From Streptomyces sp. L2 (GTDB lineage Bacteria; Actinomycetota; Actinomycetes; Streptomycetales; Streptomycetaceae): a stretch of 64,000 nucleotides of DNA. How positions within the stretch are numbered: position 1 is the stretch's first letter; each line of letters opens with the position of its first letter. Shown here piece after piece: positions 1 to 64,000 of this stretch. Where the stretch lies: positions 6,820,001-6,884,000 of the forward strand of contig NZ_QBDT01000001.1 of assembly GCF_004124325.1 (NCBI RefSeq), read 5' to 3'. Below the pieces are notes generated by a model. The model did not search any database and was not told the DNA's origin. It worked only from the letters and a program-made list of their open reading frames with translations. The position numbers and the translations under genes were made by a program.

Positions 1-1103
1 GTGTTGGAGGCCCGCGTGACGGCGTACACGTTCTCGCAGCCGGCCTGCACGGCCAGGGCCACCAGCCGTCCGAGCAGTTGGGTACCGATGCCGCGCCGCT
101 GCCAGTCGTCCTCGACGAGCAGCGCCACCTCCGTCTCCTCGCCGTCCCACAGCAGGTGACCGAGGCCCACGATGCGGCCCGAGGTGGTCTGCGCGGCCAG
201 GGTCCGCCCGAAGCGGGGGCTGAGCAGGTGGTTCAGGTAGCGGTCCGCGTCGGCGACCGGGCCGTGGTAGCGCAGGCGCAGGGTGTCGGGCGAGCACCGC
301 TCGTGCATCGCGCGGGCCGCCGGCAGCTCACCGGTGTCCACGCGGCGCACGGTGATGTCGTTGCCCTCGGGCAGCGTCAGCACGTCCTTGCTCTGCGGGA
401 TCCGCGGACCCAGCCGGCTGTCCAGCTCCACCAGGGCACGGGCCCGCGCGAACTCCGTCGGCGTGAACGGCAGATAGGGCCGCTCCACGGTGAGCACGCC
501 GCCCCCCGGCGCCCGCAGCCGGATGACGGTGTCCTCCAGCACTCCCTCGGCGGGCAGCGGTCCGGGCGCGGGGCCGGCGCCTGCCGGTACCGACCGGATG
601 GTGCACCGGCCGAGCAACTGCCGTAGCGACAGCGGAAGTTCCGCGGTGTCCAGGGCGGTGCGCGCGGCCAGCCCCAGCACCCGGGTCGGGGCGTCCACCA
701 GGTCGTGGGCGTCGGCCCGCTCGATCCAGGTGGACGTGCCCCCGGCCTCGGACACCGCCTCCCTGATTGCGGCCGCCGTCACCGTGTCCGGCGCACGGAG
801 CAGGAACTCGTCGACCGTCCCGTCGGCCAGCGGATGCGTCTGCAGGCTCAGGATGTCGGCCCGGTGCCCGGCCAGCGCGCCGCACAGCGCGGCCAGCGAG
901 CCCGGTTCGTCCCTGACGGTCGTCCGCATCCGCCAGAGCGTGCCGGCCCCGGCCGCGTCCGGCCGGGGCCCGGTATCGTCCGCCGGCGGCGCGTGCCCGT
1001 GCCGCCGTTCCCGCCAGGCGGCGGCGAGCCGGACGAGGCTCCGGCGCCGGCGGCCTGCGGCGTGTCCGTGCTGCTGGGATCCGTGGGGCATGTCTGCGGT
1101 CAT
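1..1103 (-). CDS. GNAT acetyltransferase with N-terminal ACT-like domain, C-terminus cut by window edge
   Basis: The reading frame is open on the minus strand from an ATG at 1103 (a second ATG at 1091 is possible) through the left edge, so the C-terminus is missing. About residues 50-120 look like an ACT regulatory domain (TVRDEPGSLAALCGAL, then a predicted strand-helix pattern). The last visible 120 residues form a GNAT fold with the acetyl-CoA loop DDWQRRGIGTQLL. The combination suggests a small-molecule or protein acetyltransferase controlled by ligand binding; the substrate cannot be told from sequence. Its upstream region (1104-1439) carries a minisatellite. Domain calls are by eye. Confidence 0.8.
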   Translation of the reverse strand, partial: MTADMPHGSQQHGHAAGRRRRSLVRLAAAWRERRHGHAPPADDTGPRPDAAGAGTLWRMRTTVRDEPGSLAALCGALAGHRADILSLQTHPLADGTVDEFLLRAPDTVTAAAIREAVSEAGGTSTWIERADAHDLVDAPTRVLGLAARTALDTAELPLSLRQLLGRCTIRSVPAGAGPAPGPLPAEGVLEDTVIRLRAPGGGVLTVERPYLPFTPTEFARARALVELDSRLGPRIPQSKDVLTLPEGNDITVRRVDTGELPAARAMHERCSPDTLRLRYHGPVADADRYLNHLLSPRFGRTLAAQTTSGRIVGLGHLLWDGEETEVALLVEDDWQRRGIGTQLLGRLVALAVQAGCENVYAVTRASN

Positions 1104-1278
1104 GCCACCACTGTGAAGGAACGGTGTTGCGTGATCACGAACGATGTGTGACCGATGGGTAAAGGATGCTTACGCCCGTTTCGTTCTTCTTTCTACGAGC
1201 TCTCGCCGTCCCCTCGGCCGGCCGTCGAAGTCAGCGAGAAAGAGGCGCGGCGGTGGTGGGCCGGCAAGATCCGGGACA

Positions 1279-1338
1279 GGGTCCGAAGCCGGGTCCGAAG
1301 CCGGGTCCGAAGCCGGGTCCGAAGCCGGGTCCGGGACC
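1279..1338. repeat. 12-bp tandem repeat in the 1104-1439 intergenic region
   Basis: Four exact head-to-tail copies of GGGTCCGAAGCC lie at 1279-1326, followed by a degenerate fifth (1327-1338). The 336-base stretch 1104-1439 has no credible gene: it is the shared space between the start of the GNAT gene and the end of the MocR gene. It also holds the 10-bp palindrome CGTGATCACG (1130-1139) close to the GNAT start, a possible operator. The 12-bp period keeps frame but no ORF here has supporting homology. Confidence 0.85.
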
Positions 1339-1439
1339 GGGCCGCGCGCCGGGGGATGACGCCGGTGCGCGGCCCGGCGCTCCGAGGGTACGGGAGGCCG
1401 GCCGGGCCGTGGCCCCGGAACCGACGAAGTGATGACCGG

Positions 1440-2870
1440 TCAGCCGGCGAGTGCCTCGGCCATCAGGCGCACGCCCGTCCGGATGCGGGCCGGCGTCAGA
1501 TGGGCGTACCCCAGCACCAGCCGGACCCCGGGCCCGTCGGCCGGGGTGTGCGCGCAGTCGCCGAGGGCGCGCACGGCCACACCCGCGTCCGCCATCCGTT
1601 GCACGAAGGCCGCCTCGGGGCCGTAGCGGTCGGGGAGTTCGGCGATGGCGTGCAGGCCGGCGGCGATGCCGGAGACCCGGGCCTGGGGAAAGTGCTCGGC
1701 GAGGGCGGCGACCAGCGTGTCGCGCCGCTCGCGGTAGGCCCGCTGGCACCGGCGCAGCTGCCGGTCGTAGTCGCCGCGTTCCAGGAAACGCGCGAACAGC
1801 GCCTGGTCGAGGGAGGGGTTGCCGAGGTCCATGGCCCGCTTGAGTGCGACGACCTCCTCGGCCAGGAAACCGGGCACCAGGAGCCAGCCCAGTCGCAGCC
1901 CGGGGGCGAGGGACTTGCTGACCGAGCCGGTGTAGGCGACCCGCTCCGGATCGAGGCCCTGCAGGGCGCCGACCGGGGCACGGTCGTAGCGGAAGTCGCC
2001 GTCGTAGTCGTCCTCCAGCAGCAGGCCGTCCACCGACCGCGCCCACGCCAGCAGTTCGGTGCGGCGCCGCGCCGAGTAGGCGATGCCGGTGGGGTACTGG
2101 TGCGCGGGTGTCGTCACCGCCGCCCGTACCCCGGAGGCCTCCAGTGGGCCCAGGGCCAGGCCGTCCGCGTCCAGCGGCAGCGGTACGGTGCGCATCCCGG
2201 CCGCCGCGTACAGGGCGCCGTGCTGCGGACTGCCCGGGTCCTCGACGCCGACCGCGCGCATCCCGCGCGCGTGCAGCGCCCAGCCCAGCAGGGTGGTCGC
2301 CTGGGTCACGCCGGAGACGACCACGATCCGCTCCGGATCGGCGACCACGCCACGGCGGCGGGCGAGCAGTTCGGCCAGGGCGGTGCGCAGCCGGGGCAGC
2401 CCGCGCGGGTCCGGGTAGCCGAGGTCGTGGTGCGGCAGGTCCGCGAGCACCGCACGCTGCGCGGCGCCCCACGCGGCCCGCGGGAACAGCGAGAGGTCCG
2501 GCGTACCCGGGACGAAGTCCGCGCGGGCGCCCCCGGGGCGAGGGGCGAGGTCGTGCGCCACGGGCCGGGCCGCCCGTACGGCGTCGCCCACCCAGGTCCC
2601 CGCGCCCCGCCCGCTGCGCAGATATCCCTCGGCCGTGAGCTGTTCGTACGCCTCCGTGACGAGGCCCCGCGACACACCGAGGTCGGCCGCCAGCTCCCGG
2701 CTCGACGGCATGCGGGTGCCGGACGTGAGCCGGCCCGAGCGGATCGCCTCGCGCAGCGCCGCCTGCAGGGCACGCCCACGCGCGCGTGCCGGTGCCGACG
2801 CGGCCGGCAGCAGCAGCTCCCACGCGGCCGTACCGGTGAGGCCGCCCGGATTGGTCCCCGATGACGTCAT
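1440..2870 (-). CDS. MocR/PdxR-type GntR regulator with aminotransferase-like domain
   Basis: 476 residues. Residues 30-95 are a GntR winged helix (MPSSRELAADLGVSRG recognition region). The rest is a type I aminotransferase fold: YPTGIAY, LLLEDDYDGDFRYD, and the PLP-lysine motif GSVSKSLAPGLRLGW. This architecture and length are typical of MocR regulators, which bind PLP or a PLP adduct as effector. It is divergent from an EamA permease with only 47 bp between start codons, the usual arrangement in which a MocR protein controls the neighbour and itself. Its ATG lies inside the perfect palindrome ATGACGTCAT (2861-2870). Which metabolite it senses is unknown. Confidence 0.92.
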   Translation of the reverse strand: MTSSGTNPGGLTGTAAWELLLPAASAPARARGRALQAALREAIRSGRLTSGTRMPSSRELAADLGVSRGLVTEAYEQLTAEGYLRSGRGAGTWVGDAVRAARPVAHDLAPRPGGARADFVPGTPDLSLFPRAAWGAAQRAVLADLPHHDLGYPDPRGLPRLRTALAELLARRRGVVADPERIVVVSGVTQATTLLGWALHARGMRAVGVEDPGSPQHGALYAAAGMRTVPLPLDADGLALGPLEASGVRAAVTTPAHQYPTGIAYSARRRTELLAWARSVDGLLLEDDYDGDFRYDRAPVGALQGLDPERVAYTGSVSKSLAPGLRLGWLLVPGFLAEEVVALKRAMDLGNPSLDQALFARFLERGDYDRQLRRCQRAYRERRDTLVAALAEHFPQARVSGIAAGLHAIAELPDRYGPEAAFVQRMADAGVAVRALGDCAHTPADGPGVRLVLGYAHLTPARIRTGVRLMAEALAG

Positions 2871-2904
2871 GGAAGTGGACCTTAATCCGGGCCGCCACGC
2901 TCCC

Positions 2905-2910
2905 TAGCGT
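2905..2910 (+). promoter_or_regulatory. -10 element TAGCGT for a nearly leaderless permease transcript
   Basis: TAGCGT sits 7 nt before the ATG of the permease at 2918, the spacing expected if transcription begins at or next to the start codon. No ribosome binding site precedes the ATG. The 47-bp gap to the MocR start also contains GTGGACC, a possible half site. No convincing -35 is seen, which fits an activator-dependent promoter. Confidence 0.45.
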
Positions 2911-2917
2911 CGCCGTC

Positions 2918-4075
2918 ATGACCGACACCACCCGAGGATCCGTCCTCGCCGCCCTGGCCTGCGTGCTCGTCGGCGGCTCCTTCACCGCCAACAGCGTCCT
3001 CGGCGACTACCCGTACGCGGGCGGCCAGTTCCTGCGCTACGCCCTCGCCTGTCTCCTGCTCGTCCCGTTCGCCCGCCCTGGAGCGGGACGGCGGCTGCGC
3101 GCGCTCGGCCCGCGCGGCTGGGCCCGCATCGCCCTGCTGGCCGCCGTCGGCATGGTCGGCTTCAACCTGGCCGTCATCGCGGCCGAACGCGGTGCCGAAC
3201 CCGCGGTGCCGGGCGTCTTCGTCGGCTGCGCACCGGTCGTGGTGGCCGTCCTCGTGCCGCTCCTCGACGGCCGCCGCCCGCGCCGGGCGGTCCTGTACGG
3301 CGCGCTGCTCGTCGCCGCCGGCGCGTTCACCGTGCGGGGGTGGGGGCACGCCGACGCCGCCGGAATCGCGTTCTCCGCGTGCGCGCTGGCCGGTGAGGCG
3401 GGCTTCGCGGTCCTCGCGGTGCCGGTGCTGCGGCCGCTCGGACCGCGGCTGCTGTCGGCGACGGTGTGCGGGGTCGCCGCCGTCGAGGCCGCGGCGGCGG
3501 GCTGCCTCCTCGACGGCACCGCCTGGCTGCGCCGCCCCGACGCCACCGAGACCGCCGCGCTGCTGTGGCAGGCGGCGATCGTGACGGTCGTCGGCTTCGT
3601 GTGCTGGTACATGGGGATGCAGCGGATCGGCGCCGAGCGGGCCACGCTGTTCTCCGGGCTCATCCCCGTGGCGGCCGCCTGCACCGCCCCGCTCGTCGGC
3701 ACCGGTTCCTACGGGCCCGTCCAGGCCACCGGAAGCGCCTTGGTGGGTGCCGGGGTCGCGCTCGGTTCGGGTGCGCTCGGCCGGCGCCGGTCAGCGGCTG
3801 CCGTCGAGGATCACGCGGGCGACCAGGGCCGGGTCGTCGTTCATGGGGCAGTGCCCGCAGCCGGGCAGCCGCACCAGCCGGGCGCGGGGGATGATCCGCT
3901 TGGCCCGGATGCCCTGACGGCGCACCAGCAGCATGTCCCGGCTGCCCCAGCCGACCGTGACCGGCACGTGCGGCACGTCGTCGGTGAACCGGACGGTGCG
4001 GCCCGCCCGCAGAGTCGCCGCGAAGCCGGAGGCCTCCGCGAGCGCGAACGTCTCGGCGACCACCGCCTCGGGTGA
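2918..4075 (+). CDS. EamA/DMT-family permease with C-terminal read-on
   Basis: From the ATG at 2918 the frame encodes about 290 residues of alternating hydrophobic helices (ten predicted) typical of EamA drug/metabolite transporters, ending near residue 290 (about 3785). The frame has no stop there and continues about 95 more residues, hydrophilic and unlike the family, until 4075. That tail is exactly antisense to the C-terminal third of the hydrolase gene at 3791-4621, so it is probably non-functional extension, or the stop was lost by a small indel near 3785. Neighbouring MocR regulator suggests regulated export or uptake of an amine or amino acid. Confidence 0.8.
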   Translation: MTDTTRGSVLAALACVLVGGSFTANSVLGDYPYAGGQFLRYALACLLLVPFARPGAGRRLRALGPRGWARIALLAAVGMVGFNLAVIAAERGAEPAVPGVFVGCAPVVVAVLVPLLDGRRPRRAVLYGALLVAAGAFTVRGWGHADAAGIAFSACALAGEAGFAVLAVPVLRPLGPRLLSATVCGVAAVEAAAAGCLLDGTAWLRRPDATETAALLWQAAIVTVVGFVCWYMGMQRIGAERATLFSGLIPVAAACTAPLVGTGSYGPVQATGSALVGAGVALGSGALGRRRSAAAVEDHAGDQGRVVVHGAVPAAGQPHQPGAGDDPLGPDALTAHQQHVPAAPADRDRHVRHVVGEPDGAARPQSRREAGGLRERERLGDHRLG

Positions 4076-4621
4076 CCGGCGGCCCGGGCGGGCGTAGATG
4101 GTGCTGGTCAGTGCCGTACGGCCGGCCGCGGTGCGGGACAGCCGCTCCACCAGCCCGGGCGGCAGCCGCCGGGCGGTGCCCCGCATCGCGCGCAGCACGG
4201 AGAAGGCGTAGCGCCGCTCGGCCTGCGACCAGAATCCGGCCGGGGAGAGGGCCGTGACGGACCGTACGAGCTTCTCGCGGCCCAGTTCCAGGGCCAGCAG
4301 GCCGCCCAGCGAGTTGCCGGCCACGTGCGGGCGGTCCAGCTCCAGTGCCGTGAAGAGGGCGGCCAGCACGGCGTTGGTCGTCGGAAGGTCGTAGGCGAGA
4401 CCGTCGGGCAGGGCGGGGGAGGCGCCGAAACCGGGCAGGTCGACGGCGATCACCTCGCGCTCGGTCGCGAGGATGTCCACCACCGGGTCCCAGACCTGCC
4501 GGTGGTGGCCGATGCCGTGCAGCAGGACCAGTGGCTCCCCGTGCCCCACGCGCGCGTAGGAGACGGTCACGTCCCGCGGGCCGTGCGGGGTGGGGACCTC
4601 GAAGGAGGCGGTGGCGGACAT
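3791..4621 (-). CDS. alpha/beta hydrolase
   Basis: 276 residues from the ATG at 4621; a longer frame upstream (to 4675) is less plausible. Classic fold markers are present: oxyanion motif LLHGIGHH near residue 35, nucleophile elbow VAGNSLGG near residue 100, and the terminal catalytic histidine in GCGHCPMND. The family covers esterases, haloperoxidase-like and C-C hydrolases; the substrate is not readable. It converges on the EamA permease, whose frame overlaps this gene by 285 bp. Confidence 0.9.
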   Translation of the reverse strand: MSATASFEVPTPHGPRDVTVSYARVGHGEPLVLLHGIGHHRQVWDPVVDILATEREVIAVDLPGFGASPALPDGLAYDLPTTNAVLAALFTALELDRPHVAGNSLGGLLALELGREKLVRSVTALSPAGFWSQAERRYAFSVLRAMRGTARRLPPGLVERLSRTAAGRTALTSTIYARPGRRSPEAVVAETFALAEASGFAATLRAGRTVRFTDDVPHVPVTVGWGSRDMLLVRRQGIRAKRIIPRARLVRLPGCGHCPMNDDPALVARVILDGSR

Positions 4622-4756
4622 CGGGGTGCTCCTCGGCTGGGCTGCTGACGGAATCCGTAGACAGCTTGTCAGCAATTACTACCGACGGGTAGCCCCCGGT
4701 TCCAGTCCATCGGCCGCCCGTCGGCTCGCCCACGTTCCGCCGCGCGTAGCCGGCGC

Positions 4757-5410
4757 TCAACGTGCCCGGCGCACCTCGAAGTTGAAATCGGCGTGGCCGA
4801 GCTTCTGGAACAGGGTCATCCACAGCGGCAGCACCATCTCCATGGCCCGCGCCGCCCGGATCCCGCCGAGGTCCAGGACCCGCTCGGCCGGCCAGCCCAG
4901 CTCGCCCAGCAGCGCCGTCACCTCCGCCTTGGCGGCGGCGTCGTCCCCGCACACGAACAGGTTGTGCTCGCCCGGCACCCGCCCCGGGTCCACCATCACC
5001 TGGCAGTTGACGGTGTTCAGGGTCTTCACCACGCGCGCGTGGTGAAACGTGCGCTGGATGCTCTCGGCCACGCTGTCCGACTCCACCGGGTCCAGCCGCA
5101 GCAGCCCGCCCTCGAACGCCAGCGGATTGGACAGATCCACGACGATCTTCCCGTCCAGGTGCTCCGCGCGCGCCGCCTCCAGGGCCGTGAGCGCCACCCG
5201 GCCGCTCACCGCGACCACCACCACCTCGGACGCCTGCGCGGCCTCCGCGAACGTCCCCGCGCGGGCACGCCGCCCCGCGGCCGTCGCCCACTCCAGGACC
5301 ACCGGGTTGTCGTTCGTCCGGGACCCGAGTGTCACCTCGTGCCCCAGCTCCACCAGTCTGCCGCCCAGCGTGCGGCCCACCTCGCCCGTGCCCAGCACCG
5401 CGTATCGCAT
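4757..5410 (-). CDS. NAD(P)-binding (F420-dependent NADP reductase-like) oxidoreductase
   Basis: 217 residues from the ATG at 5410. A Rossmann dinucleotide motif, GTGEVGRTLGGRLVELGHEVTLG, opens the protein (shown here in its key residues GTGEVG at 7-12), followed by SRTND, where the Ser-Arg pair suggests NADP preference, and VVDLSNPLAFEGG and KTLNTVNCQ, which match the F420:NADP oxidoreductase/YqeB-like family. It is divergent from an ECF41 sigma factor gene; ECF41 sigma factors are commonly linked to a carboxymuconolactone decarboxylase, oxidoreductase or epimerase, so this is a plausible regulon partner. Confidence 0.85.
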   Translation of the reverse strand: MRYAVLGTGEVGRTLGGRLVELGHEVTLGSRTNDNPVVLEWATAAGRRARAGTFAEAAQASEVVVVAVSGRVALTALEAARAEHLDGKIVVDLSNPLAFEGGLLRLDPVESDSVAESIQRTFHHARVVKTLNTVNCQVMVDPGRVPGEHNLFVCGDDAAAKAEVTALLGELGWPAERVLDLGGIRAARAMEMVLPLWMTLFQKLGHADFNFEVRRAR

Positions 5411-5529
5411 CGGCCACCCTTCGCACCGGCCGCCGACCACCGGCGGTCCGCGGTCATTGTGATCCGGGACCGCCCCCGACGAGCCGATTCCGTCTGGACA
5501 GCGCAGGGCGTGTCGGATGGGATGGAGCA

Positions 5530-6414
5530 GTGACCGCGCACCCCCTGACCGACGTCTTCGAAGAACACCGGCCCCTCCTCATGGACGTCGCCTACCGCAT
5601 GCTCGGGCGTGTCGCCGACGCCGAGGACGTCGTGCAGGACGCCTGGCTGCGCTGGTCCCGCGCCGACCGCGACGAGGTCCGCGCCCCGCGTGCCTATCTG
5701 GTCCGCGTCACCACCCGACTGGCCATCGACCGGCTGCGCCAGGTGCGGGCGCGCGGCGAGGCGTACGTCGGCCCCTGGCTGCCGGAGCCGTACGTCACCG
5801 AGTTCGGGGACACCGTCCCGGACACCGCGGAACGCGCCGTCCTCGCCGAGTCCGTGTCCCTCGCCGTCCTCGTCGTCCTGGAGACGCTGTCCCCGCTGGA
5901 ACGGGCCGTCTTCGTCCTCCGGGAAGCGTTCGGCTACCCCTACGCGGAGATCGCCGCCCTGCTCGACCGCGGTGAGGCGGCGGTACGGCAGCTCGCCGGC
6001 CGGGCCCGGCGGCACGTCGAGGAGCGCCGGACGCGCTACGAGGCCGACCCTGCCCGGCGCCGGGACCTGACGGAACGCTTCCTCGCCGCCGCGGCCGGGG
6101 GCGACCTGGCCGGCCTGATGTCCCTGCTGGCCCCGGACGTCCGCCTCGTGGGCGACAGCGGCGGCAAGGCGAAGACACCGGTGCGCGTCCTGCACACCGC
6201 GGACAAGGTGGGCCGCTTCCTGATCGGCGCCGCCCGCAAGGACGGGCCGGGGCTCACCCTGCGGTACGTCGAGACCAACGCGGGCGTGGCGATCCTGGCC
6301 CTGGCCGGGGACCGACCCGACGCCCTGTTCCAGCTCGACGTCGTGGGCGGTCGTATCACCACCGTCTACATCATCCGCAACCCCGACAAACTGCGGTCCC
6401 TCGCCGACCTCTGA
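5530..6414 (+). CDS. ECF41-group sigma factor (SigJ-like) with C-terminal SnoaL-like domain
   Basis: 294 residues from a GTG at 5530 (GGAG just upstream at 5524-5527). Sigma region 2 (LMDVAYRMLGRVADAEDVVQDAWLRW) and region 4 (about residues 110-165) are followed by a 110-residue SnoaL-like extension. The two diagnostic ECF41 motifs are present: WLPEP in the region 2-4 linker and NPDKL near the C-terminus. In this group the extension both activates and inhibits the sigma factor, replacing an anti-sigma partner. A TGTCACA-N16-CGTC type target promoter was not found by eye in the 120-bp divergent gap. Confidence 0.93.
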   Translation: MTAHPLTDVFEEHRPLLMDVAYRMLGRVADAEDVVQDAWLRWSRADRDEVRAPRAYLVRVTTRLAIDRLRQVRARGEAYVGPWLPEPYVTEFGDTVPDTAERAVLAESVSLAVLVVLETLSPLERAVFVLREAFGYPYAEIAALLDRGEAAVRQLAGRARRHVEERRTRYEADPARRRDLTERFLAAAAGGDLAGLMSLLAPDVRLVGDSGGKAKTPVRVLHTADKVGRFLIGAARKDGPGLTLRYVETNAGVAILALAGDRPDALFQLDVVGGRITTVYIIRNPDKLRSLADL

Positions 6415-6495
6415 GGCGAGCGCGCCGGACGGTGTGCGAACAGCGCGTGAACGCTGCGCCGCACGGCGCCCGTACGGGGCCGGAACGATCGAGGA

Positions 6496-6509
6496 TTGGT
6501 CTTGACCAA
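6496..6509. promoter_or_regulatory. DasR-type (dre-like) palindrome upstream of the GntR gene
   Basis: TTGGTCTTGACCAA is a perfect inverted repeat except for the two central bases. It closely resembles the DasR responsive element (core TGGTCTAGACCA) recognised by HutC-subfamily GntR proteins. It lies 97 bp before the GTG of a HutC-type regulator, so autoregulation is the simplest reading. DasR itself could also bind it. Confidence 0.7.
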
Positions 6510-6605
6510 GGGTGAGGGCCGCCCTATGGTCGCAGAGAAGTGCAACAACCTTTAATAAACAAGGGCGCTAAAAGCCGCCGGACCACAGCTCTTGCGGAGG
6601 ACAGG

Positions 6606-7367
6606 GTGGGGACCACGCAGCTGGAATCTGTGCCGGAACCGAAGTACTGGCATCTCAAGACCGTGCTCACCGAGGCGCTCGACTCCGAGTTCTCGGTCGG
6701 TGAGATCCTGCCCAACGAGCGAGATCTCGCCGCCCGCTTCGGCGTGGCCCGGGCCACGCTCCGCCAGGCCCTCGAACAGCTCGAACTGGAAGGCCGGCTG
6801 CAGCGTCGCCGCGGCGTCGGCACGACCGTCGCGCCCCCGCGGATGGGCGTCGCCGTCGGCTCCGAGCAGCACGCCTGGCCCGGCGCCGGGGACGACGCCT
6901 GGCAGGCCGTCGACTCCGAGCAGTCCGCGCCGCCCGCGGCCGTCGCCCGGGCCCTGGAGACCGGCTCCGACGAGCCCGTCCACGTCGTACGCCGGTCCAG
7001 GATGTCCCACGGCCAGCGGGTCGCCACCGACCTGCTGTACATCCCGGCCTCCTCGGTGCCCGACCTGTCGGCCATAGACGCCCCGTCCGGCGCGGCACGC
7101 GCGCGTGCGGTCCTGCGCGAGCTGCAGCGCCTGGAGCTGGAGGGCCAGGACCGCGCCGTCGAACTGGGCTCAGCCGCCGCGGACGACGCCAAGGACCTCG
7201 ACCGGCTCCCCGGCGCACCCGTCCTGGTCGTCACCACCCGCTTCTTCGCCGCGGGCCGCACGGCCGCGCTGTCCGTCGCGACGTACCGCGCGGACACCTG
7301 CCGGCTGACCTTCGGCGACTCCGGAGGCGTGGAGATCCACCACGGCCCCGAACAGCGGGCTTCCTGA
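6606..7367 (+). CDS. GntR-family (HutC/DasR-like) transcriptional regulator
   Basis: 253 residues from the GTG at 6606, chosen because GGAGG (6596-6600) precedes it with a 5-nt spacer; an in-frame ATG at 6540 has none. Residues 15-75 are a winged helix (LPNERDLAARFGVARATLRQ). The remainder (about 95-245) is a UTRA-like effector domain (EPVHVVRRSRM, YIPASSVPDL, TTRFFAAGRTAAL). UTRA proteins sense sugar phosphates or related metabolites. A dre-like palindrome stands upstream, and a ROK sugar-type regulator is the next gene, which suggests carbohydrate or amino-sugar control. Confidence 0.9.
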   Translation: MGTTQLESVPEPKYWHLKTVLTEALDSEFSVGEILPNERDLAARFGVARATLRQALEQLELEGRLQRRRGVGTTVAPPRMGVAVGSEQHAWPGAGDDAWQAVDSEQSAPPAAVARALETGSDEPVHVVRRSRMSHGQRVATDLLYIPASSVPDLSAIDAPSGAARARAVLRELQRLELEGQDRAVELGSAAADDAKDLDRLPGAPVLVVTTRFFAAGRTAALSVATYRADTCRLTFGDSGGVEIHHGPEQRAS

Positions 7368-7376
7368 GCGACGCGG

Positions 7377-7490
7377 CATGCCCCCTGGGCCGGGGCGGCC
7401 CGTGAGACCGACGGCCCCGCTCGCCGACGACATGCCCCCTGGGCCGGGGCGGCCCATGAGACCGACCGCCCCGCTCGCCGACGACATGCC
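7377..7490. repeat. 54-bp tandem repeat, two copies plus start of a third
   Basis: Copies begin at 7377, 7431 and 7485 (each opening with CATGCCCC) and differ at only a few bases. They start 10 bp after the GntR stop codon. The period is 18 codons, so one frame stays open, but its product is a proline-rich repeat without recognisable homology and it runs on into the next, unrelated repeat block; I treat it as non-coding. Confidence 0.8.
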
Positions 7491-7794
7491 CCGCGGGCCC
7501 GCGCCTTGCTGCCCCGTTCGCCCGCGCGCCTGCGCCCTGCCGTCCCGTTCGCCCGCGCCCCGGAACTCCGCCGGGGCGCGGGGCGACTGCTCGGGCCGGG
7601 GCGCGGGCGCGTCTCCGGGCCGGGGGCGCTTCACGAACGAACTGGGGAAGCTCGGCATCACTGGCAGGCGACGCACTGGCGGGCGGCCACCGGCGGGCGG
7701 TCACTGGCGGTTGCCGACCGGCGGGCGGGCCACCGCCGGGCTGGTACCGGTGGGCGGCCACCGCCGGGCCGTCACCGCCGGGCTGTTGCAGGGG

Positions 7795-8090
7795 CGGTCA
7801 CCGGCGGGCGGTCACCGGCGGGCTGTTGCAGGGGCGGTCACCGGCGGGCTGTTGCCGGGGCGGTCACCGGCGGGCGGTCACCGGCGGGCTGTTGCCGGGG
7901 CGGCCACCGTCGGACCGTCACCGGCGGGCGGTTACCTGCGGGCGGTTACGGGCGGGCCACCGACCGGCGGTCACCGCCGGCTGTCACGGCCGGGCGGCAA
8001 CCGGCGGGGCGGCAACCGGCGGACGGCCGCCGCCAGGCTGTGACCGCCAAGGTGTCACCGCTCGGCCGTCACCGGCGGGCCGTCACCGTT
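7795..8090. repeat. GC-rich minisatellite built on CGGTCACCGGCGGG
   Basis: At least eight close copies of CGGTCACCGGCGGG, often followed by CTGTTGC(A/C)GGGG, are packed at irregular spacing. They reach the 3' end of the ROK gene (stop at 8069). The whole stretch 7368-8068 (about 700 bases) between the GntR gene and the ROK gene consists of this array and the 54-bp repeat with 300 bases of equally G/C-biased sequence between; no gene is supportable. Confidence 0.75.
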
Positions 8091-9226
8091 CCCTCCACCG
8101 CGAACAGCTGCTCCTCGACGTGGTCGAGGGCCAGGCGCAGGGCGCCCGTGGCCACCGCCGCCTCGCCCAGCAGGGACAACGCCACCCGGGGCGGCCGCAG
8201 GCAGTAGCGGGCGAGTTCGCGGCGCAGCGGTTCCAGGACCCCGTCCAGGCCGGCCGCCCAGCCGCCGATCACCACCAGCTCGGGGTCGAGCGCCAGCACG
8301 AGCGCGGCCACGTCGTGGACGAGCCGCTGGATGAAGCGCTCGACGGCAGCACGCGCCCGCCGGTCGCCCTTGCGGGCCAGTGCGAACACCTCAGCGACCG
8401 CCTGCTCGTCCAGCGGATGCAGGGGCTCGTCGGTGGTCGACAGCAGCGTCTCCGGCGTCGCCTCCCGGCCCAGCAGATGCAGCGCGCCGATCTCGCCGGC
8501 CGCCCCGCCGTACCCCCGGTGCAGCCGGCCGCCGATCAGCGCACCTGCTCCCGGGCTCAGCCCGGCCAGGACCATCACCACGTCGTCCGACTCGGTCGCC
8601 GAGCCCTTCCAGTGTTCGGCGACGGCTGCCGCGTTGGCGTCGTTCTCCACCAGTACCGGGCACTTGAACGAACGGCTCAGCCGCTCGCCGAGCTTCAGCC
8701 CCGTCCACTGCGGCAGGGCGGTGCCGAGCCGCACCGTGCCGTCGGCCTCGACGATGCCCGGTGTGCCCACGCCCACGGCCCGCAGCGAACTGCGCGCGAC
8801 CCCGGCCCGGCGCAGCAGCTCGGCGACCGCGCCGCGCAGCCGCTCCAGCCGCTCGTCCGCCGGGGCCGTCTCGTCGACCTCCTTGGCCTGCGCGCCGAGC
8901 ACCCGGCCGTCCAGGTCGGACAGCAGCGCGGCGACCCGGTGCGCGCCGATCTCCAGGCCCAGCAGATGCCCCGCCTCGGCCCGGAACCGGAACCGGCGGG
9001 CGGGCCGCCCCTGCCGGCGGGTCGGATTCTCGTCGGCCGCCGCCTCCACGACGAGACCGCCCTCGATCAGCCCGTCGACCACGCCCTCCACCGTCGGCCG
9101 GGACAGTCCGGTCACCCGGGTGATCTCGGTGAGTGTCGCGCAGTCCGCGGCACGCAGCGCGTGCAGCACCACCGCGGAATTGATCCTTCGCAGCAGCGAG
9201 GGATCGCCACCGGTCAGCTGCCCCAC
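8069..9226 (-). CDS. ROK-family transcriptional regulator
   Basis: 385 residues from the GTG at 9226, chosen because GGGAGG stands 4 nt upstream on the coding strand; a much longer upstream frame exists but is unlike the family. Residues 10-75 carry a MarR-like winged helix (LTEITRVTGLSRPTVEGVV). The ROK domain keeps VENDANAAAVAEHW but has lost the usual DxGGT phosphate loop (reads EIGAH) and the CxCGxxGC zinc motif, so it is probably a DNA-binding sugar sensor without kinase activity. It converges with the GntR gene across the repeat region. Confidence 0.9.
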   Translation of the reverse strand: MGQLTGGDPSLLRRINSAVVLHALRAADCATLTEITRVTGLSRPTVEGVVDGLIEGGLVVEAAADENPTRRQGRPARRFRFRAEAGHLLGLEIGAHRVAALLSDLDGRVLGAQAKEVDETAPADERLERLRGAVAELLRRAGVARSSLRAVGVGTPGIVEADGTVRLGTALPQWTGLKLGERLSRSFKCPVLVENDANAAAVAEHWKGSATESDDVVMVLAGLSPGAGALIGGRLHRGYGGAAGEIGALHLLGREATPETLLSTTDEPLHPLDEQAVAEVFALARKGDRRARAAVERFIQRLVHDVAALVLALDPELVVIGGWAAGLDGVLEPLRRELARYCLRPPRVALSLLGEAAVATGALRLALDHVEEQLFAVEGTVTARR

Positions 9227-9437
9227 CGTCCGTCCTCCCAGCTCGCGGGCGTGTTGGGCGGATCGTACTCGGCCGGGCCCGGACCGGCGAGTGCCGGGGC
9301 GCGCCGGCCGGGGCGCGGCGTGGGCCACCTCGCCGGGACAGGTGCCGGCGCGTGCCGCACGGCCCCGCGTGCCCTGGGTGCGCCGACGGTGCCTGACGGG
9401 CGGCCAATTGTCAGTGGTGCCCGGTTTACTGGGTCTC

Positions 9438-9878
9438 ATGGACATCGCGAACTGTCTTGCTGTGATCGATCAGCTGTGCGACCGGGAGTTTCCCGTCGTG
9501 CACGGCCGGACCGACAGCGGCACGGGCGGGCCTGGTTACCTGATAGCCGAGTTACAGAGCAGTGGAGACTTCTACGAGGACGGTGGCGCCGGGCGCGAGG
9601 AGACGGAGGAGCAGTACGAGGCCGACCGGGACGCGCTGGGGGAGCGGCTCGCCGAACGGTGGGGACCGGCCGACGCGTTCAGCCTGTTCGGCGTGTTCCA
9701 GCGCGGCATGGAGGGGGAGGAGATGGACGAGCCATGGGGCACGCTCGCCGCGCACGTGCCCGACGTCCACCTGTGGCGCACGGAGAACGGACGGTGGATC
9801 GCGCTCGGGATATCCCAGTGGGACGACGAGCTGCCGTTCCAGCTGCTGGCGGTGGTCACCGAGACGGACCCGCCCTGA
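9438..9878 (+). CDS. conserved hypothetical protein
   Basis: 146 residues from the ATG at 9438. The protein is acidic with DFYEDG, a charged EETEEQYEADRDALGERL helix and WRTENGRWIALGISQWDDELP, which reads like a soluble alpha/beta domain. No signal peptide, membrane segment or catalytic motif is visible. It is divergent from the ROK regulator (gap about 210 bp). I do not recognise the family and assign no function. Confidence 0.75.
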   Translation: MDIANCLAVIDQLCDREFPVVHGRTDSGTGGPGYLIAELQSSGDFYEDGGAGREETEEQYEADRDALGERLAERWGPADAFSLFGVFQRGMEGEEMDEPWGTLAAHVPDVHLWRTENGRWIALGISQWDDELPFQLLAVVTETDPP

Positions 9879-9968
9879 CGGAGGACGTTCCGTCAGGGCA
9901 TGCCGGACTCCTCAGGGCACCTGGACCCCGCAGGACAGATGGGGCTCCCTCAAGACAGGCCCGACCCC

Positions 9969-10457
9969 TCAGGACTCCGCCGTCTCCCGCAGCCGCGCGT
10001 ACTCCTCGGCCATCGTCGCCGCCGTCCAATGGGCGTTCAGGCCACTGGGGTTGGGCAGCACCCAGACACGGGTGTCGCCGATGGTCCGCTCCTGCGGGCC
10101 CACCTGGGCCTTGCGCTCACCGAAGGCCGCCCGGTAGGCCGTCACCCCGACCACGGCCAGCCATCCCGGCCGCCACCGCGTCACCTTGCCGGCCAGCAGT
10201 CGCCCGCCCGCCACGTACTCCTCGGCCGTCAGCTCGTCGGCCCGCGCGGTGGCCCGTGCCACCACGTTGGTGATGCCGAGCCCGTACGACAGCAGTTCAC
10301 CCTGCTCGGCCGGCGTCAGCAGTCTCGGGGTGAAGCCCGACAGGTGCAGGACCGGCCAGAAGCGGTTGCCCGGGCGGGCGAAGTGGTGGCCCGTCGCCGC
10401 CGTCATCAGCCCGGGGTTGATGCCGCAGAAGAGCACGCGCAGGCCGTCCGCGACCAC
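9969..10457 (-). CDS. mug: mismatch-specific uracil/thymine-DNA glycosylase (Mug/TDG family)
   Basis: The family hallmark GINPGL (catalytic Asn loop) and the second loop NPSGLNAHW are both present, so this is a base-excision glycosylase acting on G:U or G:T mispairs. The only conventional start in reach is the GTG at 10457 (162 residues), but recognisable family sequence continues upstream (FTQAELEAARDRLVPDV) to about 10505. No ATG, GTG or TTG occurs in frame before purB; the only candidate covering it is a CTG at 10535 overlapping the purB stop. The true start is therefore uncertain. Likely cotranscribed with purB. Confidence 0.88.
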   Translation of the reverse strand: MVADGLRVLFCGINPGLMTAATGHHFARPGNRFWPVLHLSGFTPRLLTPAEQGELLSYGLGITNVVARATARADELTAEEYVAGGRLLAGKVTRWRPGWLAVVGVTAYRAAFGERKAQVGPQERTIGDTRVWVLPNPSGLNAHWTAATMAEEYARLRETAES

Positions 10458-10531
10458 GTCGGGGACGAGGCGGTCGCGGGCGGCCTCCAGTTCCGCCTGC
10501 GTGAAGCGGCGGGAACGAGCGGGCGGAGTCG

Positions 10532-11974
10532 TCAGAGGATCGCTCCGGGGGTGTAACCGGCGGCCTCCGGGTACTGCTTCAGGATCTCCTCGATCCGGCC
10601 GGTGACCACCCCGACCTGGCCGGCCGCAGCGCCGGTGAAGGACAGCTTGTCCGCCATCAGCGCGGCCAGCTGCTCGCGGTCCAGCGGGAGGCGCTCGTCG
10701 GCGGCGAGCTTGTCCAGCAGGTCGTTGCGCTCGGCGCCCTGCTCACGCATGGCGAGCGCCGTGGCGACGGCGTTCTCCTTGATGGCCTCGTGCGCGACCT
10801 CCCGGCCCACACCGGCACGCACGGCGCCCATGAGTACCTTGGTGGTGGCGAGGAACGGCAGGTACCGGTCCAGTTCGCGGGCGACGACGGCGGGGAACGC
10901 GCCGAACTCGTCCAGCACGGTCAGGAAGGTCTCCAGCAGGCCGTCCAGCGCGAAGAACGCGTCCGGCAGCGCGACCCGGCGGACCACCGAACAGGAGACG
11001 TCGCCCTCGTTCCACTGGTCGCCGGCCAGCTCGCCGGTCATCGAGGCGTAGCCGCGCAGGATCACCATCAGGCCGTTGACACGCTCGCAGGAGCGGGTGT
11101 TCATCTTGTGCGGCATCGCGGACGAACCGACCTGGCCCGGCTTGAAGCCCTCGGTGACCAGCTCGTGGCCCGCCATCAGCCGGATCGTCTTGGCCAGCGA
11201 GGACGGGGCCGCCGCCAGCTGCACCAGCGCGGTGACGACCTCGTAGTCCAGCGAGCGCGGGTACACCTGGCCGACCGAGGTGAAGGCCTGCGAGAAGCCC
11301 AGGTGCGCGGCGATGCGCTGCTCCAGCTCCGCGAGCCTGCCCGCGTCGCCGCCGAGCAGGTCCAGCATGTCCTGGGCGGTGCCGACCGGGCCCTTGATGC
11401 CGCGCAGCGGATAGCGGCCCAGCAGCTCCTCGACGCGGCCGTGTGCCACGAGCAGCTCGTCGGCCACGGTCGCGAACCGCTTGCCCAGCGTCGTGGCCTG
11501 CGCGGCCACGTTGTGCGAGCGGCCCGCCATGACCAGCTCCGCGTACTCGCCGGCCAGCCGGCCCAGCCGCGCGAGGACGGCCACCGTACGGTCGCGCACC
11601 AGCTCCAGCGAGAGGCGGATCTGCAGCTGCTCGACGTTCTCGGTGAGGTCCCGGGAGGTCATGCCCTTGTGCACGTGCTCGTGCCCGGCGAGGTCGTTGA
11701 ACTCCTCGATCCGCGCCTTCACGTCATGCCGGGTGACCTTCTCGCGCTCGGCGATCGAGGCCAGGTCGACAGTGTCGAGGACGCGCTCGTAGTCGGCGAT
11801 CGCCTCGTCCGGCACCTCGATGCCGAGGTCCTTCTGGGCCCGCAGCACGGCGAGCCAGAGCTGCCGCTCCAGCTTCACCTTCTGCTCGGGCGACCAGAGC
11901 GTGGCGAGCTCGGCGGAGGCGTAGCGTCCGGCGAGGACGTTGGGGATGCGGGGCTTGGCGGCAGCAGAGGTCAC
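10532..11974 (-). CDS. purB: adenylosuccinate lyase
   Basis: 480 residues, full length. It carries the fumarase/aspartase superfamily signature SSAMPHKMNTR and the TSRDLTENV active-site block. It cleaves SAICAR to AICAR and adenylosuccinate to AMP plus fumarate in purine synthesis. The start is the GTG at 11974; TAGACT lies 8 nt upstream on the coding strand, so the message may be nearly leaderless. The glycosylase gene follows directly. Confidence 0.97.
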   Translation of the reverse strand: MTSAAAKPRIPNVLAGRYASAELATLWSPEQKVKLERQLWLAVLRAQKDLGIEVPDEAIADYERVLDTVDLASIAEREKVTRHDVKARIEEFNDLAGHEHVHKGMTSRDLTENVEQLQIRLSLELVRDRTVAVLARLGRLAGEYAELVMAGRSHNVAAQATTLGKRFATVADELLVAHGRVEELLGRYPLRGIKGPVGTAQDMLDLLGGDAGRLAELEQRIAAHLGFSQAFTSVGQVYPRSLDYEVVTALVQLAAAPSSLAKTIRLMAGHELVTEGFKPGQVGSSAMPHKMNTRSCERVNGLMVILRGYASMTGELAGDQWNEGDVSCSVVRRVALPDAFFALDGLLETFLTVLDEFGAFPAVVARELDRYLPFLATTKVLMGAVRAGVGREVAHEAIKENAVATALAMREQGAERNDLLDKLAADERLPLDREQLAALMADKLSFTGAAAGQVGVVTGRIEEILKQYPEAAGYTPGAIL

Positions 11975-11982
11975 GTGTCCAG

Positions 11983-11988
11983 AGTCTA
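11983..11988 (-). promoter_or_regulatory. -10 element (TAGACT on coding strand) of purB
   Basis: Read on the minus strand, TAGACT is followed by eight bases and then the purB GTG. No ribosome binding site lies between. This spacing is typical of actinobacterial leaderless transcripts. Confidence 0.4.
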
Positions 11989-12119
11989 CTGGCGGTTTGT
12001 GCAGGCCAGCGCCACGCCCCTGTTCGGCGGAAGCTACGAGACGCGGAACACGCTCGCCGGACGCGCTCGTTCCGGAGCCTGCTCTTCACTGTCATGTCCC
12101 CGTTCGTCACACTGACGCC

Positions 12120-12728
12120 GTGCCTCGAACAGCCACCGCCACCTCGTCCCGGCAGGTCCGCCGCCTCACCCTCATGGCGTTCTTCGGTCCGCCGGTGATC
12201 ATCGGACTGTCCTTGCTGGCCGCCAATCCCGACGTGCAGACACTTGGTCTGATACTCGGGACCTTCGCGCTGATCGCGACTCTCGCGCTGATGATCATCG
12301 CGGCGCCCAACGGGTGGCTGATCCTGGGCGGGGTGATCGTGGGGATCGCCGCGCTGGCCGGGCCTGGACCGGTGCTGCAGGCGGAGGTGATGGCGCACCA
12401 GGGGCAGCGGGTGGAGGCGCGGGTCACCTCGGTGAAGACCTTCCAGGGCAAGAACGGGCCGGAGTACACCTGCCTTCTGGAGCGGGTGGACGGCAAACCG
12501 CTCCGGCACGCCGAGCTGGGCGACGGATTCTGCGACGGGCCGACGGAAGTCGGGCAGACCGAGGACGTGCTCGTCGACCCGCACGGCTGGACGGCGCCGG
12601 AGCCGGCCGACACGGACTACAGCGGGATCGACGTCGCCGCCTGGGCCGTGCCCGTGGTCCTGGTGCTCTTCGAGCTGCTGGTCTGGCTGTCCCGGCGGGT
12701 CGGCCTGCGCCGGTTCGAGGGCCGCTGA
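12120..12728 (+). CDS. small membrane protein of unknown function
   Basis: 202 residues from the GTG at 12120. Two to three hydrophobic helices occupy about residues 17-85 (MAFFGPPVIIGLSLLA, LGTFALIATLALMII, LGGVIVGIAALAG), a soluble segment spans 90-165 (contains EYTCLLERVDG, possibly extracytoplasmic), and a last helix (AAWAVPVVLVLFELLVWL) ends at residue 190. I do not recognise a named family. It is divergent from purB. Confidence 0.75.
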   Translation: MPRTATATSSRQVRRLTLMAFFGPPVIIGLSLLAANPDVQTLGLILGTFALIATLALMIIAAPNGWLILGGVIVGIAALAGPGPVLQAEVMAHQGQRVEARVTSVKTFQGKNGPEYTCLLERVDGKPLRHAELGDGFCDGPTEVGQTEDVLVDPHGWTAPEPADTDYSGIDVAAWAVPVVLVLFELLVWLSRRVGLRRFEGR

Positions 12729-12807
12729 CAGGAGGGCTGCTGACGCCGGGTCCCGGAGCACGCGGCCCGTCTCCCGGTGCCGCACGGCAGCCCGAGGAGA
12801 CCGCGCG

Positions 12808-13656
12808 CTACGGCCCGATCCGACGCCAGTCCGTCACCGGACCGGGATCGGTGTCGTCCGCAGGGGTGATCCAGAAGGCTTTGCCCAGTTCGGCGCTGAA
12901 CTGGGCGCCTGACCGGCCGTCCCCGGAGGAGCGTCCCGTCAGGCGCCGGCCTATCCAGGGCAGCAGGTGCTGCCGGGCGAACCGCGCGTCCGCCACTCGC
13001 CGCGACATCCAGTTCGGCGGGACGGCGGTCGGCATCGGCGCGTGCCAGTCGCTGTCCTCCGGGTCGTAGCCCAGCGTCTGCCAGACCGCCTCGGCGACCC
13101 GGCGGTGCCCCTCGGCCGTCAGGTGCAGCCGGTCCACGTCCCACAGCCGGGGGTCGCCGAGCGAGCGCGCCCCGTACAGGTCCACCACCAGCGCGCCGTG
13201 CTTGGCCGCCAGCTCCTCGACGCAGCCGAACAGCTCCTCCATGCGCGGCCGGAACCGCTCCAGCACCGGGCCCTGCCGGCCGGGGCTGCGCATCAGCACC
13301 AGCTGCTTGCAGGACGGGGCCAGCCGCTCCACCGCCTCGGTCAGCAGGCCCCGCACCCTGCCCATGTCGCACTTGGGCCGCAGCGTGTCGTTGAGGCCGC
13401 CGACCAGCGTGACGACGTCCGCGTCCATCGCCGCCGCCACCTCGACCTGTTCGGCGACGATCTGCCCGATCAGCTTCCCGCGCACGGCGAGGTTGGCGTA
13501 GCGGAATCCCGGGGCGCGGGCGGCCATCCGCTCCGCGAGGAGGTCGGCCCAGCCCCGGTAGGAGCCGTCGGGCAGCAGGTCCGACATGCCCTCGGTGAAG
13601 GAGTCGCCGACCGCGACCAGACTGGTGTGCGTGGGAGGTGTGGGAATCGTCTGCAT
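12808..13656 (-). CDS. SGNH/GDSL-family hydrolase
   Basis: 282 residues from the ATG at 13656. SGNH blocks are clear: block I VAVGDSFTEGM with the nucleophilic serine, block III GGLNDT, and block V DRLHLT with the catalytic Asp-His. No signal peptide is evident, so it is probably a cytoplasmic esterase/lipase. The frame stays open far upstream only because it runs into a 34-bp tandem repeat; that part is not family-like. Confidence 0.9.
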   Translation of the reverse strand: MQTIPTPPTHTSLVAVGDSFTEGMSDLLPDGSYRGWADLLAERMAARAPGFRYANLAVRGKLIGQIVAEQVEVAAAMDADVVTLVGGLNDTLRPKCDMGRVRGLLTEAVERLAPSCKQLVLMRSPGRQGPVLERFRPRMEELFGCVEELAAKHGALVVDLYGARSLGDPRLWDVDRLHLTAEGHRRVAEAVWQTLGYDPEDSDWHAPMPTAVPPNWMSRRVADARFARQHLLPWIGRRLTGRSSGDGRSGAQFSAELGKAFWITPADDTDPGPVTDWRRIGP

Positions 13657-13702
13657 GGCGACAGCGATGGTATCCCGGCTCCATACCCGCCGGTCGGTCG
13701 GC

Positions 13703-14030
13703 CCGACTGCGCCCCCTCGGGCTTGGCCCGGTGGACCCGAGCGTGCCCCCTCGGGCTTGGCCCGGTGGACCCGAGCGTGCCCCCTCGGGCTTGGCCCGGT
13801 GGACGCGAGTGCGCCCCCTCGGGCTTGGCCCGGTGGACGCGAGTGCGCCCCCTCGGGCCTGGGCTGGTGGACGCGAGCGTGCCCCCTCGGGCCTGGGCTG
13901 GTGGACGCGAGTGCGCCCCCTCGGGCCTGGGCTGGTGGACGCGAGTGCGCCCCCTCGGGCCTGGGCCGGTGGACCCGAGCTTGCCCCTCGGGCCTGGGCC
14001 CGGTCAGCACGAGTACGCCCCGTTCAGACT
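13703..14030. repeat. 34-bp tandem repeat, nine copies
   Basis: The block TCGGGC recurs at 13717, 13751, 13785, 13819, 13853, 13887, 13921, 13955 and 13988, so the period is exactly 34 bp (33 in the last step). The unit reads approximately GAGTGCGCCCCCTCGGGC followed by CTGGGCCGGTGGACGC; variants cluster (two sub-types, CTTGGCCC and CTGGGCTG), a sign of repeat-to-repeat spread. Two decayed copies follow. It fills most of 13657-14106 between the SGNH gene start and the end of the CBS gene; no gene is present. Confidence 0.92.
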
Positions 14031-14106
14031 CGGCCCGGTCAGCCCGAGTGCGCCCCCGACCGGCCCGGTCAGCCCGAGCCTCACGCCCGGCCCGGCCGGC
14101 CGCCCC

Positions 14107-15126
14107 TCACGCCCCCGCCGGCTGTCCGAACAGCTCCCGCAGGACGTCCTCCATCGTCACCAGGCCCGCGAGGCGTCCGTCGGTGCCGAGGACGGCCGCC
14201 AGGTGGGTGCGGCTGCCGCGCATCGCGGTGAGGACGTCGTCCAGCGGGGTGTTCTCGCGCACCCGCGCGATCGGCCGCATGTCCCGCAGCTGGAACGCCA
14301 CGTCACGCGGCGAAGCGTCCAGGGCGTCCTTGACGTGCAGATAGCCCACGATCCGGCGGCCGGAGTCGACCACCGGGAACCGGGAGAACCCCGAATCGGC
14401 CGACAGCCGCTCCACCTGCTCGGGCGTGACGCCCACGCGCGCGTAGACGACCCGCTCCAGGGGGACGATCACATCCCGCACCGGCCGGCTGCCCAGCTCC
14501 AGGGCGTCGTGCAGCCGCTCCTGCGCCCGGTTGTCGATCAGCCCGGCCTCCCCGGCGTCCTTCACGATCTGGGCCAGCTCCGCGTCCGAGAACGTCGCCG
14601 TGACCTCGTTCTTCGCGTCCACCCTCAGCAGGCGCAGCAACCCGTTGGCGAAGGCGTTGACCGTGAAGATCACCGGCCGGAGCGCCCGGGACAGGGTGAC
14701 CAGCGGAGGACCGAGCAGCAGCGCGCTGCGCACCGGCTCGGCGAGCGCGATGTTCTTCGGCACCATCTCGCCCAGCAGCATGTGCAGGTACGTCGCCAGC
14801 GCCAGCGCGATCACGAACGACACCGCGTGGCCCGCGCCCACCGGCACGCCGACCGCGTGGAACACCGGTTCCAGCAGATGGGCGATGGCCGGCTCGGCGA
14901 CCACACCGAGGACCAGCGTGCACAGCGTGATGCCGAGCTGGGCCGCGGCCAGCAGCGCGGACACGTGCTCCAGCCCCCACAGGACGCTCTTCGCGCGCCG
15001 GTCGCCCTCCTGCGCGAGCGGTTCGATCTGCGAACGGCGCACCGAGATCAGGGCGAACTCGGCGCCCACGAAGAACGCGTTGACGACCAGCGTCGCCAGA
15101 CCGATCAGCAACTGTACGGCGGTCAT
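14107..15126 (-). CDS. CNNM/HlyC-family membrane protein with CBS pair (short type)
   Basis: 339 residues. An N-terminal DUF21 domain with three to four membrane helices (LIGLATLVVNAFFVGAEFAL; QLGITLCTLVLG; VSFVIALALATYLHMLLGEMVPKN) is followed by two CBS motifs (about 200-330: FSRFPVVDSGRRIVGYLHVKD; LAGLVTMEDVL). The C-terminal CorC domain of longer relatives is absent. Family members are linked to magnesium or divalent-metal transport. The ATG overlaps the stop of the upstream paralogue by 4 bp (ATGA), so the two are translationally coupled and may form a heteromer. Confidence 0.92.
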   Translation of the reverse strand: MTAVQLLIGLATLVVNAFFVGAEFALISVRRSQIEPLAQEGDRRAKSVLWGLEHVSALLAAAQLGITLCTLVLGVVAEPAIAHLLEPVFHAVGVPVGAGHAVSFVIALALATYLHMLLGEMVPKNIALAEPVRSALLLGPPLVTLSRALRPVIFTVNAFANGLLRLLRVDAKNEVTATFSDAELAQIVKDAGEAGLIDNRAQERLHDALELGSRPVRDVIVPLERVVYARVGVTPEQVERLSADSGFSRFPVVDSGRRIVGYLHVKDALDASPRDVAFQLRDMRPIARVRENTPLDDVLTAMRGSRTHLAAVLGTDGRLAGLVTMEDVLRELFGQPAGA

Positions 15127-16466
15127 CGCGCCCCCTTCGGGCCCTCGGGGCTCCTGTCGTCGTCCAGCGGCGCGTGCAGCAGCACCCGGGCCGCCCGGCG
15201 CCCCGAGGCGTCCACGACCTCAAGACGCCAGCCCGCCACCTCGACCGCGTCGCCGACCTCGGGTATGCGGCCGAGACCGGCGGCGACGAGACCGGCCAGC
15301 GTCTCGTACGGCCCCTCGGGCGCGCGCAGGCCGACCCGCGCGAGCTGGTCCGTGCGGGCGGCTCCGTCCGCCGAGTACAGCGCGCGGCCGTCCGTGTCGG
15401 CGCCGGCCGGGGCCAGATCGGGGGTCTCGTGCGGGTCGTGCTCGTCGCGCACCTCGCCGACGACCTCCTCGACGATGTCCTCCAGGGTCGCCACGCCCGC
15501 CGTACCGCCGTACTCGTCGATGACGACGGCCATGGTGCGCCGGCCCCCCAGCCGGTCCAGCAGCCGGTCCACGGTCAGAGACTCGGGCACGAGCAGCGGT
15601 TCGCGCATCACCTGGGCGACCATGCGGTGGCGCCGCTCCTCGGCGGGTACGGCCAGCACGTCCTTGATGTGGGCCGTGCCGACCACGGCGTCGAGGCTGC
15701 CGCGGTAGACCGGGAACCGGGACAGGCCGGTCGCGCGGGTCGCGTTCGCCACGTCCTCGCAGGTCGCCTGCATGTCCAGGGCGACGACCTGCACGCGCGG
15801 GGTCATCACGTTCTGCGCGGTGAGGTCCGCCAGGTTCAGCGTCCGCACGAACAGCTCGGCCGTGTCCGCCTCCAGGGCGCCCTCCTTCGCGGAGTGCCGG
15901 GCGAGCGCGGCCAGCTCCTGCGGCCCGCGCGCGGAGGCCAGTTCCTCGGCGGGCTCGATGCCCAGCCGTCGTACGAAGCGGTTGGCCGTGTGGTTGAGGT
16001 GGCTGATGAACGGGCGGAAGGCGGCGCTGAACCAGCGCTGCGCGTTGCCCACCCGCCGGGCCATGGCCAGCGGCGAGGAGATCGCCCAGTTCTTCGGCAC
16101 CAGCTCGCCGACGACCATCAGGAACACCGTCGACAGCGCCGTACCCAGCACCAGGGCGGCGGACGTGGCCGTGGACCGGGACAGGCCGAGGGCCTGGAAG
16201 GGGCCCGCGAGCAGCTTGGCGATGGACGGCTCGGCGAGCATGCCGACCACCAGGTTGGTGACGGTGATGCCGAGCTGCGCGCCGGAGAGCTGGAAGGTCA
16301 GGTTCCGTACGGCCTTCAGGGCGCCCGCGGCACCGCGATCACCGCGCTCGACGGCCCGCTCCAGCTCCGCGCGCTCGACCGTCGTCAGGGAGAACTCGGC
16401 CGCCACGAACGCGCCACAGGCGAGCGAGAGCAGGATCGCCACCACGAGGAGGAGCACTTCGGTCAT
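15123..16466 (-). CDS. CNNM/HlyC-family membrane protein with CBS pair and CorC domain
   Basis: 447 residues: DUF21 transmembrane domain (1-190, including VGELVPKNWAI), a CBS pair (about 205-330, FPVYRGSLDAVVG and DEYGGTAGVATLEDIVEE), then a C-terminal CorC/HlyC transporter-associated domain (about 350-430, RIPEVGDAVEVAGWRLEV). It is the first gene of a two-gene operon. Probable role is magnesium or other divalent cation homeostasis at the membrane. A 20-bp sequence shared with the tap upstream region lies 128-147 bp upstream of the start codon. Confidence 0.92.
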   Translation of the reverse strand: MTEVLLLVVAILLSLACGAFVAAEFSLTTVERAELERAVERGDRGAAGALKAVRNLTFQLSGAQLGITVTNLVVGMLAEPSIAKLLAGPFQALGLSRSTATSAALVLGTALSTVFLMVVGELVPKNWAISSPLAMARRVGNAQRWFSAAFRPFISHLNHTANRFVRRLGIEPAEELASARGPQELAALARHSAKEGALEADTAELFVRTLNLADLTAQNVMTPRVQVVALDMQATCEDVANATRATGLSRFPVYRGSLDAVVGTAHIKDVLAVPAEERRHRMVAQVMREPLLVPESLTVDRLLDRLGGRRTMAVVIDEYGGTAGVATLEDIVEEVVGEVRDEHDPHETPDLAPAGADTDGRALYSADGAARTDQLARVGLRAPEGPYETLAGLVAAGLGRIPEVGDAVEVAGWRLEVVDASGRRAARVLLHAPLDDDRSPEGPKGAR

Positions 16467-16593
16467 CGGGTCACCCCGGTCCCATGATCGGTCAGGACGG
16501 GGCGGAACGCGCGGTGTCGCGCACGGGGAGGATCGCCCATGGGCGGACGCTCACAACCTTTCATGAAGGGCCGAGTGCTCCCTCCATGGTAAA

Positions 16594-16613
16594 GGATGGG
16601 TAAAGAACCGGTG
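16594..16613. promoter_or_regulatory. 20-bp element shared with the tap upstream region
   Basis: GGATGGGTAAAGAACCGGTG here and GGATTGGCAAAGAACCGGTG at 36671-36690 agree at 18 of 20 positions. Both stand upstream of cell-envelope or secreted-protein genes. Purpose unknown; it could be a regulator site. Confidence 0.35.
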
Positions 16614-16621
16614 GGGCCGCC

Positions 16622-17047
16622 TCAGTCCGTGAGCGGCTTCACCCAGCGCCGCCACTGCGCCTCGGGCGCGTATCCGGCGGCCCGCCAGGCATGCTGCGCC
16701 CGCTCGTTGCGGACCAGCACCATGGCGTCCCCACGTCGGCCGCCCAGCCGTACGAACCGCTCCTCGGCGGCCGCCAGCAGGGCGGAGCCGACACCCCTGC
16801 GCCGCCGCCCGGGATGCACCGCGAGCCGGTAAAGATGGCAGCGCCAGCCGTCGAAGCCCGCGATCACCGTGCCGTACAGCTCACCGTCCAGCTCGGCGAG
16901 GAGCAGCGCCTCCGGGTCGCGGGCGAGGAGCCGTTCCACTCCGGCGCGGTCGTCGCTGATGCTGGTGCCCTCGGCGGCCGTCTTCCAGAAGGCGAGGACG
17001 GCGTCCAGGTCGTCGGGCCGGGCGGGGCGTATCACGGGCGGGCTCAT
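16622..17047 (-). CDS. GNAT-family N-acetyltransferase
   Basis: 141 residues from the ATG at 17047. The acetyl-CoA loop HPGRRRRGVGSALL and a C-terminal NERAQHAWRAAGY are typical GNAT elements. ATGs at 17065 and 17074 are in frame, but the peptide before MSPPVIRPARP is a short repeat of MDRMNPVNR type and no start has a good ribosome site. Substrate unknown; RimI-like protein acetylation is possible. Confidence 0.88.
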   Translation of the reverse strand: MSPPVIRPARPDDLDAVLAFWKTAAEGTSISDDRAGVERLLARDPEALLLAELDGELYGTVIAGFDGWRCHLYRLAVHPGRRRRGVGSALLAAAEERFVRLGGRRGDAMVLVRNERAQHAWRAAGYAPEAQWRRWVKPLTD

Positions 17048-17199
17048 ACGGTTCACGGGATTCATGCGGTCCATGCGGTCAGCCCAGCACGGAGCGCCCA
17101 CCGGGCCGGAAGATTTCCACCATGCGGACCGGAGCCCGGCGGACCGGAGGCTGAGCGGATCCGGACGCCCGGCAGACCGCCCGCCCCGGCATCCCGCCC

Positions 17200-19767
17200 T
17201 CACTCGTGCGCGATCGCCGCCAGCACGTTCATCCGCGACGCCCGCAGCGCGGGCAGCAGGGCCGCTACGACACCCACCACCGCCGCGCCGATCACCACCG
17301 CGACGATCGTGCCCCAGGGGATCGCCAGCGCCGTCAGCCCCCGCAGCGCCAGCACGCGCTGGACGCACACACCCCACACGAGGCCGAGGGCCAGCCCGAG
17401 GACGGCCCCGAAGACCGCGATCACCACCGACTCCAGCCGGATCATCCGCCGCAGCTGCCGCCGGCCCAGCCCGATCGCGCGCAGCAGCCCGATCTCCCGG
17501 GTGCGCTCCACCACCGACAGGGCGAGCGTGTTGACGACACCGAGGACCGCGATGACGATCGCGAGGCCGAGCAGGGCGTACACCAGGTACAGCAGCACGG
17601 CGATCTGGTCGTGGACGAGCTTCTTGTAGTCGGCCTGGTCGCGCACCTGGACCTGCGGGAACGGCTGGAGCGCCCGCTCCAGCCGGGGCCGTAGCCTGAC
17701 CGGGTCGGTGCCGGGCGCGGCGTTGACGTAGAGCACGGAGTCCTGGCCGCCGGGGACGTACTTCTCGACCGTCGCGAGTCCGAAGAAGACGCCGCCCTGG
17801 GTGCCGAAGCCCTCGGCGGACTCCTGCTCGGTGAGCGCTCCGACCGTCAGCCGGGCGCTGCGCCCGCCCGGGAACTCGACCGGGAGCACGGTGCCGACGC
17901 CCACCCCGTGGTCCCTGGCGAAGTCCGCGTCCATCCCCAGGCGGCCGTCGGCCAGCGCCGCCGCCGAGTCCCCGCGCGCGTAGGAGACGTGGGCGACGTC
18001 GTCGAGCCGGGGCCCGTATCCGGCGGCGGTGGTCTCGACGCGCTTGCCGTCGGGCAGCCGGACGGCGATCGCGGTGAGCCGCTGCCGTACGACGAGTCCG
18101 ACGCCGGGCGTGCCGGCCACCTCGCCGGTGACCTCTTTGGTGAACGGCGCGAAATTGGCGTTCTGGACGATGAAGTCCGCGCCCAGCGTCTTGTCGATCT
18201 GCCGGTCGAACGACGCCGACATGGAGGAACTCGCCACGGACATCCCGGCGACCAGGGCGAGGCCCACCATCAGCGCGGACGCGGTCGCTCCCGTACGGCG
18301 CGGATTGCGCAGGGCGTTGCGCTGACTCATCCGGCCCACCGAACCGAACAGCGCGGGGAAGGCCGCGCCGAGGACACGGATCACCGGCCGGACCAGCAGC
18401 GGGCCGCCGATGACCGTCGCGACCAGGGTCAGCAGCACGCCGAGCCCCAGCAGCGACGCGGCCGAAGCGGTCTTCGTGGCCGCCGCGCACCCGACCAGCG
18501 CCGCCGCGCCGGCCGCTCCGACCAGCGAGCCGACGACGCCCCGCACCTTCAACGGCTTGCCCACGCCCGCCACGTCGGCGTCCGAGAGCGCCGCCATCGG
18601 TGAGACGCCCGCCGCCCGCCGTGCCGGGAGGTACGCGGCGACGAAGGTGACGCCCACCCCGACGACGTACGCCACGACCGGGGTGCCCCAGCCGATGACC
18701 ATCTCGGTGGTCTTCAGGTTCATCCCGAAGGCGCTCATCAGATGGATCAGCCCGACCGCGAGCCCGATCCCGGCCGCGAGGCCCAGCGTGGAGCCCACCA
18801 GCCCGAGCAGCAGCGCCTCCGTCAGCACGGACCGCCGTACCTGCCGCCGGTCGGCGCCGAGCGCGCGCAGCAGGCCCAGTTCGCGGGTGCGCTGGGCGAT
18901 CAGCATGGAGAACGTGTTGACGATCAGGAAGACGCCGACGAGGACGGCGATGCCGGCGAATCCCAGCATCACGTACTTGATCACGTCGAGGAACGGGCCG
19001 AGGCTCGCCGCCGCCGACTTGGCCTGCTCCTTCGCGGTCCTCAGGTCGTAGTGGGCGGTGCCGATCGCCGCCCCGACGCGGCGCTTGAGCACGGCGTCGC
19101 TCACGCCCTCGGCCGCGTCCGCGGAGATGCTCGTGGCCCGGTCGGCGGAGCCGAGCAGTTCACGGCCGGCCACCGCGGGGTCCAGGAAGACGAGCGCGGC
19201 ACCCGGGTTGGTCGTGGTGAAGGTCGCGATGCCGACGACCCGGACCCGGAAGCTGCCAGGCTGTGCCTGCACGGTCAGCGTGTCGCCGGTCCGGACGTGC
19301 TTCTTGGCGGCGGTGTCCGCGTCCAGCAGCGCCTCGCCCGCCCCGTGCGGGGCGTGCCCGGAGGTCAGCTTCACCGGGCTGCGGCGGGTGACGTACCAGG
19401 CGGCGGCGATGGTGGGGGCGCCGGTGGTCGGGCCGACGGACTTGTCGTGGCTGTCGACCACCACGATGTTCTGCACCGACACGTCCGCGTGGGCGGCCGC
19501 GACCCCGTCGACTCGCGCGACCCGGTCCCGCAGGGAGGCGGGCAGGGTCTGGACGGCTCCCGTCGGCACGGACGACTTCAGGTCCTGCTTCGGCGCCACC
19601 GTCACATCGGCCGCGGTGGAGGCGAACAGCCGGTCGAAGGTGCGGCTGACGGTGTCGGAGAAGATCAGACTGCCCGCGACGAACGCTACGGACAGCACGA
19701 CGGCCAGCGCCGACAGCGCCAGCCGCCCCTTGTGCGCGAGGAAACTCCGCAGCGTCGCTCTGAGCAC
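17200..19767 (-). CDS. FtsX/MacB-type ABC transporter permease, duplicated type
   Basis: 855 residues from the GTG at 19767, 4 bp after the ATPase stop. It has the two-repeat layout common in actinobacteria: TM1 (about 12-34), a large extracytoplasmic MacB_PCD-like domain, three helices with the FtsX core (about 250-410, RTRELGLLRALGADRRQVRRSVLTE), then a second TM, a second periplasmic-type domain and FtsX core (about 720-850, RTREIGLLRAIGLGRRQLRRM). Such systems export lipids or peptides, or act as mechanotransducers; the substrate is unknown. Confidence 0.93.
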   Translation of the reverse strand: MLRATLRSFLAHKGRLALSALAVVLSVAFVAGSLIFSDTVSRTFDRLFASTAADVTVAPKQDLKSSVPTGAVQTLPASLRDRVARVDGVAAAHADVSVQNIVVVDSHDKSVGPTTGAPTIAAAWYVTRRSPVKLTSGHAPHGAGEALLDADTAAKKHVRTGDTLTVQAQPGSFRVRVVGIATFTTTNPGAALVFLDPAVAGRELLGSADRATSISADAAEGVSDAVLKRRVGAAIGTAHYDLRTAKEQAKSAAASLGPFLDVIKYVMLGFAGIAVLVGVFLIVNTFSMLIAQRTRELGLLRALGADRRQVRRSVLTEALLLGLVGSTLGLAAGIGLAVGLIHLMSAFGMNLKTTEMVIGWGTPVVAYVVGVGVTFVAAYLPARRAAGVSPMAALSDADVAGVGKPLKVRGVVGSLVGAAGAAALVGCAAATKTASAASLLGLGVLLTLVATVIGGPLLVRPVIRVLGAAFPALFGSVGRMSQRNALRNPRRTGATASALMVGLALVAGMSVASSSMSASFDRQIDKTLGADFIVQNANFAPFTKEVTGEVAGTPGVGLVVRQRLTAIAVRLPDGKRVETTAAGYGPRLDDVAHVSYARGDSAAALADGRLGMDADFARDHGVGVGTVLPVEFPGGRSARLTVGALTEQESAEGFGTQGGVFFGLATVEKYVPGGQDSVLYVNAAPGTDPVRLRPRLERALQPFPQVQVRDQADYKKLVHDQIAVLLYLVYALLGLAIVIAVLGVVNTLALSVVERTREIGLLRAIGLGRRQLRRMIRLESVVIAVFGAVLGLALGLVWGVCVQRVLALRGLTALAIPWGTIVAVVIGAAVVGVVAALLPALRASRMNVLAAIAHE

Positions 19768-19771
19768 CGGG

Positions 19772-20683
19772 TCAGGCCTCCCGCGCGGTGCCGTCGGTGT
19801 CGTCGGCCGTGCCGGTCCCGTCCGTTCCCCCGAAGGACGCGTCGGCCGTGCTGGTCCCGTCCGTCCCCTCGAAGGGCGCGTCCGCCCCGCCGGTCGTGGC
19901 GCCCCGGCGGCCGCCGCCCGAGAAGAGGCGCATGCGCTCCAGCACGGCCTCCGACGTCGGCCGCTCCATCTCGTCCACGATCCGGCCGTCCGCCAGGTAC
20001 AGCACCAGGTCGGAGTGGGCGGCGGCGCCCGGGTCGTGGGTGACCATGACGACCGTCTGCCCGAGGTCGTCCACCGCGCTGCGCAGGAAGCCCAGCACCT
20101 CCAGGCCGGCACGCGAGTCCAGGTTTCCCGTGGGCTCGTCGGCGAAGATCAGCTCGGGGCGTGAGGCCAGTGCGCGGGCGCAGGCGACGCGCTGCTGCTG
20201 GCCGCCCGACAGCTGGGCCGGGCGGTGCTTCAGCCGGTCCCGCAGCCCCAGCGTGTCGATGACCTGGTCCAGCCACGCCGGGTCGGGTTTCTTGCCCGCG
20301 ATGTCCATCGGCAGGGTGATGTTCTCCGCCGCGTTCAGCGTCGGGATCAGATTGAACGACTGGAACATGAACCCGATCCGGTCCCGTCGCAGCCGGGTCA
20401 GCTCCCGGTCCTTCAGCCCCGTGATCTCGGTGTCGCCGAGCCACACCTGACCGGCCGACACGGTGTCCAGCCCGGCCAGGCAGTGCATGAGCGTCGACTT
20501 GCCCGAACCCGAGGGGCCCATGACGGCGGTGAACCGGCCGCGGGCGATGTCCACGTCCACCGAGTCCAGGGCGAGCACCGCCGTCTCGCCGGTGCCGTAC
20601 GCCTTGGTCAGCCCGCGCGCCTGGGACGCGGTCCCGCCGTCCGGCGCGTGTCCCGGCGCGTGCTGCGCAGCAGGTGTGGACAA
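19772..20683 (-). CDS. ABC transporter ATP-binding protein (LolD/MacB class)
   Basis: Walker A GPSGSGKST, signature LSGGQQQRVA, Walker B LIFADEPTGNLD and switch THDP are intact. The TTG at 20683 (303 residues) is the likely start because GGGAGG lies 6 nt upstream; an ATG at 20716 is the alternative. The last 40 residues are a low-complexity Gly/Thr/Asp/Ala tail (GTDGTSTADASFGGTDGT), built from a degenerate DNA repeat at about 19795-19900 and unusual for the family. It pairs with the permease 4 bp downstream. Confidence 0.93.
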   Translation of the reverse strand: MSTPAAQHAPGHAPDGGTASQARGLTKAYGTGETAVLALDSVDVDIARGRFTAVMGPSGSGKSTLMHCLAGLDTVSAGQVWLGDTEITGLKDRELTRLRRDRIGFMFQSFNLIPTLNAAENITLPMDIAGKKPDPAWLDQVIDTLGLRDRLKHRPAQLSGGQQQRVACARALASRPELIFADEPTGNLDSRAGLEVLGFLRSAVDDLGQTVVMVTHDPGAAAHSDLVLYLADGRIVDEMERPTSEAVLERMRLFSGGGRRGATTGGADAPFEGTDGTSTADASFGGTDGTGTADDTDGTAREA

Positions 20684-20839
20684 GTCCGCCTCCCGGTCGT
20701 CTCGACGTGCCCTCATCCTCGTCCCGACATCCTTCTCCCGGCCGAGCGTAGTGTGACCGGGCGCACACCCGGTATCCCCCAGGGGGCCGAGGGCGCACGG
20801 CACGCGTGTAAGGGGCATCCAGGTGCCCCCGGGCGCCCC

Positions 20840-20868
20840 TTGTCCTGCTAGCGCCTGAGCGCTAGCGT
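20840..20868 (+). promoter_or_regulatory. promoter of the RHH/Fic-like pair
   Basis: TTGTCC (20840-20845) and TAGCGT (20863-20868) are separated by 17 bp, a good housekeeping-type promoter. The -10 ends 6 bp before the ATG at 20875, so the transcript should be leaderless or nearly so. The operator palindrome overlaps the spacer and -10. Confidence 0.7.
20847..20866. promoter_or_regulatory. palindromic operator GCTAGCGC-ctga-GCGCTAGC
   Basis: Two perfect 8-bp arms flank a 4-bp centre, directly over the promoter of the RHH protein gene. Ribbon-helix-helix antitoxins bind such inverted repeats as dimers of dimers, so autorepression by the first gene product is the simplest inference. Confidence 0.75.
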
Positions 20869-20874
20869 CGAGGT

Positions 20875-21111
20875 ATGGCGAAGACCCAGCTGAACGTGCG
20901 CGTGGACGAGGACACCGCCCGCGCGGCCCGCGAACGCGCCCTGGCCCGCGGTATGAGCGTCAACCGCTACATCGAGGAGCTCGTCAGACAGGACGCCGGA
21001 GAGGCCGGCCGGACGTTCGTGGACGCCGCCGCCGACTTCATGAAGCAGTACGAGTCGGTGTTCGCCGAGGAGTTCGGCGAGGCACGCGGCGCGGGCGAAG
21101 GCGGCCGCTGA
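20875..21111 (+). CDS. ribbon-helix-helix antitoxin-type DNA-binding protein
   Basis: 78 residues. The N-terminal strand KTQLNVRVDEDTARAARERA and helix-turn-helix-like segment GMSVNRYIEELVRQ fit an Arc/MetJ-type RHH domain (1-45); residues 50-78 are an acidic tail that could bind a toxin partner. The next gene, 4 bp downstream, is a Fic-like toxin-family protein. Operator and promoter are visible immediately upstream. Confidence 0.85.
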   Translation: MAKTQLNVRVDEDTARAARERALARGMSVNRYIEELVRQDAGEAGRTFVDAAADFMKQYESVFAEEFGEARGAGEGGR

Positions 21112-21115
21112 TCCC

Positions 21116-21490
21116 TTGAGCGACCTCAGTATCGACCTCGCCTGGCTGCTCATGCTCGCCGAGCAGAAGACGCCCGGGGACCCGCAGGTGAGCGACTGGG
21201 GTGCCCTGGTCGCGGCCGTCGCGCGCCATCGGGCCGAGATATTCGACGTACCCGTCTACGACACCCCGTACGACCGCGCCGCCGCCCTGCTGCAACTGCT
21301 CGTCCACGTGCCGGCGCTGGAGCGCTCCAACGCGCTGTTCGCCTCCGCGGTCGCCTACGCCTATCTGGTCGCCAGCGGCCTGAAGGTCGTCACCACGCCC
21401 GAGCAGGTCCGCGATCTGGCCCGGCTGGTCAAGAGCGGAGAGGCGGGTGTGGCGGACATCGCGCGGGAACTGCGCCGCTGGAGCCTGTGA
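21116..21490 (+). CDS. Fic/Doc-like toxin-family protein lacking the canonical active-site motif
   Basis: 124 residues from a TTG at 21116. Size, helical pattern and SNALFASAVAYAYLVASGL match the Doc helix that follows the catalytic loop (there NKRTAFVAALTFLELNG-like). The catalytic HPFxxGNKR motif is not present: the aligned stretch reads VPALERSNA. So it is either an inactive relative or works without AMP/phosphate transfer. Family placement rests on context (RHH protein 4 bp upstream) and on my memory of similar short streptomycete proteins. Confidence 0.7.
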   Translation: MSDLSIDLAWLLMLAEQKTPGDPQVSDWGALVAAVARHRAEIFDVPVYDTPYDRAAALLQLLVHVPALERSNALFASAVAYAYLVASGLKVVTTPEQVRDLARLVKSGEAGVADIARELRRWSL

Positions 21491-21515
21491 TCCGTACGGC
21501 CGGGCCATCGCCCGG

Positions 21516-22211
21516 TCAGCGGCGGGCGGGTTCCGCGGGCCGCCAAGCGGTACCCAGCGTGCAGTACGACATGGGCAGCGCCGGGCCCTTCTCCGGCACC
21601 AGCAGCCGCCGGAGCGGCCCCAGTTCGAAGCCGGCGTCGCGCAGCGCGGCGACCGGGTCCCGGGCCACATGGCAGCCGCCGGCCAGCGCCGGCCACACCG
21701 TGCGGTCCAGGGTGCGCTGGGTCAGTGTCATCACGCGCCCACGGCCCCGCCCGTGCTCGAAGAACCGCACCTGGCCGCCGGGCTTGAGCACCCGCCGCAC
21801 CTCGCTCAGCGCACGTGACACGTCCCGCACGCTGCACAGCACCAGGGACAGCACGGCCGCGTCGAACGCCTCGCTCTTGACCGGCAGGGCCTCCGCCGCG
21901 CCGGGCACCACGTCGACCGGAATCTGCGCGTGCACCGCCGACTCGACCGCCAACTGCCTGAGCAGCGGCTCCGGTTCGATCGCGACGACCTCCGAGACCG
22001 TGCCCGGATAGCGCCCGAAGTTCAGGCCGTTGCCCGCGCCGATCTCGATCACCCGCCCGGACAGCCCCGCGAGCAGCCGGGTCCGCACGTCGGCCAGGCC
22101 GAGCCGCGACTCGGCCCCCACGCTGAACCGCGCGTAGTAACGGGCGAACACCGGATGGTGGACGGGACCGTGCGCCACCTTGCCACCTGAGCCGGCGGAC
22201 AACAGCCGCAT
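21516..22211 (-). CDS. class I SAM-dependent methyltransferase
   Basis: 231 residues from the ATG at 22211 with GGGAGG 6 nt upstream on the coding strand. SAM-binding motif I is VIEIGAGNGLNFGRYP, motif II VVAIEPEP, and motif III DAAVLSLVLCSV followed by VLKPGGQVRFFEHGRG. This UbiE/Methyltransf_11-type fold methylates small molecules or lipids; the acceptor is unknown. It ends 25 bp from the Fic-like gene, convergent. Confidence 0.9.
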   Translation of the reverse strand: MRLLSAGSGGKVAHGPVHHPVFARYYARFSVGAESRLGLADVRTRLLAGLSGRVIEIGAGNGLNFGRYPGTVSEVVAIEPEPLLRQLAVESAVHAQIPVDVVPGAAEALPVKSEAFDAAVLSLVLCSVRDVSRALSEVRRVLKPGGQVRFFEHGRGRGRVMTLTQRTLDRTVWPALAGGCHVARDPVAALRDAGFELGPLRRLLVPEKGPALPMSYCTLGTAWRPAEPARR

Positions 22212-22309
22212 GGCAACCTCCCGGAGGACGGGGCCTACACCCATTGTCCCCCGGAACACCCCACGGCACCCCCGGCCGGCGTCACTCGCCCGGTCCGGGG
22301 CCGAGCGGT

Positions 22310-22665
22310 GCCGCTCGGCGTGGCCAGGCGCCCCCGTGCCCACCCGCGCCGCGCCCGCGGCACTCGCCCGGTTCGGGCTGAGCAGTGTCGCTCAGCGGGG
22401 CCGGGTGCCACTGCGCCCGCCCGTGCCGCGCGGGCGGCGCCCGGTCCGGGGTCGTGCAGTGCCGCTCGGCGTGGCAAGGCGCCGCCGCGCCCGCCCGTGC
22501 CGCGCCGGCGGCACTCGCCCGGTTCGGGCTGAGCAGTGTCGCTCAGCGGGGCCGGGTGCCACTGCGCCCGCCCGTGCCGCGCGGGCGGCGCCCGGTCCGG
22601 GGTCGTGCAGTGCCGCTCGGCGTGGCCAGGCGCCCCGCGCCCACCCGTGCCGCGCCGGCGGCACG
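22310..22665. repeat. 151-bp tandem repeat containing hairpins
   Basis: A 151-bp unit starting CACTCGCCCGG occurs at 22361 and 22512, with a partial copy before it. Each unit includes two related half-units, each with a stem: CTGAGC-agtgtc-GCTCAG in one and a CAGTGCCGCTCGGC variant in the other; the leading partial copy has a full GCCGAGC-ggtgcc-GCTCGGC hairpin. The repeat fills 22212-22698 between the methyltransferase start and the bioD stop; no gene is credible there. Confidence 0.88.
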
Positions 22666-22698
22666 ACTGCCCGCGGCCCGCGCGGGGCGGCGCCGAAC

Positions 22699-23433
22699 CT
22701 ACGGCGCTTCCGGTGCTTCCGGTGCTTCCCGGACCCGGAAGTCCTCCGCGTCCCACGTGCCGTCCAGCCGGGAGGCCAGCCACGTGGGTGCCGCGGTGCG
22801 GAAGGCGGCCGGGGGCAGCGCCGCCGCGCCGGCCGGGACCGCGCCGAGCAGCGGAGCGCCCGCGCACTCCGGCAGGTCCTCGACGTTGCAGCGGGACGCG
22901 AGGTCGGGCGAGCCGGGCCAGCTGCCGATCACCACTCCGGCCAGCTCCAGGTCGCGCGAGCGCAGCTCACGGGCCGTCAGCTCGGTCGTGTTCAGCGTGC
23001 CCAGACCGGCCGAGGCCACGACCAGCACCGGCGCGCGCAGCAGCGCGGCCGCGTCCGCCAGCGTGCCGCCCGCCTCGTCGAACCGCACGAGCAGACCGCC
23101 CGCGCCCTCGACGAGCACCAGATCGTGCTCGGTGGCCAGCTTCGCCGCGGCCTCGGCCACCTCCTGCGGACGCACCGGGGCCATGCCGGCCCGACGGGCC
23201 GCCGTGCCCGGCGCCAACGGCTCCGGGAAACGGCCCAGTTCGGCGATCGTGACCGGACCCGCGAGCCGTTCGACCTCCGCGGCGTCCCCGCGTTCGTCCG
23301 GGCCCACGCCGGTCTGCGCGGGCTTCAGCACGGCCACCGACCGGCCGGCCGCGCGCGCCGCGGCGGCGACCGCCGCGGTCGTGACCGTCTTGCCGACCTC
23401 CGTGCCCGTGCCCGTGACCACCAGTACCGGCAT
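22699..23433 (-). CDS. bioD: ATP-dependent dethiobiotin synthetase
   Basis: 244 residues. P-loop GTGTEVGKT near the N-terminus, the [13 protein letters not shown] substrate block and [10 protein letters not shown] are family hallmarks. It carboxylates 7,8-diaminopelargonate and closes the ureido ring. It starts 1 bp after the bioA stop. The C-terminus ends in a short EAPEAPEAP repeat, which reflects a 9-bp DNA repeat next to the downstream minisatellite. Confidence 0.97.
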
Positions 23434-23434
23434 C

Positions 23435-24715
23435 TCAACCCTCCTGTGCCGCGGCGATCACCGCGCGCGCGATCCGTGCCACGTCCTCGTCCCCGGTGAC
23501 GTACGGCGGCATCGTGTAGATCAGGTCGCGGAAGGGGCGCAGCCAGACGCCCTCCCGCACCGCGGCCCGGGTCGCCGCGGCCATGTCCACCTCGTGGTCG
23601 AGCTGGACCACTCCGATGGCGCCCAGAACGCGCACGTCCCGCACGCCGGGCAGCTCACGCGCCGGCGCCAGCCCGTCCCGCAGCCCCGCCTCGATCCGCT
23701 TGACCTCGGCCCGCCAGTCCTGGCCGAGCAGCAGTTCGATCGAGGCGCAGGCCACGGCCGCCGCGAGCGGGTTGCCCATGAACGTCGGCCCGTGGGCGAG
23801 CACCGGCACCTCGCCGCGCGAGATGCCGTCGGCCACCCGGGAGGTGCTCAGTGTGGCCGCCATCGTCAGATATCCGCCGGTCAGGGCCTTGCCCACACAC
23901 ATCACGTCCGGCGTGACGGCCGCGTGCTCCGCCGCGAACAGCGCGCCGGTGCGGCCGAACCCGGTCGCGATCTCGTCGAACACCAGCAGCACGTCGTGGG
24001 CGTCGCACGCCTCCCGCAGCACCCGCAGATACGCGGGAGAGTGGAACCGCATCCCGCCGGCGCCCTGCACCACCGGCTCCACGATGACCGCGGCCACCTC
24101 GTGCGCGTGCCGCTCGATCGTCTCGCGCAGATGATCGGCGTACGACTCCTCGTACTCGGCCGGGGGCGCGTCCGCGAACACCTGGCGCGGGAGTACCCCG
24201 GTCCACAGGTCGTGCATCCCGCCCTCGGGGTCGCACACCGACATCGGGTTCCAGGTGTCCCCGTGGTATCCGCCCCGCCAGGTGAGCAGCCGCCGCTTCT
24301 CCGGCCGGCCGAGCGAGCGCCAGTACTGGAAGCACATCTTCACCGCGACCTCGACCGACACCGAACCGGAGTCGGCGAGGAACACATGTTCAAGCCCGTC
24401 AGGCGACATGTCTACAAGGAGCTTCGCCAAGCGTACGGCGGGCTCGTGCGTGAGCCCGCCGAACATCACATGGCTCATCCGGTCGAGCTGGCGCCGCGCG
24501 GCCTCGTCGAGGACCGGGTGGCCGTAGCCGTGGATCGCCGACCACCAGGACGCCATGCCGTCGACCAGTTCGCCCGAGCCGTCCGCGAGCTTCAGCCGGA
24601 CCCCGCTCGCCGACTCCACGACGAGCGGTTCTACCCGTCCGGGCATCGGACCGTACGGATGCCACACATGCCGCCGGTCCAGCTCCAGCAGCTCGGGCAC
24701 GCCCAGGTCAGGCAT
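23435..24715 (-). CDS. bioA: adenosylmethionine-8-amino-7-oxononanoate aminotransferase
   Basis: 426 residues, class III aminotransferase. Visible are the substrate-binding start HVWHPYGPM, the PLP-binding [11 protein letters not shown] and the lysine region [13 protein letters not shown]. It makes 7,8-diaminopelargonate using SAM as amino donor. It overlaps the bioB stop by 8 bp, so bioB-bioA-bioD form one operon. Confidence 0.97.
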
Positions 24716-25940
24716 TGGGCGCGAGGTCCGTCCCGGCGCCCCGGCGACGCACGGCGACCAGGTCGGTGCGCGGCTCGTTCACGGCCGCCGCCGACTCCGT
24801 GCCCGGCGCGGACTCCGTCGCCGTACCGCACACGTCCTGCCCCTCATGCGAGCCGCAGACGGACCCGCACCCGGCCTCCGCGTGCGACCCGCACCCGGCC
24901 TCGGCGTGCGATCCGCAGCCACCGCCGGCCGCCGTCACCCGGTGCTCGGGCAGCGTGATCTCCCCGGTGCCCTCCACCTCGAACCCGGCGTCCGCGATCA
25001 TCTCCAGGTCGGCCTTGCCCGCCTGGCCCTCGCTGGTCAGGTAGTCACCGAGGAAGATCGAGTTGGCCAGGTTCAGGGCCAGCGGCTGCATCGTGCGCAG
25101 GTGGACCTCGCGGCCGCCCGCGATCCGCACCTCGACGTCCGGGCAGACGAACCGCACCATCGCCAGGATGCGCAGGCAGCGCTGCGGGGTGAGGTTCCAC
25201 TCCTTGCCGAGCGGGGTGCCCTCGAACGGGATCAGGAAGTTCACCGGCACCGAGTCCGGGTCCAGCTCGCGCAGCGAGAAGACCACGTCCACCAGGTCCT
25301 CGTCGCTCTCGCCCATGCCCGCGATCAGCCCCGAGCAGGCGGACAGGCCGGCGCCGTGCGCCTTCTGCACCGTGTCCACCCGGTCGGCGTAGGTGTGCGT
25401 GGTCGTGATGTCCCCGTACGTCCCCTCGGACGTGTTCAGGTTGTGGTTGTAGGCGTCCGCGCCGGCCTCGCGCAGCCGCTCCGCCTGGCCGTCGGAGAGC
25501 AGCCCGAGGCAGGCGCACACCTCGACGCCCTCGTTCTGCTCCTTGATGGTCTTGATGGTCTCGGAGACCCGGTCCACGTCACGGTCCGTCGGACCGCGCC
25601 CGCTGGCCACCAGGCAGACCCGCTTGGCACCGCCGGCCAGGCCCGCGGCGGCGGCCTCGGAGGCCTCGCCGGGCTTGAGCCAGGTGTACTTCAGGATGTC
25701 GGCCTTGGAGCCCAGCCGCTGGGAGCAGTAGGAGCAGTCCTCCGGGCACAGGCCCGACTTCAGGTTGACCAGGTAGTTGAGTTTCACGCGCCGGCCGAAC
25801 CAGTGCCGGCGCACCTTGCCGGCCGCGGCCACCACATCGAGCAGATCGTCGTCGGAGGTGGCGAGTACGGCGAGCGCTTCCTCGCGGGTCGGCAGCTCGC
25901 GCCGAAGCCCCTTGTCCACCAGCGTGTTCAGCAGGTCCAT
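24708..25940 (-). CDS. bioB: biotin synthase with Cys/His-rich C-terminal extension
   Basis: 410 residues from the ATG at 25940. The radical-SAM cluster motif CPEDCSYC (CxxxCxxC) and the [2Fe-2S] cysteine regions are present; it inserts sulfur into dethiobiotin. Family proteins are usually about 320-350 residues. Here the last 70 residues add a repeated CGSHAEAG element followed by [10 protein letters not shown], giving several extra Cys and His residues that could bind metal or iron-sulfur precursors, then a disordered tail. First gene of bioBAD; divergent from bioF. Confidence 0.97.
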
Positions 25941-26008
25941 GAAAGTTGATCCTGTCCTACGGGACCGCTTCGGGCCAAGGAGAGTTTGCACAACAGAGAT
26001 GCTTCGAC

Positions 26009-26026
26009 GTGTGGGTATTGCCACAC
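26009..26026. promoter_or_regulatory. inverted repeat GTGTGG-gtattg-CCACAC between bioB and bioF
   Basis: Perfect 6-bp arms with a 6-bp spacer in the 147-bp divergent region, 69 bp before the bioB start and 62 bp before bioF. It is the only clear symmetric element there, so it is a candidate operator for a biotin regulator. TAGTGT at 26049-26054 may be a bioF -10. I recognise neither a BioQ nor a BirA site. Confidence 0.5.
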
Positions 26027-26087
26027 CCTGGGTGCCTGCCCGTGCCGCTAGTGTCTGTCCGCTACCTACAAAAGCCCCGGAGGACCC

Positions 26088-27215
26088 ATGGCGTTCGGCT
26101 GGATCGACGAGCAGGCGGAGGCGCGGCGCCGGGCCGGTCTCGTACGGACCCTGCGCCCGCGCCCCGCCGACTCGCCGCTGCTGGACCTGGCGAGCAACGA
26201 CTACCTGGGCCTCGCCCACCACCCCGAGGTCGCCGACGGGGCGGCAGCGGCCGCTCGGACCTGGGGCGGCGGCTCCACCGGCTCCCGGCTGGTCACCGGC
26301 ACCACCGAGCTGCACACCGAGCTGGAGCGCGAGCTGGCGGACTTCTGCGGCTTCGAGGCGGCGCTGGTCTTCTCCTCCGGCTACGCGGCCAACCTGGCCG
26401 CGGTCACCGCGCTCGGCCCGCACGGCTCCCTGATCGTCTCCGACGCGGGCAATCACGCCTCGCTCATCGACGGCTGCCGGCTCGCCCGGGGCACCACCCA
26501 GGTGGTCGGGCACGCCGACCCCGAGGCCGTGCGCAAGGCGCTGGGCACGCACGACGGCGCGGCGATCGCCGTATCCGACACGGTGTTCTCGGTGGACGGC
26601 GACCAGGCGCCGCTGGCCGCGCTGGCCGACGCGTGCCGGGAGTACGGCGCCGGCCTGGTCGTGGACGACGCCCATGGACTCGGCGTGCTGGGCGACGGCG
26701 GCCGGGGCGCGCCGCAGGCGGCCGGGCTCGCGGGCGCGGACGACGTGGTCGTCACGGCCACCCTGTCCAAGTCGCTGGGCAGCCAGGGTGGCGTGGTGCT
26801 CGGTCCGGCCCGGGTGATCGGCCACCTGGTCAACGCGGCTCGCACCTTCATCTTCGACACCGGCCTCGCCCCGGCGGCGGCCGGCGCCGCCCTGGCGGCC
26901 CTGCGGCTGCTGCGCCGCGAGCCGGAGCGGGCCGCGCGGGCCCGCGAAGTCGCCGCGGAACTGCACGCACGGCTGACCGCCGCGGGTCTGGAGGCGGTAC
27001 GTCCGGACGCCGCGGTGGTCTCCGTGCGGGCCCCGTCCCCGGAGCAGGCCGTGCGCTGGGCGGCGGACTGCCGTACGGCCGGGCTGGCCGTGGGCTGTTT
27101 CCGTCCTCCCTCCGTGCCCGACGGCATCTCACGGCTCAGGCTGACCGCCCGCGCGGACCTGTCCGGGGCCGAGATCGAACGCGCTGTACGAGTGATCGGC
27201 GAGACTCGACCATGA
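26088..27215 (+). CDS. bioF: 8-amino-7-oxononanoate synthase
   Basis: 375 residues, ATG at 26088 preceded by GGAGG. Alpha-oxoamine synthase markers: [37 protein letters not shown] and the PLP lysine in [13 protein letters not shown]. It condenses pimeloyl thioester with alanine, the first ring-building step of biotin. It is divergent from bioBAD; no bioC, bioH or bioW is in the window. Confidence 0.96.
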
Positions 27216-27272
27216 GTCGGCGTGACACGGCCGGGCGTCGCACGAGTGCCGACGGGGTTTCGTAGGGGCCGG

Positions 27273-27497
27273 TCAGTGGAGCGTGGTCAGGAAGCCCGCC
27301 CAGCTCTCCGGGGAGAAGAGCAGCGCGGGTCCGGCGGGACGCTTGGAGTCGCGCACGGCGAGCAGTCCGGCCCCGCGGCCGGAGTGCGGCCGGGCCGTCT
27401 CCACGCAGTTGTTCGCGCCCGTGCTGTAGCTGCTGCGCAGCCATCGCACGCCGTGCAGATCGGTGCTGGAAGGGACGTTCCGAGGCAGTGCGGTCAT
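27273..27497 (-). CDS. DUF397-domain protein
   Basis: 74 residues from the ATG at 27497, with GAGGAGG upstream. The pattern WLRSSYSTGANNCVETA and VRDSKRPAGPALLFSPESW is the DUF397 signature. In streptomycetes such proteins sit beside XRE regulators with a DUF5753 domain and HATPase proteins, as at whiJ/abaA-type loci, and appear to antagonise the DNA-binding partner. The XRE gene ends 10 bp upstream. Confidence 0.92.
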   Translation of the reverse strand: MTALPRNVPSSTDLHGVRWLRSSYSTGANNCVETARPHSGRGAGLLAVRDSKRPAGPALLFSPESWAGFLTTLH

Positions 27498-27507
27498 GGT
27501 GCCTCCT

Positions 27508-28368
27508 CTACGCGCCGTCACCTATCGCGGTGATGTAATCCACCGAGTCCTCGGGTGAAAGGGCGTGGATCCGAAGGGTGTTGAAGGCCTCCCCATACGC
27601 CTGGAGGTCTTCTTTCCGTTCCAGATAGAGGCTACTCGTCAACTGGTCCAGAACAACCACGTCCAGATCAGAAGTGCTCGGAAAGGAGAAGATAACGAAA
27701 GGGCCGGTGAGGCCGACATGCGCCCCGGTCGCGAACGGCAGTACCTGGAGCCTGACTTGGGGCAACTGCGCCGCCTCCGCCAGCCGCTTCAGCTGACGGG
27801 CCATCACCTCTGGTCCGCCCACCTCGCGCCGGAGCACCGCCTCGTCCAGCACCGCGCTCAGCCGCAGCGGGGGATCCGAGCGCAGCACGTCCTGCCGGGC
27901 CAGGCGCACCTCCACCAGCGCGTCCAGCCGCTCCTCGTCCAGGCCCTCCACCGCGGACCGGGTCACCGCGCGGGCGTACTCGGGGGTCTGCAGCAGCCCC
28001 GGCACCACCGTGGTCTCCAGGGTGCGCATGCCGCTCGCCTGCGACTCCAGGCTGATGAAGTCCCGGTAGGCCGGGGGCAGGATCCCCCGGTAGGCGTGCC
28101 ACCAGCGGTGCCGGGCGCTCGCGTGCTCCGACCCCGCCAACCCCAGAAGTAACTCGCGCAGTTGCCCGTCGTCGACCCCGTAGGTGTCGAGGAGTAACCG
28201 CACATCGGCCGGTTTCACCCCGCTGGCGCCGGTCTCGATACGGCTCACCTTCGACTGGTGCCAGCCCACCAGGCGGGCCGCGTCACCACTCGTGAGCCCC
28301 GCCCCGGTGCGCAGCGCGCGCAGTTCGGCGCCCAGTTTGCGGCGCCGCACCGCGGGACCGTTCTGCAT
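27508..28368 (-). CDS. XRE-family regulator with DUF5753 domain (WhiJ-like)
   Basis: 286 residues from the ATG at 28368, preferred to 28389 because GAGGAG stands at proper distance. Residues 12-70 are an XRE helix-turn-helix (SGDAARLVGWHQSKVSRIETG); residues 100-280 match DUF5753 (VPGLLQTPEYARAV, LSAVLDEAVLRR). With the adjacent DUF397 and HATPase genes it forms the standard streptomycete trio connected with development. An AT-rich palindrome in the divergent gap may be its operator. Confidence 0.93.
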   Translation of the reverse strand: MQNGPAVRRRKLGAELRALRTGAGLTSGDAARLVGWHQSKVSRIETGASGVKPADVRLLLDTYGVDDGQLRELLLGLAGSEHASARHRWWHAYRGILPPAYRDFISLESQASGMRTLETTVVPGLLQTPEYARAVTRSAVEGLDEERLDALVEVRLARQDVLRSDPPLRLSAVLDEAVLRREVGGPEVMARQLKRLAEAAQLPQVRLQVLPFATGAHVGLTGPFVIFSFPSTSDLDVVVLDQLTSSLYLERKEDLQAYGEAFNTLRIHALSPEDSVDYITAIGDGA

Positions 28369-28453
28369 GGGCTCCTCCTCACTCGCCATTACTCCTTACG
28401 GGCCGCCCAAATACGCTCTGCCGTCGCAGAGTTCACCGCATCGAGCGACAGAT

Positions 28454-28463
28454 ATATGCATAT
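28454..28463. promoter_or_regulatory. AT-rich palindrome ATATGCATAT in the XRE/HATPase divergent region
   Basis: A perfect 10-bp palindrome inside GATATATGCATATC, strikingly AT-rich in this sequence. It lies between the divergent XRE regulator and HATPase genes, so it is a candidate operator for the XRE protein. Confidence 0.5.
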
Positions 28464-28591
28464 CTTGGTGGATCGCTCCCCGTGACCGGTCCGGTGGTGG
28501 CAGTCTGACGAGGAAGCACCAGTCCGGGACCGTACTCGAACCAGCCGCTCCTTGTCGGACCGCGGCCCCGGGGGAAAGGGACGACGTCGCC

Positions 28592-29050
28592 ATGGCAGAC
28601 CACCTGGAAGCATCCGTCACTCTGCCGAGCGATCCCGCCTCGGTCTCCGCGGCCCGCGCCTACGTGCTGGGCACCCTCGCGGAGTGGGGCCTGCCGTCGG
28701 ACACCGACGCGGCCGACACCGTGCGGCTCATCGTCTCCGAACTGGCCACCAACGCCGTACAGCACACCTTCGGGCAGTCACCCACGTTCACGGTGGACCT
28801 CGCCCTGGACCGTGACGAGGACCTGCGCATCGGCGTCACGGACAGTCACCCGCGCTTCCCGAAGAGACTCCCGGCGGCCGTCCAGCAGGACAACGGCCGC
28901 GGCATGGTCATCATCCGCTGGCTCACCGCCGAGTGCGGCGGCAGGCTCCGGGTCCGGCCCACGCGCGAGGGCGGCAAGACGGTGCTGATCGAACTGCCCT
29001 GGACGGCCCCCGCGGAACCGGTACCGGCCGCGGGCCAGCAGGAAACCTAG
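28592..29050 (+). CDS. ATP-binding protein, HATPase_c (anti-sigma/SpoIIAB-like)
   Basis: 152 residues from the ATG at 28592. The N box IVSELATNAVQHT and G1/G2-type segments IGVTDSHPRFP and NGRGMVIIRWL mark a GHKL ATPase of the anti-sigma regulatory type. Such proteins bind anti-anti-sigma factors or sigma factors. It belongs functionally with the divergent XRE and DUF397 genes. A purine-rich GGGGGAAAGGGA lies upstream. Confidence 0.9.
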   Translation: MADHLEASVTLPSDPASVSAARAYVLGTLAEWGLPSDTDAADTVRLIVSELATNAVQHTFGQSPTFTVDLALDRDEDLRIGVTDSHPRFPKRLPAAVQQDNGRGMVIIRWLTAECGGRLRVRPTREGGKTVLIELPWTAPAEPVPAAGQQET

Positions 29051-29105
29051 GGCGGGCCGGCGGGCGCTAAGGGCCGGCGGTATAGCACGCGCGTGCCCCC
29101 CGTCC

Positions 29106-29215
29106 GGGAGAGCGGGCGCGTGGCCCCGCCCGGGAGAGCACGGGCGCGGCCCCCCCGACAGGGAGAGCGGGCGCGTGGCCCCCGCCCGGGAGAGCACGGG
29201 CGCGGCCCCCTCCGG
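29106..29215. repeat. 55-bp tandem repeat, two copies
   Basis: GGGAGAGC recurs at 29106, 29132, 29161 and 29188; two 55-bp copies (29106-29160, 29161-29215) are each made of two related half-units. It fills the gap between the convergent HATPase and NlpC/P60 genes. Confidence 0.85.
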
Positions 29216-29244
29216 AGCCGCGCCGCTCACCGCATGGAGCCGGG

Positions 29245-29718
29245 TCAGCTGACCCGGCCGTACCAGACGTGGTTCGTCCAGAGTTTCTCCAGCTTCACCA
29301 CTTCCCCCGTCCTCGGTGCGTGCCAGATCTTTCCCTTCCCGGCGTAGATGCCGACGTGGTAGACGCTGGATCCATAGTGAAAGAACACCAGGTCGCCCGG
29401 TTTTCGGTGGTCGGCCGAGACGTGGTGCGTCCGGTTGTACTGCTGCGCCGCCGTGCGGGGCAGCTTCTTGCCCGCCTTCTTGAACGAGTACAGCGTGAGC
29501 CCGGAGCAGTCGAACCTGCGCGGCCCGGTGGCCCCCCACTGGTACGGGGAGCCCTTCTTGGACGCCGCGACCCGGAGGGCCTTCGTCGCCATGGTGGCGG
29601 CCGAGGCGTCGGCGGACAGACCCGGCGCCACGATGGTGCCGCCCACGGCGGCGAGGGTGAGGGCAGAGGCCGTACCGGCACGTGCCATCAGCGACGGGAC
29701 ACGATTGAGCGCAGTCAT
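29245..29718 (-). CDS. secreted NlpC/P60 peptidoglycan hydrolase
   Basis: 157 residues from the ATG at 29718. A signal peptide spans about residues 1-40 (ASALTLAAVGGTIVAPGL, cleavage near ADASA). The NlpC/P60 domain shows the catalytic Cys in RFDCSGLT, the His in YHVGIYAG and a third residue near HAPRTG. It should cleave the stem peptide (D-Glu to meso-DAP or LL-DAP). It stands behind a ydaO-type leader, matching the known control of streptomycete cell-wall hydrolases by c-di-AMP. Confidence 0.94.
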   Translation of the reverse strand: MTALNRVPSLMARAGTASALTLAAVGGTIVAPGLSADASAATMATKALRVAASKKGSPYQWGATGPRRFDCSGLTLYSFKKAGKKLPRTAAQQYNRTHHVSADHRKPGDLVFFHYGSSVYHVGIYAGKGKIWHAPRTGEVVKLEKLWTNHVWYGRVS

Positions 29719-29734
29719 GCGCAACCCTTCGTCA

Positions 29735-29925
29735 GCCGCCTGTGAAGGATGACCTGTCGGATTCGGGCTGGCGAAGTTGCCCGGTCGCGTTCTCGCGACT
29801 TCACCCCAAGGGCTGCGCGGCACATCCGCCCGTCTGCGACGAACGTCCGTGCCGGCGACCCGTCTTGCTCGGGTCCTCCACTCCTGCCGATCCACTCCTG
29901 TCGACCGGTCGTCCGGGCGGCGGCA
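29735..29925 (-). ncRNA. c-di-AMP (ydaO/yuaA) riboswitch leader
   Basis: On the minus strand, upstream of the NlpC/P60 gene, the leader contains the ydaO-motif blocks GGGGTGAAGTCGCG (about 29797-29807 region), then GGGCAACTTCGCC, CCCGAATCCGACAGG and CACAGGCGG, in the right order and ending 13-17 nt before the start codon. This matches the conserved 3' half of the motif strongly; the 5' half (AGGACCCGAGC onward) is my estimate, so the left limit on the RNA (about 29925) is approximate. In this class c-di-AMP binding lowers expression of wall hydrolases. Confidence 0.82.
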
Positions 29926-30217
29926 GGACTCGGCGTCCGCCCGGACCGCCCCGCCGCTGCGGCGGGGGCTTGTCGTCAGTCAGGGATCTTCACTCACACG
30001 TGTCCGAAAATCCCAACGGAACCGCCCCTTTGTGGCGTTACTCACCACTCGCCCGTTCGGGTGGACTTCACTGTGTTCGAGACATCGTCAGGTGCCGTAC
30101 GCGGCCCCGGACCTGGCCCAAAACCTTCGGCTGCGCCGAACGGCCCAATTCGGCGCGCAAGCCGGCCGACCCTCGAAAAAGACAGTAAAAATGCTGAAAA
30201 TACGCCGGACGTGGGTC

Positions 30218-30254
30218 CGTCGTTCGGGCCGTTTCAACTCCGGCCCGAACGACG
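30218..30254 (-). terminator. strong hairpin terminator downstream of the small gene at 30312-30656
   Basis: CGTCGTTCGGGCC (30218-30230) and GGCCCGAACGACG (30242-30254) are perfect 13-bp complements with an 11-nt loop. Reading on the minus strand the stem is followed by T-rich stretches (TATTTTC, ATTTTTA, CTTTTT) at 30174-30203. It lies 58 bp past the stop of the gene at 30312. The region 29926-30311 is otherwise gene-free; it also has a short CCCCGCCG/CGGCGGGG hairpin (29949-29967) and an AT-rich patch near 30170-30210, where the riboswitch promoter may lie nearby. Confidence 0.75.
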
Positions 30255-30311
30255 TGCCGAGGGGAGCTGCGGGACGGATCCGCCGAGCCTGGCATCGGCC
30301 GGCGGGACCGG

Positions 30312-30656
30312 TCAGCCCGGCCCGCCGGGCGGCAGGATGAGGCGTGCGGTGCGCCGCTCGCCGTCCAGCACGCGCATCGCCCGCGCCAGGGTCTCCCCGT
30401 GCGGTTCCGTCTCGCCGCGCCGGTGCATCAGGGCGAGCGCGTCCCGCAACTCCTCCGCCTTGCGCACCAGGGCCTGAGCGGCTCGCAGAGCGCGGTAGGT
30501 GTCGGCGTCCCGGGCCGGATTGACGCGGCCCAGCAGGTCGACCACGTCCAGGTACCGGTCGACCAGCTCACCCTCCGCGCGCGTCAGCGCGGGCAGAGGC
30601 GGGAGTTCCTCGGGCAGCACCGGCGGCTCACCGCGCGCCCGGAGTGCCCGGAGCAC
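30312..30656 (-). CDS. small helical protein of unknown function
   Basis: 114 residues from a GTG at 30656. Apart from a Pro-rich start it is nearly all charged helix ([44 protein letters not shown]). I do not recognise it. It overlaps the 3' end of the ClpP-like gene by 29 bp in another frame, which suggests coupled expression and perhaps a functional link to that protein. A strong terminator follows. Confidence 0.65.
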
Positions 30657-31317
30657 CCGGTGCGCCCGGAGCGGTCGGATCGCCCGGCGTACCCGGAACG
30701 GTCGGCGCGGCCCCGCGCCGCGGTACGACGCCGTCCACCAGGCCGTACTCCACGGCCGCCGGGGCGTCCAGCACGAGCACCCGTTCCAGATCGTCGCGGA
30801 CCCGCTCCGCGCCGCGCCCGGTGTGCCGGGCGAGCAGTTCCTCCATCAGCGCGCGCACCCGGGCCAACTCCTCCGCCTGGATGGCCAGATCGCTCGGCAT
30901 GCCCGTCACCGGCTCGGACAGGGAGGGCTGTTCGAGCACGATGCGCGCGCCCGGCAGAGCGAACCGTTTCCCCGGTGTCCCCGCCGCGAGCAGTACCGCC
31001 GCGGCCGAGGCGGCCTGCCCGAGGCAGTAGGTGGCCACGTCGCAACTGACGTACCGCATCGTGTCGTAGACGGCTGTCATCGCGCTGTGCGAGCCGCCCG
31101 GGCAGTTCAGGTACAGCGAGATGTCCCGGTCCGGGGCGGCGTGTTCGAGCTGCATGAACTGTGCCGTCACATCGATGGCGGCCGTGTCGTCGAGGTGGGT
31201 GCCGAGGAAGACGATCCGCTCGTCGAACAGCTTCGAGTACGGATCGAGCGTGCGGTGACCGGAGCGGGTGCGCTCGGTGAATTCGGGCAGGACGTGGCGG
31301 GCGGACGGTCGGGACAT
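30628..31317 (-). CDS. ClpP-family protein with altered catalytic triad
   Basis: 229 residues from the ATG at 31317. Fold and oligomer regions are typical ClpP ([21 protein letters not shown]). The nucleophile Ser is kept in [14 protein letters not shown]. The catalytic His, normally in the IHQP motif, is Glu (RIVLEQPSL), and the Asp, normally in TDRD, aligns with Glu (DLER). It may be inactive alone and act in a mixed ring, as described for other degenerate ClpP paralogues. A Pro/Gly/Ala tail of about 25 residues is added. Divergent from a Phd-type antitoxin gene. Confidence 0.88.
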
Positions 31318-31370
31318 GCGTGTACCCCTCCTCGCGGCCGGGCCTCCGTCGGCCCCGCGGCTGTAAAAAA

Positions 31371-31376
31371 TGTACA
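31371..31376. promoter_or_regulatory. TGTACA core of a probable YefM/Phd operator
   Basis: TGTACA followed by the near-palindrome GACGTACgcaACGTACGTGAC (31378-31398) lies in the 97-bp gap between the clpP-like gene and the antitoxin gene. YefM-type antitoxins are known to bind inverted repeats with TGTACA cores, so autoregulation, and possibly control of the ClpP paralogue, is inferred. Confidence 0.55.
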
Positions 31377-31402
31377 GGACGTACGCAACGTACGTGACGC
31401 GA

Positions 31403-31408
31403 TAGGAT
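31403..31408 (+). promoter_or_regulatory. -10 element TAGGAT of the antitoxin gene
   Basis: TAGGAT ends 6 bp before the ATG at 31415, so the message is probably leaderless; no ribosome site is needed or seen. The -35 region overlaps the TGTACA/ACGTACG elements. Confidence 0.5.
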
Positions 31409-31414
31409 GGGGGC

Positions 31415-31693
31415 ATGGCCTACGAGATTCCGGTGACGCAAGCCAGGGCCGAGCTGGCCGACCTGATCAACCGGGTGGTGTACGGCGATGAGCGCGTCGT
31501 CGTCACACGGCACGGCAAGCCGCTCGTCGCGCTCGTCTCGGCCGCCGATCTCGAACGGCTGGACGCGCTCGACGAGCCGGCCGAGGAGCAGGTGATCAGC
31601 TCGGTGTCCGGGGTCCACGAGGTCAGGCCCGCCGCCCCGGAACGCCAGAGGTTCGGGATCGCCGCCGAGCACCGGGGACCTGGCGTGTCCTGA
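31415..31693 (+). CDS. Phd/YefM-family antitoxin, no toxin gene adjacent
   Basis: 92 residues. The N-terminal domain [18 protein letters not shown] and [21 protein letters not shown] is a textbook Phd/YefM fold that binds DNA. The C-terminal 30 residues would contact a toxin, but the next gene in this direction is ureA, 300 bp away, and no RelE/YoeB/Doc frame is seen. It may be an orphan that now regulates only itself and the divergent clpP-like gene. Confidence 0.92.
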
Positions 31694-31821
31694 ACGGGGC
31701 ACGGGGCACGGGGTGCGAGGGGCGTGGCGTCGTCGGCGTACGTGCCGTCAATTCCCGTACCCGCGCCGCCTGTCCGGTATGGGCGAACCCAAGTCGCGGT
31801 CATCCGCCGCTCAAAGCCTGG

Positions 31822-31837
31822 TTAACGTCGTTGAAAC
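31822..31837. promoter_or_regulatory. GlnR-type box upstream of the urease operon
   Basis: TTAAC-n6-GAAAC (31822-31826 and 31833-31837) matches the streptomycete GlnR half-site consensus gTnAC-n6-GaAAC with one mismatch. It is 158 bp before ureA in the 300-bp gap 31694-31994, which has no gene. GlnR control of ureA is reported in S. coelicolor, so nitrogen regulation here is expected. Confidence 0.7.
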
Positions 31838-31994
31838 TCCGGCGCCTTAGTCTGCCGATCCACGTCACCAGGGGTTTTTCTGCCCGGGTTGCCCCCGCTC
31901 GGGCAGTTTGTCTGTGTGTTACACCTGTCCCCGTCGCGGTGGCTGCGGCAACCGGACCCCGCACGGTCCGGAGCAAGGACCTGTGAGGTGGGAC

Positions 31995-32297
31995 GTGCAA
32001 CTATCTCCGCACGAGCAAGAGAGGCTGCTCATCCATGTGGCGGCCGACGTGGCCGAGAAGCGCCGGGCCCGCGGGCTCCGGCTCAACCACCCCGAAGCGG
32101 TCGCCCTCATCACATCGCACGTCCTGGAAGGCGCCCGTGACGGCCGTACCGTCGCCGAGCTGATGTCGTCCGGCCGCAAGGTCCTCATCCGCGACGAGGT
32201 CATGGACGGCGTCCCCGAGATGATCCACGACGTGCAGGTCGAGGCCACCTTCCCGGACGGCACCAAGCTCGTGACCGTCCACGACCCGATCGTCTGA
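31995..32297 (+). CDS. ureA: urease gamma subunit
   Basis: 100 residues from the GTG at 31995 (GAGGTGGGAC just before). It starts [20 protein letters not shown] and contains [21 protein letters not shown], both diagnostic of the gamma subunit. With UreB and UreC it forms the nickel urease that hydrolyses urea to ammonia and carbon dioxide. First gene of ureABCFGD; ureB starts 10 bp downstream. Confidence 0.97.
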
Positions 32298-32307
32298 GGG
32301 GGCCGCC

Positions 32308-32619
32308 GTGATTCCCGGAGAGCTGCTCTTCGCCGACGACCCCGTCCACTGCAACGAGGGCCGCGAGGTGACCAGCCTGACCGTCCTGAACGCCGCCGAC
32401 CGGCCGGTTCAGGTCGGCTCCCACTACCACTTCGCCGAGGCCAACCCCGGCCTGGAGTTCGACCGAGCAGCCGCGCGCGGCAAGCGGCTGAACGTGGCCG
32501 CCGGCACCGCCGTACGCTTCGAGCCCGGCGTCCCCGTCGAAGTGGAACTCGTGCCCCTCGCCGGCGCCCGGATCGTGCCCGGACTGCGCGGGGAGACCGG
32601 AGGCGCGCTCGATGCCTGA
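32308..32619 (+). CDS. ureB: urease beta subunit
   Basis: 103 residues from the GTG at 32308 with GAGGGGG upstream. [19 protein letters not shown] and [18 protein letters not shown] are family hallmarks. Structural subunit of urease. It overlaps the start of ureC by 8 bp. Confidence 0.97.
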
Positions 32620-34333
32620 GGTCTCCCGCGCCGCCTACGCCGACCTGTTCGGCCCCACCACCGGCGACCGGATCCGGCTCGCCGACACCGATCTGCTGAT
32701 CGAGATCGAGGAGGACCGCGCCGGCGGCCCCGGCGGCAGCGGCGACGAGGCCGTCTTCGGCGGCGGCAAGGTCATCCGCGAGTCCATGGGCCAGTCCCGG
32801 GCCACCCGCGCCGACGGCACCCCCGACACCGTCGTCACCGGCGTCGTCATCGTCGACCACTGGGGCATCGTCAAGGCCGACGTCGGCATCCGGGACGGCC
32901 TGATCACCGGCATCGGCAAGGCCGGCAACCCGGACACCATGGACGGCGTCCACCCCGACCTCGTCATCGGACCCGAGACCGAGATCATCGCGGGCAACGG
33001 GCGGATCCTCACCGCCGGCGCCATCGACGCGCACGTGCACTTCATCTGCCCGCAGGTCGCCGACGAGGCTCTCGCCTCCGGCATCACCACGCTCGTCGGC
33101 GGCGGCACCGGACCGGCCGAGGGGTCCAAGGCGACCACGGTCACGCCCGGCCCCTGGCACCTCGCCCGGATGTTCGAGGCGATGGAGGCGTACCCGGTCA
33201 ACGTCGGATTCCTCGGCAAGGGCAACACCGTCTCCCACGAGGCGATGTTCTCCCAGATCCGCGGCGGCGCCCTCGGCCTGAAGCTGCACGAGGACTGGGG
33301 GTCCACCCCGGCCGTCATCGACGCGGCGCTCACCGTCGCGGACCGGACCGGCGTCCAGGTCGCCATCCACACGGACACCCTCAACGAGGCCGGCTTCGTC
33401 GGCGACACCCTCGCGGCGATCGCCGGCCGGAGCATCCACTCGTACCACACCGAGGGCGCCGGCGGCGGGCACGCACCCGACATCATGACCGTGGTCTCCG
33501 AGCCGCACGTGCTGCCCAGCTCGACCAACCCGACCCGCCCGTTCACCGTCAACACCGTCGAGGAACACCTCGACATGCTGATGGTCTGCCACCACCTCAA
33601 CCCGGCCGTCCCCGAGGACCTCGCGTTCGCCGAGTCCCGGATCCGGCCGTCCACCATCGGCGCCGAGGACGTCCTGCACGACCTCGGGGCGATCTCGATC
33701 ATCTCCTCCGACTCCCAGGCCATGGGCCGCGTCGGCGAGGTGATCATGCGGACCTGGCAGACCGCCCACGTCATGAAGGGCAGGCGCGGCGCTTTGCCGG
33801 GCGACACCCGCGCCGACAACCACCGGGTACGGCGCTACGTCGCCAAGTACACGATCAACCCGGCCCTCGCCCAGGGCCTCGCCGGCCGGATCGGTTCGGT
33901 CGAGACCGGCAAGCTCGCCGACCTGGTGCTGTGGGAGCCCGCCTTCTTCGGGGTCAAGCCGCTCCTCGTGCTCAAGGGCGGCCAGATCGCCTACGCGCAG
34001 ATGGGCGACGCCAACGCGTCGATCCCCACGCCGCAACCGGTGCTGCCCCGCCCGATGTTCGGCGCGATCGGCCGCGCGCCGGCCTCGAACTCGGTGAACT
34101 TCGTGGCACCGTCGGCGATCGAGGACGGGCTGCCGGAACGCCTTCGGCTCGGCAGGCGGTTCGTGGCGATCGAGTCCACCCGCACGGTCGGCAAGGCCGA
34201 CATGCGGGAGAACGACGCCCGCCCGGACGTGCGCGTCGACCCCGACAGTTTCGCCGTGCGCATCGACGGCGAACTCGTCGAGGCCACTCCGGCCGTCGAA
34301 CTTCCCATGGCCCAGCGGTACTTCCTCTTCTGA
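32612..34333 (+). CDS. ureC: urease alpha subunit
   Basis: 573 residues, full length. Nickel ligands and active-site residues are all visible: AIDAHVHFI (two His), the carbamylated Lys in GLKLHEDWG, His in VAIHTDT, His in [13 protein letters not shown], the flap Cys-His in MVCHHLNP, and Asp in SSDSQAMGR. Catalytic subunit of urease. Its stop overlaps the ureF ATG by one base. Confidence 0.98.
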
Positions 34334-35019
34334 TGGCCGCCTCTACGTCACGGGCGGCGCTGCTCGTCCTGGCCGACGGCCGGTTTCCCGCCGGGGGACA
34401 CGCCCACTCCGGCGGGGCGGAGGCCGCGGTCAAGGCGGGCCGGATCACCTCGGCCGCGAGCCTGGAGGCGTTCTGCCGAGGGCGGCTGCACACCGCGGGG
34501 CTGGTGGCGGGGGCGCTGGCGGCCGCCGCCGCGCTGGGGTGCGATCCGCGGGAGCTGGACGCGGCGGCGGACGCGCGGACGCCCTCACCGGCGTTGCGGA
34601 GTGCCGCGCGGCGGCTCGGGCGGCAGTTGACGCGGGCGGCGCGGGCGAGCTGGCCTTCGGCCGGACTCGATGCTCTGGCGGGGGAGTTCCCCAAGGGGGC
34701 TCATCAGCCGGTGGTGCTGGGGGTGGCCGCGCGGGCGGCGGGGCTCGGGGCGGAGGATGCCGCGTACTGCGCGGTGTACGAGAGCGTGAGTGGGGCGGCG
34801 AGCGCTGTGGTGCGGTTGCTGAGCCTCGATCCGTTCGATGCGAGTGGGGTGTTGGCGCGGTTGGCGCCGGAGATGGACGGGGTCGTGGAGGGGGCGGTGT
34901 CGGCGGCGCGGCGGGTGGGGGTGGAGGGGGTTGCCGCTCTGCCTGCGGCGTCCGGGCCTCTGCTGGAGGTGGGGGCGCAGTGGCATGCGGGGTGGGGTGT
35001 GCGGTTGTTCGCCTCCTGA
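34333..35019 (+). CDS. ureF: urease accessory protein UreF
   Basis: 228 residues from the ATG at 34333. The N-terminal [21 protein letters not shown] matches UreF; the rest is helical as usual. UreF acts with UreG and UreD in nickel delivery and gates GTP hydrolysis. It is followed by a 170-bp gap with repeats before ureG, unusual in an otherwise overlapping operon. Confidence 0.95.
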
Positions 35020-35110
35020 GGGGGCCGTCCGGGGGTTGCTCGCCCCCGCCGCCCCTTTCCTTCCCGACCTTCGGGGGCTGCGCCCCCGTGCCCCCCTATC
35101 GGCCTTCGGC

Positions 35111-35168
35111 CTCGTCCTCAAACGCCGGACGGGCTGATTTTCCCTCGTCCTCGAACGCCGGACGGGCT
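35111..35168. repeat. two copies of a 25-bp dispersed streptomycete intergenic repeat
   Basis: CTCGTCCTCAAACGCCGGAC... at 35111-35135 and the same with one change at 35144-35168 (both ending GGACGGGCT). I recall this sequence as abundant between genes in Streptomyces genomes. The surrounding 35020-35110 also has small stems (GGGGGCTGCGCCCCC, GGCCTTCGGCC). It sits inside the urease operon between ureF and ureG. Confidence 0.75.
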
Positions 35169-35189
35169 TGGTTTCACATGGAGTTCCCT

Positions 35190-35867
35190 ATGCATCTTGA
35201 TCACCTTCCGCCCGGCGCCGGTGCCGTCAGTGCTGATGCCCGGCGGCCCGACGGGACGCGGCGGGCCATGCGGATCGGGCTCGGGGGGCCCGTGGGGTCC
35301 GGGAAGACGGCCACGGTCGCGGCCCTGTGCCGGGCGTTGCGGGACGAGTTGGCGTTGGCCGTCGTGACCAATGACATCTACACCCGGGAGGACGCGGAGT
35401 TCCTGCTGCGGGAGGCGGTGCTGCCGCCGGAGCGGATCGCGGCCGTCGAGACCGGGGCGTGCCCGCACACCGCGATCCGGGACGACATCTCCGCCAATCT
35501 CGAAGCGGTGGAGGACCTGGAGGACGCGGTCGGGCCGCTGGACCTCGTGCTCGTGGAGTCGGGCGGGGACAACCTGACCGCGACCTTCTCCAAGGGGCTC
35601 GTGGACGCCCAGATCTTCGTGATCGACGTGGCCGGCGGCGACGACATCCCGCGCAAGGGCGGGCCGGGCGTCACCACCGCCGACCTGCTCGTCGTCAACA
35701 AGACCGATCTCGCGCCGTACGTCGGCTCCGACCTGGCCCGGATGGCCGCCGACGCCGAGGCGCAGCGGGCCGGACTCCCGGTCGTCTTCCAGTCGTTGCG
35801 CGCGGACAGCGGAGTCGCGGACGTGGCCGGCTGGGTGCGGGAGCGGCTCGCCGCGTGGGCGGCGTGA
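35190..35867 (+). CDS. ureG: urease accessory GTPase UreG
   Basis: 225 residues from the ATG at 35190 (GGAG just upstream; an earlier ATG at 35178 has no ribosome site). P-loop [10 protein letters not shown], the metal-binding [13 protein letters not shown] (Cys-Pro-His), ESGGDNL and NKTD are in place. It hydrolyses GTP while transferring nickel to apo-urease. The C-terminal TGA overlaps the ureD GTG. Confidence 0.97.
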
Positions 35868-36625
35868 GGGCGGCCGGGGTCCGGGCGAGCGCCCGGGTCG
35901 TCGCGCGGTCCGACGGGCGCGGCGGTACGGCCCTGCCCGTGCTGGACGGCGAGGGGCCCCTGGCGCTCCGCCGCACCCGGGCGGCCGGCGGCGAGGCACG
36001 GGTCATGCTGGTCGGCGCGATGAGCGGCCCGCTGGGCGGCGACCACTTCTCGCTGGCGGCCCGGGTGGAGGCGGGCGCCCGGCTGTACGTCGGCTCGGCC
36101 GCCGCCACCCTCGCCCTGCCCGGGCAGACTCCGGACGCGGCGCGCTACGACGTACGGCTCGACGTGGCCGACGGCGCCGAACTGCACTGGCTGCCCGAGC
36201 AGTTGATCTCGGCCCATGGCAGCGACCTGTACGTCGGCACGCGGGCCGACCTCGCCCCCGGGGCCCGGCTCGTGCTGCGCGAGGAGCAGGTGCTGGGGCG
36301 GGCGGGCGAGGAACCGGGCCGGCTGACGAGTCGGCTGACGGTGCGGGTCGGCGGGAGGACCGTGCTGGACCAGGAACTCGCGTGCGGGCCGGGCGCGCCG
36401 GGCGGCTGGGACGGGCCGGCCGTGCTCGCCGGACACCGCGCGCTGGGACAACTGGTCGTCGTGCGGCCGGAATTCGCCGCACGTCCGGTGGACGCGAGGA
36501 TGCTGGGGGAGGAGGCCGCCCTGATGCCCCTCGCCGGGCCCGCCGCCCTGGTCACCGCCGTCGCCGCGGACGCGCTGCTGCTGCGCCGACGGCTGGACGA
36601 GGCGCTGGCGCTGCTGGACCCGTAG
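35864..36625 (+). CDS. ureD: urease accessory protein UreD
   Basis: 253 residues from the GTG at 35864, overlapping the ureG stop (GTGA). Recognisable UreD segments are [20 protein letters not shown] and [10 protein letters not shown]. It is the scaffold that docks UreFG on urease. ureE is absent, as is common in streptomycetes. Last gene of the operon. Confidence 0.94.
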
Positions 36626-36670
36626 CCCGCCCGGTCAGTCCGCTCAACGAGACCCCGCTCTCCGGTTATC

Positions 36671-36690
36671 GGATTGGCAAAGAACCGGTG
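36671..36690. promoter_or_regulatory. second copy of the 20-bp AAAGAACCGGTG element, upstream of tap
   Basis: GGATTGGCAAAGAACCGGTG matches the copy at 16594-16613 in 18 of 20 bases. It is about 80 bp before the likely tap start. Confidence 0.35.
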
Positions 36691-36769
36691 CGGACCCCTG
36701 TGCGTGGGCTGTGCACGGCTGACAGTGTCTCGCCTGACCATGTACAGCCAATGGAGGGGGCAGGCCGAC

Positions 36770-38365
36770 TTGAGGCACACCGTTGCGAAGAGCCGCTTGG
36801 GGGCGCTCGGTTCAGCCGGGGCGCTCGTCACCGCGACCCTGATAGCCGGGACGGTCTCGGCACCCGCCGCCGTCGCCGAGGCACGGCACGGCACGGGCGG
36901 TGCGGGCCACGGCGTCGAGATCGCCGCCGCCCGTGCCGCGAAGAAGGGCATCGACTGGCAGGCCTGCCCCGACGACTGGGGACTCGCCAAGCCGATCCAG
37001 TGCGGCTGGGTCACCGTGCCCGTGGACTACGCACGCCCGTACGGCAAGCAGATCAGGCTCGCCGTCGACCGCGCCGGAAGCACCGGCACCCCCCAGGAGC
37101 GGCAGGGCGCTCTCGTCTACAACCCGGGCGGCCCCGGCGGCTCGGGCCTGAGCTTCCCGCGCAGGGTCACCGGCAAGAGCGCCCTGTGGACGAAGGTGGC
37201 CAAGGCCTACGACTTCGTCGGCTTCGACCCGCGCGGCGTCGGCCACTCGGCGCCCATCTCCTGCATGGACCCGCAGGAGTTCGTCAAGGCGCCCAAGGCG
37301 GACCCGGTGCCCGACACCCGGGCCGACAAGAACGCGCAGCGCAAGCTGGCCCGCGAGTACGCGGAGGGCTGTGGCGAGCGAAGCGGCGCGATGCTGCCGT
37401 ACATGACCACCCCGAACACCGCCCGCGACCTCGACGTCATCCGGGCCGCCCTCGGTGAGCGCCGGCTCAACTACCTCGGCGTCTCCTACGGCACCTACCT
37501 CGGCGCCGTCTACGGCACCCTGTTCCCGGGCCACCTGCGCCGCATGATCGTGGACAGTGTCGTCGACCCCGCGCGCTCCAACATCTGGTACCAGGCCAAC
37601 CTGAACCAGGACATCGCCTTCGAGGGCCGCTGGAAGGACTGGGAGGACTGGGTCGCGTCCCACGACGCCGACTTCCACCTCGGCACGACCCGCGCCGCCG
37701 TCCAGGACAAGTGGCTCCAGCTGCGCGCCACCGCCAAGAAGCACCCCCTCGGCGGCGTCGTCGGTCCCGCCGAGCTGATCTCCTACTTCCAGAGCGCCCC
37801 GTACTACGACTCCGCGTGGGTGCCGGTGGCGACCACGTTCAGCAAGTACGTCGCCGGTGACACCGAGGCACTGGTCGACGCGGCCGCCCCCGACCTGTCG
37901 GACACGGCCGGCAACATCCGGGCGGAGAACAGCAACGCCGTCTACACGGCCGTGGAGTGCGCCGACGCCCACTGGCCCACCAGCTGGCACAAGTGGGACC
38001 GGGACAACACCCGGCTCAACCGGGACTTTCCGTTCATGACATGGGCCAATGCATGGATGAATTTGCCGTGTGCCCACTGGCCCGCCCGGCAGCACACCCC
38101 GGTCGAGGTGCGCACCCACCGGGGCCTGCCGCCCGTGCTCATCGTGCAGTCCACGCGTGACGCGGCCACCCCCTACCCGGGCGCCGTCGATCTGCACCGG
38201 CGGTTCAAGGGCTCCCGCCTGATCACCGAGGAGGGCGCGGGCTCGCACGGCGTGACCGGCCTGGTCAACCCCTGCATCAACGACCGCGTCGACGCCTACC
38301 TGCTCAAGGGCACGCTGGACTCCGCCGACGTGACCTGCGCACCGCACGCGACCCCCGAGCCGTAG
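36770..38365 (+). CDS. tap: secreted tripeptidyl aminopeptidase (Tap-type, alpha/beta hydrolase)
   Basis: 531 residues if started at the TTG at 36770 (GGAGG at about 36752 upstream); a GTG at 36782 is also possible. A Sec/Tat-like signal peptide (SAGALVTATLIAGTVSAPAAVAE) is followed by a mature protein very close to S. lividans Tap as I remember it. The nucleophile is in LGVSYGTYLGA, the acid in RDAATPY and the His in GSHGVTG. It removes tripeptides from N-termini of exported proteins. Confidence 0.94.
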   Translation: MRHTVAKSRLGALGSAGALVTATLIAGTVSAPAAVAEARHGTGGAGHGVEIAAARAAKKGIDWQACPDDWGLAKPIQCGWVTVPVDYARPYGKQIRLAVDRAGSTGTPQERQGALVYNPGGPGGSGLSFPRRVTGKSALWTKVAKAYDFVGFDPRGVGHSAPISCMDPQEFVKAPKADPVPDTRADKNAQRKLAREYAEGCGERSGAMLPYMTTPNTARDLDVIRAALGERRLNYLGVSYGTYLGAVYGTLFPGHLRRMIVDSVVDPARSNIWYQANLNQDIAFEGRWKDWEDWVASHDADFHLGTTRAAVQDKWLQLRATAKKHPLGGVVGPAELISYFQSAPYYDSAWVPVATTFSKYVAGDTEALVDAAAPDLSDTAGNIRAENSNAVYTAVECADAHWPTSWHKWDRDNTRLNRDFPFMTWANAWMNLPCAHWPARQHTPVEVRTHRGLPPVLIVQSTRDAATPYPGAVDLHRRFKGSRLITEEGAGSHGVTGLVNPCINDRVDAYLLKGTLDSADVTCAPHATPEP

Positions 38366-38390
38366 CCCGGCCCGGAACCGCACGGCGAGG

Positions 38391-38418
38391 AGGGGCGGCC
38401 GGAACATCGGCCGCCCCT
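38391..38418. terminator. bidirectional terminator between tap and plsC-like gene
   Basis: AGGGGCGGCCG-gaacat-CGGCCGCCCCT, a perfect 11-bp stem with a 6-nt loop, in the 67-bp gap between the two convergent genes. No long T tract, as usual in streptomycetes. Confidence 0.85.
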
Positions 38419-38432
38419 CTGCCGGTGCGGGG

Positions 38433-39188
38433 TCAGCTTCTCGGCGTCCGCGGGAACCGGCGACCCTTCCCGGACTTGCTCCGCCTCCCGCCCTTGCTCC
38501 GCTCCGCCTCCTCCGCCTCCCGCGCCTTGACGACGCCGGCGTACTCGTCGACGTACTCCTGCTCGGACAGCGTGAGGATCGCGTACATGATCTCGTCGGT
38601 GATGGCCCGCAGCACCGCCTTCTCGTCCTCCATGCCGGCGTAGCGCGAGAAGTCCAGGGGCTCGCCGAAGCGGATGACGACGGGGTGGATGTTCGGGATC
38701 ACCTTGCCCGGGGGCTGCGCCTCGAACGTGCCGATCATCGCGCACGGCACGACCGGCACCCCGGCCTTCAGCGCCATCACGGCGACACCGACCTTGCCCT
38801 TGTAGAGCCGTCCGTCGTGCGAGCGGGTGCCCTCCGGGTAGATGCCGAGCAACTCGCCCTTGCCGAGTACTCCGAGCCCCTCCCGGATCGCGGCCTGCCC
38901 GGCCTCCTTGCCCGAGCGGTCCACCGGGATCTGCCCTGCGCTGCGGAAGAAGAACGCGGTGAGCCGCCCCTTCAGGCCCGGTCCGGTGAAGTACTCGGCC
39001 TTGGCGAGGAACGTGATGCGGCGTTTGAGGATCGCCGGCATCAGAAAGTGGTCGGAGAAGGAGAGATGGTTCCCGGCGACGATCGCGGCACCCGACTCCG
39101 GCACCCGCTCCAGCCCCTCGATCCGGGGCCGGAAGACCAGCCGGAGGAGAGGACCGAGCAACACGTACTTGAGCAGGTAGTAGAACAC
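38433..39188 (-). CDS. 1-acyl-sn-glycerol-3-phosphate acyltransferase (PlsC-like)
   Basis: 251 residues. The acyltransferase motifs NHLSFSD (NHxxxxD) and GIYPEGTRS are intact, with an N-terminal hydrophobic segment (LLKYVLLGPLLRLVF) for membrane association. It probably makes phosphatidic acid. The last 25 residues are a basic Lys/Arg/Ser tail that could bind anionic membrane. Confidence 0.93.
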   Translation of the reverse strand: MFYYLLKYVLLGPLLRLVFRPRIEGLERVPESGAAIVAGNHLSFSDHFLMPAILKRRITFLAKAEYFTGPGLKGRLTAFFFRSAGQIPVDRSGKEAGQAAIREGLGVLGKGELLGIYPEGTRSHDGRLYKGKVGVAVMALKAGVPVVPCAMIGTFEAQPPGKVIPNIHPVVIRFGEPLDFSRYAGMEDEKAVLRAITDEIMYAILTLSEQEYVDEYAGVVKAREAEEAERSKGGRRSKSGKGRRFPRTPRS

Positions 39189-39302
39189 GGCTCACCCTTC
39201 ACTCGTGTCGCCCGCAGCCGAGGCGACGATGCCGATCAGCATGCTCCACGCGGCCTCGGGTTCGTCGGCGCGCACCGGTCGGAGACGCAGGAGCTTGGGA
39301 TG

Positions 39303-41320
39303 TTACGGCTTGTAGACGGTGGCGAGCACGATGCTCTGGTTGTTCGGGAGTGCGGTGATGCTGACCGGGTCGGCTGCGATGCCGGCGGAGCCGAAGGGGC
39401 CTGCGGGAGGTGCCCAGCCGGTCCAGGTGCCGTTGGGAAAGCGGCCGTTGTGGTAGACGCGGCCGTCGATGCCGACGGCGACCACCTGCGCCGAGCCGGC
39501 GTCGTACATGCCCGCGATGCTCACGGAGGTGGCGGTGAACGTCGACGCACCGCCGTACCCGTTCATCCGGGCGAATCCGGTGTACGCGCCGGAGGCCGAA
39601 CGTATCTGGTGCCAGACCCAGTTCTCCGGGCCGAGCGCGACAAGCTGCGACGAGCCGTCCTGCATGGCGGTGATCGCCAGGTCGTGGGCCTGGAAACCCC
39701 GCTCGCCCGCGACCCCGGGCACCTCGCTCCAGTCGCCGAACGTGCCGTCCGGCCCGCGCACGACGAGGTAGAGCAGTCCGTCCGCGTGATTGACGGACAG
39801 CACCTGTGTGCTCCCGTCGGACATTCCGGCCAGGGCGACGCCGACGGCTGACCAGTCGGTTCCCGGGCTCCGGCCGGGTACCCGCTGGAACCCGGTGACC
39901 GTGCCGTCGGCTCGCCGGGTTTCGAGGTACAGGCCGTGGTCGGGCATGACGGCGGCGATCTGGGTGCTGCCGTCTCGCATGCCGGTCACCGCGACGTTGA
40001 CGGGTGCCTGGTTCGCCGGGGTGTCCAGGGCCTGCCAGTCGCCCACCGTCCCTGTCGCGTTCTGCGCCGCCGTCCACGTCCCTCCTGCGGTGCCGACCGC
40101 GACGATCCGTGCCGTGTTGTCGGGCATGCCGGCGATCGCCTGGTCGTGCAGCGACGTGACGGGCGGTCCGAGAGAGGTGAACACCGGTCGGCCCTCGGCG
40201 CCCGGCACGGCGGAGAACCGCCGCCAACTGCCGTCGGGGTTGCGGGTGTTCTTCCACAACTGGTTACGGCTGAGGACGTTGCGTTCGATGATGGCGGCGA
40301 TGAGCCGGCCGCCGGGCCAGTCCATCTCGATCACGCCGGTGTGGCCGTCATGGTGTTCAGGTAGTCCAGCAGGCGGGGATTCATTCCCTGGCCGCCGCCG
40401 TATCCGTTGGCGATGTCGGTGTAGGTGGCGCCGAACGGGGGGCAGCTGGCCGACAGCCCCGTGGAGTCGACGGTGTTCGTCGTGTCGCCGGCCACCTGCT
40501 GAAGCCGGGCCTGGATCTCGGACCACCGCGTGTCGAGGTCGCACTCCGTCCAGGGGATGTTCCCGGTGTCGAGGCCGGTGAGGCCGTAGCCGTCGACGCT
40601 GTTGCCGAACGAGGCCAGGACGATGTGGCCGCGGACCTCTCCGAGGGCAGGGGTGGCCGCGGTGCCGGTACCGGCGACGGACGGTGCCCAGAAAAGGCCC
40701 GGGTAGCGGGCCAGGTAGCCCCTGAAGATGCGGGCCCTGTCGGCCCCTGTCGTGGAGGACGGGTCGTCCGTGCAGTATCCGATGCCGGATCCGTAACCGC
40801 ATTCCCCAGCCAGTTTCAGCATGATGGTCTCGCCCGGATGGGCGGCGAGAAACGCCCCTGCCTTGGTCAGGACGTCGTCGAAGTTCGCGTGCTCGTAGAC
40901 GTTCGTGTGGTGGACGGCGAACGCCGTGCCGTTGTCGACGGCCCTGACGCGGATGTCGATCTCACGGATGCCGGCATTCAGCTGGGCGGTGAGCGTGTCG
41001 GCGCTGTCGCCGTGGTTCTCCTGGGTTTCCCAGTACCAGGGCGCGATGCCGCTGTGGATCGCGAGGGTGTCGTGCGTGCCGGGGATCGACATCTGCCCCA
41101 GCCCGACAGCATCGGGGACCTGGCTCATCCAGTCGGGGTTGCTCACGCTGGTGAGGCTGTTGAGCGCGCCGGACGAGGTACCGGGGGACCAGGGCAGATC
41201 GACCGCCGACGCGGACGAGGGCACGGCCAGCAGGCTCAAAAGGCCCGCCGCGACGAGGGCTTGCACAGTTCGTCTCAGCGCGCTGGGCAGGTACCGGCTC
41301 GGCCGGGATCTGGCGAACAT
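39303..41320 (-). pseudogene. secreted PI-PLC X-domain protein with C-terminal beta-propeller-like repeats, split by a frameshift
   Basis: From the ATG at 41320 (AGGAGGAGCTC upstream) the frame gives a signal peptide (LVAAGLLSLLAVPSSASA), then a PI-PLC X domain with both catalytic His (SIPGTHDTLAIH; VHHTNVYE), and stops at 40331 after LDYLNTMTATPA. The expected end of this domain, TGVIEMDWPGGRLIAAIIERN, continues at once in the -1 frame and runs to 39303 with about six 45-residue repeats of the type VAVGIDGRVYHNG...TWTGW. A one-base loss near 40335-40370, real or a sequencing error, explains this. Whole, it would be a 670-residue secreted phospholipase with a lectin-like propeller. Confidence 0.8.
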
Positions 41321-41490
41321 GAGCTCCTCCTGGGGAAGGAAGGACTGCATCGGCTGCTGACGGGGTGTGCGGGAGCATGCGGGCGAGGTGAGGGCCGGTT
41401 CGGCACCTGCTCCGACGGAGCAGGACGTGACGGACGGCCCCCGCCTGGATATACGCCGGTACGGTGTGAGGGACAATCCTGTCGGCACGA

Positions 41491-42162
41491 TTACGGTGCG
41501 GGACGACCGGGCACCGGGCCGCGACGCGGTGCGTCCGGCAGGAGACCGTGGTCGACCAGGGCCTGCCGGGTGGACCGGGACGAGGTGTGGTGAACGGCGC
41601 GACCGCCCAGCGCCAGGAGCGCGCGGACGTTCTCCTCCTTGTCGTCGACGAGTACCAGGTCGGGCACGGTGCGACCGGTCGCACGGGCGACGGCCTCGAA
41701 GAAGCGGGCGTCGGGTTTGCGGACCGCGAGATGGCACGAGGCGAAGACGTCCACGGCCGGCTCCTCGGGGATCAGACGCGTGGCGTCGGCTATCCACACC
41801 GGATAGTTGGAGCCGATGACGGTAGGGTGTGCGGCCGCGCAGTCACGCAGCAGCGCTCGCATCCCGCCGAGCCAGCGGTACCCCGCCCGCCGCAGCCGGT
41901 GGAACGTAGGCACGTCGACATCGACGCCGTGCGCGCGCAGACTGCCCCAGTAGGCGTCCTCGTCGATGTGGCCGCGTTCGAAGCGGTCGTAGACCTCCGG
42001 CGAGCGGGCTCGCTGGAATTCCTCGAAGGTGCAGCCGGCCGCCCGGGCGTAGGCGGTGCGGTAGGGATCGTGCAGCAACGTTCCCATGAGGTCGAACACG
42101 ACGAGCACGCCGGGCGGCGGGCCCGCCCGGCGTGAGGACGGGCCCGGGTGTGGCGGTGTCAC
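41491..42162 (-). CDS. HAD-superfamily hydrolase
   Basis: 223 residues from the GTG at 42162, which overlaps the P450 stop (GTGA). HAD motif I is FDLMGTLL (nucleophile Asp), motif II IGSNYPVW, motif III Lys in VRKPDARFF, motif IV VLVDDKEENV. The cap domain is short and helical. Last gene of the biosynthetic operon; a phosphatase acting on a phosphorylated intermediate is the simplest guess, alongside the RpiB-like and threonine-synthase-like enzymes. Confidence 0.88.
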   Translation of the reverse strand: MTPPHPGPSSRRAGPPPGVLVVFDLMGTLLHDPYRTAYARAAGCTFEEFQRARSPEVYDRFERGHIDEDAYWGSLRAHGVDVDVPTFHRLRRAGYRWLGGMRALLRDCAAAHPTVIGSNYPVWIADATRLIPEEPAVDVFASCHLAVRKPDARFFEAVARATGRTVPDLVLVDDKEENVRALLALGGRAVHHTSSRSTRQALVDHGLLPDAPRRGPVPGRPAP

Positions 42163-43379
42163 CGGACGTGGACCCGCAGGCCGGTGATCTGGTCGGCGCC
42201 GAGGTGGCCGGCCCGCCGCAGCGTGGCGTGGTCGGCTTCGACAAGGAAGTCGCCCTGGTCCAGTGCCTCGGTCAGGATCGCCACGGCGGCGCGGGCCAGC
42301 TGGGACCCGATGCACATGTGGGCTCCCCTGCCGAACGCGAGGTGCCGGTTGTCCCGGTCGCCGGGGCGGAAGGCGAGTGGGTCGGGGAAGAAGTCCTCGT
42401 CGAGGTTGGCGGAGCCCAGTACGAGGAGCACCCGCTGCCCGGTGCGGACCCGGTGGCCGGCGATGTCCAGTTCCGCGGTGGCGTAGCGGACGGCGAACCG
42501 GAACGGGCAGCTGAGTCTGACCGTCTCCTCGGTGTACTCCTCGGCGTTCCGCGCGTGGCCCGGCCCGCCGGCGGTACGGTCGGCGCCCGGGTCCGGGTAG
42601 CGCAGCAGAGCCTCGGTCAGCGTGGCGGCCAGGGGGTCCATCGTTCCGGTGATGATCTGGACGGCCACCGCCACGGCCACGGCCTCGCCGAGCCGGGGGT
42701 CGTCGGCGATCGAGCGGAGCGCCTTCGCGAGGAGCGTGCGGGGGGCGTCGAGAACCGTCTCCTGTACGGCGGCCCGCGCGCGGGCCATGGAGGCCCTGGC
42801 GTGGTGGGCGAGGTCGTCATCCAGGTGGGAGCCGGGTTTGGCCACATAGGCCATCAGCCCGTCGGTGGAGGCGGCGAGGGCGTCCATCTGCGCGAGGGTG
42901 GAGCCGAAGACCGACGCGAGCACGGCCAGGCAGTACGGTCGGCAGAACCGCTCGATCCAGTCGTCCGGTTCGCGCCTCTCGCGCAGATCGCCCAGCAGGC
43001 CGGCGCACGCCTCGCGCAGCCGGGGCATTACCGGCTGGAGCTGCTGGCGGCCGAACGCCGGCAGCAGACGGCGCCGTACCTCCGCGTGATGGCCGCCCCA
43101 GGCGCGGAAGAAGTCGATGACCGGACGGTGCAGTGCGATCTGACGGTCACTCAAGCCGGCCTGGACCAGGGGGTCGTGCTGGGGCATGTTGGTCAGCGCC
43201 GGATGCGTCAGCAGGTCACGGACGAGGGCGTAGGAGGTGACGACGAGGGCGCCCGTCCTCGGTTCCACCGATACCGCGTCCGCCGTCATCGTGTGCAGCG
43301 CGGCGCGGGGATCGGCCGCGGTGTAGTCCGCGAAGATCGGGTGTGTGGGGGCGTCCGGCCCGGTCAGGGCCCGCGTCAC
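42159..43379 (-). CDS. cytochrome P450
   Basis: 406 residues from the GTG at 43379, overlapping the upstream stop (GTGA). The heme loop FGRGAHMCIGSQLAR and the K-helix ExxR (EETVRL) are normal. The I-helix, usually AGxxT, reads ITGTMDPLA without the conserved acid-Thr pair at the expected place, a trait of some P450s acting on carrier-bound substrates or with unusual chemistry. Probably oxidises the assembly-line intermediate or product. Confidence 0.93.
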   Translation of the reverse strand: MTRALTGPDAPTHPIFADYTAADPRAALHTMTADAVSVEPRTGALVVTSYALVRDLLTHPALTNMPQHDPLVQAGLSDRQIALHRPVIDFFRAWGGHHAEVRRRLLPAFGRQQLQPVMPRLREACAGLLGDLRERREPDDWIERFCRPYCLAVLASVFGSTLAQMDALAASTDGLMAYVAKPGSHLDDDLAHHARASMARARAAVQETVLDAPRTLLAKALRSIADDPRLGEAVAVAVAVQIITGTMDPLAATLTEALLRYPDPGADRTAGGPGHARNAEEYTEETVRLSCPFRFAVRYATAELDIAGHRVRTGQRVLLVLGSANLDEDFFPDPLAFRPGDRDNRHLAFGRGAHMCIGSQLARAAVAILTEALDQGDFLVEADHATLRRAGHLGADQITGLRVHVR

Positions 43380-44563
43380 GAGCCGAGCCTCTCCGACACG
43401 CCGGGGCCGGCCGGTGCGGTGAACGGCCGGGAGCCGGAGACGACGACGGCGATCCTGGCGCCGGGGTCGAGCCGTGCCTTGAGCAGGCCGGCCAGCGAGA
43501 TGTAGGCGGACTTCTCGCGCGTGTGGTCGAGTTCGATGCCGGCGTCCGCCAGTATCTCGTCCACGACGGGCCGCAGCCCTTCGACGTCCTGCGCGCCGAC
43601 GGACCGCAGCTCGGTTCCCTCGGGCAGGTCCCGGCGCAACTGGGGCAGCGTCGCGACGGGGTTGGTGGACTGCAGGGTGGGCTCGTAGGGATCGTCGGGC
43701 AGCCGGAGGTCGTCCTCGCCGACCTCCTCGGCGCCGTTCTGCCAGGCCCAGGTGAGCGTGTCCGCGTCCGCCGGCTGGAAGAGCAGGTAGCGCCGCTCGG
43801 CGAGGACGCCCGAAGGGGTGTCCACGATGTCGCGCAGCCGCGAGAAGCCGACCTCGTACCCGAGCGGGCCGTAGCCGCCGGCGACCGTCTGCACGATGGT
43901 GTCGGTGTCCGGCACCGTCTCGTAGATGGCGGCGGCCAGGACGGATTTGCCCTCGAGTTTCCAGTCGAAGGGGGCCAGGTGCCGGCGTCCCGCTTCGGCG
44001 GCGGCCTTCTTCGCCAGCCCCGACAGTTCGGCGTAGGCGCAGTCCAGGGAGTAGACCGGCTGCTGGGGATCGGCCTCGACGTCCCCCAGCTTGTCGAGGT
44101 TGCGCTCGGGGACGTAGCCGGCGCAGGACACACCGGCCCGCTGGGCGTAGTGGCGGTAGGCCAGGGCGGTGTTGCCGGTCGAGTGGACCGAGACGTCGCG
44201 CAGGCCCAGTTGCTTGGCGGCCGCGAGCACGATGGCGGCTTCCAGGTCCTTGAAGGTGCCCGTGCCGAACCGGGTGCAGTCGATCAGGTGCACCTGGTCG
44301 ACACCGAGCCTCGACTCCATCAGTGTGCTGCGGATGACGCGAGGCCCGACCCCGTCGTCCAGCGCGGGCTCGTAGTCGACCGGGACGAGGTCCGGGTAGC
44401 GCCAGGGCAGGCCACGCTCCGGCGCGACGAGCCGGGCGAACGGCCCGGGCTCGGGAAGCCGCAGCGCGAGGGCGCCGCCGCAGCCGTCGCAGACGTAGCG
44501 GGCGAGTTCGTCGGCGGACGGGGTCCGGTCCTCGCAGGCGGGGCAGTACAGGCGGATGGTCAT
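43376..44563 (-). CDS. threonine synthase-like PLP-dependent enzyme
   Basis: 395 residues from the ATG at 44563 (AGGTG 6 nt before; a GTG at 44572 directly after the upstream stop is possible). An N-terminal zinc-ribbon-like part (CPACED, CDGCGG) precedes a fold-type II PLP domain. The lysine motif is GTFKDLEAAI (SFKD-like) and HSTGNTALAY is the phosphate/Asn loop. Housekeeping threonine synthase has SFKDRG; the changes suggest another phosphorylated or beta/gamma-substituted amino acid. Likely supplies a non-standard building block to the NRPS. Confidence 0.85.
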   Translation of the reverse strand: MTIRLYCPACEDRTPSADELARYVCDGCGGALALRLPEPGPFARLVAPERGLPWRYPDLVPVDYEPALDDGVGPRVIRSTLMESRLGVDQVHLIDCTRFGTGTFKDLEAAIVLAAAKQLGLRDVSVHSTGNTALAYRHYAQRAGVSCAGYVPERNLDKLGDVEADPQQPVYSLDCAYAELSGLAKKAAAEAGRRHLAPFDWKLEGKSVLAAAIYETVPDTDTIVQTVAGGYGPLGYEVGFSRLRDIVDTPSGVLAERRYLLFQPADADTLTWAWQNGAEEVGEDDLRLPDDPYEPTLQSTNPVATLPQLRRDLPEGTELRSVGAQDVEGLRPVVDEILADAGIELDHTREKSAYISLAGLLKARLDPGARIAVVVSGSRPFTAPAGPGVSERLGS

Positions 44564-44572
44564 GGAGTACAC

Positions 44573-45787
44573 CTACTTGTCTCGTAGTTTCGGGGTGTGG
44601 TCGCTGAAGTCGAGGGTCGCTCTGCGGACGCGGACGGCTTCCAGGTCCATCAGCCGCAGTCCCGGACAGATCCGGACGATGTCGTCCAGCAGGTCGAAGG
44701 AGGAGTTGGGGTGCCGGATCGCGTAGAGGACGAGGTTGCGGTCGCCCCACCAGTCCCCGCTCCGTTCGGTGTGCCGGATGATCCGGCGCAGGGCTTCGGC
44801 GTCGGTCCAGGGGTTCATGAGGGCGGCGTGCCGCACCCACCAGCTGCCTCCGTGCGGCGAGGCCAGCAGGACGGCCACGTCCCGGTGGGAGCGGGCGGTG
44901 AAGACCCGGAGCATGGTCTCCGTCTCCGAGCACCCCTCGCCGGCGGCCCAGGGGTCCGTCGTGTCCGGCGGCTCGGTGCCGCCGAGACCGCTGTCGCCGA
45001 GCAGTCCGTCCGACAGGCGGCGCAGGGTCGCGACCTCCGTCGCCGCGTGCTCGCGCAGCCACGGCAGCCGGTCGGTGAGCAGGCGGCGGGCACTGGACAG
45101 GTACAGGGAGGACAGCAGCGCGTAGACGGCCCTGTGGTCGTCGTAGGTGGCGCCCCCGCTCTCGCAGCGCCGGCGCAGGAGCATCGCCGCGGCGAAGGCG
45201 TCGGGTGCGCACGGGTCGGCCTCGCCGCCTGCGGCCAGTGCTGTCAGAGCGGCCGTGGTCGTCCGGTGACGGAGCCGTCCGTCGACCAGTGCCTCGCACT
45301 CGCCCAGCGCGGTCCAGCCACGGGTGCCCCCTAGACCGAACTTCTCGGGACGTTGCAGGTGCGGGCCGTGCACCCGGGGCAGGGCCGTGGCGGTTGCCAG
45401 GAGGTGGACGACCTCCCGGGCCCTGAGCGTCGCGTCACGCCACAGGGTACCGACGGCCTCCTGGAAGGCCGGCAGGAGAGCGGGGTCGCCGCCGACCGGC
45501 CGGCTGAACATCACCGCGTGCAGGTCGGTGGCGTTCGTCCGCGCCCAGGAGCGCAGCCGGGAGGCGTCCCCCGAGCAGGTGACCAGGTCGAGGTACCTGC
45601 CGCCGCCGAGGTCGACTTCGGGCAGTGGCGCGCCGGAGGGGTTCCAGCACATGAGGTCCAGGTCGCTGCGGGCCGTCATCTCCGCGCGGGCGGTGCCTCC
45701 CCAGGTGGCGATCACCACGTCGGGTACGGCGTCGGTGAGCGCCCGCACGACCGACGCGGCGTCCTGGCGGACGTCGGCCGCGATCAC
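44573..45787 (-). CDS. nucleotidyltransferase-fold protein (GlnD-like N-terminus)
   Basis: 404 residues from the GTG at 45787. Residues 25-50 hold a polymerase-beta-type motif, WGGTARAEMTARSDLDLM, with the GG and DxD-like acids of GlnD-type transferases. A helical middle region (110-260) and a C-terminal part with paired Trp and HEAT-like texture (WWVRHAALMNPWTDAEAL, WWGDRNLVLYAIRHP) follow; I do not recognise it. In a biosynthetic operon it may nucleotidylate a small molecule or carrier. Overlaps the SDR gene stop by 4 bp. Confidence 0.75.
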   Translation of the reverse strand: MIAADVRQDAASVVRALTDAVPDVVIATWGGTARAEMTARSDLDLMCWNPSGAPLPEVDLGGGRYLDLVTCSGDASRLRSWARTNATDLHAVMFSRPVGGDPALLPAFQEAVGTLWRDATLRAREVVHLLATATALPRVHGPHLQRPEKFGLGGTRGWTALGECEALVDGRLRHRTTTAALTALAAGGEADPCAPDAFAAAMLLRRRCESGGATYDDHRAVYALLSSLYLSSARRLLTDRLPWLREHAATEVATLRRLSDGLLGDSGLGGTEPPDTTDPWAAGEGCSETETMLRVFTARSHRDVAVLLASPHGGSWWVRHAALMNPWTDAEALRRIIRHTERSGDWWGDRNLVLYAIRHPNSSFDLLDDIVRICPGLRLMDLEAVRVRRATLDFSDHTPKLRDK

Positions 45788-46494
45788 CGGGCCGCTCCCA
45801 GGGTGCTGCCTCCGTCGTAGGTCAGGAGCTGACCGGTGAGGTGATGGGCGTGCGGGACCAGCCCGGCGAGGAAGTCCGCCAACTCCCCGGGGGTGACCAG
45901 ACGGCCGCCGGGACGTGCCGGGTCGGCGGGGGCGTGCGGGTACTGCCGGCGCACCCGTTCTTCGTTGCGGCTCACGGTGACGGTGCCCGGAAGCACCCCG
46001 ACGAGGCGGAGGCCCTCCGGTGCCCAGGCCGGCGCCAGGCTGCGGACCAGGCTCGCCACCGCGGCCTTCGTCGCGGCGTACAGCGGCTGCCGGGGGCGGG
46101 CCACCCGCGCGGCGTTGGAGGAGACGACGAGGCAGACACAGGTGCCGGGGCGGGGCGTTCGGTGCAGGACGTGCAGGACGTTGACGCAGCCGACGAAGTT
46201 GTCCCCGACGATCCGGTCGACGTCGTCCGGTTCCGCGTCCTCGACGGTCGCGGGGGAGACCGTGCCGAAGGCCAGCACCACGACGGCGGGCGGCCCCCAG
46301 CGCAGTACGGCGTCCCGGGCGGCGCTGGCGAGGGCCACGCGGTCCCGCACGTCGACCCGGTGGTGCGTGCCGGCCCGGCCGGGATCGTCGGCACGGTCGA
46401 AGGTGACGGTGCGGTACTCGCCGGCGAGCCGGTCCCGGACCGCCGCGCCGATGCCGCCGGTGCCGAAGACCCAGGCCGTGGGCGGGGCGGTCAT
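45784..46494 (-). CDS. short-chain dehydrogenase/reductase
   Basis: 236 residues from the ATG at 46494. The cofactor loop is FGTGGIGAAVRD, a variant of TGxxxGIG; the strand-end DRAD and DVRD suggest NAD(P) with an acidic discriminator. The catalytic block has Ser in VVSSNAA and Tyr-x-x-x-Lys in LYAATKAAV. Reduces or oxidises a carbonyl in the precursor or product. Coupled to neighbours by 4-bp overlaps on both sides. Confidence 0.92.
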   Translation of the reverse strand: MTAPPTAWVFGTGGIGAAVRDRLAGEYRTVTFDRADDPGRAGTHHRVDVRDRVALASAARDAVLRWGPPAVVVLAFGTVSPATVEDAEPDDVDRIVGDNFVGCVNVLHVLHRTPRPGTCVCLVVSSNAARVARPRQPLYAATKAAVASLVRSLAPAWAPEGLRLVGVLPGTVTVSRNEERVRRQYPHAPADPARPGGRLVTPGELADFLAGLVPHAHHLTGQLLTYDGGSTLGAAR

Positions 46495-46943
46495 CGCAGC
46501 GCTGCCGCGTGTTCGGCGAGGGCCTCGATGCGCTCGATCTTCGGCACCGAGCGGGCGGAGTCGAAGGAGTGGGTCAGCCAGACCTGCATCAGGGTCCTGG
46601 CGACGGCCGGCGGGGTGAGTTCCGCCCCCAGGGCCAGTACGTTGGCCGCGGAGTTGCGGCGCGCCTTCTCCACGCTGTACGTGTCGGTGCACCGAGCGGC
46701 CCGGATCCCTTGGACCTTGTTCGCCGTGATGCTCATACCGAGCCCGGTGCCACAGATCAGGACCCCCGAGTGGTAGCCGCCCCCGGACACCCGCAGCGCC
46801 GTCTCCCAGGCGATGTCGGGATAGTTCTCGGCGCCCGATCCCGGGGTGATCTCGTAGCCGTGACCGGCCTCTTGGAGTGTTTCGAGGACCGCCTGTGCCA
46901 ACTGCTCGCCCATGGGGTCGTATCCGACGACGATCTGCTTCAT
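46491..46943 (-). CDS. RpiB/LacAB-family sugar-phosphate isomerase-like protein
   Basis: 150 residues from the ATG at 46943, overlapping the PKS stop (ATGA). It has the RpiB core: VGYDPMGEQL, VLICGTGLGMSITANKVQGIRAA with the catalytic Cys, and SVEKARRNSAANVLALG. RpiB interconverts ribose-5-phosphate and ribulose-5-phosphate. The usual N-terminal DHAG motif is altered to YDPMG. Inside this operon it probably isomerises a pentose- or tetrose-phosphate used for a special precursor. Confidence 0.92.
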   Translation of the reverse strand: MKQIVVGYDPMGEQLAQAVLETLQEAGHGYEITPGSGAENYPDIAWETALRVSGGGYHSGVLICGTGLGMSITANKVQGIRAARCTDTYSVEKARRNSAANVLALGAELTPPAVARTLMQVWLTHSFDSARSVPKIERIEALAEHAAALR

Positions 46944-49900
46944 GGCGTACTCCTGTGACCGCGGGTAGGGGATGGGACGGGGGTGTCCGACGTGGGCCGG
47001 GGTGCGGCGGAGCGCACCACGGCGGCCATGTCGTCGAGGGTTTTCGCTTTGAGTACCTGGCGCAGCGGTACGTCGTGTCCGAACGCCGTGCGGATCCGGG
47101 CGGCGACACGGGTGGCCGCGAGGGAGTCCCCGCCCAGGTCGCGGAAGCGGTCCCGTGGACCGATGGGCTCGTGGCCGAGGACCTCGCTCCAGATGCCGGC
47201 GAGGATCCGGGTGGTGGCGTCGCCCTCGTGCCGTACCGTGCCGGCCGGCTCCGGTTCGCCGGTAGGTCCCGGGGGCGTCGACGGGGGCGGGGAGAGGTTC
47301 GGGGAAGGGGCCCGGCCGGCCCCCCCGGGGTCGGGATCGGGGGCGGCGTCCAGGTCGGCGGGGTGGGCCCAGGTGCGGTGGCGTTCGGCGAAGTCCGCGG
47401 CCATGACGAGGAGATGCGGCTCGGCGGGAGCCGCGAGCGTCCGCCGGTACGCCTCCAGGGCGTGCTCGACGGCGAGCTCGTGGGCCTCGCACGCGCCTTC
47501 GTCGTCCGTGTGCCAGCCGTCCCAGCCGAGACTCAGCCACCGTGTGTCGCCTTCGCGTGACAGTCGGGTGGCCAGGCAGTCCAGGTGGGCGTTGGCCGCG
47601 GCGTAGGGGCCGAGACCCAGGCCGCCGAGGACGGCCGAGGTGGAGGAGAAGAGGACGACCCGTCCGACGTCCCTGCCGCGGAGGGCCGCCACCAGGTTGT
47701 CGGCGCCGACCGTCTTGGGGCGCATGATCGCCTCGGCGCGGCTCCAGGAGGTCTCCGCGAGCACGGTGGTGGCGTCCTCGTGCGTGACGCCCGCCGCGTG
47801 GATCACCGAGTCCAGCCGCCCCCATCGCGCGGCCGCCGCGTCGAGGAGGCGTGCCAGGCTGCCGGGCCGGGTCACGTCGACGTGGGCCGTCTCGACCGTG
47901 CTGCCGGTGGCGCGGAGGTCGGTGACGGCATCGGGGTTCCCCGGGTCGCCGGCAGCGGTCAGGGAGCGGCTCGCCAGGAGGATCCGGGCGTTGCCGGGTC
48001 GGGCGAGTTCCCGGGCCAGCAGCAGCCCGAGCCGGCCCGCACCGCCCAGGATCACGTGGGTGGTGCCGTCGGCGGGCGGCGGGATGACCGGTGGGGCCTC
48101 CATCCGCTGGACGTCGGGCGTCCACAGGTACCGGCCACGCAGGGCGACCTGACCGGCGGCCACGCCGTCGGCGAGCCGGGCGAGCAGGGCCGCGGTCCAC
48201 GGTCGCCGGTGTGGTGCGCGGGTGCTGTCGTCGAGGTCGGCGTAGAGGGAGCGGGTGAGGGCGTCCTCCTGGCCGACGACGGTGACCAGGGCCGCCACGG
48301 CGGCTTGCGCCGGGTGGAGGTCCTCGTCCCCCGTGACGCAGAACGCTCCCGCGCCCACCGCGAACAGGGTGCCCGGCGACGCGGGGAACGCCGCCCGCCA
48401 CGCACGGTGGGCCGCCAACAAGGGCGCCGGGGCAGGGGATTGGTCGGAGCGGATGGGGGCGGCGTCCAGTGTCCAGCCGTAGGCCAGACGGGCGGCGCGC
48501 ACACCTTCGTCGGCCAGTACGGCGAACAGCCGCCGGTGATCCCCTTCCCGTGCGGGGTCGATCTCGTAGGTCCGCTCGCCGGTCCTGCGGAAGCCCGGGC
48601 CCGGGCGGACGGTCACGGCCGTACGGCCCCGCAGGGCGGCGAGGAGCAGCCCGTCGGCGTCCGCGTAGCAGATCCAGGTGTCCGCGTCCGGCCCGGGAAC
48701 GGGCCCGTCCGGTGGCAGGCTCGTCCGCGTCCACTGCCGTACCCCGACGGTGGCCGACCCCGTCCGGGCCCGCCGTGCCCCTTCGGCCGGGCCGGCCTTC
48801 ACGTGCCGCGGCGGGGTGGCGAGGCCGGTCGCATCGCCGGGTGCGTGCGCGGGCTCGTGCCAGTGCCGGTCACGCGCGAAGGGGTAGCCGGGGAGGGAGA
48901 CGGTGCGGCCGCGGCCGACGGCCCCGACCCGGTCCCAGTCCAGCGGGACCCCTGCCTGCCACAGCCGGCCCAGACCGTCGAGGAGCGTAGCGCGCTCGTG
49001 CGCCGCCGGGCCGGGACGGCCCGGCAGGAGCGTGGCACGGGCACCGGTCGCACCCCGGGCGGCCGCGAGACGGGTCAGGACCTGCCCGGCTCCGACCTCC
49101 ACGAGCGTCTGGTTCTGTCCGTCGTGCCGCAACTGGTGCTCCAGCGCGGCGCCGAAGAGGACCGGGGCCACGGCCTGGCGCGCCCAGTGGGCGGCCGTCG
49201 CCGCGTCGTCGCCGAGGGGCAGGCCGGTGACGGTAGAGACCAGGGTGAGACGCGGCGCCGACAGATCCAGTGTGCCGGCCAGACGCTCCAGTTCGTCCGC
49301 GGCCACCGCCATCGCCTCGGTGTGGAAGGCGCGCCGGGAGGCCAGCCCGAGCACCGCCCGGCCCTGCTCCCGGCACCACCGCGCGTACCGGGCCAGGGCG
49401 GCCGGTGGTCCGGCGACGACCGTGTCGTCGGGGCCGTTGACGGCGGCGACGGTGAGGCCGGAGGGCAGCTCGGCCCGTACCAGTGGCTCCGCGAGCCGGA
49501 CGGCCAGCATGGCACCGGGGGCACACTCCTCCATGGCCCGGCCGCGGACGGCCACGAAGCGCAGGGCGTCCCGCAGCGTGAACACGCCCGCCACCGTGGC
49601 CGCGGCGATCTCGCCCACGCTGTGCCCGATGACCGCCGTGGGCCGTACACCCCAGCGTTCCAGCGTCGCGGAAAGGGCGTACATGACGGTGAACAGCGCC
49701 GGCTGGGCGTACCGGGTGGAGGCCAGCAGCCGGCGGCCCGAGGCGTTCCCGTACAGGACGTTCCGGACGTCGTATCCGGTCAGCGGCTCCAGAATCGCCG
49801 CGCACGTGTCGACGACACGGCGGAACTCCGGTTCGTGGGAGTAGAGATGACGCCCCATGCGCGCGTACTGCACGCCTTGGCCCGGGAAGAGGAACACGGT

Positions 49901-52900
49901 GCCGTCCCGCTCCGTGACGGGTGCCTCGATCCAGCGGCTGCCGGGCTCGGTGAGCCGGTAGGCGCGGAACGGGAAGTGTCTGCGGCCGTTGCGCAGGGTG
50001 TGCGCGGCGTCGGCGAGCCGGGACGGTCCCGCGTTCTCCAGCGCGGCGTCGAGACGAGCGGTGACCGCGCCCAGCTGCGTCCGGGTCCGCGCCGAGGCGA
50101 GCAGCAGGTGGGGGCGGGGGCCCGCGGGGGTCGTGTCCTCGGCGGGCGGCTGTTCCAGCACCAGGTGCGCGTTGGTGCCGCCGACACCGAGTGAGGACAC
50201 GGCCGCCCGCCGGACCGAAGACCCCCACCGGCGCCTGCGTGCCGCCACCTTGAAGGGTGTGTGGGAGAGGCGAATACCCGGGTTGGCGCGGCGGAAGTTG
50301 ACCGTCGCCGGCACCACACCGGTACGGACGATCATCGCGGCCTTGATGAGCGACACGACACCCGCGACGGTGTCGGTGTGTCCGACGTTGCCCTTGACCG
50401 AGCCCAGGAGAATACGGCCGCGCGGCAGATCCGGTTCGAGGGAGTCGTAGGCCTCCGCGAGCGCGGTCACCTCCAGTGGGTCGCCGAGCGGGGTGGCCGT
50501 CGCGTGAGCCTCGACGTATCCGATCTCGCCGGGCGTGAGGGCAGCGTCGGTGAGTGCGGCGCGGACGGCGTCGGACTGTCCGCGCACACCCGGTGCCGAG
50601 AAGGCGACCTTGGCAGCGCCGTCGTTGTTGACGGCGCTGCCCCGGATGACGGCGTGGATCCGGTCGCCGTCGCGCAGGGCGTCACCGAGCCGTTTGAGAA
50701 CGACACAGCCCGCGCCTCCGGTGAACACGGTGCCCGCGGCCGCCGCGTCCAGGGGCCGGCAGTGGCCGTCCGGGGAGACCACGCCCCCCTGCTCGTACAG
50801 ATAGCCGGCGTTCTGGGGCACGCGCAGCGAGACCGCTCCGGCGAGCGCCGTACGGCATTCGCCCGCCCGCAGGCTCCGCACGGCCAGGTGGACGGCGACC
50901 AGCGATGTCGAACAGCCGGTCTGGACCGTGATGCTGGGTCCGGTGAGGTCGAGTTTGTAGGAGACCCGGGGTGCGAGGAAGTCCTTCTCGCTGGACACCA
51001 GAACCTGGAAGGCCTCCAGGGAGCCGCCGAGCAGTGGGGCGAGACCCGTGTGCGGATCGAGCCGGAACCGGTCGGGCAGCAGATTGTTCAGGAGGTAGGC
51101 GTTGTGGCCGCTGCCGGCGAACACCCCGATGGGCCCCTCGGCCCGGGCGGGGTCCGTCCCCGCGTCCTCGAACGCCTCCCAGCAGGTCTCCAGGAACACG
51201 CGGTGCTGAGGGTCGAGCAGCCGGGCGTCCGCGGCGCTGTAGCCGAAGAATCCCGCGTCGAAGCGGTCGTGCTCGGGTACGTCACCGTGCGCCGAGACGT
51301 ACGCCGGGCCATCCGTCGCCCCGACAGCCGCGCGTCCGGCATCGGTCGCGGGCGGGGTGATCAGCTCCGCCCCGGCCAGCAGGTGGTTCCAGAACGCCTC
51401 CGCGGTACGCGCCTGCGGCAGGCGGCAGGCCACCCCCACGATGGCGACCGGTTCGGTGCGACCGGCCGAGGGCACCGGCGTGCGGCCGGACGGGACGGGA
51501 CCGGGGCGAGCCTGAGCCTGAGACGCCGACGCCCGCCCGATGCGGTCGGCCTGGGCGGCCACGGTGGCGTGCCGGAAGTACTCGGTCACCGGCAGATCGA
51601 CGCCCAGCCGCCGCTTGACCATCGCACGCACCCGCATCAGGTGGAGCGAGTCGGCGCCCAGGTCCTGGAAGGTGGCGTCGGGCGTGATCCGGCGGATGCC
51701 CAGGATCTCCCGCCAGATGCCGGTCACCACGGCGAGGACCGAGCCGGAGCCGTCGACGCGGGTACGGCCGTCGTCGCACGGCTGCCCGGCGCGGCCGGCG
51801 TCTTCCGCGACGGGGCCTTCCGCTTCGGGGCCCTCCGCCTCGGTGTCGTCGGCGAGGGCGGCGGGGGCGGTCAGGGCGCGCCGGTCGATCTTGCCGCTCG
51901 GTGTGGTGGGCAGGGCGTCCGTCACGGTGAACGTGGTCGGCACCATGGTGGCGGGCAGCAACTGCTGGCAATGCAAGCGAAGTTCGGAGACGAGGTCGTC
52001 GGGCGCGTCGTGGCCGGGGACGACGAAGGCCGCGAGTCGCCTGTCGCCGGTGGCGCCGACCGGGGCGGTCACCGCCGCGGCGAGCACGTGCGGGTGGGTG
52101 AGGAGGGCGGACTCGACCTCGGCGGGTTCGACGCGATGGCCGCGAATCTTGACCTGGTCGTCGAGCCGTCCGTGGTAGCGGAAGGCGCCGTCCGCGCCGA
52201 GCGAGGCGACATCACCCGTGCGGTACAGGCGGACGCCGGGGAGCTGCCGCACCCACCCGGTGGGGAATCGTTCGGCCGTCAGTTCCGGCCGCCGTCCGTA
52301 GCCGAGCGCGAGCCCCGCGCCGCCCAGGCACAGTTCGCCACGCGCCCCCGGGGGAAGCAGCCGACCGCTGTCGTCGACCACGTACGCCACGCAGTTGGCC
52401 ACGGGACGCCCGATCGGCGGGTCCTCGTCCCCGGCACCGCGGTCCACGGTCCAGGAGAGCGCGTCGATCGTCGCCTCGGTGGGACCGTAGAGGTTCGTCA
52501 GCCGTGCGGGCGAGGCGGCGGTGAACCGGCGGGCCAGTTCCGCGTCCAGCCGCTCGCCGCCGACGAAGACCTCGCGCAGTCGCGGACAGGAGGCCAGGCC
52601 GCCCTCGTCGAGGAGGGCACGCAGCATGGTGGGGACCAACTGCACCACGGTGACACCCGATGCGCGCAGCCGCGCCAGAAGGCGGCCCGGGTCGCGGTGC
52701 TCGTCCTCCTCCGCGCACACCAGCGTGGCGCCGGCCGCGAGGGGCACGAAGAACTCCCAGACGGACGCGTCGAAGCTCACCGGTGTCTTCTGCAGCACCC
52801 GGTCACCCGGCCCGAAGGAGAACGCGGACCGCATCCAGAGCATGTGGTTGACGGCGGCCCGGTGAGGTACGACGACACCCTTGGGCCGTCCGGTGGAACC

Positions 52901-55120
52901 CGAGGTGTAGAGGACGTAGGCGGCGTCGTCCGGGTGGACCGGGCCGGCGACGGGCGCGGCGCCGCCCCCCGTCGTGGCGAGCGCCTCCACCGAATCCAAC
53001 GCGCAGACACGGACGTCCGGTTCGGTCAGCCAGTCGAGGTCCGTCGCCGGGCGGGCGTCCGTGAGGACGACGGGCGGACGGCAGTCGGTGATCATGGAGC
53101 GCAGGCGCTCCACCGGGTGGGCGAGGTCCAGTGGCAGGTACGCCGCACCCGACTTGAGCACGCCCAGGAAGGCGGCCACGAGTTCGGGTGAGCGGCCCAT
53201 GGCCACGCCCACCGTGTGTCCGCGTCCCACGCCGTCCCGTACGAGCCGGGCCGCGACGGCGTCGGCCGCCGCGTTCAGCGTCGCGTAGGACACCGTACGG
53301 CCGCCGGCCACGACCGCGATCGCCTCGCCGTCCGCTTCCGCGCACCGTGCCACCAGGTCGTGCAGTCCGCACCGTTCGACCTCGGTGACGGGCCCCGCTG
53401 CCGCTTCCACCACCCGCCGGTCGGCCTCGGCCAGCAGGGGCAGTTCGGCGACCGTGCCGTCCGCGCACGCCACCGCCGCGCGCAGCCAGCGCAGGACGCG
53501 CTCACCGAGCAGTTCCGCGTCCCGGTCGGCCTCGGCGGTGCCGTCGGTCCACCACGTGTAGGTGGCGGGATCGCCGGGGTCGCCCACAAGGCTGAGCCGT
53601 CGGCCCGCCGCCAGCGGCACCGCCTCCTCGGGCGACATGCCGAACGTCATCAGCGGCACGTGCCGCAGAGCACGGCCGACGGCCGTACGCAGTTCGGGTA
53701 CCCGGTCGGCGAGGTCCGCGGTGAGCGGTCCGAGGGCGGTGAGGGCGTGGACGCGGCGGGTCGTGCGGCGGACCGCGGCGTCGACGGGGTCGCCGGAGGA
53801 GACCTCCAGGACGTCGATCAGCAGGTTCGAGAGGACGCCGTGGCTGTCCGCGGCCTCCGCCCGCAGCTCCGCGCTGCTCCAGCAGAGATGGGTGGGACCC
53901 GTACCGCACGCGTCCGTGATGACGTGCAGGGCGGTGGCCACCGCGTGGGCGGGCTCGAAGCCGCGGTCCCCGAGGGCGTCGAGCAACGGCCGGTCGAGGA
54001 CCAGGACCGCACCGCGGGGCCGCCCGGCGGCGCCGGAACCGTCTGCCGGCGCCGGGGACACCGACACCGCGGACCGCGCGGGGACGTCAGCGAGAGCAGG
54101 GAGGGGCCCGAGAGCACGGAACGCGCGGACCAACCCCGGCACACGGCGCCGTTCCCCCGGCGCCAGCCGCTCGCAGCGTTCCCGCACCGCCGCGGCCTCG
54201 GCCGTGGTGAGCGAGCGGAAGCACTCCCCGGGTTCCGGCCGGCGTGGCCGTGGCCGGTCACCACCGGTCAGCCCGGCGAGCGGCCGCAGGCGTATACGGA
54301 CGTCCATGTCCCCGGTGGCGACGAGGAGTCGGTCGTCCTCGGCCGAGATCACCGTGCCGGGCGCCGCGGTGGAGGGCGTACCGGTGGTCTCCAACCGTTC
54401 GACGACGAACAGGCCGTCGGCCGTCAGCGCCTTCGGGGTGGCGACGGGATTGAGGGTGGGTCCGAACGTCAGTGACCTGACGAGGCGCCGGAGAACGTCG
54501 GCGGGCTGGTGCCAGTCCACGATCCCCGCCCCGGCGGGGCGGGACTGCAGGGAGGTGAAGGTGCGGGCGGACAGGTCCTGGGCCACGGCCCGCGCGGTGC
54601 CGTCGGCCAGCCGTCCGGCCAGTTCCGCGAAGGAGTCGACCGATGCCTCGAAGCAGCGGGTGTTGAGGCTGAAGGCGGTGTCGTCCGGGAGGACGGCGAC
54701 CGGGCGCTGCACGAGCACGTCCCCGGCGTCGAGGTCGCCCTCCAGGTCGTGCCAGGTCACTCCGTGGGTGTCGGATCCCGCGGCGATGGACCACGTCGTG
54801 GTGTGGTACCCGGCGAAAGCCGGCAGCAGCGAGTCGTGGTAGTTGATCGCCCCGACCGCCGTCGCGGCCCGGATCGCGCCGGGGATCGTACGGCAGTTGA
54901 CGATGTTGAAGAGGTAGTCGTGTGCCACGGGGGTGGGGGAGGGGTGCCCGGGTGCCCACAGGGTGGCGGGCAGATCCCGGGTACGCGCCCACGCGTGGAG
55001 GGCCGGGTCCTCGGTGAGTACGGCGGCCACCGCGTGTCCCCGGTCAAGGAGGTGCTGGACGCAGGCGCGGGCGAGGGGGCCGTTTCCGACGACGTAGGCG
55101 GTGAAGTGGGTCGGTCGCAT
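46940..55120 (-). CDS. hybrid NRPS-PKS: formyltransferase, C remnant, A, PCP, KS, AT, KR, ACP
   Basis: 2726 residues. Domains by eye: formyltransferase 1-300 (INYHDSLLP, then DLDAGDV: Asn-His-Asp all present); a truncated condensation-like region about 340-590 without HHxxxDG; adenylation about 600-1120 (YTSGSTGRPKG near 737); PCP about 1130-1200 (LGADSL); KS about 1220-1650 with intact Cys (QTGCSTSL), His (EAHATATPLGDP) and His (KGNVGHT); AT about 1740-2030 (GHSVGE; RAFH favours malonyl-CoA); KR about 2350-2530 (GGAGRLG; Tyr in GPYAAANAH); ACP about 2630-2700 (LGGDSL). No thioesterase. The A code read against GrsA is DAWQFGLID-K, Gln/Glu-like as I recall. Follows the NRPS by 10 bp. Confidence 0.95.
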   Translation of the reverse strand: MRPTHFTAYVVGNGPLARACVQHLLDRGHAVAAVLTEDPALHAWARTRDLPATLWAPGHPSPTPVAHDYLFNIVNCRTIPGAIRAATAVGAINYHDSLLPAFAGYHTTTWSIAAGSDTHGVTWHDLEGDLDAGDVLVQRPVAVLPDDTAFSLNTRCFEASVDSFAELAGRLADGTARAVAQDLSARTFTSLQSRPAGAGIVDWHQPADVLRRLVRSLTFGPTLNPVATPKALTADGLFVVERLETTGTPSTAAPGTVISAEDDRLLVATGDMDVRIRLRPLAGLTGGDRPRPRRPEPGECFRSLTTAEAAAVRERCERLAPGERRRVPGLVRAFRALGPLPALADVPARSAVSVSPAPADGSGAAGRPRGAVLVLDRPLLDALGDRGFEPAHAVATALHVITDACGTGPTHLCWSSAELRAEAADSHGVLSNLLIDVLEVSSGDPVDAAVRRTTRRVHALTALGPLTADLADRVPELRTAVGRALRHVPLMTFGMSPEEAVPLAAGRRLSLVGDPGDPATYTWWTDGTAEADRDAELLGERVLRWLRAAVACADGTVAELPLLAEADRRVVEAAAGPVTEVERCGLHDLVARCAEADGEAIAVVAGGRTVSYATLNAAADAVAARLVRDGVGRGHTVGVAMGRSPELVAAFLGVLKSGAAYLPLDLAHPVERLRSMITDCRPPVVLTDARPATDLDWLTEPDVRVCALDSVEALATTGGGAAPVAGPVHPDDAAYVLYTSGSTGRPKGVVVPHRAAVNHMLWMRSAFSFGPGDRVLQKTPVSFDASVWEFFVPLAAGATLVCAEEDEHRDPGRLLARLRASGVTVVQLVPTMLRALLDEGGLASCPRLREVFVGGERLDAELARRFTAASPARLTNLYGPTEATIDALSWTVDRGAGDEDPPIGRPVANCVAYVVDDSGRLLPPGARGELCLGGAGLALGYGRRPELTAERFPTGWVRQLPGVRLYRTGDVASLGADGAFRYHGRLDDQVKIRGHRVEPAEVESALLTHPHVLAAAVTAPVGATGDRRLAAFVVPGHDAPDDLVSELRLHCQQLLPATMVPTTFTVTDALPTTPSGKIDRRALTAPAALADDTEAEGPEAEGPVAEDAGRAGQPCDDGRTRVDGSGSVLAVVTGIWREILGIRRITPDATFQDLGADSLHLMRVRAMVKRRLGVDLPVTEYFRHATVAAQADRIGRASASQAQARPGPVPSGRTPVPSAGRTEPVAIVGVACRLPQARTAEAFWNHLLAGAELITPPATDAGRAAVGATDGPAYVSAHGDVPEHDRFDAGFFGYSAADARLLDPQHRVFLETCWEAFEDAGTDPARAEGPIGVFAGSGHNAYLLNNLLPDRFRLDPHTGLAPLLGGSLEAFQVLVSSEKDFLAPRVSYKLDLTGPSITVQTGCSTSLVAVHLAVRSLRAGECRTALAGAVSLRVPQNAGYLYEQGGVVSPDGHCRPLDAAAAGTVFTGGAGCVVLKRLGDALRDGDRIHAVIRGSAVNNDGAAKVAFSAPGVRGQSDAVRAALTDAALTPGEIGYVEAHATATPLGDPLEVTALAEAYDSLEPDLPRGRILLGSVKGNVGHTDTVAGVVSLIKAAMIVRTGVVPATVNFRRANPGIRLSHTPFKVAARRRRWGSSVRRAAVSSLGVGGTNAHLVLEQPPAEDTTPAGPRPHLLLASARTRTQLGAVTARLDAALENAGPSRLADAAHTLRNGRRHFPFRAYRLTEPGSRWIEAPVTERDGTVFLFPGQGVQYARMGRHLYSHEPEFRRVVDTCAAILEPLTGYDVRNVLYGNASGRRLLASTRYAQPALFTVMYALSATLERWGVRPTAVIGHSVGEIAAATVAGVFTLRDALRFVAVRGRAMEECAPGAMLAVRLAEPLVRAELPSGLTVAAVNGPDDTVVAGPPAALARYARWCREQGRAVLGLASRRAFHTEAMAVAADELERLAGTLDLSAPRLTLVSTVTGLPLGDDAATAAHWARQAVAPVLFGAALEHQLRHDGQNQTLVEVGAGQVLTRLAAARGATGARATLLPGRPGPAAHERATLLDGLGRLWQAGVPLDWDRVGAVGRGRTVSLPGYPFARDRHWHEPAHAPGDATGLATPPRHVKAGPAEGARRARTGSATVGVRQWTRTSLPPDGPVPGPDADTWICYADADGLLLAALRGRTAVTVRPGPGFRRTGERTYEIDPAREGDHRRLFAVLADEGVRAARLAYGWTLDAAPIRSDQSPAPAPLLAAHRAWRAAFPASPGTLFAVGAGAFCVTGDEDLHPAQAAVAALVTVVGQEDALTRSLYADLDDSTRAPHRRPWTAALLARLADGVAAGQVALRGRYLWTPDVQRMEAPPVIPPPADGTTHVILGGAGRLGLLLARELARPGNARILLASRSLTAAGDPGNPDAVTDLRATGSTVETAHVDVTRPGSLARLLDAAAARWGRLDSVIHAAGVTHEDATTVLAETSWSRAEAIMRPKTVGADNLVAALRGRDVGRVVLFSSTSAVLGGLGLGPYAAANAHLDCLATRLSREGDTRWLSLGWDGWHTDDEGACEAHELAVEHALEAYRRTLAAPAEPHLLVMAADFAERHRTWAHPADLDAAPDPDPGGAGRAPSPNLSPPPSTPPGPTGEPEPAGTVRHEGDATTRILAGIWSEVLGHEPIGPRDRFRDLGGDSLAATRVAARIRTAFGHDVPLRQVLKAKTLDDMAAVVRSAAPRPTSDTPVPSPTRGHRSTP

Positions 55121-55130
55121 GGTCGGGCCC

Positions 55131-58100
55131 TCACCTGCTCGTGGACGGGTGCGATGACGCCGGCGCTCGCAGGTGGCGGGCGAACGCGTCGCCCAGGGCC
55201 TGCACGGTGTGCCGGTGATGGAGGTCGCGGCTGTACTGGAGTTCGGTCACGAGCCGTCCGGCGCGGACGTACACACGGATCTGCAGCACGGACCCGCGCT
55301 CCTCGCGCGGACTGAAACGGTCTGTGACGGCCTCGGGGGCAGGCTGCCACCCACCTGTCCCTGCCTCGGTGACGTCGTGCGGGCCGAGGTAGTTGAAGCT
55401 GATGTCCGGGCGGGGCAGGGCGCTCATGCGCTGCCGCTCGGCGTCGGTGCCGAGGCGCCGCAGCATGCCGTAGCCGTATCCGTGGTGCGGCACGGCGTCG
55501 AGCAGTTCGCCGACGGAGTGCGGCAGCGCGGTGCGCGAGGTGTCGCCGGGCCGCAGCACGAGGGGGTAGTCGATGGACAGCCACCCGATCGTGCCGTGCA
55601 GCACCGTTCCGGGGCGCAGGCCGTGCCGGCCGTGATGGAGGACCCGCACCGACAGCGCGGGCAGCCCGCACCATTCGTGGTACGCGGCGGCGAACGCGGT
55701 CAGCAGCGACTGCTGGGTCGTGACGCCGTCCTGCGGGCCGGGACGGAGCAGCGCGCGCGTGTGCTCGCGGCCCAGTACGTGCTCGACGCTGTCCGCCGTA
55801 CCGGCGAGGTTCGCACCGCTCGCGCGGTCGACGGGCAGAGGGGGCACCCCGGCGAGGTCCAGCGCCTCCCAGAACCCGGTCCCGCCGGTCAGCGCCGGAT
55901 CCGTCGCGGCCGCCGCCACCTCGTGCGCCCAGGAGGCGAACGTCAGCGACGGATGTGCCGGCGTCGGCTTCTCGGGGAGGCCGGCTCGGAGCCGTTCGTA
56001 GGCGTCGGTGAGTTCGTCCAGGAGGAGCCGGAAGGACCAGGCGTCCATCACCAGGTGGTGGGCCACCACCAGGACCCTGGGCGGCGCGGGGCGCGGCAGC
56101 CGTATGACCACCACCTTGACCAGCGGTCCGTCGTCGAGACGCAGCGTGCGCTGGTGCCGGCGCACCTCCGCGCGCACGGCGTCCTCGGCGCCCCGCGGCG
56201 TGCGGGGCAGGTCGGCGGTCACCAGGGTGACCCGCGGCCGGTCCGTCACGGTCTGCCGCCGGCGGCCGTCCTGCCGGGCGAAGGACAGCCGCAGGGCGTC
56301 GTGCCGCCCGGCGACCGTCCGCAGGGCCGCGTCGAGCAGGCCCGTGTCGAGGTTTCCGGCGACGTAGAGCCCGGCCAGGTTCGCCCAGTTGTGGTCCGGA
56401 CGGTGCCGGGCGAAGAAGTCGTGCTGCATGGGGAGCAGGGGAACAGTGGCGCCGGTGGCCGGGGCCGCCGGGGCCGTGTGTGCCGGCCGCCCCGTGGTGA
56501 CGGCGCGCGCGGCGATGGCGGCGAGGGTGTCGCCCCGGAGCAGTGCGGAGGCGGGCAACTCCAGGCCCTCGGCCCTGGCCCGGGCGACCACCCGGATCGC
56601 GGAGAGGGAGTTTCCGCCCAGTTCGTGGAAGGTGGAGCCTGGGGCGACGCGGGTGGTGCCCAGCACCTCCTGCCAGATACGGGCCAGGGCGTTGCCCGCG
56701 GTGTGGTCGGTGCCGGTGTTGTCGGCGTCGTGCGGTCGGCCGGTGTCGCCCCGGGCCGCGTCGTCGGTGGGGGTCTGCGCAGGCGGGGCGGGCAGGGCGC
56801 GCCGGTCGGTCTTGCCGTTCGGTGTCGTCGGCAATGCGTCGACGAGGGTGAACGAGGCCGGCACCATGACGGCGGGCAGGACCTGCCGCGCGTGACGTCG
56901 TATGCCGGGGACCGGGTCGTCGTCGGCGCCGCCGGCACGGCGGGCGTCGCGGGCGGGTACGACGAACGCGGCGAGCCGGGCCTCGCCGGTGGCGTCGCGG
57001 ACCGTGGTCACGGCGGCGGCGCGGACGTCCGGGTGAGCCAGCAGGGCGGCCTCGATCTCGGCCGGCTCGACGCGGTGTCCCCGCACTTTGACCTGGTCGT
57101 CGAGCCGTCCGTGGAAGCGAAAGGCGCCGTCGGGCCGGAGCGAGACGAGGTCGCCGGTGCGGTACAGGCGCAGGCCGGGGAGTTCGGGGACCCAGCCGGT
57201 GACGAAGCGTTCGGCCGTCAGCTCCGGCCGCCGCCAGTAGCCCAGGGCCAGTTGGACGCCCGCCAGGCACAGTTCACCGCGTACTCCGGGGGGCACCAAC
57301 CGGCCCCTGTCGTCCACGACGTACGCCGAGGAGTTGGCCACCGGGGGCCCGATCAGCGAGGCGTCGTCGACGCCCTCGACGCGGCGGGCATTGGACCAGA
57401 CGGTCGCCTCGGTCGGCCCGTAGGCGTTGTAGATCTCGCAGTCGAAGGCCTCGCGCAGGCTTCGCACGGTGTCGGCGGGCACCGGTTCACCGCCGATGAG
57501 CAGGTGCTTCAGGCCGCGCAGACGCCTTCGCCACGCGGGATCGGCGGCCAGGGCGGTGGCCAGCGTCGGTGTGCACTGCAGATGGGTGACGTGGCGCCCG
57601 CACAGTTCCTCGTCGACCGCCGCGGGATCATGGGGTGAGCCGAGCTGCACCTGGGCGCCGGTGGACAAGGGCCAGAACAGTTCCAGGAGGGCGATGTCGA
57701 ACGAGACGCTGGTGACGGAGTGGAAGGCGTCGCCGGGGCCGCATCCGATCAGGCGATCGAAGGCCCGCACGACGTTGACGGCGGCACGGTGGGGTACGAC
57801 GACGCCTTTGGGCTGTCCTGTCGATCCGGAGGTGTAGATCAGGTAGGCCGGGTCCTCGGGGCCCGCCGGCACGTGCACGGACACGGGTGCGGGTGCCTGC
57901 GTCGGCGCAGGCGCGGCGAGCGCCTCGACGGTTTCGAGCACCGAGACGCCGACGCCGAGTTCGTCCAGCCAGTCCAGCCGGGCCGCCGACCCGGGGTCGG
58001 TCAGCACGACCGAGGGCCGGCAGTCCGTGACCATGAACCGCAGCCGTGGCACCGGGTAGGTCAGGTCCAGCGGGACGTAGGCCGCGCCCGACGCGAGCAC

Positions 58101-59780
58101 CCCCAGCAGAGCCGCCACGAGTTCGGGTGAGCGTCCCATGGCGACCCCGACCACGTGGCCGCGGCCGACCCCGTGCGCCGCGAGTCGCCCGGCCACCGCG
58201 GCGGCGGCCGCGTCCAGCGTCGCGTACGGCACCGTACGGCCGTCTCCCACGATCGCGGCCGCGTCACCGGCCGCCTGTGCGCGGCGGCGCACCAGATCGT
58301 GCAGCCCGACCGCGTCGATCGCCATGACGGGGCCCTTGACCGAGTCGACGACGTCCCGGTCGGCCGCACCGAGCAACGGCAGGTCTCCCACCCGGCCGTC
58401 CACAGCCGTCACCGCTCCACGGGCCAGGGCGTCGACGGCGGCGATGACGCGGCGGGCGTCGTCGGGGCCGACCGCGCGGCTGTCGCGTTCGAGTTGGCCG
58501 GCGATGTGCGGCTCGGTGCGTTCCACGGCCAGGGTGAGGTCGAACTCGGCGGGGCGGGGCGGTCCGGGGATGCGGCGCGCCACGATGCCCGGGAGGTCCA
58601 GGGTGTGGTGCGGGACGTTCTGGAAGGCGAACAGCACGCTGAACAGGGCCGTGTTCGTCTGCTCGCGCAGGGATCCGGAGGCCGCGAGCACCCGGTCGCC
58701 CTCCAGCGGGAGGTGCGCCAACGCGTCGAAGTGTGCGCTCTCGACGCTCTCGGCCAGAGCCCGGAATGACATGTCGTCCCGCACGTCCACGGCGAGTGCG
58801 CTGGTGTCGAGGAACAGTCCGACGGTCCGCTCCTCCTCGTCCGTCCGGTTCGAGGTGGGGTAGCCGAGGACGACACGCGGCCTGCCGTGCAGCCGGGAGA
58901 GGGCCAGCGCCACCAGCGCGGCGGTCACCACGAACCGGGTGGTGTCGAGCAGCGCCGCCAGCCGGGTCACCGCCTCGGTCGCGGCGTCGCCGAGCGCGAA
59001 CGGCTCGGCGGCCAGGCGCGCGGGTCGATCGGTGGCGCCGGACACGACGTCGTGCCGGTCGAAGACGAAGGGCGCGTCCGGCCCAGCGGCCAGCAGGACG
59101 TCCGCCCAGTACGCGATGTTGCGCCGGCGGGCGGCCGGGTCGAGACGTCGCGCCTCGGCTTCGACGTGCGCCCGGTAGGAGGTGCGGGAGGCGACGAGGG
59201 CCGGCTCCGCGTGCCGGAGCGCGGGCGTGCCCGATCGTGCCGAGCGGTAGGCGGCCGAGAGGTCCTCCAGCAGCAGGGCGACGGACCAACCGTCGAACAC
59301 CAGGTGGTGTACGAGGACCAGTACGACGGTCGTGTTCGCGTCTTCCCGCAGGACGTGCACCCGCAGCAGGGGCGGCCGCCCGAGGTCGAACGGCTGCTCC
59401 GCCATGCGGCGCTGCCAGTCGGCGGTGAACGCCTCGCTCCCGGAACCGGTGGCGGTCTCCGCGTACGGCGCGCGGGTGTCCACCGTGAACGGGCAGCCCA
59501 TCGGGGGCCCGACCTCCTGGACGGGCCCTTCGTCGGTGAGCCGGAAACCGGTGCGCAGCGCCTCGTGCCGGGCGATCACCTCGTCGAAGGCGGCCTGCAG
59601 CGCGCTCAGGTCCAACGGGCCCGTGAGCCGGTGGGCCAAGGAGAGGGTGTAGGCGCCCGGGTCCTCGTGTGTCTGGGTGTGGAGCCAGATGGTGCGCTGT
59701 TCCACGGACAGCGGGAACGGGCGGGGCCTCGTCGCCGGGTACGGCTCGCGCGGGTCCGCGACCACGGGGACTTCGGTCAT
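55131..59780 (-). CDS. NRPS: C, A, PCP and a degenerate epimerisation-like domain
   Basis: 1549 residues from the ATG at 59780 (AAGGAG 6 nt before). Condensation domain about 20-440 with HHLVFDGWS; adenylation about 480-1000 (YTSGSTGQPKG near 648); PCP about 1020-1090 (LGGNSL); then an epimerisation-type domain about 1110-1540 (GWLSIDYPL, GYGMLRRLG, FNYLGPH). In it HHxxxDG is HHLVMDA and the EGHGRE glutamates are gone (LHHGRHG). The A code reads DILQLGAVW-K, close to glycine codes, so an inactive E domain would make sense. The product passes to, or comes from, the hybrid next to it. Confidence 0.95.
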   Translation of the reverse strand: MTEVPVVADPREPYPATRPRPFPLSVEQRTIWLHTQTHEDPGAYTLSLAHRLTGPLDLSALQAAFDEVIARHEALRTGFRLTDEGPVQEVGPPMGCPFTVDTRAPYAETATGSGSEAFTADWQRRMAEQPFDLGRPPLLRVHVLREDANTTVVLVLVHHLVFDGWSVALLLEDLSAAYRSARSGTPALRHAEPALVASRTSYRAHVEAEARRLDPAARRRNIAYWADVLLAAGPDAPFVFDRHDVVSGATDRPARLAAEPFALGDAATEAVTRLAALLDTTRFVVTAALVALALSRLHGRPRVVLGYPTSNRTDEEERTVGLFLDTSALAVDVRDDMSFRALAESVESAHFDALAHLPLEGDRVLAASGSLREQTNTALFSVLFAFQNVPHHTLDLPGIVARRIPGPPRPAEFDLTLAVERTEPHIAGQLERDSRAVGPDDARRVIAAVDALARGAVTAVDGRVGDLPLLGAADRDVVDSVKGPVMAIDAVGLHDLVRRRAQAAGDAAAIVGDGRTVPYATLDAAAAAVAGRLAAHGVGRGHVVGVAMGRSPELVAALLGVLASGAAYVPLDLTYPVPRLRFMVTDCRPSVVLTDPGSAARLDWLDELGVGVSVLETVEALAAPAPTQAPAPVSVHVPAGPEDPAYLIYTSGSTGQPKGVVVPHRAAVNVVRAFDRLIGCGPGDAFHSVTSVSFDIALLELFWPLSTGAQVQLGSPHDPAAVDEELCGRHVTHLQCTPTLATALAADPAWRRRLRGLKHLLIGGEPVPADTVRSLREAFDCEIYNAYGPTEATVWSNARRVEGVDDASLIGPPVANSSAYVVDDRGRLVPPGVRGELCLAGVQLALGYWRRPELTAERFVTGWVPELPGLRLYRTGDLVSLRPDGAFRFHGRLDDQVKVRGHRVEPAEIEAALLAHPDVRAAAVTTVRDATGEARLAAFVVPARDARRAGGADDDPVPGIRRHARQVLPAVMVPASFTLVDALPTTPNGKTDRRALPAPPAQTPTDDAARGDTGRPHDADNTGTDHTAGNALARIWQEVLGTTRVAPGSTFHELGGNSLSAIRVVARARAEGLELPASALLRGDTLAAIAARAVTTGRPAHTAPAAPATGATVPLLPMQHDFFARHRPDHNWANLAGLYVAGNLDTGLLDAALRTVAGRHDALRLSFARQDGRRRQTVTDRPRVTLVTADLPRTPRGAEDAVRAEVRRHQRTLRLDDGPLVKVVVIRLPRPAPPRVLVVAHHLVMDAWSFRLLLDELTDAYERLRAGLPEKPTPAHPSLTFASWAHEVAAAATDPALTGGTGFWEALDLAGVPPLPVDRASGANLAGTADSVEHVLGREHTRALLRPGPQDGVTTQQSLLTAFAAAYHEWCGLPALSVRVLHHGRHGLRPGTVLHGTIGWLSIDYPLVLRPGDTSRTALPHSVGELLDAVPHHGYGYGMLRRLGTDAERQRMSALPRPDISFNYLGPHDVTEAGTGGWQPAPEAVTDRFSPREERGSVLQIRVYVRAGRLVTELQYSRDLHHRHTVQALGDAFARHLRAPASSHPSTSR

Positions 59781-59850
59781 CACCTGCTCCTTGCTGCGTT
59801 CGTGCGGGATGGGGACGGCCGTGACACCACGGCCTCGGAGGGGGGACCCC

Positions 59851-59891
59851 GACGGGTGCGGGAGCAGCCGAAGCCGCCACCCGCACCCGTC
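59851..59891 (-). terminator. 12-bp stem hairpin just after the 28-codon gene
   Basis: GACGGGTGCGGG (59851-59862) pairs perfectly with CCCGCACCCGTC (59880-59891), loop 17 nt. It lies 13 bp past the micro-ORF stop and about 70 bp before the NRPS start, so it may end or stabilise a short transcript, with partial read-through into the NRPS. Confidence 0.7.
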
Positions 59892-59903
59892 AGGTGCGCA
59901 GGG

Positions 59904-59990
59904 TCAGATGACCTCGTGCATGAAGAGGGAGCCGGTGACGGTCTCCAGGCCCTCGACGGTGGCCAGAACCTCGTCGATGATGTGCGCCAT
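59904..59990 (-). CDS. 28-residue peptide, possible ribosomal precursor or scaffold
   Basis: ATG at 59990, stop at 59904. A strong ribosome site AGAAGGAG lies 8-9 nt upstream, better than at several neighbouring genes. The peptide opens MAHIIDEVLATVEG and closes SLFMHEVI; it has five acidic residues, no Lys, Arg or Cys, and reads as an amphipathic helix followed by a short hydrophobic tail. It stands alone between an adenylating ligase gene and the NRPS, with strong hairpins on both sides. I know no family for it. It could be a RiPP-like precursor, a peptide scaffold, or a leader peptide. Confidence 0.6.
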   Translation of the reverse strand: MAHIIDEVLATVEGLETVTGSLFMHEVI

Positions 59991-60011
59991 GGTGCTTCTC
60001 CTTCTGTGAGG

Positions 60012-60055
60012 GGAACCGTGTGGTTCCGTCGGGCGGACGGGTCGTCCCGTCCGCC
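60012..60055 (-). terminator. two adjacent perfect hairpins between ligase and 28-codon gene
   Basis: GGAACC-gtgt-GGTTCC (60012-60027) and GGCGGACGGG-tcgt-CCCGTCCGCC (60032-60055). They lie after the ligase stop and 22-65 bp before the micro-ORF start, so they may act as terminator, processing site or 5' stabiliser for the small transcript. Confidence 0.7.
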
Positions 60056-60135
60056 GTGATCCGTCCGGTGCCGACGGGGTCGGCGAACGGATCCTCCGGG
60101 CGGCCGCCCGGAAGTCTGTGGGGGTGTGGCGGGGC

Positions 60136-61548
60136 TCAGCGCACCGCGAACCCGGGCACCCGGGACCGGTCGCCGGTGAGGCGGACGTCGAGCACACAAC
60201 GGCCGCCTGCCACCAGCCGGGCCAGTTCGGGTGAGGATGTGAGGGCCGCCGCCTGCACGCGCCGGACCAGTTCCCCGGCCGCTTCGGGCAGCAGCGCCGG
60301 TGAGAAGCCCACGGCCGCCAGCAGGACCAGCCGCTGTGCGCCGCCGTCCGTCCCCGGCTCCAGCGTGCAGGAGGCCAGCGGGGCGGCTCCCGGGCTCTGG
60401 CTGAAGGCGGGGATCCGGCTGGCGAGGGGCACGCGGGCGATCTCGGGGATGCGTTCCAGCGCCTCCCGCAACGGGTAGGCCCGACAGGCCGGCAGCGGAT
60501 CACCGCCGCCTTCCACCACGGGGGTGCGGGCCGTGCGGCCGACGAGGATCACCGAGATCTCACCGGGTTCGCAGGGGGATTCGCGTCGCTCGACGAGATC
60601 CCCGGTCTCGTAGCGGACGAAGGGCTGGCACTGGGAGAAGGGGTGCAGCTCGGTCAGGACGAGCCGGCCCACTCCGCTGCCGACCGGGGTGTCGTCGGTG
60701 AGGGACAGCACCTCCGGGACGACGTGCGCGTCGAAGTGGAACAGGTCGCACGTGCCGCAGAGCGTCGCGCCGCCGATCACCTCCGACATGCTGTAGCGGT
60801 GCACGACCTGACCGGAGGGGGCCAGGGCGGACCGGATCGCCCTGCTCTGGGCACGGGAGAGGTAGTCCGCCACGCTGGTGACCCGCTGCACCCGGTCCGG
60901 TTCCAGCGGGCCGCCGTCCGCGACGGCGGCGGCCAGCAGCATCAGGTCGTCGGGCGGCCCGCTCACCTCGTACGCGCAGGTGTCGAGGTCGGGGAAGAGG
61001 CGGGGGGAGCGCAACAGGGCGACGGACCGGGCGACTTCGGATGCCGTGAGGACGCTGAGCGACATGCGCCGCTGGGTGCCGTCAGCGGCGCCCAGGGTTC
61101 CCCCGTGGTGCCGTGCGGTCAGGGTGGTGAAGTGGACAACGGGCCGGGCCGGTCGACCGGTCAGCTCCTGCGCCCTCGCGCTCAGCCCGGTGCGGAACTC
61201 GCCGAAGGCGGCGATCTCCTGGGCGCTGCGGTACCTCCTGACCGGAGTGCCGGTGGTGGTGCCCGTGCTGTGGATGAGGACGTCGGGGGAGCTGTCCGGG
61301 TGGAGCATCTCCTCGGTGTGGTGCGCCAGGTCGGCACGGGTGAGGACGGGCAGGCCGACCAGTCCGGCCACGGTCACCGGCTGTTCCGTACGGCCGGGCC
61401 AGCGGTCCCGGTAGAAGGGGACGCGGGCGGCGTGCTCGATAGTGCGGGGCAGCAGCTTGTCGCGCAGGGCCGTCTTGCGGCCGTGGGCCGGGGCTTCCCG
61501 GCCGGCCCGGCCGGCTGCGGCTTCGTCCGTGCTCGTGGGTGCGTTCAT
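60136..61548 (-). CDS. AMP-forming acyl/aryl ligase of the PaaK/CoF (phenylacetate-CoA ligase) type
   Basis: 470 residues from the ATG at 61548. The start has FYRDRWPG as in PaaK proteins; the phosphate loop is HSTGTTTGTPVRRYRS; a Cys-rich segment GGATLCGTCDLFHFD resembles the zinc or structural loop of CoF-type synthetases; YETGDLVERR is the A7-type Asp motif. It should activate a carboxylate as adenylate and load it on CoA or a carrier. As first gene of the operon it may supply the starter acyl unit, or act on the adjacent peptide. Confidence 0.88.
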   Translation of the reverse strand: MNAPTSTDEAAAGRAGREAPAHGRKTALRDKLLPRTIEHAARVPFYRDRWPGRTEQPVTVAGLVGLPVLTRADLAHHTEEMLHPDSSPDVLIHSTGTTTGTPVRRYRSAQEIAAFGEFRTGLSARAQELTGRPARPVVHFTTLTARHHGGTLGAADGTQRRMSLSVLTASEVARSVALLRSPRLFPDLDTCAYEVSGPPDDLMLLAAAVADGGPLEPDRVQRVTSVADYLSRAQSRAIRSALAPSGQVVHRYSMSEVIGGATLCGTCDLFHFDAHVVPEVLSLTDDTPVGSGVGRLVLTELHPFSQCQPFVRYETGDLVERRESPCEPGEISVILVGRTARTPVVEGGGDPLPACRAYPLREALERIPEIARVPLASRIPAFSQSPGAAPLASCTLEPGTDGGAQRLVLLAAVGFSPALLPEAAGELVRRVQAAALTSSPELARLVAGGRCVLDVRLTGDRSRVPGFAVR

Positions 61549-62113
61549 GGTCGTGGCTTCCCTGCCTCTCACGGGGTGGTGCCGGACCCGCCCGGTGGTG
61601 TGCCGTGCGGACACACAGGGAGGGCGGGCTGGTTGTGAGCCGCATGCCGGCACCACCTGTGATGGGCTGTGCGGTGACCGGAAGGAGCGGGTGTTCCGTC
61701 GTTCCGGTGGACCGTGCGGCGATGACCACAAGACTGCTCGGCCGCGCCGGCCGCGCGCATCCGTCGGTCGACCGGTCACACCGGTGCGGAACGCCCGGAG
61801 CGGCCACAGCCCTTGCCCCAGGCGGACCGTGGGGAACGACAGACCGGAGCGACCCGCGGCGGGGGGCCGTCGTCATCGGCAAGGGCATCCGTCAAGCCGT
61901 GGTCGGAGGGCTTGACGGCCTCGGTTCGGGCCGCCCTGGGAAGGCATTCCGACGGCGTCGACCGTGACGGCCGGCAGCCGTGGGGCGCCGGCCGGGACCG
62001 CGTCCGGCCGGGCGCGGCCGGTCGTTCGACGGATGCCCGGGCGGGGCGCGGTTCGCATAGTGGGCAGGGGGCTGTCAGTCGCCTCCTCCTCCGCTGACTC
62101 GAAGAGGTCCACT
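61549..62113. promoter_or_regulatory. divergent control region of the biosynthetic cluster
   Basis: 565 bp between the ligase and the ABC transporter, the only long divergent gap in the cluster, so promoters for both units should be here. Symmetric elements: CCGTCAAGCC/GGCTTGACGG (61889-61898 and 61909-61918, 10-bp arms, 10-nt centre) and ACCGGT-cac-ACCGGT around 61770-61784. No gene is convincing; a plus-strand frame at 61539-61967 lacks streptomycete codon pattern. Confidence 0.5.
61889..61918. promoter_or_regulatory. perfect inverted repeat CCGTCAAGCC-N10-GGCTTGACGG
   Basis: Two exact 10-bp arms in the divergent region about 200 bp before the transporter start. Candidate operator for a cluster regulator, or a hairpin in a long leader. 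Confidence 0.5.
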
Positions 62114-63214
62114 GTGGAACCACCGAACCGGCAGACGACCCTGCCGCCCGACGACCGGCGGGACACCGGTGCCCGCACCGCGTCCGCGACCGGTGCCCGG
62201 CGTTCGCCGGACGGGCCGCTGTCCTGGGGCACGGGGAGCGGGACGTCCGCCCCCGAGGTGCTCGGTGTCACCGACGTCGCGCGCTCCTTCCGTACCCGGC
62301 GCAGAACGGTGGACGCGCTCAACGGCGTGAGCCTGTCCGTCGCCGCGGGAGAGCTGGTGGGCCTCCTCGGCCTGAACGGCGCCGGAAAGACGACGCTGTT
62401 GAAGATCGTGTCCACGCTGCTGCTGCCGAGCTCCGGAAGCGTGCGAGTCTGCGGTCACGACGTGGTCCGCGAGCCTCGGGCGGCCCGCCGGCGCCTGTCC
62501 GTCGTACTCGGCGGCGACCGCGGTCTCTACCTGCGCCTGTCGGCCCGGGACAACCTGGAGTTCTTCGCGATGCTCACCGGGCTGCACCGGCGTGAACTGG
62601 CCCGGCGCACGGAGCAGGCACTGGAGTTCGTGCACCTCGCACACGTCGCCAAGACCCCCGTGGAGACGTTCTCCCGCGGCATGCGCCAGCGCCTGCACCT
62701 GGCCATCGGCATGGTCACGCGTCCGGATCTGCTGCTGCTCGACGAGCCGACCGTGGGGCTGGACCCCGTCGAGGCCCAGAACGTCAGGGCGGCCGTGGCC
62801 GCCATGCGCGCCGAAGGCACCGCGATCGTCCTGACCAGCCACTATCTTCACGACATCGAGCAGTTGGCGGAGCGAGTGGTGGTGCTGCACCAGGGCCGCG
62901 TCCTGCACGACCTGCCCCTGCCCCGGCTGCTGGAACGGGCCAGGACCGCGGCCGTCGTGACCATCGGCGGCCGGGGTACGGCGCCGCGACGGCCCGCGGA
63001 CTCCACGGGCGGCCTCATCCGGGTGGAACGGCTGGAGCAGCACGACACCGGGTGGACGATGGTGCTCCAGCTGGCGTCCTGGACGCCCTCCTCACTGCGC
63101 GAACTGGCCGACGCCTGGCCCGACCAGCAGATCCTGGACGTCAGGGTCGCCCCTTCCGGCCTGGAGCAGGTCTTCTTCGACCTCGCGGACGGCACGCGGG
63201 CGGAGGCGTCGTGA
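62114..63214 (+). CDS. ABC-2 type transporter ATP-binding protein
   Basis: 366 residues from the GTG at 62114; earlier in-frame starts give an unlike Arg-rich leader, and even here the first 50 residues are low in homology. Walker A GLNGAGKTT, signature FSRGMRQRL (LSGG variant with Arg), Walker B LLLLDEPTVGLD and switch LTSHYLH are intact. DrrA-like class; probably exports the cluster product or gives self-resistance. The stop overlaps the permease GTG by 4 bp. Confidence 0.92.
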   Translation: MEPPNRQTTLPPDDRRDTGARTASATGARRSPDGPLSWGTGSGTSAPEVLGVTDVARSFRTRRRTVDALNGVSLSVAAGELVGLLGLNGAGKTTLLKIVSTLLLPSSGSVRVCGHDVVREPRAARRRLSVVLGGDRGLYLRLSARDNLEFFAMLTGLHRRELARRTEQALEFVHLAHVAKTPVETFSRGMRQRLHLAIGMVTRPDLLLLDEPTVGLDPVEAQNVRAAVAAMRAEGTAIVLTSHYLHDIEQLAERVVVLHQGRVLHDLPLPRLLERARTAAVVTIGGRGTAPRRPADSTGGLIRVERLEQHDTGWTMVLQLASWTPSSLRELADAWPDQQILDVRVAPSGLEQVFFDLADGTRAEAS

Positions 63215-63981
63215 CCGCCCTGCGAGGCGCGGCGCCGATCCTGGCCGCCGCCCGTCTGCAACTGCGCGGTACCGCCTGGCTGTCGATACTGATCGGCGCC
63301 GCGGTCCAGCCGGCCACGTACGTCACCATCACCCTGGCCGCCCACGGGACGTCCGCGCTCGACCGCCCCACGATCGTCCTCGGCAGCGGGCTGCTCAGCG
63401 CCTGGACGGTCACACTGTGGCAGGCCGGCATGGTTCTGCGCCGCGAGTTCTGGGCGGGCACGCTGCCCGCCATCTGTTCCCGGTCCGCCGGCCTCGGGCC
63501 GGTCCTGGTGGGGAAGACGCTCGCCGCCGTCGGCCTGTCCGTCACCCTGACCGCCGCGTCCGTCGCGGTCGTGGCCGCCGTCGAGGGCCACCCCCTGGCC
63601 ATCGCGCGTCCCGGCGTCTTCTGCCTCGCCCTCGTGGCCGGGTTCGCGGCGACGCTGCCGCTGGGCCTGCTGGTCTCCTGTCTCTTCCTGCTCACCAGGT
63701 CGGCGATCCGGGTCGCCGAGACCCTGCTGTACCCGGTCTTCATCCTCGGCGGCCTGCTGATCCCGCTGGACCGGCTGCCCGCGTGGCTGCGTCCGGTGTC
63801 CGGCGCGCTCAGCCTGCACTGGGCCCAGCAGTTGCTGACCGGCGCCGCGGCGGGCTCGGTGCCCGCGAGCGGCTGGGCCGGTCTGGCGGTCACGGCAGCC
63901 GTGTACACCGTGGCCGCTCGCCTCGCCTTCCGGCGGGTGCTGCGCCGGGCCCGTGAGGAGGGCACCCTTGAGATCTTCTGA
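63211..63981 (+). CDS. ABC-2 type transporter permease
   Basis: 256 residues from the GTG at 63211. About six hydrophobic helices; the stretch LLYPVFILGGLLIPLDRLPAWLRPVSGALSLHW is the ABC-2 signature region before the last helix. Partner of the ATPase just upstream. Confidence 0.92.
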   Translation: MTALRGAAPILAAARLQLRGTAWLSILIGAAVQPATYVTITLAAHGTSALDRPTIVLGSGLLSAWTVTLWQAGMVLRREFWAGTLPAICSRSAGLGPVLVGKTLAAVGLSVTLTAASVAVVAAVEGHPLAIARPGVFCLALVAGFAATLPLGLLVSCLFLLTRSAIRVAETLLYPVFILGGLLIPLDRLPAWLRPVSGALSLHWAQQLLTGAAAGSVPASGWAGLAVTAAVYTVAARLAFRRVLRRAREEGTLEIF

Positions 63982-64000
63982 CGTGATGTTCGCGCTGGGC
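63968..64000 (+). CDS. start of a probable second ABC-2 permease, cut by window edge
   Basis: A TTG at 63968 opens LRSSDVMFALG and remains open to the edge; a GTG at 63983 and an ATG at 63986 are alternative starts near it. Overlap with the previous gene and the DrrABC-like order suggest a second permease, but only about ten codons are visible. Confidence 0.35.
   Translation, partial: MRSSDVMFALG

Follow-up and report, generated by a model that had tools for sequence, protein, structure and literature searches.

The window analysed here, a stretch of DNA of 64,000 nucleotides taken as a whole, harbours a dedicated, uncharacterised biosynthetic gene cluster that belongs to a small conserved family. 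The genes form an operon-like run on the minus strand from position 61548 to position 41491, with a ligase gene first and a HAD hydrolase gene last. The cluster and its flank comprise the following features (coordinates in the 64-kb window unless a genome position is given):

60136..61548, minus strand: PaaK-like adenylating ligase, 470 aa, weak NCBIfam match
59904..59990, minus strand: 28-aa ORF, MAHIIDEVLATVEGLETVTGSLFMHEVI, with a ribosome site and a C-terminal -VI, a possible JmjC-linked RiPP precursor
55131..59780, minus strand: NRPS of C-A-PCP-E type, 1549 aa, Gly-like A-domain code DILQLGAVW
46940..55120, minus strand: FT-A-PCP-KS-AT-KR-ACP protein, 2726 aa, A-domain code DAWQFGLID, a Gln code
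46491..46943, minus strand: RpiB/LacAB-family isomerase, catalytic Cys kept, both ring-opening His replaced
45784..46494, minus strand: SDR oxidoreductase, family match
44573..45787, minus strand: Pol-beta-type nucleotidyltransferase (NT), 404 aa, motifs and a weak fold match, without a Pfam hit
43376..44563, minus strand: PALP, a PLP enzyme with two N-terminal Cys pairs, Pfam PALP and fold match
42159..43379, minus strand: cytochrome P450, 406 aa, family match
41491..42162, minus strand: HAD-IA hydrolase, 223 aa, below the Pfam cut-off and above the NCBIfam HAD-IA cut-off
61964..63214, plus strand: divergent ABC transporter ATPase, start uncertain
63052..63981, plus strand: ABC-2 membrane protein, start uncertain
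genome C1:6884052-6884756, beyond the window end: second ABC-2 membrane protein
genome C1:6884883-6885851, 0.9 kb past the window end: JmjC gene

The earlier note had placed a ligase, two assembly-line proteins, RpiB, SDR, NT, PALP, P450 and HAD in one operon. All of them are present in a single operon-like run, with coding signal and, for most, family matches. The interval proposed at the time (42159..61548) leaves the HAD gene just outside, and the 28-aa ORF was overlooked. With the chosen start codons, five of the six gene junctions between the FT protein and HAD are 4-bp overlaps; an alternative start for PALP is the GTG at 44572.

Gene content and order recur in two other genera. In Actinoplanes rectilineatus, the run of seven genes that begins with the FT protein and ends with HAD is co-linear with that of the window, at 60-78% identity, and at the edge of that locus the first NRPS protein matches as well over its final 36 aa. 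In Kitasatospora acidiphila, the same seven genes and the first NRPS protein are co-linear, at about 47-72%; the NRPS genes are broken over several frames in the assembly. This genome was assigned to K. acidiphila on the basis of its identical PALP. Because the FT-to-HAD genes are co-linear in both organisms, the cluster is more than a chance assemblage. The earlier note could not match the gene set to a known compound, and the listings of our keyword searches of an open-access library likewise showed no matching cluster or compound.

The two assembly-line proteins contain the C, A, carrier, KS and AT domains of a hybrid NRPS-PKS system, with active-site motifs (HHLVFDG in C; GGNSL, GADSL and GGDSL in the carriers; CSTSL in KS; GHSVGE in AT), and this domain order and these motifs support the FT-NRPS-PKS logic initially proposed. 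The FT domain precedes the A domain at the N-terminus and harbours, by eye, the motifs INYHDSLLP and DLDAGD with the residues N, H and D, which we take to be catalytic. The KR Ser/Tyr/Lys residues and the AT AFH motif were also found by eye; we assume the usual roles for these residues and hence, from AFH, a malonyl-type AT. A similar FT-A-PCP start with FT catalytic residues is present in LgrA, the formylating NRPS initiation module of linear gramicidin, but here it is fused to a KS-AT-KR-ACP module and carries a Gln code; beyond this cluster family, the best FT matches among those listed share 43-44% identity.

We read the codes of both A domains by motif register. That of the FT protein is identical to a published Gln code, and that of the NRPS protein differs from either of two published codes at two or three positions. 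They read as Gln and Gly; that neither predicts an exotic residue counts against the main reading proposed below. The last domain of the 1549-aa protein has as best PDB sequence matches what we take to be epimerisation domains, and its EGHGRE motif is replaced by HHGRHG. The organisation C-A-PCP-C was rejected for this protein, since Pfam indicates Condensation whereas the PDB matches indicate epimerisation. An E-type domain devoid of this motif after a Gly-coded module is hard to read and also counts against the main reading. Neither TE nor R domains are among the Pfam hits of either assembly-line protein, and no true terminal C domain was seen. The lack of a recognisable release domain is a further point against that reading.

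The enzymes encoded downstream were considered as a precursor cassette. The isomerase exceeds the RpiB/LacA/LacB superfamily cut-off and has the fold family of RpiB and D-erythrulose-4-phosphate isomerases, with their catalytic Cys kept in all three clusters (ICGTG or MCGTG). However, an alignment inspected by eye has Arg and Ser in all three at the ring-opening His positions (His102 and His138 in the T. cruzi enzyme), and the protein is below the curated RpiB cut-offs (107.8 vs 138.65 and 124.7 vs 135) and that of erythrulose-4-phosphate isomerase. Assignment as an ordinary ribose-5-phosphate isomerase was rejected on both grounds. With both ring-opening His missing and the Cys kept, an acyclic or tetrose substrate appears more likely than ribose-5-phosphate, which refines the RpiB-like assignment of the earlier note. 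The NT belongs to a rare family without Pfam hit; its residues D42, D44 and D67, presumably the catalytic carboxylates, are invariant columns in an 18-row alignment. Foldseek gave no match at or below 1e-3 for it, the best being a weak one to ANT(4'), an aminoglycoside nucleotidyltransferase (E 3e-3, TM about 0.33 by query).

The PALP model (pLDDT 94) is closest to the cysteate synthase CapA2 (E 6.8e-18), followed by threonine synthases. The protein shares with these enzymes the PLP fold type II and the PLP-lysine motif, but its identity to those among the matches listed is 17-22% and it has its own conserved motifs, EPTLQSTNP and EKSxxIS. It clears the broad Pfam PALP cut-off and is far under every NCBIfam cut-off that it matches, including those of threonine synthases (23.5 vs 167.1 for thrC, and 54.2 vs 303) and that of cysteate synthase (28.9 vs 324.9), although CapA2 is its best fold match.

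Beyond the three genera, SDR, NT and PALP genes recur together in two MAGs of other phyla (L030 and L031), where an RPE-like (ribulose-phosphate-epimerase-like) gene replaces RpiB. The SDR relatives inside these cassettes are 29-31% identical to that of the window, and the NT matches reach ~25% over part of the protein. As judged from sequence comparisons, this recurrence supports the sugar-phosphate/PLP cassette put forward in the earlier note as a genuine evolutionary gene unit. That note had also counted HAD among its members, which applies to the window cluster but not to L030 and L031, where none was seen beside SDR, NT and PALP. After scoring of 8000 candidates in each case, at least 48 PALP homologues (E<=1e-15) and at least 18 NT homologues (E<=1e-5) were collected, the window's own included, and both groups count as rare; among the matches listed, 8 of these 18 NT homologues, own included, apparently have a PALP homologue on the same contig.

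Seven of the 394 genomes of a class-wide sample matched, the window's own included, the six others with partial matches at ~3-6e-31, and of 70 genomes from the genus of K. acidiphila, that of K. acidiphila alone did so. In genomes G065 and G876, a PALP 35-36% identical to that of the window neighbours NRPS or AMP-ligase genes and a TIM-barrel-like gene (by eye, with a sub-cut-off Pfam match); no NT or SDR match was found beside it. A Pseudonocardia locus (L029, 47%) yielded no further match to the window's genes. Viral contigs scanned with an alignment of PALP revealed no relative, and tblastn against plasmids gave nine records, all haloarchaeal by name and with 25-30% identity, six of which are annotated as threonine synthase. 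The Actinoplanes and Kitasatospora proteins were absent among the matches listed in an FT-domain protein search limited to 8000 candidates, which therefore gives no family count.

Our main reading, held with moderate confidence and built on these sequence features, is that the cluster makes an N-formyl-Gln/ketide/Gly chain and, through a four-enzyme cassette, an unusual amino acid or amine, and that the product is finished by P450 and HAD and exported. We infer the substrates, the order of the steps, the point of incorporation and the role in export. The FT protein would initiate the chain with N-formyl-Gln or a close analogue and add one malonyl unit reduced to a beta-hydroxy acid, and the second NRPS protein (1549 aa) would add Gly. 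In the cassette, an acyclic sugar phosphate, most likely a tetrose phosphate, might be isomerised and oxidised or reduced by the RpiB-like enzyme and SDR. NT might place a nucleotide on an intermediate, and PALP, like cysteate or threonine synthase, might catalyse a beta- or gamma-replacement to give the unusual amino acid or amine. The latter would be built into the chain or attached to it, P450 and HAD would finish the product, and the divergent ABC-2 transporter would probably export it. Besides the points already named, the PALP scores far under the NCBIfam cut-offs, the weak NT fold match, the partial NT matches in L030 and L031 and the broken NRPS genes of K. acidiphila weigh against this reading.

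It is improbable that the cassette enzymes share no pathway, RpiB and SDR being ordinary pentose-phosphate or NAD enzymes that ended up in the cluster and NT a resistance-type modifying enzyme. RpiB homologues are common and the NT fold match to ANT(4') would fit, but the conservation of the block in three genera, the recurrence of SDR, NT and PALP in two other phyla and the conserved non-canonical residues of RpiB argue against it. Somewhat less doubtful, if still unlikely, is that the product or its cassette-derived part mimics aspartate or aspartyl-adenylate and attacks aspartyl-tRNA synthetase (AspRS), an extra AspRS conferring self-resistance. In K. acidiphila, a second AspRS gene is located 62 bases downstream of HAD on the same strand. 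Its product is 67-68% identical to the AspRS of genomes G000, G065 and G876, whereas the other AspRS of K. acidiphila, like the sole match in five of five other genomes of its genus, is of another type (41-43%). Next to the L031 cassette are an asparaginase-like gene, which scores under its cut-off, and genes for AspRS, L-aspartate oxidase and aspartate aminotransferase, each of which exceeds a curated cut-off. However, in this assembly a frameshift precedes the last motif of the K. acidiphila copy, and by eye we noticed no altered active-site residue in it, with residue roles as we presume them. The single AspRS of the window's genome is far from the cluster, and a direct search for AspRS in L028, L029, L030 and the window extended by 20 kb gave no match. 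Microcin C is a tRNA-synthetase-targeting natural product; the likeness to such products lies in the extra AspRS beside one cluster and the formylated N-terminus, but the window cluster is nonribosomal and lacks an AspRS gene, and AspRS is a putative target.

It is also unlikely, if conceivable, that the cluster makes a RiPP/NRPS-PKS hybrid, in which the 28-aa ORF would be a ribosomal precursor, JmjC would modify it near -VI and the PaaK-like ligase would join it to the NRPS-PKS acid. Pheganomycin-type RiPP hybrids have such a logic, with a small ORF and a ligase beside nonproteinogenic precursor genes; here, a PaaK-like ligase of predicted function replaces the known peptide ligase. The 28-aa ORF lies between the ligase and NRPS genes; it has a ribosome site, and its GC3 is high. 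JmjC genes are found near both FT clusters with a readable upstream flank. That in the window flank has the iron ligands HxD...H (by eye) and a small -VI/-CI ORF nearby, and that of K. acidiphila, 57-58% identical and in two pieces, is immediately upstream of the NRPS. In the genus of the window, which kinship with K. acidiphila and gene content suggest to be Streptomyces, 17 further JmjC loci were examined, and small -VI/-CI ORFs occur at 11 of them with a strict filter and 12 with a loose one. Such ORFs are enriched over matched background (11/99 vs 0/61 small ORFs, Fisher p 0.007, strict; 14/693 vs 0/498, p 0.0006, loose), but this ending had been picked once the first cases were known, one loose hit of the 14 seems spurious, and several peptides are homologous to one another (...PDVI or LDVI at five loci, HAWVLHVI at two, GGLEVI at two), so these are not independent. 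The JmjC-linked RiPP family is a grouping made in this analysis, and 5 of the 17 loci, as well as genome G014, have no such small ORF. In K. acidiphila, the peptide is encoded on the other strand together with a C39 transporter set, which is also found in genome G201 without the FT core; thus, it may belong to a neighbouring cluster.

Ligases and transporters also differ between the two FT clusters. The acyl ligase announced in the earlier note is indeed present in the window but outside the conserved core, without a match in the K. acidiphila stretch. It has no Pfam hit, and its best NCBIfam match is a DVU_1553-type AMP ligase (57.8 bits vs a cut-off of 300); its annotation as a PF00501 acyl-CoA ligase was rejected, as a PF00501 search of its own genome gave no hit there, and it is PaaK-like. 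G014 encodes a relative (47-49%), and the ligase goes with an ABC-2/JmjC set that G014 also has. Together, the mini-ORFs near JmjC genes and the 28-aa ORF make a ribosomal-peptide part possible.

The boldest combination, a RiPP/NRPS-PKS hybrid that carries an amino acid made from a tetrose phosphate by a new pathway of four enzymes, is joined to a JmjC-modified peptide and acts on AspRS, is a long shot. Even without the hybrid, the cassette would, if our reading of it is true, represent a new biosynthetic route common to at least three phyla. Its occurrence in a rare actinobacterial cluster and, minus the isomerase, in MAGs of unrelated phyla makes it a good target in the search for a new route from a sugar phosphate to an amino acid. 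The duplicated AspRS of one relative suggests a testable target, and the JmjC-linked mini-ORFs with -VI or -CI at their ends may represent a ribosomal-peptide group that merits attention.

The stretch analysed (C1:6820001-6884000) belongs to a genome of 8.07 Mb, assembled as 2 contigs, in which the AMP-binding family was matched 51 times. On the minus strand of the stretch, from 61548 to 41491, translations and a frame-specific GC analysis revealed nine genes plus a mini-ORF. Its assembly-line proteins and its mini-ORF are as follows:

minus strand, 2726-aa protein with Pfam matches to formyltransferase (FT), A, PCP, KS, AT, KR and ACP domains
minus strand, 1549-aa protein with Pfam matches to C, A and PCP domains and to a second condensation-fold domain
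59904-59990, minus strand, 28-aa ORF between the ligase and NRPS genes

Among the smaller genes, the Pfam families LacAB_rpiB, SDR, PALP (the threonine-synthase-like enzyme) and P450 were matched, the HAD match was below the Pfam cut-off, and neither the nucleotidyltransferase (NT) nor the PaaK-like ligase had a Pfam match. With the start codons that we chose, ATGA or GTGA overlaps occur at five junctions (FT protein/RpiB, RpiB/SDR, SDR/NT, PALP/P450 and P450/HAD) and are absent from the NT/PALP junction. A urease alpha subunit gene (window 32612-34333, plus strand) is distant from the cluster.

The cluster is real and conserved. Scoring of 8000 candidates out of 5.8 billion proteins yielded 48 PALP matches at E<=1e-15, own included and one of them (P0048) only a fragment, and an alignment of 34 of these homologues was used to search the named genome collection, where it matched 14 loci. 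In Actinoplanes rectilineatus NRRL B-16090 (L028), the gene order is kept, with identities to the window of 61% (FT protein), 76% (RpiB), 74% (SDR), 60% (NT), 78% (PALP), 67% (P450) and 64% (HAD), and a match to the last 36 aa of the first NRPS protein lies at the locus edge. The genome G828, taken to be Kitasatospora acidiphila because its PALP is identical to the one from this species (P0004), has the same order and a complete C-A-PCP-E protein (RpiB 68%, SDR 61%, NT 53%, PALP 72%, P450 60%, HAD 62%, NRPS pieces 47-70%). In partly overlapping genome samples, PALP was matched in 22/295 genomes of the window's genus at E<=1e-10, with only its own genome and G065 (36% identity) better than 1e-50; in 3/297 family genomes (own, G828 and G876) and 7/394 class genomes (own included) at E<=1e-30; and in 1/70 genomes of the genus of G828 at E<=1e-40. 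In P0048 (Actinomycetospora cinnamomea, 234 aa), a carrier-protein piece is fused to a PALP piece that matches 18% of the window's PALP at 71% identity; it may represent a copy of this cluster that has decayed or been rearranged. In the window's genus, L024:12784-17607 and L053/L054 (G876) combine genes for AMP ligases or NRPSs with a distant PALP (35-36%) that adjoins a TIM-barrel-like gene; they may represent a second cluster type employing this PALP family.

The earlier note had proposed that the sugar-phosphate and PLP-enzyme genes form a precursor cassette; the analysis supports such a cassette as a gene unit and sharpens the proposal. The same scoring (8000 candidates out of 5.8 billion proteins) gave 18 NT matches at E<=1e-5, own included, 8 of which are paired with PALP matches; seven pairs, own included, were judged from identical longest-contig size, and the eighth involves the Actinoplanes NT match, on the contig of L028 itself (120,140 bases). 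Two loci of metagenome-assembled genomes (MAGs) have the orders SDR-NT-PALP-RPE-like (L030, Nomurabacteria) and NT-PALP-RPE-like-SDR (L031, a delta-proteobacterium). Their NT matches are ~25% identical over 144 and 323 aligned positions, respectively, their SDRs share motifs and 29-31% identity with the window's SDR, and their RPE-like proteins are above the Pfam Ribul_P_3_epim cut-off and fail the RPE equivalog. At the distant locus L029 (Pseudonocardia), PALP alone was matched.

In the isomerase, GYDPMG aligns with the GCDHVG site of E. coli RpiB; the catalytic Cys is retained, and Arg and Ser occupy the positions of two histidines that are credited with ring opening in the T. cruzi enzyme (PMC4882579). 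These residues are common to A. rectilineatus and K. acidiphila, and the protein clears the cut-off of the RpiB/LacA/LacB superfamily only. Its substrate would be open-chain, such as a tetrose phosphate. The predicted PALP model (mean pLDDT 94.1) best matches cysteate synthase CapA2 (E 6.8e-18, TM 0.77), with threonine synthases next; the substrates of these enzymes are phosphorylated amino acids. The NT model (88.7) weakly matches aminoglycoside nucleotidyltransferases (E 3e-3) and glutamine synthetase adenylyltransferase (E 0.11).

Read by motif register, the A-domain code of the FT module, DAWQFGLID, is identical in L028 and corresponds to the Gln code at all nine positions in Table 2 of PMC2866473. 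That of the 1549-aa protein, DILQLGAVW, resembles published Gly codes (DILQLGMIWK, PMC12283262; DILQVGLIWK, PMC4169593), making Gly the best guess. In the last domain of this protein, HHGRHG replaces EGHGRE in both the window and K. acidiphila, and HHxxxD is retained. The domain is matched by PvdL, TycB, BacC, TycA and GrsA chains, which we take to be E domains; given the Gly code, it probably does not epimerise. The Pfam matches of the two assembly-line proteins include no release domain.

A JmjC_2 gene lies just past the window end, after ABC-2 transporter genes, and together with the 28-aa ORF it raises the possibility of a ribosomally made peptide part (RiPP). In K. acidiphila, the JmjC homologue (57-58% in two pieces) is immediately upstream of the NRPS gene. 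The genome G014 encodes relatives of PaaK (47%), both ABC-2 proteins (59 and 55%) and JmjC (54%), as well as a class-II tRNA-synthetase-like protein, an S66 peptidase and, by eye, a carbamoyltransferase-like gene, among others. G014 gave no match to PALP at 1e-10 or to FT at 1e-30, so that PaaK, ABC-2 and JmjC seem to form a module distinct from the FT core. The G014 set is spread across two contigs, L068 and L089 (joined by inference), next to a mycofactocin-like set (by eye). A further set, comprising JmjC, a mini-ORF, a C39 ABC transporter, a condensation-like protein and an AMP ligase (54-62% for the latter three), is common to the genome G201 and K. acidiphila and adjoins the FT cluster only in K. 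acidiphila:

L090:8945-17610, set in G201
5310-12393 of the K. acidiphila stretch (L051+L052 reversed), set in K. acidiphila

JmjC homologues occur in 19/246 genus genomes, own included. Of 17 other JmjC loci scanned, 11 (strict filter) or 12 (loose filter) have a small ORF ending in -VI or -CI; L092, L093, L098, L099 and L101 have none, nor does the separately scanned G014 locus. The strict filter retained 11/99 small ORFs, versus 0/61 in six background stretches without JmjC match (Fisher p 0.007), and the loose filter 14/693 versus 0/498 (p 0.0006); of these 14, one appears spurious and two are identical copies. These p-values are generous, because the ending was picked once the first six cases were known (window, K. 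acidiphila, G201, G241, G019 and G060), four of which recur among the 12 positive loci, and because several peptides are homologous. The ORFs (window 59904-59990, minus strand; L090:10238-10333; L091:8062-8145; L094-L097, L100 and L102-L106) are ~5 kb or less from JmjC_2 genes, and some have double-Gly-like leaders and cores down to LEVI. The JmjC-linked mini-ORFs are a possible RiPP family.

Another reading, that aspartyl-tRNA synthetase (AspRS) is the target, stems from K. acidiphila, where an AspRS gene (L051:7502-9112, minus strand) lies 62 bases 3' of HAD on the same strand. Its product is 67-68% identical to AspRS of G876, G065 and G000; the other AspRS of K. acidiphila (41-42%) is of a different type, and five further genomes of that genus have only the 42-43% type at E<=1e-60. 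The cluster-side gene is frameshifted in the assembly, its last conserved motif continuing in a different frame; since the K. acidiphila NRPS genes are likewise split across frames, this may be a sequencing error or decay. In L031:452-7762, an aspartate-handling gene run adjoins the cassette: AspRS, NadB (L-aspartate oxidase) and aspartate aminotransferase exceed a curated cut-off, and asparaginase-like and cystathionine-lyase-like genes match less strongly. The window's genome has one AspRS, and a direct search of the window extended by 20 kb and of L028, L029 and L030 found none. If the window's genus has a naturally insensitive AspRS type, only Kitasatospora would need an extra copy, which would reconcile its presence in K. 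acidiphila with its absence beside the window's cluster.
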